This document shows positions 1-22,987 of a stretch of DNA of 22,987 nucleotides, piece after piece; position 1 is the stretch's first letter, and every line of letters starts with the position of its first letter. This DNA is from an uncultured Prevotella sp. (GTDB lineage: Bacteria > Bacteroidota > Bacteroidia > Bacteroidales > Bacteroidaceae), in the NCBI GenBank assembly GCA_934196725.1, contig CAKPWR010000044.1, positions 1 through 22,987 of the forward strand, in the 5' to 3' direction. Under the pieces are notes generated by a model. That model was not told where the DNA came from, made no database searches, and was given only the letters and a program-made list of their open reading frames with translations. The translations under genes and the position numbers were made by a program.

Positions 1-1514
1 ACAAACTTGCGCTGGTCGGCGATGACGGCAACCTGGTCGATGAACTTATCTACCAGGAGCAACGACTCTACCTGCTGCGGAGCGATATACTTTCCGTTGG
101 ATGTTTTGAACAGGTCCTTGATACGCTCTGTCAGATAAAGCTCGCCATCCTTCATGTAGCCGGCATCTCCCGTATGGAAGAATCCATCCTTATCGAATGC
201 CTTCGCATTGGTGGTATCACGATGATAATATCCCGGTGTGATGGTAGGACCCTTGAGGAGTACCTCATTATCCTCACCTATCTTAATCTGAATGCAGGAG
301 ATAGGACGACCCACTGAACCCAGACTGCGCTTCTTGTCGGGATGATCGCAAGATACGGTGGCGAGACTCTCGGTCAAACCATAACCCACCACCATATTGA
401 TACCCACGGAGTGTACAAACTCCTCAACCTCAGGACTTACATAAGCACCTGCCGTAGGGAAGATGTTAGGGTTATCCAAACCCAACTGCTTGCGAACCAT
501 GCTCAGAATGGTCTTGTTGATAATCTTATATTCCAACTCCAAAGCCAGTGGAGGACGCTTGCAGTTGGCAAGATATTCCATATTACGCTTCTTTCCCACA
601 GCCAAGGCATGATAGAAGAGTTTCTTCTGGAGAGGACCAGCATCGTCCATCTTAGCCTTCACGGCGATATAAACCTTCTCCCAGAAACGTGGCACACTAC
701 ACATACAGGTAGGATGCATTTCACGCATACTCTCCTGAATTTCATGAGGATAAGTATTGATGATGAGCTGGGCACCTTCGCTCAGGCAGAGATATGCCCA
801 TCCTCGCTCAAAGATATGAGTGAATGGAAGGAAATCGATGACACGGTCCTTGTCGGTAACAGGCACGCACTCATTGTTTGCCTTCAATGCGGCTGCATAC
901 TGACTATAGGTCAGCATCACGCCCTTGCTGTCACCAGTTGTTCCACTGGTATAGAGGATATTAGCCAAGTCATCCATACTTGCCTGCTTGTAAAGTTCCT
1001 CTACCTCCGTCTGGCGAGGAAGATTCTCTCCCAGCTTCAGGAAGTCCTTGAAATAGAGAGCTGCAGGGTCATGTGTACTGATGCGCACGCTGGAATCGAA
1101 GATGATGATACGCTCCAGGGATGGACAGAGGGCAAAGATACGATGAGCCTTGTCATACTGCTCCTGTTCGCCTACAAAGAGGAAGCGAATCTGCGCATCA
1201 TTGATCATATATTGAATCTGCTGCTCGCTGCTGTTGGCATAGAAAGGCACAGAGGTAACTCTGATGCCGTATGCACCGAAGTCGGTGTACAGATAATGCA
1301 CACAGTTCTGCGAGAAGACAGCAATTTTGTCTAATGGTTTAGCCCCGAGATTCAGGAGGGCGTTGCTCACTTGTTTCACTCTTAGCGAGAAGAGATTAAA
1401 TGAAACCGTTTGCCACTGGTCACTACCAAACTTTCTGAAGGTAAGCGCAGGCTTATCTCCCCATTTCTTAGCTAGGTCGTGAATCAGTACCGAAAGATGA
1501 CTATTAATTTGCAT
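1..1514 (-). CDS. Long-chain acyl-CoA synthetase (AMP-binding enzyme), 3' end outside window
   Basis: Activates free fatty acids with ATP and CoA through an acyl-adenylate, feeding lipid synthesis or breakdown, probably at the inner face of the membrane. Reading leftward from ATG at 1514-1512, about 504 residues are open to the window edge. The start MQINSHLSVL leads to the ATP-binding P-loop YTSGTTGDSKGV near residue 187 (around 920-960). Further on are GSVGRPI, the GFFHTGDAG motif and the hinge/lysine region LTERIKDLFKTSNGKYIAP. Family members run to about 600 residues, so roughly the last 100 lie outside. It is divergent from argE, with a good promoter in the shared gap. The sequence fits the long-chain (FadD15-like) branch better than acetyl-CoA synthetase; the exact substrate cannot be read. 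Confidence 0.9.
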   Translation of the reverse strand, partial: MQINSHLSVLIHDLAKKWGDKPALTFRKFGSDQWQTVSFNLFSLRVKQVSNALLNLGAKPLDKIAVFSQNCVHYLYTDFGAYGIRVTSVPFYANSSEQQIQYMINDAQIRFLFVGEQEQYDKAHRIFALCPSLERIIIFDSSVRISTHDPAALYFKDFLKLGENLPRQTEVEELYKQASMDDLANILYTSGTTGDSKGVMLTYSQYAAALKANNECVPVTDKDRVIDFLPFTHIFERGWAYLCLSEGAQLIINTYPHEIQESMREMHPTCMCSVPRFWEKVYIAVKAKMDDAGPLQKKLFYHALAVGKKRNMEYLANCKRPPLALELEYKIINKTILSMVRKQLGLDNPNIFPTAGAYVSPEVEEFVHSVGINMVVGYGLTESLATVSCDHPDKKRSLGSVGRPISCIQIKIGEDNEVLLKGPTITPGYYHRDTTNAKAFDKDGFFHTGDAGYMKDGELYLTERIKDLFKTSNGKYIAPQQVESLLLVDKFIDQVAVIADQRKF

Positions 1515-1537
1515 AAGCTTATATTTATATTCTGATG

Positions 1538-1569
1538 CAAAGATAATAGAATTTGTTAAGAACACAAAA
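1538..1569 (-). promoter_or_regulatory. Bacteroidota-type promoter of the acyl-CoA synthetase gene
   Basis: On the minus strand TTTTG (1569-1565) is followed after 19 bp by TATCTTTG (1545-1538). This matches the Bacteroidota -33 TTTG / -7 TAnnTTTG consensus. The start codon is about 24 nt further on. Confidence 0.7.
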
Positions 1570-1609
1570 TAAAAAGATATTTTTTCCACTTTATCTGCTC
1601 TTTTTTTCG

Positions 1610-1640
1610 TATCTTTGCAGAAAAACAATAAAAAGGGAGA
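1610..1640 (+). promoter_or_regulatory. -7 box and ribosome-binding site of argE
   Basis: TATCTTTG at 1610-1617 fits the -7 consensus TAnnTTTG; no good -33 box is visible 19-20 bp upstream. AAAAGGGAGA at 1631-1640 is a clear Shine-Dalgarno just before the tandem ATGs at 1643 and 1646. This rules out the farther upstream ATG at 1553, which would lie before the promoter. Confidence 0.65.
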
Positions 1641-1642
1641 TT

Positions 1643-2707
1643 ATGATGACACAAGAAGAATATGTAAGCGATGCCGTGGATTTGCTGAAAAAGCTCATCT
1701 CCACCCCATCTGTAAGTAGAAACGAGAAGGAGGCTGCCGACATCATGGAGCAGACCATCCGCAGTTATGGCTTTGAGCCTCATCGTGAGGGTAACAACGT
1801 ATGGATCATCGACCCTCACTATGATGAGAGCCGACCAACCCTGCTGCTCAATGCTCACATAGATACCGTGAAGCCGGTGGCTTCGTGGACCCGCGACCCG
1901 TTTTCACCGGATGTTGAAGATGGCGTACTTTACGGATTGGGCAGCAACGATTGCGGTGGCGGTCTCTGTTCGCTCCTCCAGATTTTCCGAATGCTGACAG
2001 AGAAGCCTCAGCGCTATAACCTTATTTATTTAGCATCTGCCGAAGAAGAGGTATCGGGAAAGGATGGCATCACCCGTGCCCTGCCTTTACTCCCGCATAT
2101 CGACCTTGCCATCGTGGGCGAACCTACCGGCATGAACCCGGCCGTAGCTGAAAAAGGCTTGATGGTGCTGGATGTGATAGCTCATGGCAAGAGTGGCCAT
2201 GCGGCAAGAAACGAGGGAGTGAACGCCATCTATGAGGCGCTGGATGATATGCGCTGGATTCGTGACTATAAGTTCGAAAAAGTGAGCGAGTTCCTGGGAC
2301 CTACCAAGATGACGCTCACCGTGGTGAATGCCGGAACCCAGCACAATGTGATTCCGGATAAATGCACGATGCTGGTGGATATCCGCACCAACGAGTTTTA
2401 CGACAACGAGGAAGTCTTCGAGTTTATCCGCCAGCACCTGAAGAGCGAGGTCAAGGCACACAGTTTCCGTCTGAAGTCATCCCGCATCGACCCGGCTCAT
2501 CCTCTTATTAAGAAATGTGTAGCCATGGGCATGAAGCCATTCGGCAGTCCTACCCTCAGCGACCAGGCATTGATGCATTTCCCATCCTTCAAACTGGGTC
2601 CTGGCGAATCCTCCCGTTCCCACTCTGCCGATGAGTTTATCAAAATAAGCGAGATTTCGGATGCTATAGCTAAATACCGGGAACTCTTGGATGGAGCCAG
2701 CATCTGA
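1643..2707 (+). CDS. argE: M20-family deacylase, ArgE-type (acetyl/succinyl-ornithine or -citrulline deacetylase)
   Basis: Cytoplasmic zinc hydrolase of 354 residues, probably removing the N-acyl group in arginine synthesis. Bacteroides are known to use N-succinylated intermediates, so the natural substrate may be N-succinyl-citrulline or -ornithine. Visible M20 features are the first metal His/Asp in NAHIDTV (H72, D74), the bridging Asp in GSNDCGGG (D103), the general base and metal Glu in SAEEEVSG (E134/E135), GEPT (E160) and a late His in SRSHSADEF. The dimerisation domain lies roughly at residues 170-280. Length matches Bacteroidota ArgE. It has its own promoter, divergent from the acyl-CoA synthetase. 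The last third is repeated about 1.6 kb downstream. Another M20 amidohydrolase role cannot be excluded, because no other arg genes are in the window. Confidence 0.82.
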   Translation: MMTQEEYVSDAVDLLKKLISTPSVSRNEKEAADIMEQTIRSYGFEPHREGNNVWIIDPHYDESRPTLLLNAHIDTVKPVASWTRDPFSPDVEDGVLYGLGSNDCGGGLCSLLQIFRMLTEKPQRYNLIYLASAEEEVSGKDGITRALPLLPHIDLAIVGEPTGMNPAVAEKGLMVLDVIAHGKSGHAARNEGVNAIYEALDDMRWIRDYKFEKVSEFLGPTKMTLTVVNAGTQHNVIPDKCTMLVDIRTNEFYDNEEVFEFIRQHLKSEVKAHSFRLKSSRIDPAHPLIKKCVAMGMKPFGSPTLSDQALMHFPSFKLGPGESSRSHSADEFIKISEISDAIAKYRELLDGASI

Positions 2708-2735
2708 AAGAGACATTCGTTCTGACTACACCTTA
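2338..2735 (+). repeat. Direct repeat E, copy 1 (argE 3' third plus 3' flank)
   Basis: This segment recurs at 3972-4369, offset 1634 bp. By eye about 22 of 398 positions differ, almost all at third codon positions. The shared segment includes the stop codon and the following 28 bases. A few more bases match downstream, beyond the palindromic element inserted in copy 2. Confidence 0.95.
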
Positions 2736-2803
2736 TTATTATATAAACTTGAATTACTTATAATTAACAGGTTTGGTACACATTGCACCTCACGGTGAAA
2801 CGA

Positions 2804-2848
2804 CAAGGGTCTATATGCCACGATGAACAGGTGGCGTATAGACCCTTG
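2804..2848. terminator. Long stem-loop between argE and rpn, probable bidirectional terminator
   Basis: An 18-bp stem with one wobble (2804-2821 with 2831-2848) and a 9-base loop sits between the convergent argE and rpn genes. No strong T-tract follows on either strand, so termination activity is inferred from position and stem strength. Confidence 0.55.
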
Positions 2849-2870
2849 ATTATATGGAGATATTCGTAAT

Positions 2871-3767
2871 CTACATCTCCGCTTTCAGCAGCTTTATCTC
2901 CTCTGCGGTCAGCCCCGTCATATCCATGATAGACGCTTCATCCATACCCTTTGCCAGCATCTTCCTGGCAATTTCAAGGCTTCGCTGGGACATGCCTTCT
3001 TCTATGCCTTCAGCTCTGCCTTTTTCCATACCTTTTTCCATACCTTCTTCCATTCCTTTCTGATATCTGTCATCCAGAAGGGTTCTTTCAACACTTACGG
3101 AATCCCAAAACTTGTCATAGGCTCTGAGTTCAGCATCAGTAAAGCCGGAAACTTCAAGATCTTCTACTGCTTTTCCAATCTCCGGATCATTAAGCAGGTC
3201 GGAAGGAATATCCTTCGTATTGGAATTTATTTCTGTGAGGAAACGGAGCCACAAGACCATCATGCGCTTGTCGGCGATGGAATGTGGAGTGAACTTAGGG
3301 AGTTCTATGAAGGTGAAATGCAAGCCTTCGATGACCTTATTGCTGTCCTTATCGTGCACGATGCGGTAGTTGTGGATGAAATCTGGAGTATCATGCGCAA
3401 AGATATCATTCACAAGATTCAGGGAATATACTGGTTGGAGTTCGCTGTATTTTCCTCCCTTTTTTGCCTGACTCACATAGAGCTTGGATGCATTGAACAG
3501 TACTCGCTGCTGGAATGCGTCAGACCATTCCATCTGCATTTCCACGCAGAACTTCCTGCCTCTGACATCTGTGCAGAGTACATCCACTATGGTGTTCTTG
3601 CCCCCTTCGAGCTGAGGCACAAGTTCTGTAGGCAGATACTTTATCTCGTGTATCTGCTCTTCTTCGCTGAGTGGCAGGAGGGCGTTCAGAAGACTGATCA
3701 GTCTTTTAGGATGATTGCCGAATATCTTCTTGAACGTAAGGTCTGCCTTAGGATCTAAGTACTTCAT
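2871..3767 (-). CDS. Rpn family recombination-promoting nuclease/putative transposase (PD-(D/E)XK)
   Basis: 298-residue member of the Rpn/YhgA-like (transposase_31-type) family. The N-terminus MKYLDPKADLTFKKIFG is diagnostic. The nuclease core shows an IVDV aspartate and the following E-M-Q (VEMQM), as in PD-(D/E)XK enzymes, then a QRVLFNASKLYVSQ helix and YSLN. The C-terminal tail is charged and built of tetrapeptide units (GMEK/GRAE/GIEE), encoded by five 12-bp units at 2995-3054. The core looks intact. E. coli relatives have been reported as DNA endonucleases that raise RecA-independent recombination, and as toxins restrained by a separately translated C-terminal fragment, with phage defence. 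The start is set at ATG 3767 because a TTG at 3797 would overlap the -7 box; ATG 3773 is also possible. It lies between the two argE 3' copies, suggesting it arrived as cargo. Confidence 0.88.
   Translation of the reverse strand: MKYLDPKADLTFKKIFGNHPKRLISLLNALLPLSEEEQIHEIKYLPTELVPQLEGGKNTIVDVLCTDVRGRKFCVEMQMEWSDAFQQRVLFNASKLYVSQAKKGGKYSELQPVYSLNLVNDIFAHDTPDFIHNYRIVHDKDSNKVIEGLHFTFIELPKFTPHSIADKRMMVLWLRFLTEINSNTKDIPSDLLNDPEIGKAVEDLEVSGFTDAELRAYDKFWDSVSVERTLLDDRYQKGMEEGMEKGMEKGRAEGIEEGMSQRSLEIARKMLAKGMDEASIMDMTGLTAEEIKLLKAEM
2995..3054 (-). repeat. 12-bp in-frame tandem repeat in rpn C-terminal tail
   Basis: Five degenerate 12-bp units of the form CCTTnnnCnnTn on the + strand encode repeated tetrapeptides (KGME, KGRA, EGIE). 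Such units vary in number between strains in known Rpn proteins and form part of the C-terminal dimer helix. Confidence 0.8.
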
Positions 3768-3794
3768 AACCATCTGTTTTAAAATTCTATAGCG

Positions 3795-3802
3795 CAAAGT
3801 TA
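3795..3802 (-). promoter_or_regulatory. -7 box of the intact rpn gene
   Basis: TAACTTTG on the minus strand matches TAnnTTTG. A CTTG lies about 20 bp upstream as a weak -33. The predicted leader to ATG 3767 is about 20-25 nt. Confidence 0.6.
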
Positions 3803-3869
3803 CGGTTTTATTTTCATATCTGCAAGAGTTTTCTAGGAAAAGTTTCTGAAAAAGTTAGAGAATGCAAAG

Positions 3870-3900
3870 AAAAAGGGCGCATCCGGATAGGATACGCCCT
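3870..3900 (-). terminator. Rho-independent terminator (minus strand), orphan
   Basis: On the minus strand a 10-bp G+C-rich stem (GGGCGTATCC with GGATGCGCCC, one wobble) is followed by TTTTTCTTTG. It sits just upstream of the rpn promoter and facing it, but no minus-strand gene precedes it, since the argE fragment lies on the other strand. It may be left from the source locus or insulate rpn. Confidence 0.7.
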
Positions 3901-3971
3901 AACTTGTTAAATAAAATCGGAGGGATTCTGCTCTTGAAAAACCCTCCTAATGGAAGAGAATCAGGAAGCAT

Positions 3972-4341
3972 CCAGCATAATGTGATTCCGGATAAGTGTA
4001 CGATGCTGGTGGATATCCGCACCAACGAGTTCTACGACAACGAGGAAGTCTTCGAGTTTATCCGCCAACATCTGAAGAGTGAGGTCAAGGCTCACAGTTT
4101 CCGTCTGAAGTCATCCCGCATCGACCCGGCGCATCCTCTTATTAAGAAATGTGTAGCCATGGGCATGAAGCCATTCGGCAGTCCTACCCTCAGCGACCAG
4201 GCTCTGATGCACTTCCCATCCTTCAAGTTAGGTCCGGGCGAATCCTCCCGTTCTCATTCTGCCGATGAATTCATCAAAATAAGCGAGATTTCGGATGCTG
4301 TAGCTAAATACCGGGAACTTTTGGATGGAGCCAGCATCTGA
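3972..4341 (+). pseudogene. argE: 5'-truncated duplicate of argE (C-terminal third)
   Basis: Open from QHNVIPDK to the same stop as argE: about 122 codons matching residues 233-354 of the full gene. The protein differs only at Ile-to-Val in SDA(I/V)AKY, while the DNA differs at about 22 sites. It lacks every N-terminal metal ligand and so cannot be an active M20 enzyme. An in-frame upstream ATG (3862) adds unrelated residues read through a terminator hairpin, so independent translation is doubtful. Best read as the donor-derived or remaining half of a locus split by insertion of the rpn cargo. Confidence 0.85.
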
Positions 4342-4369
4342 AAGAGACATTCGTTCTGACTACACCTTA
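3972..4369 (+). repeat. Direct repeat E, copy 2
   Basis: Second copy of the argE 3' segment (first at 2338-2735). Homology stops at CCTTA 4365-4369, where the palindromic element begins. It resumes for about a dozen bases after that element (CCTTATTATATA from 4696), so the element appears to have inserted into this copy afterwards. Confidence 0.93.
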
Positions 4370-4695
4370 CTGAACTTTCGCATGTGGTTTAAGTACGGGC
4401 TGAAGACCCAAAAGTTCCAGAAGCAGCACGCCCTGAAAGGGCAGAAGACCCAAAAGCTCCAGAAGCAGCACGCCCTGAAAGGGCAGAAGCTCCTAGCCCA
4501 GGGCAACGCCCTGGGTATAATAGCAGTTAGCAAGGCGCCCTGTAAGGGCAAAAGCTTTGTTAATTGCCTGATATTTGAAAGCTTTTGCCCTTACAGGGCG
4601 ACAGGTTTGCGTCCGTAATTACCCAGGGCGTTGCCCTGGGCTAGGAGCTTCTGCCCTTTCAGGGCGTGTGGAGCAAAACTTGCGAAACTTGAGTA
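4370..4695. mobile_element. Large nested palindromic (REP/MITE-like) element
   Basis: Ends are imperfect inverted repeats (CTGAACTTTCGCATG at the left, GCGAAACTTGAGTA at the right). Inside are two tandem CGCCCTGAAAGGGC units, a perfect 48-bp inverted repeat (4469-4516 with 4621-4668) and, nested within it, a perfect 23-bp inverted repeat (4536-4558 with 4578-4600). CCTTA is present on both sides (4365-4369, 4696-4700), consistent with a 3-5 bp target duplication. No transposase is encoded; the one open frame through it is a by-product of the repeats. Related shorter elements are at 9414-9502 and 16657-16747. Confidence 0.8.
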
Positions 4696-4716
4696 CCTTA
4701 TTATATAGGTTACAAT

Positions 4717-4818
4717 AAAAAAATGAAGCGCGGTTATACCTTAGACATAACCACGCTTTCTGTTTTTCATCATCTTTTATCTTTTTTACTTATTTACTTA
4801 CTTTCGCTGGCAAAGATA
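4717..4818 (-). ncRNA. Putative short transcript with own promoter and terminator
   Basis: On the minus strand TATCTTTG (4818-4811) could start a transcript near 4804. It would run through ATG-ATG (a possible 10-codon frame MMKNRKRGYV) into a 12-bp hairpin (4726-4737 with 4747-4758) followed by a run of T. The product would be about 85 nt. No known RNA family is recognised; it could be a small RNA, a leader-peptide remnant, or simply a terminator with a chance -7 box. About 150 further bases up to the fimbrillin stop hold nothing clear apart from the frame described in the findings. Confidence 0.35.
4726..4765. terminator. Bidirectional hairpin terminator
   Basis: 12-bp stem (4726-4737 with 4747-4758, one mismatch/wobble). 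It is followed by TCTGTTTTT on the + side and flanked by an A-run that gives T7 on the minus side. On the minus strand it is the first good terminator beyond the fimbrillin operon. Confidence 0.75.
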
Positions 4819-4966
4819 AGGATTATTTTTGGAATACCGAATAAGAAATATAGAAGAAATGATATAAAGAAGAGTAATCGTTTGCACACTTAACAAGCGA
4901 CAGTCCCCTGTTTTTCGTATTGAATCATATCATGTTCTAGCCAAGCATCTTTAGGATATTTTTTCG

Positions 4967-5908
4967 CTATTCCGAAACACAACGGACAGACATCGCTATA
5001 GAACGGGTATTTGTATTATTCTGTACTCCTTTTGATATCTTGAGATTATATAACTTTCCTGCTTCAAACGTATATTTCTGGATTTTATCAGAAACATCAA
5101 TCTCTGTCCCATCAAGCTTAGTCAGTATGAGTTTCGTAATCTTATCTGGCAAGATAAATACGGTAGCATCACCAATTGTCGTCTGGTCTTCATAAGGAGA
5201 CAAGGTAGCTGTCACGATATCAGACGTGTCTTCAACTTTCCAATTGGGGATTTCATCTGTAGTATCGGTTTTATCAAAATAACCAGCATTATAAGCCGAA
5301 ACTTCAGCTTGCGTGATTTTACCCAGAGAATCGTCAAAACGGATAATCACCTTAGCCAAGGCATGCTTCATCGTGATTTTTACTTTGGTGCTACGATCTG
5401 TTGTTGTACAATTATGACCGGTAGATACGCCCCACAACAGATCAAGTTGCAAAGGGTTGGCATCCTCCTGCTTATACTTCATCTTATTAGGATTTTCTTC
5501 GTCATTGAGAACAGAGTACTCTGGATAGCCGGCATAAAAATCTAGCGTTCCCTCTTTTGGCCAGAAACGCTTGGGAGAATAATTCCAGTTTCCATCCTCC
5601 AATTTTACTATCTGACCTCTAGCCCGCTGATTACTTTCACTTCCACCTACACGATACATAAACTTCACCTCGTCTCCTGAAAGAGACTTATGGAAGCCGA
5701 AAATCTGAATCTCGTTACCTTCCTCAAATTCCGTTCTACCAGCATTCAAGCGAGTATTGGGAATTTCCTTCCAATCTGATTGTACGGCAAACTCAATAGG
5801 CTGACCAGATACTGGAATAGCATCCTCCACTTGATTGGTACAGGCTGCACCCATCAAGACAAAGAAAATCATCCATAACTTACTATAACTATAAATATTC
5901 CGCTTCAT
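4967..5908 (-). CDS. Fimbrillin-family (Mfa-like) lipoprotein
   Basis: 313-residue surface lipoprotein, last in a four-gene operon, 14 bp after its upstream neighbour. The signal peptide ends in MGAAC (Cys23), a slightly irregular lipobox. It shares with the next two genes the RFWPKEGTLDFYAGYP motif, a KHALAKV segment (FNHAL in the others) and a VFILPDKI strand, marking the Mfa/FimA-like two-domain beta-sandwich fold. Such proteins are exported through the outer membrane and built into fimbriae or tip structures. Odd: the C-terminus (KGVQNNTNTRSIAMSVRCVSE) lacks the final x-W strand seen in its paralogues and reads like a new tail after a break. An accessory or tip subunit is a reasonable inference. 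Confidence 0.8.
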   Translation of the reverse strand: MKRNIYSYSKLWMIFFVLMGAACTNQVEDAIPVSGQPIEFAVQSDWKEIPNTRLNAGRTEFEEGNEIQIFGFHKSLSGDEVKFMYRVGGSESNQRARGQIVKLEDGNWNYSPKRFWPKEGTLDFYAGYPEYSVLNDEENPNKMKYKQEDANPLQLDLLWGVSTGHNCTTTDRSTKVKITMKHALAKVIIRFDDSLGKITQAEVSAYNAGYFDKTDTTDEIPNWKVEDTSDIVTATLSPYEDQTTIGDATVFILPDKITKLILTKLDGTEIDVSDKIQKYTFEAGKLYNLKISKGVQNNTNTRSIAMSVRCVSE

Positions 5909-5922
5909 ATTCCAGATTATCC

Positions 5923-7026
5923 TTATAAAGGCATTGTTTTATCGTCACCCGGTCCCCATTCATAGACAGTAGGCGTTACTTTGAAATCGATAGGATCAAG
6001 TGAAAGTATCAAATGAAAGACATACGCTTTTCCTCCTTCAAACGTAAAAGACTTATTACTAGTTTCTGACGGATCAAGAACTTCTAGCAGATTTTTCTTT
6101 ACCGTCACCTTTTCCTCTAAATCTCCCTGCTTTACCGTATAAGTTATCTTTAGATGAAACTTTTCGTCCTTCGTCTGAGGGATTATAAAGATATAAGAAT
6201 CGTCAGCATTTGTTATTTTATCATGTTCATGGTCTAACAGAGGAGGTGCACTTAACTTTAATACGGTGCCATCATTTTCATTGACATTTTCATTGCCATC
6301 TACTTTGCCATCTGGTGTCCAAGTATAAACCCAACTAGTACCATTATTGAAGGGAGTCCAAGCTCCATTTTCAAGATTCAGATAGCCCGCCATAACAAAG
6401 ACGCCTTCATTTTCTGAGGCGCCATATAGTCTCACCTCTTGAACTTTTATAACTGCACCATTTTTCTCTAAATTCTGATTGGCTATGATATCAAAGCCCA
6501 AACGAGCCAATGCATGATTGAAAGTAAAATTAACAGGTTCATTAGTCTTTGTCCGATCCTTAGCATTAGCCCACACCAAATCTACAGGAGACATATTAGA
6601 AGGAAAATATATACAAGTTGGATTAGCTTCGTTACTCCCAGGTTTGTTTTCCAGTTTTACGATACCACTATAAGGCGCAAAGGCATAGAAATCCACAGAT
6701 CCTTCATTTGGCCAATATCGGGTATTTGTATATCCCCAACAATTTTCCTTTTCCTTCCAGGTTACGTGTTCATTATCCATCAGAGGTGAGGTTGCCCCAT
6801 TATGGTTGTATCTTGCAAAGACACCAAATCCGGAGTTAAACTCCTTCCCTTTGAGAGAAGTAATATCGGTTACACTAGAACGGGTTGAAGCATTCCGACC
6901 CAAATAAGCATCAAAGTTGATTTCAGAAGATGAAGAAGATGAAGTTTCTTCCACGCCTTCGCCGGCACAACCAGATAATACCAGCTGTGCTATCATAACA
7001 TAAAAGGCTAAACGAAGAAACTTCAT
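5923..7026 (-). CDS. Fimbrillin-family (Mfa-like) lipoprotein
   Basis: 367 residues. The signal peptide ends in the good lipobox LSGC (Cys20), then a Ser/Glu-rich linker. YLGRNASTRSS follows, an Arg-containing region like the trypsin-type maturation site of fimbrillins. Then come RYWPNEGSVDFYAFAPY, VDLVWANAKD, FTFNHALARLGF and YIFIIPQ. The C-terminus VTPTVYEWGPG is the usual last strand. It is closely related to the 7067-8119 gene, so the operon grew by tandem duplication and divergence. Likely secreted, cleaved and assembled into a surface fibre. Operon gaps are 40 bp upstream and 14 bp downstream. Confidence 0.85.
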   Translation of the reverse strand: MKFLRLAFYVMIAQLVLSGCAGEGVEETSSSSSSEINFDAYLGRNASTRSSVTDITSLKGKEFNSGFGVFARYNHNGATSPLMDNEHVTWKEKENCWGYTNTRYWPNEGSVDFYAFAPYSGIVKLENKPGSNEANPTCIYFPSNMSPVDLVWANAKDRTKTNEPVNFTFNHALARLGFDIIANQNLEKNGAVIKVQEVRLYGASENEGVFVMAGYLNLENGAWTPFNNGTSWVYTWTPDGKVDGNENVNENDGTVLKLSAPPLLDHEHDKITNADDSYIFIIPQTKDEKFHLKITYTVKQGDLEEKVTVKKNLLEVLDPSETSNKSFTFEGGKAYVFHLILSLDPIDFKVTPTVYEWGPGDDKTMPL

Positions 7027-7066
7027 CTTATGATAATTTTTAATTCATTATTTTTATCTGATACGA

Positions 7067-8119
7067 TTAATTCCAAGAATCGATATTGATCTTGTCATTT
7101 TCATCTTCTATCCATCCTGTAACAACATCAACATCGAATTCGATTGGAAGACCAATGGTCAAGTTAAGCATATATGCCTTACCCTGCTTGAAGTTCTGTT
7201 TAAGTTGCTTATAAACCTTATTTATTTGGGTTTTACCATCCTTATAGGTTATAGTGTACTCTACGATAACATAAAGTTTATCTGGATTTTCTACATTTCC
7301 TATTTTTTCAGAGAAATTCTGTGGAATTACAAACAAATAATTATTATCTTTATCAGGATTATATGCAACTGTACTAGTTAAATCATAAGGAGTAGAGACC
7401 CAATCAAATTTCTGCTTATCAGAAGATTGATTTGACCAAGGACCTTCAGAAGGAGCCTTAGACAAATCTATGGTAGCCGTTTTATAGAAAGCTGGCTTGT
7501 TTCCATCAGCAGATCCTGCCAATGTAATCTGATTCAATTTAAATGTTGCCTTATTAGTTGCATCCTCAGAAGAATAATTTCCATATAACTTTACAGTATA
7601 ACCAAGTCTAGACAAAGCATGATTGAAAGTAAATGTAACAGGTTCTTTGTCAGTCTTTTCCTGACCCTTAGCATTAGCCCACAACAAATCTGTCTGCTTA
7701 GCAACATCAGCAGCAACAGCAAATTCAAAAGATGCATTATTTAACGTTTTGTTTTCTACAAAAGGAGCATACGCAAAGAAATCAATTTGACCTTGTGTTG
7801 GCCAAAACTTAAGAGGAGAATATGTCCACTTTGTTCCTTGCCAAGTTACCTTCTGATTGTCGAAATTAGGAAAAGAAGCCGTACCAGTATACTTACTAAA
7901 CACACCAAAACCTTCAGTTGAATTCTGAAGAGCAGGCTTATCCAGCACGCTACCACGTGTACCATTTACAGCAACTGCACTTCTTCCCAAATAGCCATCA
8001 AAGCTGATAGCCTCATTCTTAGAAGAATTGTCTGAAAGACTATTCAAGTCATCGCTTGAACAACTTACCAATGTCAATGCTGCCATGGCAGCAATACCCA
8101 TAAAAAATTTCTTATACAT
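7067..8119 (-). CDS. Fimbrillin-family (Mfa-like) lipoprotein
   Basis: 350 residues. Lipobox LVSC (Cys20) is followed by SSDD, typical of Bacteroidota lipoproteins sent to the outer membrane. Shared motifs are YLGRSAV...RGS, KFWPTQGQIDFFAYAPF, DLLWANAKGQEKT, VTFTFNHALSRLGY, NYLFVIPQNF and the final strand VDVVTGWIED. It is the first fimbrillin after the DUF5119-like gene and might be the main shaft subunit, but nothing in the sequence fixes which of the three is major. Base composition is A+T richer than the housekeeping genes to the right, in keeping with a variable surface locus. Confidence 0.86.
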   Translation of the reverse strand: MYKKFFMGIAAMAALTLVSCSSDDLNSLSDNSSKNEAISFDGYLGRSAVAVNGTRGSVLDKPALQNSTEGFGVFSKYTGTASFPNFDNQKVTWQGTKWTYSPLKFWPTQGQIDFFAYAPFVENKTLNNASFEFAVAADVAKQTDLLWANAKGQEKTDKEPVTFTFNHALSRLGYTVKLYGNYSSEDATNKATFKLNQITLAGSADGNKPAFYKTATIDLSKAPSEGPWSNQSSDKQKFDWVSTPYDLTSTVAYNPDKDNNYLFVIPQNFSEKIGNVENPDKLYVIVEYTITYKDGKTQINKVYKQLKQNFKQGKAYMLNLTIGLPIEFDVDVVTGWIEDENDKINIDSWN

Positions 8120-8195
8120 ATCTGTTTTGATTTATAAATTAAACTAATCAATTATTACTTTACTATTTTATCTGATTCTTATCATTTTACTATTT

Positions 8196-9176
8196 CTATA
8201 GTTCCATATCAATATCCTCAGGTTTACCCCAATCCTGGATGGTGACATCAAAACCGCCAGAACTTCCCTCAGAAGGCTTCACCTCAGGTAAAGGTGGCAC
8301 CTCGACATCTACATGGAGAGAAACTATATAACCTGAATCCGATGAGTTTTCGTCTTTCTTAAACTTGTCTCCAACCGCAAACTGATAATCTACCTGCGTC
8401 TTGTTGTCTATCAACAAAGCAGAAAGGGATAACTTATTGTTTTCAGCATCAGGATGGTCGGTTTCGGGTAGACCAAAACATTTAAGCGATGTCTTCAACG
8501 TTCCCAGCGTCGCGTCATTCTCATCAATCGATTTCGTCCAGGATTCCAGAAGATAAGTCACCTTGCTTTTAAGCGGCTTACCCTGTCCCAGCAGAAAGCC
8601 TTCTGAAATACCAGTTAAGGATCCTCTCGCATAACGCAGGTATCCTATACCTGGAACTTTCACGTTGACCTGAATATGCGAAAGCACATTCCTTGGAGTT
8701 AAAGTTACCTCAGAAAAGTCTCCAGAAACATCGAATTCATCGAGTTTGTCAGAGGCAAGCCACTCGGGCTCAACCCCTAACAATTCATCGTCTCCACGAG
8801 AGTACCAACGCGATGTTGTATGCTGTACCACAGCCCGTGCTGTCTCGTAAGAGTCCATTCCTAGAAAGTCGAGTGAACCAAACTCAGTCGTACTTTGGTT
8901 GAATACAAGGATACGATATTTTCCAGGTTCTAAGGAAAAGTCGGCATGAGTTATCTCATTAGTCAAGACAGTTTGCGGAGCACCACCTGACCAGGGAAAC
9001 ACCATGACCGTCATACCAGTAGGCACCTCTTTATCAAACAAATGCCAATCCACATTAATCCGCACCATTTTACGGCCATCCTTTTTCGGACAGCCGGAAT
9101 AGTCATCATAAATGCAAGAAGTAAACAAAATGATAAGGAGCCAATAGTATAAGAATAGCCCTATACATCTTTTCAT
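8196..9176 (-). CDS. DUF5119-like lipoprotein heading the fimbrillin operon
   Basis: 326 residues. The signal peptide ends in LFTSC (Cys21), then CPKKDGRKMVRINVDW and PTGMTVMVFPWSGG. The segment RINVDW...PTGM.VMVFP is characteristic of DUF5119 / Mfa2-FimB-like proteins encoded just ahead of fimbrillins. These are thought to anchor or cap the fibre at the outer membrane. The middle holds SRGDDELLGVEPEWLAS and a SHIQVNVKVPGIGYLRYARGSLTG segment, and the end has VTIQDW. First gene of the operon, with a promoter about 65 bp upstream and 76 bp before the first fimbrillin. The family call is from remembered patterns; the role as anchor is inferred. Confidence 0.72.
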   Translation of the reverse strand: MKRCIGLFLYYWLLIILFTSCIYDDYSGCPKKDGRKMVRINVDWHLFDKEVPTGMTVMVFPWSGGAPQTVLTNEITHADFSLEPGKYRILVFNQSTTEFGSLDFLGMDSYETARAVVQHTTSRWYSRGDDELLGVEPEWLASDKLDEFDVSGDFSEVTLTPRNVLSHIQVNVKVPGIGYLRYARGSLTGISEGFLLGQGKPLKSKVTYLLESWTKSIDENDATLGTLKTSLKCFGLPETDHPDAENNKLSLSALLIDNKTQVDYQFAVGDKFKKDENSSDSGYIVSLHVDVEVPPLPEVKPSEGSSGGFDVTIQDWGKPEDIDMEL

Positions 9177-9239
9177 GAATGCTTCATATTTATAAAACTT
9201 CTTTTCTAGTTATTATATTCATTTTAAAATTTGCGGGTG

Positions 9240-9247
9240 CAAAATTA
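9240..9247 (-). promoter_or_regulatory. -7 box of the fimbrillin operon
   Basis: TAATTTTG on the minus strand fits TAnnTTTG. No TTTG is seen at -33. The leader would be about 55 nt. The surrounding 9177-9360 is very A+T rich and otherwise featureless. Confidence 0.5.
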
Positions 9248-9365
9248 CAACATAAAATTGATTTAGTTCTTAAACAATGTTTAATAAAAATTAAATGATA
9301 CATGAGATAAAGTTTTTGTCACAACAGACAAATTACAAGTAACCAACTCTTTTACAAGCAATTAA

Positions 9366-9398
9366 AAACCTCCAATCGAACCAAGCGATTGGAGGTTT
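9366..9398. terminator. Perfect 13-bp hairpin terminator
   Basis: 9366-9378 pairs exactly with 9386-9398 around a 7-base loop. T/A runs on both sides make it bidirectional. On the minus strand it ends the dut-to-envC-like operon about 145 bp past the last stop codon. Confidence 0.85.
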
Positions 9399-9413
9399 CA
9401 TTTCTATCATTTA

Positions 9414-9502
9414 TTCAAGTTTCGCAAGTGTGGTTCAAGTACGGGCGGTCCAGAAGCCCCAGAAGCAGCACGCCCTGAAAGGGCATGTGGAGCAAAACTT
9501 GC
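9414..9502. mobile_element. Short palindromic (REP-like) element, degenerate
   Basis: Carries TTCAAGTTTCGCAAGTGTGG, AGTACGGGCGG, the CCAGAAGCAGCACGCCCTG block and GTGGAGCAAAACTTGC, all shared with the 4370-4695 element. The right end is damaged. It lies in the 3' untranslated region of the EnvC-like gene, before the operon terminator. Confidence 0.75.
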
Positions 9503-9541
9503 AGCTGCACTATTTCATACATTATCGGCTCATTTCATACA

Positions 9542-11287
9542 TTATCTTCCCAACCAAGCCTCCGGATTGAGCTTGGCGGTCTCCTTGCGAAGCTGGAACT
9601 GGAGGATGTTGTCGGAACCCACGGCACCCAATGCCTGACGGGTACTTACCTTCTGACCCTTATGAACACTTACGGATTTCAGGTTACAATATACCGAGAT
9701 GTAGGCACCATGACGAACCAATACGTTCCACATGCCACCATATCCGAATACGGCACTCACCTCACCATCATAGATGCTGCGGGCCACGCAACCCGGCTTG
9801 CCCTGGATGTTGATACCCTTATTGTCGAGGGTAACACCCTTCAAGCCCTGTACATTATACTGACCGAAATGACTGACGATGCGATAACCTCCACTGATAG
9901 GCATTGGGAGACGACCACGGTTTGCCTCGAATCCGCCACTCAGCATACGGTCTACCGAACTCAAGGTAGCAGCCTCCTGCGCCTCCTTCTTGGCAGCAGC
10001 GATTTCACGAGCCTGACGCTCCTCGTCCGCCTTAGCCTTCAACTCAGCAGCCCTTCGTTCAGCTTCAGCCTTTCTTGCTGCCTGTTCAGCAGCAGCCTGA
10101 CGAGCCGCCTGTTCTGCAGCAGCACGCTGGGCAGCCTCAGCAGCAGCACGCGCCTTAGCCTGAGCTTTAGCTTTAGCCTTCGCTTCAGCCTGAGCAGCCG
10201 CTTCTTCCTGAGCCTTTCTTGCAGCCTCAGCAGCCAGTCTTGCCTCTTCGGCAGCCTTTCTTCTCGCCGCCTCGGCAGCAGCTTCACGAGCCTTTGCCTC
10301 AGCAATACGACGGGCATTCTCTCTTGCAGCAGCCTCGGCAGCAGCCTTCTTACGCGCCAATTCCTCAGCTCGTTTCTTTGCCGCAGCAGCTGCAGCAGCC
10401 TTCTTCTTAGCCTCGGCAGCAGCACGGGCACGAGCCTTGGCTACTTCCTGGGCAATCAAACGGTCAATCTGGGCATTGATTGCCGCATCCTTCTGACGCT
10501 GGTCGGCGATGACAGCCTGAATGGTCTTCTGCTGCTTCTGCAGTCCCTGTACCATTTCCTGCTGTTGAGTCTGCTTGCCTTCGAGTGCCGTTTTCTCCTG
10601 CTTGCCCTTATATAATAAGGTGTTCTTATGTCCCTTTACGTTTTGCAGCTGCACATGCTTCTCGTTCACCTGCTTCTGCTTTGCCTTTACAGCCTCGCCC
10701 TGCACCTTCTGATAGGAAGAATACTGGCGGATGAAGGAAAGTCGGCGATACATCTGGGTCAGATTCTTGGCACTGAAGATGAACATCAGCTTGTCCTGTA
10801 CCGTATGATGACGGCTCATATATCTCATGGAGCGGATATACTTGTTCTTTCTGTCCTGCAACTGCTGCTGAAGGGTTTTCAGCTGCGCCTGCAGGATGCC
10901 GATATTTCCGTTGATATGATGAATATCCTTCTGGATGCCATCAATCTTCTTCTGACTCTGGTCTATCTCACCGTTCAATATCATCAGGTCTTCCAGTCGC
11001 TTCTTTACATCCGCCTGATTTCTGCGGAGCGCCTGTTCCTGCTCCTTGATTTTCTTCTGGATAGACGCACGCTGTCCCTGCAATCCTCGGATAGAAGCAT
11101 TGCTGTAGGTAGCCGCCTTGCGTTCTGCCCTGGTAGGAGCAGCCTGCCTTACCGGTCTTTTATTTCTGTGCTGAGGCTTGGCAGCCACTGCGGTCTTTCT
11201 TACCGGTCGCTTCTTCTGCACCTGTTTCTGGGCATAGGGAGCCAGCGAGAATACCAGAGCCATCATTAATAATAGGATACGTTTCAT
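9542..11287 (-). CDS. EnvC/LytM-like murein hydrolase activator (degenerate M23), coiled-coil
   Basis: 581 residues. The signal peptide (MKRILLLMMALVFSLAPYAQ) and a basic linker lead to long coiled coils (about 50-260), then an Ala/Lys/Glu/Arg-rich helix (about 265-460) and a C-terminal LytM domain (about 475-581). The M23 zinc ligands are replaced: DNKGINI stands for HxGxD-type, YCNL for YxHL, and LQFQLR for LHFEIR. It is therefore probably an activator of amidases at the division septum, like EnvC, rather than an endopeptidase. ATG overlaps the stop of the upstream DUF4292 gene (TGATG), so translation is coupled. The low-complexity centre gives several long shadow frames. Confidence 0.85.
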   Translation of the reverse strand: MKRILLLMMALVFSLAPYAQKQVQKKRPVRKTAVAAKPQHRNKRPVRQAAPTRAERKAATYSNASIRGLQGQRASIQKKIKEQEQALRRNQADVKKRLEDLMILNGEIDQSQKKIDGIQKDIHHINGNIGILQAQLKTLQQQLQDRKNKYIRSMRYMSRHHTVQDKLMFIFSAKNLTQMYRRLSFIRQYSSYQKVQGEAVKAKQKQVNEKHVQLQNVKGHKNTLLYKGKQEKTALEGKQTQQQEMVQGLQKQQKTIQAVIADQRQKDAAINAQIDRLIAQEVAKARARAAAEAKKKAAAAAAAKKRAEELARKKAAAEAAARENARRIAEAKAREAAAEAARRKAAEEARLAAEAARKAQEEAAAQAEAKAKAKAQAKARAAAEAAQRAAAEQAARQAAAEQAARKAEAERRAAELKAKADEERQAREIAAAKKEAQEAATLSSVDRMLSGGFEANRGRLPMPISGGYRIVSHFGQYNVQGLKGVTLDNKGINIQGKPGCVARSIYDGEVSAVFGYGGMWNVLVRHGAYISVYCNLKSVSVHKGQKVSTRQALGAVGSDNILQFQLRKETAKLNPEAWLGR

Positions 11288-12192
11288 CAGATACTCATAA
11301 TTTTGCGAAGTGCTTCTTCAGGCGAAACCTGCTTGTATTTCTTTGAAATTTCGGTCTGAGTACTCCAGTTACTATCTGTCTTCACCTCGTTGAGATTGAG
11401 GATAAGTTTCATTTCCTGCTTCTTCTGGGTTGCAGTAGTCATAAACGACATCACCTGTGTTGCCGGAAACATCTTCACACCCACACTCTTGAACTTGCTG
11501 TAGTCTACATGCAGACGGGATGTGCCATGCTGCGAGCTCTGATAGTTGACATCTGCCGAAGTGATGCGTCCGTTCTCACGACTGGTATTCCAGGCATAGG
11601 TCATATAGCCATTCTTGACGGTTACCGGAACCTCGTTGCCGGCAGCATTCAGGTTGACGTCAAACTTCTTGAGGTTTGACTTGGTCACCTCCTTTTCGCC
11701 CGGCAGAATCAGCTGATTCCAGAACAACGCCTGCAAGGTATAGAACGAGATGCCCTGCTTCTTCAGGAAATCCACCTGCGTATAGTCTGCCTTGACATAC
11801 TGCTTGTGATAACGGTCCAGAATCAATACATAATCAGGGGCAAACTCGAGACGCCCCAACTCACTGCCCAGGAAAGGCATGAAGATCTGGATACGCACCA
11901 GCTGGTCCTTGCGCATGCTCAACTTGGCAGGAACGCTCACTTCCTTGTCTCCCATCAGGATGGTGAAATCCATCTTGCCCACAATATCCTTGGTATAAAC
12001 CTGATTATCCGAAACCATCTGCAGGAAAGCACGCTGGCTGAAGCTTTCACCCTGCTCGTCTGCCTTGACAGATGACTGGTGCTTGCCGCCATCCACCTTG
12101 CCGGTTCCCTGTACCTGTTTGCTGGTTCCGCAAGCAGCCATCAGCATCATGGCAGCTCCGGCACCCATCAACATCCATTTATTCTTTTTCAT
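11287..12192 (-). CDS. DUF4292 family lipoprotein
   Basis: 301 residues. Signal peptide and lipobox LMAAC (Cys21). The body matches the DUF4292 pattern as remembered: an early GKMDFTILMGDKEVSVPAKL strand pair, the conserved MPFLGSELGRLEFAPD block, then RYHKQYVKADYTQVDFL and the ALFWNQLILPG segment. The fold resembles LolA/LolB-type lipoprotein carriers, and the gene's place beside an EnvC-like activator suggests an envelope job. The biochemical role is unknown. The start overlaps the TPR gene's stop by 4 bp (ATGA), and the end overlaps the EnvC-like start by 1 base. Confidence 0.82.
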   Translation of the reverse strand: MKKNKWMLMGAGAAMMLMAACGTSKQVQGTGKVDGGKHQSSVKADEQGESFSQRAFLQMVSDNQVYTKDIVGKMDFTILMGDKEVSVPAKLSMRKDQLVRIQIFMPFLGSELGRLEFAPDYVLILDRYHKQYVKADYTQVDFLKKQGISFYTLQALFWNQLILPGEKEVTKSNLKKFDVNLNAAGNEVPVTVKNGYMTYAWNTSRENGRITSADVNYQSSQHGTSRLHVDYSKFKSVGVKMFPATQVMSFMTTATQKKQEMKLILNLNEVKTDSNWSTQTEISKKYKQVSPEEALRKIMSI

Positions 12193-14048
12193 CTCTTTCT
12201 ACCTTTCTTAATGATTTTCTTCGTTACCGATTCCTTCTTTGCCGGTCTGTTGCGACGCAGCAGTTCATCCTCGGTAATATATTGTCTATTGTTTATTTTC
12301 CATTTCAGGACGGCATTCTGTCCATCACCGTCCAGTGCCTGCTTCCAGTATTTCATGGCGTCATCTATCATTCCGTTCATGGCATAGATGTCGCCGGCAT
12401 GTTCCAATATCGTACTGTTATTCTCGGTAGAGTCGCTGTTCTTGAGAGCTGCATCGATATAAGTCTTGGCATCGGCATAGCGCTCTTCCTTGAACAGGAT
12501 CCATGCATAGGTATCCAGATAAGTGCCGTTGTTTGGTTCCGCCTTCACGGTCTTATAACTCATCGATTCTGCCTTATGCAGGTCAACGCCTTCCTCGCTC
12601 ATGTAATAAGCATAGTTGTTCAGCGCCATTATATTGTCATCCTTCCATTGCAGACAGGAGTCGTAAGCCGCATAAGCCGCCTGCTTGTCCTTCTTCTTGT
12701 AAAGGATGTCGCCCATGACGGCATAGAGATCAGAAACCAGGTCAGGAGAAGCATCGGCTCTTACCTGTGCCACGCCCTGACGGAACTCATGGAGCGCTGC
12801 ATCCTCATCGTTTTTCTGATAATGCGCCATTCCACCGAAGTAATAGAACACCATTTCTTCCGGATTATACGCATGAGCCGCCTTGCTCTGGGCGATTACC
12901 GATGTATAATCTTTCTTATTCCAGAGCAGCTGCACCAGCTGCAGTCTGGCATTGACATTATCCGGTGCGATGGCAAGCACCTTCCCGTAAGCCTTGCCGA
13001 TGATGCTGTCCGGCATCTTCTTCAGACTCATATAGGCTGCACGCATCTCTGCCACATCAGCCGATGGCTGCGGCACATTGAGCACCTTGTCGAAGAGTGC
13101 CACCACCTGGGTTGAATCGCCACCATGGGTTTCATTGTCCTGGATAAACGAGCGGAACATGATCACCTTGGTTTCCAGATCCGTCTTCGGACTGAGCAAG
13201 ATTTTATCCAGCATCTCGTGAGCCAGGTCTTCCTGCTGGGTTTCCTTGTAATAGTCGTAGAGCGACATCTGGGCATAGGAATTCTCCGGCTCCTCCTTCA
13301 GCGCATCCATAAACATCTTGTAGGCTTCCTTCTGGCGCTGATGCTGCATGAGCCAGTTGCCCAGCATCGTCTTGTAAACCATGTCGAGCGGATGGGCATC
13401 TACCAGCGACTTCAATTCCTTATAGGCAGCCTTCCTGTCGTCCATCATTTCGTAGATGCGCATTTTGGAAAGCGTATACTGCTCGCTCTCACCCTCCTCG
13501 GTTTCCAGACGCGAAATGGTCTTCAGCATCATCGGGAAGTTCTTCTGCTGCTGATACAGCTGCACCAGGATATGCAGGGCATCGGTATTGCCATGATTGC
13601 GGGCATAGAGGTCTTCGTAGGCATCTATCGCCTTGTCATACTGCTGCTTGCCGATATAATGCTGGGCAAGATTCTCGGCATAGGTCTGGTTTTCCGGAGC
13701 CAGCTGTATTGCCTTCTCCATATAGTGAAGGGCAAGCGAATCATGCTTCAGTTGGGAGTGGTACATCGAGAGATAGAAGTATGTCTCTGCGGCATTCGGG
13801 TCTATCTGTCGGGCATGCTCAAAGAGGTCCATCGCAGCAGAATAGTTGTTGGCTGCATGTTGCCTTCCCGCCTCCAGGAAGAAGTATTCAAAACGCTTGC
13901 GGTCGTTAGGGCTGAGCGAGTCCTTTACCGCTACCGCCTGCTGAGCCACGTGTTTCACTTTTACCTTACGGGCCATAGACGGCAAAGCCGCAGAGCCTAT
14001 CAGCCCCACGACCATCCAGATAGCAGTATTTCTCAAACTGAATTTCAC
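12189..14048 (-). CDS. Secreted tetratricopeptide-repeat protein
   Basis: 619 residues, with a signal peptide (MKFSLRNTAIWMVVGLIGSAALPSMA) and at least eight TPR-like helical pairs. Examples are the segments starting AAETYFYLSMYHSQLKHDSLAL, QTYAENLAQHYIGKQQYDKAI, NARLQLVQLLWNKKDYTSVI, and near the end NNYAYYMSEEG and ILEHAGDIYAMNGMIDDAMKYW. The C-terminus is basic (KKIIKKGRKR). Probably a periplasmic or outer-membrane scaffold. It sits between dut and the DUF4292 lipoprotein with a 19-bp gap and a 4-bp overlap, so it belongs to one operon. This gene order is familiar in Bacteroidota, though the exact role is not known. Confidence 0.85.
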   Translation of the reverse strand: MKFSLRNTAIWMVVGLIGSAALPSMARKVKVKHVAQQAVAVKDSLSPNDRKRFEYFFLEAGRQHAANNYSAAMDLFEHARQIDPNAAETYFYLSMYHSQLKHDSLALHYMEKAIQLAPENQTYAENLAQHYIGKQQYDKAIDAYEDLYARNHGNTDALHILVQLYQQQKNFPMMLKTISRLETEEGESEQYTLSKMRIYEMMDDRKAAYKELKSLVDAHPLDMVYKTMLGNWLMQHQRQKEAYKMFMDALKEEPENSYAQMSLYDYYKETQQEDLAHEMLDKILLSPKTDLETKVIMFRSFIQDNETHGGDSTQVVALFDKVLNVPQPSADVAEMRAAYMSLKKMPDSIIGKAYGKVLAIAPDNVNARLQLVQLLWNKKDYTSVIAQSKAAHAYNPEEMVFYYFGGMAHYQKNDEDAALHEFRQGVAQVRADASPDLVSDLYAVMGDILYKKKDKQAAYAAYDSCLQWKDDNIMALNNYAYYMSEEGVDLHKAESMSYKTVKAEPNNGTYLDTYAWILFKEERYADAKTYIDAALKNSDSTENNSTILEHAGDIYAMNGMIDDAMKYWKQALDGDGQNAVLKWKINNRQYITEDELLRRNRPAKKESVTKKIIKKGRKR

Positions 14049-14067
14049 GATTCGATTCCTTTCTTTA

Positions 14068-14505
14068 TTATTTTACTCCCGTATGACCATAGCCACCAGC
14101 GCCTCTCTCTGTCTCATCGAGTTCTTCTACCTCGATGAAGTCGCATTGTTCGTGCTTGGCAAGCACCATTTGTGCGATGCGCTCGCCGTCATTGATGACG
14201 AAGTCCTGCTGTGAGAAGTTGATGAGCAGCACCATGATTTCGCCTCTATAGTCGGCGTCGATGGTACCCGGCGTATTGAGCACGGTAATGCCATGCTTCA
14301 GTGCCAGTCCGCTACGAGGTCTTATCTGCGCTTCATAACCAGCCGGCAATGCCATGAAAAGTCCCGTAGGGACGAGTCTACGCTCCATAGGATGGAGCAC
14401 GATAGCCTCATCGATATTAGCACGCAAATCCATGCCCGCACTCTGAGGTGTGGCAAACGCAGGGAGAGGCTGATGCCCCTTATTGATAATCTGTACTTTC
14501 AGCAT
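14068..14505 (-). CDS. dut: dUTP diphosphatase
   Basis: Hydrolyses dUTP to dUMP and pyrophosphate, keeping uracil out of DNA and supplying dUMP for thymidylate synthesis; a cytoplasmic homotrimer. All five trimeric dUTPase motifs are present in 145 residues: AGMDLRA (23-29), RPRSGLA (62-68), [10 protein letters not shown] (80-89, with the catalytic Asp), GERIAQ (107-112) and the C-terminal P-loop-like [10 protein letters not shown] (134-143), where Tyr replaces the usual Phe. First gene of the operon with the TPR protein. The promoter is in direct repeat A just upstream. The neighbour on the other side is a dGTPase, so two dNTP-cleansing enzymes once shared one divergent promoter. Confidence 0.96.
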
Positions 14506-14657
14506 ATTTTTCTATTTTTCTGCAAAAATACTGCTTTTTAGGCGAATAATCGCATTTTATAAGTAAAAATGATATAATTTATCTATTTTTATTTTGAATT
14601 ATGCGCAGATTCCTGTATTTTTGCGCTGCAGAACGATAAATGTGCAATATTTAAAAT
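14506..14657. repeat. Direct repeat A/B, copy A: duplicated dut/dgt divergent promoter region
   Basis: About 152 bp repeated at 15148-15299 with one substitution and one single-base deletion. It carries two promoters: minus-strand TATTTTTG (14530-14523) toward dut, and plus-strand TTTTG, 19 bp, TATTTTTG, which now points into the 3' end of the inserted lipoprotein gene. Confidence 0.93.
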
Positions 14658-14680
14658 ACGATTACAACATTTCATACTCT

Positions 14681-15142
14681 TCAATATCTAATGTCTGTAT
14701 TAAATTTGCCTTTTTTATCTCTAGTGACAATCAATCTATGATATAACTTCTTCTTACGTATTTCATCAAAAGAATAGTTCTTGGCATCTTTCCACTTAAC
14801 TAAGAAGAAATAACAAGTATCATGCTCATTAAACAAATAGTTAGGTTCACCACGACATAGCGAATCAGGAAGCACAAAATCTGTGGGATGGACATTTAAG
14901 TATTTATGTTGAAAAACAATTATTGTATCCAAGTCATCATAGCGTGCATAATTTGGAAACAGCATACTATTTACACTATCAATATTATCATAGAGAGACA
15001 CCCCAACGAACAAAGTATCCTTTGTATAATTTTGAAAACAGACAATAGTCCTTGTATGTATAATTGGTACACAAGCCGATATTACATAAATGACTATTAA
15101 AACAACTAGTAAAGATTTTATTATATTTTTTACAGTTTTCAT
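14681..15142 (-). CDS. Small lipoprotein, function unknown (inserted between dut and dgt)
   Basis: 153 residues, unrecognised function. The N-terminus is a signal peptide with lipobox VISAC (Cys24). The body has FQNYTKDTLFVGVSLYDNIDSV and a charged C-terminal half FFLVKWKDAKNYSFDEIRKKKLYHRLIVTRDKKGKF. The style resembles small orphan lipoproteins found in several copies in Bacteroidales genomes. It is much richer in A+T than dut and dgt and lies exactly between the two copies of the dut/dgt promoter repeat. Its start codon is placed behind copy B in the same position that dut's occupies behind copy A, so it probably runs from a copied dut promoter. Signs of transfer are strong. Confidence 0.78.
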   Translation of the reverse strand: MKTVKNIIKSLLVVLIVIYVISACVPIIHTRTIVCFQNYTKDTLFVGVSLYDNIDSVNSMLFPNYARYDDLDTIIVFQHKYLNVHPTDFVLPDSLCRGEPNYLFNEHDTCYFFLVKWKDAKNYSFDEIRKKKLYHRLIVTRDKKGKFNTDIRY

Positions 15143-15147
15143 AACAA

Positions 15148-15299
15148 ATTTTTCTATTTTTCTGCAAAAATACTGCTTTTTAGGCGAATAATCGCATTTT
15201 ATAAGTAAAAATGATATAATTTATCTATTTTTATTTTGAATTATGCGTAGATTCCTGTATTTTTGCGCTGCAGAACGATAAATGTGCAATATTAAAATA
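15148..15299. repeat. Direct repeat A/B, copy B
   Basis: Second copy of the dut/dgt promoter block, offset 642 bp. Its plus-strand promoter (TTTTG, 19 bp, TATTTTTG at 15258-15265) serves dgt, whose ATG is at 15316. Its minus-strand promoter serves the inserted lipoprotein gene. Confidence 0.93.
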
Positions 15300-15315
15300 T
15301 AAGAATCAACGGATT

Positions 15316-16653
15316 ATGGAATGGAAACAACTCATATCAAACAAGCGTTTCGGACAGGAACACAAGCATGCTGAGCGCCACGATGACCGCTCTGAATTCA
15401 AGCGCGATTACGACCGTCTTATCTTTTCATCGGCATTCCGCCGGTTGCAGAACAAGACACAGGTCTTCCCTCTTCCGGGCAGCATCTTCGTCCACAACCG
15501 CCTCACCCACAGTCTGGAGGTGGCTAGTGTGGGCATGTCGCTGGGCAATGACATCTCGCGCCATATCATCGAGAAGCGGCCGGAACTGAAGGATACGCTC
15601 TTCGAAGAGATAGGAACCATCGTGAGTGCAGCCTGCCTGGCACATGACCTGGGCAATCCTCCCTTCGGCCATTCCGGCGAGAAAGCCATCCAGACTTTCT
15701 TCAGCGAAGGTGCCGGACAAGATCTGAAATCAGCGGTTTCATCGCAGTTCTGGGATGACATCACCCATTTCGAAGGCAATGCCAACGGCTTCCGCATCCT
15801 TACCCATCGCTTCAAGGGTCGTCGACAGGGCGGTTTCGTCATGACCTATTCCATGCTTGCCGCCATCGTGAAATATCCTTTTGCCAGCAGCGTGGCAGGC
15901 AACCACGGCAAGTTCGGTTTCTTTACATCAGAAGCCACCACCTATCAGAAAGTAGCCGAAGAACTGGGCATTCGCCGTCTGTCTGCCGATGGAGAGCCGC
16001 TCAAATATGCCCGCCATCCGTTGGTCTATATGGTTGAGGCTGCCGACGACATCTGTTATGAGATCATGGACATTGAGGATTCCCATAAATTGAAGATACT
16101 TTCCTTCGATGAAACCGAAGAATTGCTGCTCGGATTCTTCGATGAAACCACGAAAAAGAAGATTCGCCAGCGCATCATCGATGAGGAGCTGACCGATGAA
16201 AACGAACAGGTGGTATATATGAGAGCCTGTGTCATCGGCAAACTGGAGAACAAATGCGTGCAGGCATTCCTCGACCATGAGGAAGAGATTCTTGCCGGAA
16301 CCTTCGAGGGTTGCCTCATCGACCACATCTCAGAGCATGAGCGGCTGGCTTACAAAGCCTGCACCCAGGTATCCAGAAAGAAGATTTATGCCAGCAAACC
16401 CGTCCTCGACATCGAACTTTCGGGTTACAAGATCATGGCTACGCTGATGGAGGTATTCATAGATGCCGCCGTCAATCCTTCCCGCTTCTATTCCAAGCAG
16501 CTCCTGCGCCGGGTAAGCAGTCAATACGACATCGAGAACGAGAATCTGGAAGAGAGAATCATGGCTGTATTGGATTACATCAGCGGCATGACCGACATCT
16601 ATGCGCTAGATATCTATCAGAAGATCAACGGTATCAGTCTGCCTATCGTATAA
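15316..16653 (+). CDS. dgt: Deoxyguanosinetriphosphate triphosphohydrolase (dGTPase), HD domain
   Basis: Splits dGTP to deoxyguanosine and triphosphate, adjusting dNTP pools; a cytoplasmic oligomer. In 445 residues the HD-domain metal site is clear: His65 in NRLTHS, His110-Asp111 in CLAHDLGNPPFGH with a further His119, and a distal Asp in EAADDICYEIMD. The early FRRLQNKTQVF segment is typical of Dgt proteins. Length matches the 440-500 residue type. ATG 15316 follows repeat copy B and its promoter. Activity on other dNTPs is possible, since some family members prefer them. A palindromic element begins 4 bp after the stop. Confidence 0.94.
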   Translation: MEWKQLISNKRFGQEHKHAERHDDRSEFKRDYDRLIFSSAFRRLQNKTQVFPLPGSIFVHNRLTHSLEVASVGMSLGNDISRHIIEKRPELKDTLFEEIGTIVSAACLAHDLGNPPFGHSGEKAIQTFFSEGAGQDLKSAVSSQFWDDITHFEGNANGFRILTHRFKGRRQGGFVMTYSMLAAIVKYPFASSVAGNHGKFGFFTSEATTYQKVAEELGIRRLSADGEPLKYARHPLVYMVEAADDICYEIMDIEDSHKLKILSFDETEELLLGFFDETTKKKIRQRIIDEELTDENEQVVYMRACVIGKLENKCVQAFLDHEEEILAGTFEGCLIDHISEHERLAYKACTQVSRKKIYASKPVLDIELSGYKIMATLMEVFIDAAVNPSRFYSKQLLRRVSSQYDIENENLEERIMAVLDYISGMTDIYALDIYQKINGISLPIV

Positions 16654-16656
16654 GAA

Positions 16657-16747
16657 ATTCAAGTTTCGCAAGTAAGCCCCACACGCCCTGGGCTAGGAGC
16701 TTTTGGGCCTTCAGCCCGTACTTGAACCACATGCGAAACTTCAGTAT
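16657..16747. mobile_element. Short palindromic (REP-like) element
   Basis: Runs from TTCAAGTTTCGCAAGTAAGC to CACATGCGAAACTTCAGTA, with the GCCCTGGGCTAGGAGCTTTT core also found in the 4370-4695 element but in reverse orientation. Ends are inverted repeats. It directly abuts the dgt stop codon on one side and the promoter of the next gene on the other. Confidence 0.78.
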
Positions 16748-16782
16748 GCCATTAAATTTGTAGAATCAGAAATAATAAAAAT

Positions 16783-17001
16783 ATGAGTGCAGAAATAACA
16801 CAAGACAATCTGTATATGTTGTTGCCATTAAAAATAGGATGTCTTGCTCCTTGGCTCTCGGAAGACAAGGGGATAAGTCTTACGGATGCCATCAAGCGTA
16901 TATACCATTCACAATTATATAAAAAGTTGTCTACAGAAAGTACCAAATATTGGCACTTAGGACCAGTTGACTTGTATAATGAACTGAAGGAAGAACTATA
17001 A
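16783..17001 (+). CDS. Small helical protein, function unknown
   Basis: 72 residues, starting MSAEITQDNLYMLLPLKIG and continuing with LTDAIKRIYHSQLYKKLSTE and a final WHLGPVDLYNELKEE. A -7 box (TAAATTTG, 16753-16760) stands 23 bp ahead of the ATG, and an A-rich stretch precedes the start. The layout (short, all-helical, ending in a conserved aromatic/LGP/DLY block) is reminiscent of DUF3791-type small proteins found near toxin-like genes, but I do not recognise it firmly. It is followed by the 213-bp repeat C1, whose hairpin would terminate its transcript. It could be the remnant or partner of an accessory module. Confidence 0.6.
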   Translation: MSAEITQDNLYMLLPLKIGCLAPWLSEDKGISLTDAIKRIYHSQLYKKLSTESTKYWHLGPVDLYNELKEEL

Positions 17002-17045
17002 AAAGACAGGTCTAGCGCCACACGCAAAACACATTGCATTGACAC

Positions 17046-17258
17046 ATAATCTTTACAATTATATCTTTCAGAAGAGTGTGAAGAAATGATTAGCAACAGG
17101 CTAGCGAAGGTTATATATAAGGGCAGCATATTCTTTATACTGCCCCTTTTTCGTACTTTTAGCTTCAACCCTAACGGACTGCCGGGAACCTTCGGATGGT
17201 AGAAACAAGAGACTATCCGGCTACAGATGTAGCTCAAAAAGATAAGAAAGCAGAAATT
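17046..17258 (+). repeat. Direct repeat C, copy 1
   Basis: 213 bp repeated at 19387-19600 with three substitutions and one single-base insertion. It includes a terminator hairpin (17121-17130 with 17136-17145, then T5). No convincing gene is inside; the minus-strand open frame over it differs at its ends between copies. It ends where the rpn repeat D begins (17260). Confidence 0.95.
17121..17152 (+). terminator. Terminator within repeat C1
   Basis: 10-bp stem GGGCAGCATA/TATACTGCCC with one wobble, 5-base loop, then CTTTTT. It lies about 120 bp after the small-protein gene's stop. Confidence 0.75.
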
Positions 17259-17259
17259 A

Positions 17260-17655
17260 GATAATGTACATACACTACGACTGAAGTTGTTTCAGCTGGT
17301 CTTCTGTTAATCCTGTAGCTTGTATGATTTGAGTCCAAGACATACCCATTGCCAACAAATTACGGGCTACTTCCAAACCTTTAGACAATTCACCTTCAGC
17401 ACGACCTTCAGCACGACCTTCTGCACGACCTTCAGCACGACCTTCTGCTCGACCTTTAGCAATTCCTTTTTCCATTCCTCTCTTCTCATCAAACTTTCTG
17501 GTGGCATATATATCACGCATATTCTTGATGTCCTCGTCATAAAGCTCAAGTTCCTCGCGGGAGAGCTTGCGGAGGTCGCCTATCTCTGCCAACTTGCGGA
17601 AGACTGGATACTTCTCGCTGAATGGCATCTGCTCAAACATGTTCATATTCTTCAT
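17260..17655. repeat. Direct repeat D, copy 1 (rpn 3' half)
   Basis: 396 bp matched by 22592-22987 (offset 5332) with about four substitutions. The match begins sharply 15 bp outside the rpn stop codon in both places, at GATAATGTACATACA, which holds the palindrome ATGTACAT. The right limit of the second copy is outside the window, so the full repeat may be longer. Confidence 0.95.
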
Positions 17656-17863
17656 TATATAAATCCAACAATCAATTATATCCATACACTCTGCCTCCGT
17701 GTGCTTGTCAAACAATGGCGGTCTTGGCAAACGTCACGTCCTTGATTACCAACTCGTCTTCAAACAATCCGTTGAGGAATGTTATCAGGCATTCTTTAGT
17801 GTCTTCGCTTCCAAAGATTCGCTTGAAAGCCCAATCGACACGTGGATCTATAAATCTTGCCAT
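17275..17863 (-). pseudogene. Rpn family nuclease gene with nuclease core deleted (C-terminal domain intact)
   Basis: The N-terminal segment MARFIDPRVDWAFKRIFGS...VIKDVTFAK is typical of Rpn proteins and begins at ATG 17863. At about 17710-17730 it breaks off into a stop (TAIV*). The family's C-terminal part resumes in another frame (LPRPPLFDKHTEAEC..., then DIIDCWIYIMKNMNMFEQMPFSEKYPVFRKLAEI). About 120 residues are missing, including the catalytic Asp and ExQ. The remaining 151-codon frame (17275-17730) ends with five EGRA-type tetrapeptide units and a helical tail (GLTEDQLKQLQS). A short form is free to start at one of several internal Met codons (MKNMNMF, MPF, MRDIY). In E. coli relatives such C-terminal fragments act as antitoxins, so this may still be functional. 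It belongs to a different Rpn subfamily from the 2871-3767 gene. Confidence 0.85.
17395..17454 (-). repeat. 12-bp tandem repeat, 5 units, in rpn'
   Basis: Five units of TTC(A/T)GC(A/T)CGACC encode the tetrapeptide repeat GRAE. An identical five-unit array is in the second copy at 22727-22786. Confidence 0.92.
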
Positions 17864-18333
17864 CTTCTTACGTTTTATAAGATCGTGGACGCAATATTGC
17901 AATTCTGCTGCGAAGATACACTTTTTTATTGAAACTGCCAAGAAATTATGGGATTTTCTTTTTAAAAAAAAGAAAAGGAAGAGGTATGGGAGGATAATCA
18001 CAACAGATTTCGCTGATCTTGACCTATTCGGTCATTCCACCAGCGGTTATTGAAAATTGGCCCCCTTCGGGGACCGGAGGTTACTTGCGACACTTCAGCC
18101 ATCTTGGTTAACCTTGTTTAATCATTCAATATTATTCGTGTTCAATGTTACCGCCCAATTTCGCTTCCCATCCCTCTACTATTGATTGTCAATAAGTTAC
18201 AAAGATAAAAAATATGATTCGGGACTTTTTCAAGTGAACTCAGTTAATTGCCGTTTGCAGCCCTTTTGTGATATGATAAGGATCCAGACTGAGACGGAAA
18301 TTATATGTGTCATGTTGTTTTCTTCACGAATAA
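17864..18333. other. Intergenic region with orphan hairpins
   Basis: On the minus side TATCTTCG near 17914-17921 is a possible rpn' -7 box. A G+C-rich hairpin GGCCCC/GGGGACC lies at 18059-18075, next to TTACTTGCGACACTTCAG, which resembles the ends of the palindromic elements in degraded form. At 18250-18265 is half of a terminator (GCCGTTTGCAGCCCTT) identical to the right arm of the terminator at 22505-22520, without its partner arm. No gene is supported here. Confidence 0.5.
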
Positions 18334-18365
18334 TTTGGTAGTTACAAAAAAGCAGCGTATCTTTG
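18334..18365 (+). promoter_or_regulatory. Promoter of the two-gene module
   Basis: TTTG at 18334-18337, a 20-bp gap, then TATCTTTG at 18358-18365: a full Bacteroidota promoter. The ATG is 28 bp downstream, behind an A/G-rich leader. Confidence 0.72.
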
Positions 18366-18393
18366 CAGCACATGTTTAGTAAAAAGAAAAAGT

Positions 18394-18936
18394 ATGAGTG
18401 AAGTAAAGCCATATAAATTACCGGAAGAAAAAACTAGTATAGTTTCTGATTCCATGGCAGTCCGTATTACTCCTGATACGGATATTGTTACCTTGCGCCA
18501 TAATGTGATGGATGCGGTATATGCTACTACAGATCAGAATGCTTTGTATAGTTGTTTGGTTTTCTTGTCAAGCCAAAAGCAAACTTTACAATCTTCAGTA
18601 AAGGAAGAACTTTTGAACCGTTTAGATGAATTGTCAAAGCTTCCAGATGGTTGGGATGGTGAAGGTAGTCTTGCTCTCTCAAGAAATATAGTAGATTTCG
18701 TGAAGCGAATTATTCTGCTAGCTACTGATAGCAGTCTGCAAAATTGGGTAGCTTTTCCTGATGCACGAGGTTATATTTATTTAGATTTCACGGAAGACAA
18801 TAATATAGCAGGTATTACTATTGCCAATCACCAGGTAGTAGCATTTATCAAACGGGATGGTCATTTGTCTAAATTCAGTTTTGATAAGTTGGATGAAAAG
18901 GAAGTATTATCATTATTAGAGAAAGCTCATGGATAA
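18394..18936 (+). CDS. Hypothetical protein with LPDGWDGEG motif, first of a two-gene module
   Basis: 180 residues, no signal peptide, probably cytoplasmic. Function not recognised. The central motif LDELSKLPDGWDGEGSLALS, followed by a helix (NIVDFVKRIILLATDS) and a beta-rich part (WVAFPDARGYIYLDF..., AGITIANHQVVAFIKRDG), matches a widespread 'L..LP.GWDG.G' type of uncharacterised protein found on plasmids and genomic islands. The C-terminus is helical (DEKEVLSLLEKAHG). It has its own promoter, and its last 8 bp overlap the next gene, so the two are co-translated. Carried between repeats C1 and C2 as cargo. A toxin-antitoxin, defence or regulatory role is guesswork. Confidence 0.75.
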   Translation: MSEVKPYKLPEEKTSIVSDSMAVRITPDTDIVTLRHNVMDAVYATTDQNALYSCLVFLSSQKQTLQSSVKEELLNRLDELSKLPDGWDGEGSLALSRNIVDFVKRIILLATDSSLQNWVAFPDARGYIYLDFTEDNNIAGITIANHQVVAFIKRDGHLSKFSFDKLDEKEVLSLLEKAHG

Positions 18937-19372
18937 AATGATTTCTGAAATAGCAGATGATGAAAAGGTTGCAAGAATTCTGTTTTCACCTTCTCATATC
19001 TATAAAGGGCGTGTTTCACCGAAGGCTTTTAAACTAGAAAAGTTGAAGAGTGGTGCTGAAGACTATATTTCAGTATTAAGATATCATGCTGACCAATTAG
19101 ATTCTGTATCAGCTGTATTTCAACCTAGAACGAAAGGAGACTCTCGATATGGATATACATTTTTGAATGTTTTGGATGTTCGAAACCTGGATTATGAATT
19201 TAGCAACAGAAGGGTGGAACTATTGCCAAAACCAAGCAAGCGATTACCGTTACATGCAGGAATCTTTTTATCAATTGATGGAAGATTACAGACAGCCGAT
19301 GATGTTTCTCCTGATATAGATTTTTTCCAAAAAGAACTTGCCATGCTGTGTGATGGGGTGCATAAATTTTAG
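18929..19372 (+). CDS. Hypothetical protein, second of the two-gene module
   Basis: 147 residues, no signal peptide. The early segment DDEKVARILFSPSHIYKGRVSPKAF is followed by EDYISVLRYHADQ and SRYGYTFLNVLDVRNL. Later come LPLHAGIFLSIDG and DIDFFQKELAMLC. The R-I-L-F-S-P ... G-R-V-S-P-K-A-F ... SVLR pattern suggests a small conserved enzyme-like or binding domain with several His residues, but no known family is named with confidence. ATG 18929 overlaps the previous gene by 8 bp; ATG 18938, just behind that gene's stop, is an equally good start. It ends 14 bp before repeat C2, whose hairpin would terminate the transcript. Confidence 0.75.
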   Translation: MDKMISEIADDEKVARILFSPSHIYKGRVSPKAFKLEKLKSGAEDYISVLRYHADQLDSVSAVFQPRTKGDSRYGYTFLNVLDVRNLDYEFSNRRVELLPKPSKRLPLHAGIFLSIDGRLQTADDVSPDIDFFQKELAMLCDGVHKF

Positions 19373-19386
19373 CCCATCACCAATAT

Positions 19387-19600
19387 ATAATCTTTACAAT
19401 TACATCTTTGAGAAGAGTGTGAAGAAATGATTAGCAACAGGCTTAGCGAAGGTTATATATAAGGGCAGCATATTCTTTATACTGCCCCTTTTTCGTACTT
19501 TTAGCTTCAACCCTAACGGACTGCCGGGAACCTTCGGATGGTAGGAACAAGAGACTATCCGGCTACAGATGTAGCTCAAAAAGATAAGAAAGCAGAAATT
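19387..19600 (+). repeat. Direct repeat C, copy 2
   Basis: Second copy of the 213-bp block. Both copies lie behind a small-gene stop codon. The terminator hairpin is preserved (19463-19472 with 19478-19487, then T-run to 19493). Confidence 0.95.
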
Positions 19601-19656
19601 ACCGAACTTTGAAAAAAGACCAGAGAAAACACCATTTTTATCACGTGCGACCTTTA

Positions 19657-19691
19657 TTAGGTGTCGCATTCCCTACCAATGCGACACCTAA
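19657..19691. terminator. Perfect 13-bp inverted repeat
   Basis: TTAGGTGTCGCAT (19657-19669) pairs exactly with ATGCGACACCTAA (19679-19691) around a 9-base loop. It is upstream of the GLUG gene promoter, could be a terminator or an operator, and lacks a T-run. Confidence 0.5.
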
Positions 19692-19693
19692 AT

Positions 19694-19758
19694 TGGAGGA
19701 ATGAAACTATTTTATGGAGGAATGAAACTCCCTATTTCAAATTAATTTTGTATATTTG
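19694..19758 (+). promoter_or_regulatory. Promoter of the GLUG gene with two upstream direct repeats
   Basis: TGGAGGAATGAAACT occurs twice (19694-19708 and 19715-19729), 21 bp apart, i.e. two helical turns on the same DNA face. A -7 box TATATTTG follows at 19751-19758, with no -33 TTTG. This is the expected layout of an activator-dependent promoter. Confidence 0.55.
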
Positions 19759-19764
19759 CGGCAT

Positions 19765-19985
19765 GATTGCGAGCTAGGAACCATGCCGGAATGCTGTCCG
19801 GCATACCTGTTCATCATGCAGGCAAACCTCTTATATTTCCAGGAGTGATCTTCGTTAAGACAAACCATTGGGCTTGATGATGCAGCCTATCCCATCATAG
19901 AGGAAAGCACCCTATCCTCTTGAAGAATTTACAAGCAGATAAACGAAACAAAATATTTACATCAACCATTAACAACAAAACGTGT
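19765..19985 (+). promoter_or_regulatory. Long structured 5' leader of the GLUG gene
   Basis: About 220 nt between the predicted transcript start and ATG 19986. Hairpins seen are 19783-19790 with 19797-19804 (8 bp perfect, 6-base loop) and 19899-19904 with 19915-19920 (6 bp perfect). No known riboswitch class is recognised. The ATG at 19920 would add 22 residues before the signal peptide and is less likely as start. Confidence 0.4.
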
Positions 19986-22181
19986 ATGAAAAAGAAACAA
20001 TTACACAAACCGAATTGGCTCGTCACGATGCTGCTGCTCGTGATGGCTATCCTCATGCCTTATGGGGGAGCATGGGCACAACCGGAGCCTTCCAAGCCTT
20101 CCAGTGGTGATGGCAAAGTAAACACTCCTTATGAGATATCCTCTGCTGCCGAACTGGCGTGGTTCCGCGGCTATGTGAACGGAACTATCGTGGACAAAGA
20201 CGAAGAACCTGGAACTACTCACCCATCAGCATCTGCCAAGCTGACTGCTGATATCGACTTGTCTGAGTTCTGCCATAAGGCTAGCACCACGTATACTCAA
20301 GAGCTCAGTTGGACCCCTATCGGTAACTCTGGTAATAAGTATCGAGGAACATTCGATGGCAACGGGAAGACCATCAGCAATCTCTACATCAATGCCACTT
20401 CTAAGTTTGCCGGTTTCTTCGGCTATGCTAATGCTGCCAGTCTCAAGAACATCACTTTCGACAATGCGAAGGTAATGAACCTTAGCGAACCTTATGCTGG
20501 AATTTTGGCAGGATACGCAGTTTCTTGTATTATTGAAAATATCAAGACCTTGGCTAACTGTTTGGTAGAAGGAAAACATTTCGTTGGCGGAATAGTGGGA
20601 AATGTAATGGGCAACATCGGCAACTGCGAAAACCATGCAATGGTGAATGGTACAAAATTTGTAGGAGGTATTGTAGGTAACTATAATGGATACGACAATC
20701 CCTTCACTTCATGCGCTAATCATGGTGTTGTAACAGGTACGGAAGGCTGCGTTGGTGGCATGGCTGGATCTGTTGAAGCTGGAACCATTCAGAACAGTGC
20801 CAACTATGGCGATGTAATTGGAACTGATAATGTCGGAAACCTGATAGGATATGCTAATATATGCGAACTGAACAATGTGCTTGGCACTGGTAATGTTACA
20901 GCTACTTTTAATACAGGTTGTGCCGGTCTCCTTGTTGGAACCATCAACGACTCCGGCACCGCTTCTGGCATCTTGGCATACAGCAGCAGTGCTAAGCTTA
21001 CCATCAATAAAACAGAGCAGACAGGTGAAGCTGTCAAGGCTATCGGAGAAGGCTCATTGACCTATCCTGAGGGTATGAATGAAGCTGACGTGATCAAGGC
21101 ATTCACCCCTGAGCAGCTGAAGAGCGGTGAAGTGGCTTACCTGCTTAACGGAAGCAAATCAGAAGGTGAACTGGCATGGTATCAGAAACTCGGCACAAAT
21201 GCTTATCCTGTACTGACAGCAGCAGAGGGCAATACTGTATATAATGGATCATTCCGTTACTGCGACAATACGGCTACCTCATATAGCAACAGTACTTCTG
21301 AGAATGAATTGGTTCACGTAGCATCTGCCACTTTAACCAGTCCAGAGCATGACACCGACGAGCATATCTATCACATGGGCTGCCGCAACGAGGAATGTGC
21401 TGCGCACAAGTATGTAGCAGACAAGGCTGGAAACATCGAGGTGATAAAGGATGGAAACAACAAGTTTGTGGCGACCGAAGACCTGACACTTGCCGACAGC
21501 GAGGACTTCAAGGACTATGAGGCGTTCACATCAAAGACCATCTCTTACAGCAGAACTATTCCTTCAGGTTCTAAATGGGGAACACTCTGCGTGCCTTTCG
21601 CCATTGACTTAAACCAGGAAACTGAATGTGTCTTCTATCGTCTCGCAGGCATTAATGCTTCTAAGCAATACATCACACTGGAGAGTTATGAAGGAGCAGA
21701 AATCCCTGCCGGCACTCCTGTGCTCTTCAAGATGAAGGAAGGTGAGACATCACTTAGTCTTTCTGCAAGCAATGCAGAAATAGTAACTGCCCCAACAGCA
21801 GGAACAGCCTCAAATGTCAGCCTCGTAGGTTCATTCACCAAAATTGGCGGCAAGGACAATAAGGGTCTTGATGACAACGACTACATCATCAGCAAGGACA
21901 AGTTCTGGCGTGTCTCTGACTTAAAGGATGGCAAGAGCAAGGGCGTGGGCATCAAACCTATGCATGCATATATCCATCCTGCCAATGCATCTCAAGCAAG
22001 AGCAGCTATGCTGAACATAGGAAATGGTGATGGCACGACAGCCATTGACAACCTTAACGCTATCAGCAACGATGCCAACGCAGAATACTATGACGTGAAT
22101 GGTCTGCGCACCAATGGTCTGCAGAAGGGATTGAACATCGTGAAGCATGGCAGCAAGACTTATAAAATCATGATTAAGTAA
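19986..22181 (+). CDS. Secreted GLUG-repeat surface protein
   Basis: 731 residues from ATG 19986, which places a normal signal peptide (NWLVTMLLLVMAILMPYGGAWAQ) at the N-terminus. Then follow WFRGYVNG and an LTADIDLSE segment typical of GLUG proteins, and repeats of GLUG type: FAGFFGYANAASLKNITFD, FVGGIVGNVMGNIGNCENHA, FVGGIVGNYNGYDN, CVGGMAGSVEAGTIQNSANY, VGNLIGYA. A beta-sandwich region (YSRTIPSGSKWGTLCVPFAI...AGTPVLFKMK) comes next. The tail YDVNGLRTNGLQKGLNIVKHG...YKIMIK resembles the sorting or adhesion ends of Prevotella secreted proteins. Probably an exported adhesin-like protein; ligand unknown. Preceded by a long leader and followed by a 49-codon gene. Confidence 0.83.
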   Translation: MKKKQLHKPNWLVTMLLLVMAILMPYGGAWAQPEPSKPSSGDGKVNTPYEISSAAELAWFRGYVNGTIVDKDEEPGTTHPSASAKLTADIDLSEFCHKASTTYTQELSWTPIGNSGNKYRGTFDGNGKTISNLYINATSKFAGFFGYANAASLKNITFDNAKVMNLSEPYAGILAGYAVSCIIENIKTLANCLVEGKHFVGGIVGNVMGNIGNCENHAMVNGTKFVGGIVGNYNGYDNPFTSCANHGVVTGTEGCVGGMAGSVEAGTIQNSANYGDVIGTDNVGNLIGYANICELNNVLGTGNVTATFNTGCAGLLVGTINDSGTASGILAYSSSAKLTINKTEQTGEAVKAIGEGSLTYPEGMNEADVIKAFTPEQLKSGEVAYLLNGSKSEGELAWYQKLGTNAYPVLTAAEGNTVYNGSFRYCDNTATSYSNSTSENELVHVASATLTSPEHDTDEHIYHMGCRNEECAAHKYVADKAGNIEVIKDGNNKFVATEDLTLADSEDFKDYEAFTSKTISYSRTIPSGSKWGTLCVPFAIDLNQETECVFYRLAGINASKQYITLESYEGAEIPAGTPVLFKMKEGETSLSLSASNAEIVTAPTAGTASNVSLVGSFTKIGGKDNKGLDDNDYIISKDKFWRVSDLKDGKSKGVGIKPMHAYIHPANASQARAAMLNIGNGDGTTAIDNLNAISNDANAEYYDVNGLRTNGLQKGLNIVKHGSKTYKIMIK

Positions 22182-22203
22182 AGATTTTAAAAACAAAAAA
22201 GAC

Positions 22204-22353
22204 ATGAAAAAGAAAGAATATATAAAGCCGGAGATGCAGGTGATAAACATCACCCCTTGCACCCTCCTCACAAAATCTTACATGTATGAAGGAGGAGCTA
22301 ATAGCGGTAATGATCCAGAGCCAGATGAAGATGGCTGGAATTATGGTGAATAA
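22204..22353 (+). CDS. 49-aa peptide, KPEMQV-type small protein
   Basis: ATG 22204, 22 bp after the GLUG gene stop and in the same transcript. It begins MKKKEYIKPEMQVINITPC, then TLLTKSYMYEGGANSGN, and ends with the acidic EPDEDGWNYGE. Small Bacteroidota genes with a Y(K/I)KP.M.V....LL..S beginning and a Gly/Asp-rich variable tail are frequently seen, often behind surface protein genes. Their function is unknown; a peptide precursor or secreted signal is conceivable. The basic N-terminal and acidic C-terminal halves fit a leader/core layout, but no cleavage site or modifying enzyme is visible. Confidence 0.6.
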   Translation: MKKKEYIKPEMQVINITPCTLLTKSYMYEGGANSGNDPEPDEDGWNYGE

Positions 22354-22482
22354 TTCCTTAAAGTTTTAGGAAAAGTTATCTGGATAGCATTGGAGCGGAA
22401 GAATCATCGCATGATGTGATTACCTCTCTTGAATATCCAGAGGTCAGGGAGTGAATCTTACGCTTCTGATACTAACATAAGT

Positions 22483-22532
22483 AAGGGCTGCAGACGGTAA
22501 CAATGCCGTTTGCAGCCCTTATTCTTTTTATG
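22483..22532 (+). terminator. Rho-independent terminator of the GLUG operon
   Basis: 15-bp stem (22483-22497 with 22506-22520, one wobble), 8-base loop, then ATTCTTTTTA. Confidence 0.85.
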
Positions 22533-22591
22533 GCTGAAGATATTTCCTTCACGTCTGGCATAGTCACTTATACTAAGAAAAACGACTAGTG

Positions 22592-22987
22592 GATAATGTA
22601 CATACACTACGACTGAAGTTGTTTCAGCTGGTCTTCTGTTAATCCTGTAGCTTGTATGATTTGAGTCCAAGACATACCCATTGCCAACAAATTACGGGCT
22701 ACTTCCAAACCTTTAGACAATTCACCTTCAGCACGACCTTCAGCACGACCTTCTGCACGACCTTCAGCACGACCTTCTGCTCGACCTTTAGCAATTCCTT
22801 TTTCCATTCCTCTCTTCTCATCAAACTTTCTGGTGGCATATATATCACGCATATTCTTGATGTCCTCATCATAAAGCTCAAGTTCTTCGCGGGAAAGCTT
22901 GCGGAGGTCACCTATCTCTGCCAACTTGCGGAAGACTGGATACTTCTCGCTGAATGGCATCTGCTCAAACATGTTCATATTCTTCAT
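22592..22987. repeat. Direct repeat D, copy 2 (rpn 3' half), continues beyond window
   Basis: Matches 17260-17655 with about four substitutions. Starts at the same GATAATGTACATACA boundary outside the rpn stop. Confidence 0.95.
22607..22987 (-). CDS. Rpn family protein, C-terminal part (5' end outside window)
   Basis: 126 or more C-terminal residues, identical in protein to the tail of the 17275-17863 pseudogene: MKNMNMFEQMPFSEKYPVF, RKLAEIGDLRKLSREELEL, five GRAE-type units, SWTQIIQATGLTEDQLKQL. Whether the nuclease domain is present lies outside the window. This second member of the subfamily may be the intact parent of the deleted copy. The DNA differs by four silent changes (for example GTC/ATC, CTC/TTC on the + strand), so both have changed only synonymously. 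Confidence 0.85.
   Translation of the reverse strand: MKNMNMFEQMPFSEKYPVFRKLAEIGDLRKLSREELELYDEDIKNMRDIYATRKFDEKRGMEKGIAKGRAEGRAEGRAEGRAEGRAEGELSKGLEVARNLLAMGMSWTQIIQATGLTEDQLKQLQS

Follow-up and report, generated by a model that had tools for sequence, protein, structure and literature searches.

Accessory genes between long direct repeats of local sequence in a Segatella copri complex contig: three structures consistent with single-crossover integration of incoming DNA

In a contig of the Segatella (Prevotella) copri complex, we found three structures in which accessory genes lie between two long direct copies of a repeat; the structures are designated E, A/B, and C, and the whole 22,987-base contig that was analyzed is called the window. 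Ordinary recombination with incoming DNA, rather than a new mobile element, is the simplest explanation. For each of them, the most likely origin, to which we give about an even chance, is one RecA-type crossover between the chromosome and a circularized incoming DNA with short local homology. The three structures are not of equal weight: E consists of two diverged alleles and is the informative case, A/B is recent and near-identical, and C is without a relative for comparison.

The window is the longest contig of cluster P0014. Its best named relatives were Segatella copri iA622 and Indica, with dgt protein identities of 88% and 91% (G001 and G002), and the proposed mechanism draws on this one contig and three close genomes, namely G001, G002, and G046, the last of which is a single contig. 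Parts of a dispersed repeat family lie at 4368–4700, where they include a 49-bp perfect inverted repeat (4469–4668), and at 16685–16746, a part with dozens of matching places in G001, G002, and G046.

Comparison of the window with itself confirmed the three repeat-cargo-repeat structures described in an earlier sequence-only reading and slightly refined the repeat lengths. The two copies are 398 bp long and 94.5% identical at E (1,236 bp between them), span 156 alignment columns with 98.1% identity at A/B (486 bp between them), and span 215 columns with 98.1% identity at C (2,127 bp between them); the longest exact runs common to both copies in the three structures are 71, 100, and 101 bases. 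A fourth pair (17260–17655 and 22592–22987; 99.0% identical, with a 276-base exact run) corresponds to the 3′ portion of an rpn gene, extending to the end of the window. The earlier statement that the cargo has neither an integrase nor terminal inverted repeats also stood, in that a Pfam scan of six cargo reading frames revealed no integrase and that neither of the two pairs of inverted repeats of at least 40 bp in the window frames E, A/B, or C. The match of rpn to PF12784 is to a “transposase” by name only. As had likewise been proposed, the cargo is accessory in all three structures, comprising rpn at E, a lipoprotein gene at A/B, and an rpn remnant plus a gene pair at C; the three cargoes look like defence or competition genes.

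At E, the 3′ end of an M20-family peptidase gene (1553–2707, forward strand; Pfam PF01546/PF07687) is duplicated. Repeat copy 1 (2338–2735, forward strand) covers this 3′ end and 28 bp past the stop codon, and copy 2 (3972–4369, forward strand) is a truncated M20 3′ end of a diverged allele. The cargo between them (2736–3971, with junctions set by the repeat boundaries) carries rpn on the reverse strand (2871–3797), a PD-(D/E)XK nuclease gene that scored 156.7 bits with PF12784 (cut-off 27.4) and 134.6 bits with TIGR01784 (cut-off 52.1). In relatives G001, G002, and G046 (3/3), the E repeat is present as a single copy at the locus, as is the A/B repeat. The two E copies differ at 22 sites, all inside the 123 codons compared; 21 of these differences are synonymous and the remaining one exchanges Ile and Val (pS 0.27, pN 0.003; binomial P 1e−13). 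Ten of the 22 sites have both variants represented among the three relatives; the variants seen in none of them number three in copy 1 and nine in copy 2. Because 21 of the 22 differences are synonymous, the truncated copy must have diverged within a working gene, and because copy 2 is without the rest of the gene, selection could not have preserved it in place. Copy 2 belonged to a working M20 gene until recently. Either copy 2 came from another lineage or the upstream gene was replaced later, and both amount to recombination between lineages; the pair would then be no old in-place duplication, unless one copy was replaced afterwards. No clean single switch point between the alleles was seen in the copies.

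At the right junction of E, positions 3865–3975 match positions 7576–7686 of an rpn locus in G046 (L196) with 94.6% identity, and the match ends four bases (CCAG) beyond the junction, within M20 sequence. Because the match runs past the junction, both sides of the join contain these four bases. The stretch 2736–9541 is absent in full from G001 and G002, and G046 has approximately 7.4 kb of different genes at E. Four reading frames occupy 4967–9176, between the M20 gene and the next conserved gene, and are likewise absent from G001 and G002; two are Mfa_like_1, one is DUF5119, and the fourth (7067–8119) gave only a sub-threshold NCBIfam match.

The A/B repeat corresponds to the spacer that separates dut from the divergently oriented dgt. 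The gene order dut-repeat-dgt of G001 is dut-repeat-lipoprotein-repeat-dgt in the window. Copy 1 (14503–14658, forward strand) adjoins the dut start codon (14505), and in copy 2 (15145–15299, forward strand) the dut-facing TATTTTTG motif precedes the ATG of the lipoprotein gene. The 486-bp cargo (14659–15144) is almost exactly one gene, which encodes an orphan lipoprotein of 153 aa on the reverse strand (14681–15142), and the site is empty in G001, G002, and G046. The copies abut the start codons of dut and of the lipoprotein gene, and in both of them the same TATTTTTG motif, which we take to be comparable to the Bacteroidota −7 box, points toward the adjoining gene. Relative to G001, copy 1 has one substitution and copy 2 has three. 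The locus has gained 642 bp, with the dut-dgt spacer otherwise intact and no deletion in the recipient. When identity to G001 was calculated per 250 bases, it was 94–99% from 9,542 to about 15,500, dropped inside dgt (about 15,500–16,500) from 97% to 87% and then to 76–78%, and was back at 95% in the last 154 matched bases of dgt, a sharp change indicating that the area undergoes recombination between lineages.

The lipoprotein has no family of its own in Pfam, NCBIfam, or PADLOC, and 30 of the 398 genomes examined in the genus have a homolog. Some homologs lie beside Rhs core domains: an Rhs core motif lay within 1.5 kb at 5 of 20 fetched homolog loci versus 0 of 80 control loci. Among four proteins scanned, TIGR03696 confirmed the motif above its cut-off in two and scored below the cut-off in the other two. 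No Rhs core motif or toxin was seen in the window. Given the Rhs neighborhood of its homologs, the lipoprotein is read as a putative orphan immunity-like protein. At three homolog loci (L248, L250, and L251), Rhs-core reading frames flank the lipoprotein homologs on both sides, with direct repeats of 253–1,074 bp.

At C, the repeat copies (17046–17259, apparently non-coding, and 19387–19601, located by the self-comparison; both forward strand) enclose an rpn remnant and two genes. The remnant (17275–18001, reverse strand) consists of two overlapping frames from which the middle of the Pfam domain is missing, and its 3′ part is the one that recurs at the end of the window. The first gene (18394–18936, forward strand, 180 aa) weakly matches the end of PDC-M32A, a phage-defence candidate of PADLOC (E 4.7e−8), and belongs to a 96%-identical cluster with 1,130 member sequences in the protein collection; the second (18929–19372, forward strand, 147 aa) matched no known family in Pfam, NCBIfam, and PADLOC scans. 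A search of G001, G002, and G046 that scored 40 candidates in each genome did not detect the C repeat; the rest of C was represented there by rpn pieces and short matches only. G002 carries a similar short rpn, and at the protein level G001 gave one distant match (26%) to the gene pair. Direct repeats were present at 2 of 18 fetched loci with homologs of the pair.

To count such structures, a repeat pair was defined as two copies of at least 100 bp, at least 90% identical, and 0.3–5 kb apart. No such pair was found in 80 Prevotellaceae dgt loci (1,506,441 bases), which are a weak control because all represent one conserved neighborhood. In 800 kb of G046 there were seven pairs, four of which had no other place in that stretch; the corresponding numbers were five and one in 400 kb of G018, and one and zero in 400 kb of G026. 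The sequence-only reading had seen in the three structures a general acquisition route. The approximately five local pairs per Mb in G046 do not support this; of the four pairs concerned, one consists of an rpn fragment, another recurs as a third copy elsewhere in G046 (L200), and a further one adjoins what look like pieces of a transposase gene. With three local pairs in its 23 kb, the window exceeds this rate (Poisson P approximately 2e−4 at 5 pairs/Mb and 1e−3 to 3e−3 at 8.75–12.5 pairs/Mb), but because it was chosen for its repeat pairs, these values are descriptive only.

Each of the three relatives has 12–14 rpn matches, fragments included, and pairwise matches among them usually start no more than approximately 70 bp from the start codon, whereas their 3′ ends vary. 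Repeats around rpn were surveyed at 20 loci with a threshold of at least 60 bp and at 12 others only at lengths of at least 100 bp and identities of at least 90%. A repeat spanned rpn at eight loci of the three relatives (L196, L201, L205, L208, L210, L213, L217, and L220). Two of these repeats, from 34 rpn places listed, were local, namely those of L213 (166 bp, 98.8%) and L220 (125 bp, 93.6%). L213 (G001 contig C84, 3189–4375) has one rpn between two 166-bp local repeats, with the stop codon just inside the second copy, and is the cleanest parallel to E and A/B. The spanning repeats of L196, L210, and L217 are dispersed sequences, and that of L201, also dispersed, has 19 other places in 800 kb. 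The E and A/B repeats occur at no other place in 1.24 Mb of G001, G002, and G046. The repeats of L205 and L208 were weaker or tangled (L208 lies at a contig end), and the pair at L216, which takes in the rpn tail, is dispersed. Of 27 rpn loci from genomes other than the three of S. copri, 2 were spanned (at least 80 bp, at least 88%).

Because several rpn loci had flanking repeats, we considered whether rpn itself might be mobile and create long target duplications. We rejected this, with four of the eight spanning repeats dispersed and two local; the survey agrees with the view of rpn genes as non-transposons in the part of PMC10327210 available to us. It had also been suggested that Rpn nucleases help the insertions. 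Local pairs numbered four in 800 kb of the rpn-rich G046 versus one in 800 kb of the two rpn-free genomes (G018 and G026), counts too few for a link to be either shown or excluded, and the suggestion gained nothing from A/B, which is without rpn, or from the eight spanned loci, of which two were local and four dispersed. A module of approximately 100 bp, apparently hairpin-capable, occurs in the window (2736–2873) and at L217, L196, and L214, where it follows rpn stop codons and also an ATPase-like gene; L217 has it four times at a spacing of 1.1–1.4 kb. An integron-like cassette array at this G002 locus was considered and rejected, the module having matched only L233, L246, and L247 in the first 400 kb of G046.

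Single-crossover integration is favored because the structure, the empty sites at E and A/B, and the allele signature at E fit it. The exchange between lineages around A/B, the lack of framing inverted repeats and of an integrase, and the four CCAG bases at the right junction of E, such as an end-joining step would leave, are also in line with it. An incoming piece of DNA in which an accessory gene lies next to approximately 150–400 bp of local homology would become circular, and one RecA-type crossover with the chromosome would then place the cargo between two copies of the homologous stretch and leave the host genes undamaged. According to the sections of PMC3240628 at hand, when plasmid DNA cut so that only one end was homologous was introduced into E. 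coli, 56 of 60 unusual recombinants gave a PCR sign of duplication, and 14 sequenced clones had duplications of 109–950 bp that were ascribed to a single crossover of the recircularized molecule. Such Campbell-type integration also leaves foreign DNA between direct repeats of the homologous locus, and the duplication lengths bracket the 156–398 bp observed here; the E. coli case involved a laboratory plasmid, whereas the window has accessory genes and no circle was seen. Homology-driven insertion had been proposed earlier for all three structures; it is the best fit at E and A/B, with their single-copy sites in 3/3 relatives and the E alleles, whereas C is without a comparable relative. That the intermediate was circular, how the DNA entered, and that A/B and C share the origin of E are inferred. 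No donor circle or donor allele was found for any structure. Carriage of the cargo by phages or plasmids was considered and rejected: a search of viral contigs with the three cargo proteins, sensitive to close relatives only, gave no hit, the plasmid collection gave one lipoprotein match (33% identity, in a 1.77-Mb Prevotella record) as well as rpn matches in 186 records, every one below 60%, and the phage collection gave seven rpn records, also all below 60%.

The nearest rival is the type of model proposed for T6SS and Rhs immunity arrays, a process like homology-facilitated illegitimate recombination (HFIR) that combines a homologous join at one end with an illegitimate join at the other, whereby incoming DNA replaces or adds sequence and a redundant gene fragment remains; we regard it as a possible but clearly less probable origin. 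Following the model in the available part of PMC5361080, it would account for both the orphan immunity-like gene and the truncated, diverged M20 fragment, and since 2736–9541 is absent from G001 and G002, the DNA that entered at E may have been a larger block. The bases shared at the E right junction, recognized via L196, may represent the microhomology of 3–10 bp expected at an illegitimate join, and they suit such joining as well as they suit the favored route. However, classical HFIR generally produces a deletion of insert-like size and not a duplication, as far as the accessible part of PMC3240628 describes it, and at A/B 642 bp was gained with nothing deleted.

In-place duplication at a staggered break or by template switching, possibly promoted by Rpn and trapping cargo between the copies, seems unlikely. 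The 98% identity of the A/B and C copies is compatible with it, near-identity at A/B allowing such an origin, and overexpression of RpnA to RpnD raises RecA-independent recombination in E. coli in the portion of PMC5350276 we drew on. The E copies, however, diverged under purifying selection, and one of them would have to have been replaced later; A/B is without rpn, and the difference in local pairs (4 vs 1) is too small to argue either way. An assembly artefact, in which two alleles from a strain mixture were placed one after the other, is very improbable. The window is a bare contig, probably of metagenomic origin, and E does join two alleles. Against this, the copies share exact runs of 101 bases at most, and the contig breaks at the pair with the 276-base run; local repeat pairs also occur in the single-contig G046; and an ORF spanning the E right junction (3862–4341) heads a 90% cluster of 13 members on four contigs including the window, although not all members need share the junction.

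The structures differ from the known systems that they resemble. Transposon or IS target duplications are short and identical, whereas the repeats here are 156–398 bp and the E copies are 5.5% diverged; such elements also have terminal inverted repeats or a moving transposase, whereas no inverted repeats of at least 40 bp frame these structures and the A/B cargo is one gene without a Pfam family. Dispersed rpn genes share horizontal movement, the lack of terminal inverted repeats, tandem duplications, and variable ends with what we observed, as portrayed in the excerpts of PMC10327210 and PMC5350276 used. They are described in that excerpt of PMC10327210 as having no target-site duplications, whereas E and L213 have local direct repeats of 398 and 166 bp; these are too long, and those of E also too diverged, for ordinary target-site duplications. 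In the T6SS orphan immunity arrays of V. cholerae, orphan immunity-type genes and remnants were also gained by recombination; these arrays grow within effector clusters, whereas A/B is one gene beside dut and dgt in a window without an effector (PMC5361080, available part). The rAID arrays, to the extent covered by the source text available, are likewise orphan immunity-like genes acquired by gut Bacteroidales, but they have a tyrosine recombinase and co-oriented arrays, neither of which was seen among the window proteins scanned (all but those encoded at 342–1334 and 9542–14048); the window has a single lipoprotein gene. In the accessible text of PMC2884548, the share of small variable segments with flanking direct repeats is 10–18% in three species, and 66–94% of those repeats are shorter than 30 bp, compared with 156–398 bp here. 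Repeat-flanked accessory segments are therefore already known, and it is the length here that is unusual. Among the papers listed in literature searches, no title or abstract opening described such structures in Prevotella, which does not prove their absence.

An extension of single-crossover integration, which we consider doubtful, is that the S. copri complex might recurrently take up individual defence or immunity genes as small circles via short-homology single crossovers, flush with host promoters, and that pop-out between the repeats might make them reversible cassettes that need no enzyme of their own. The window would provide a natural example of small defence or immunity genes being added beside housekeeping genes without a mobile element or damage, with a clear signature of selection at E. 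If the structures are repeated across strains, the element-free acquisition of defence genes would become directly countable.
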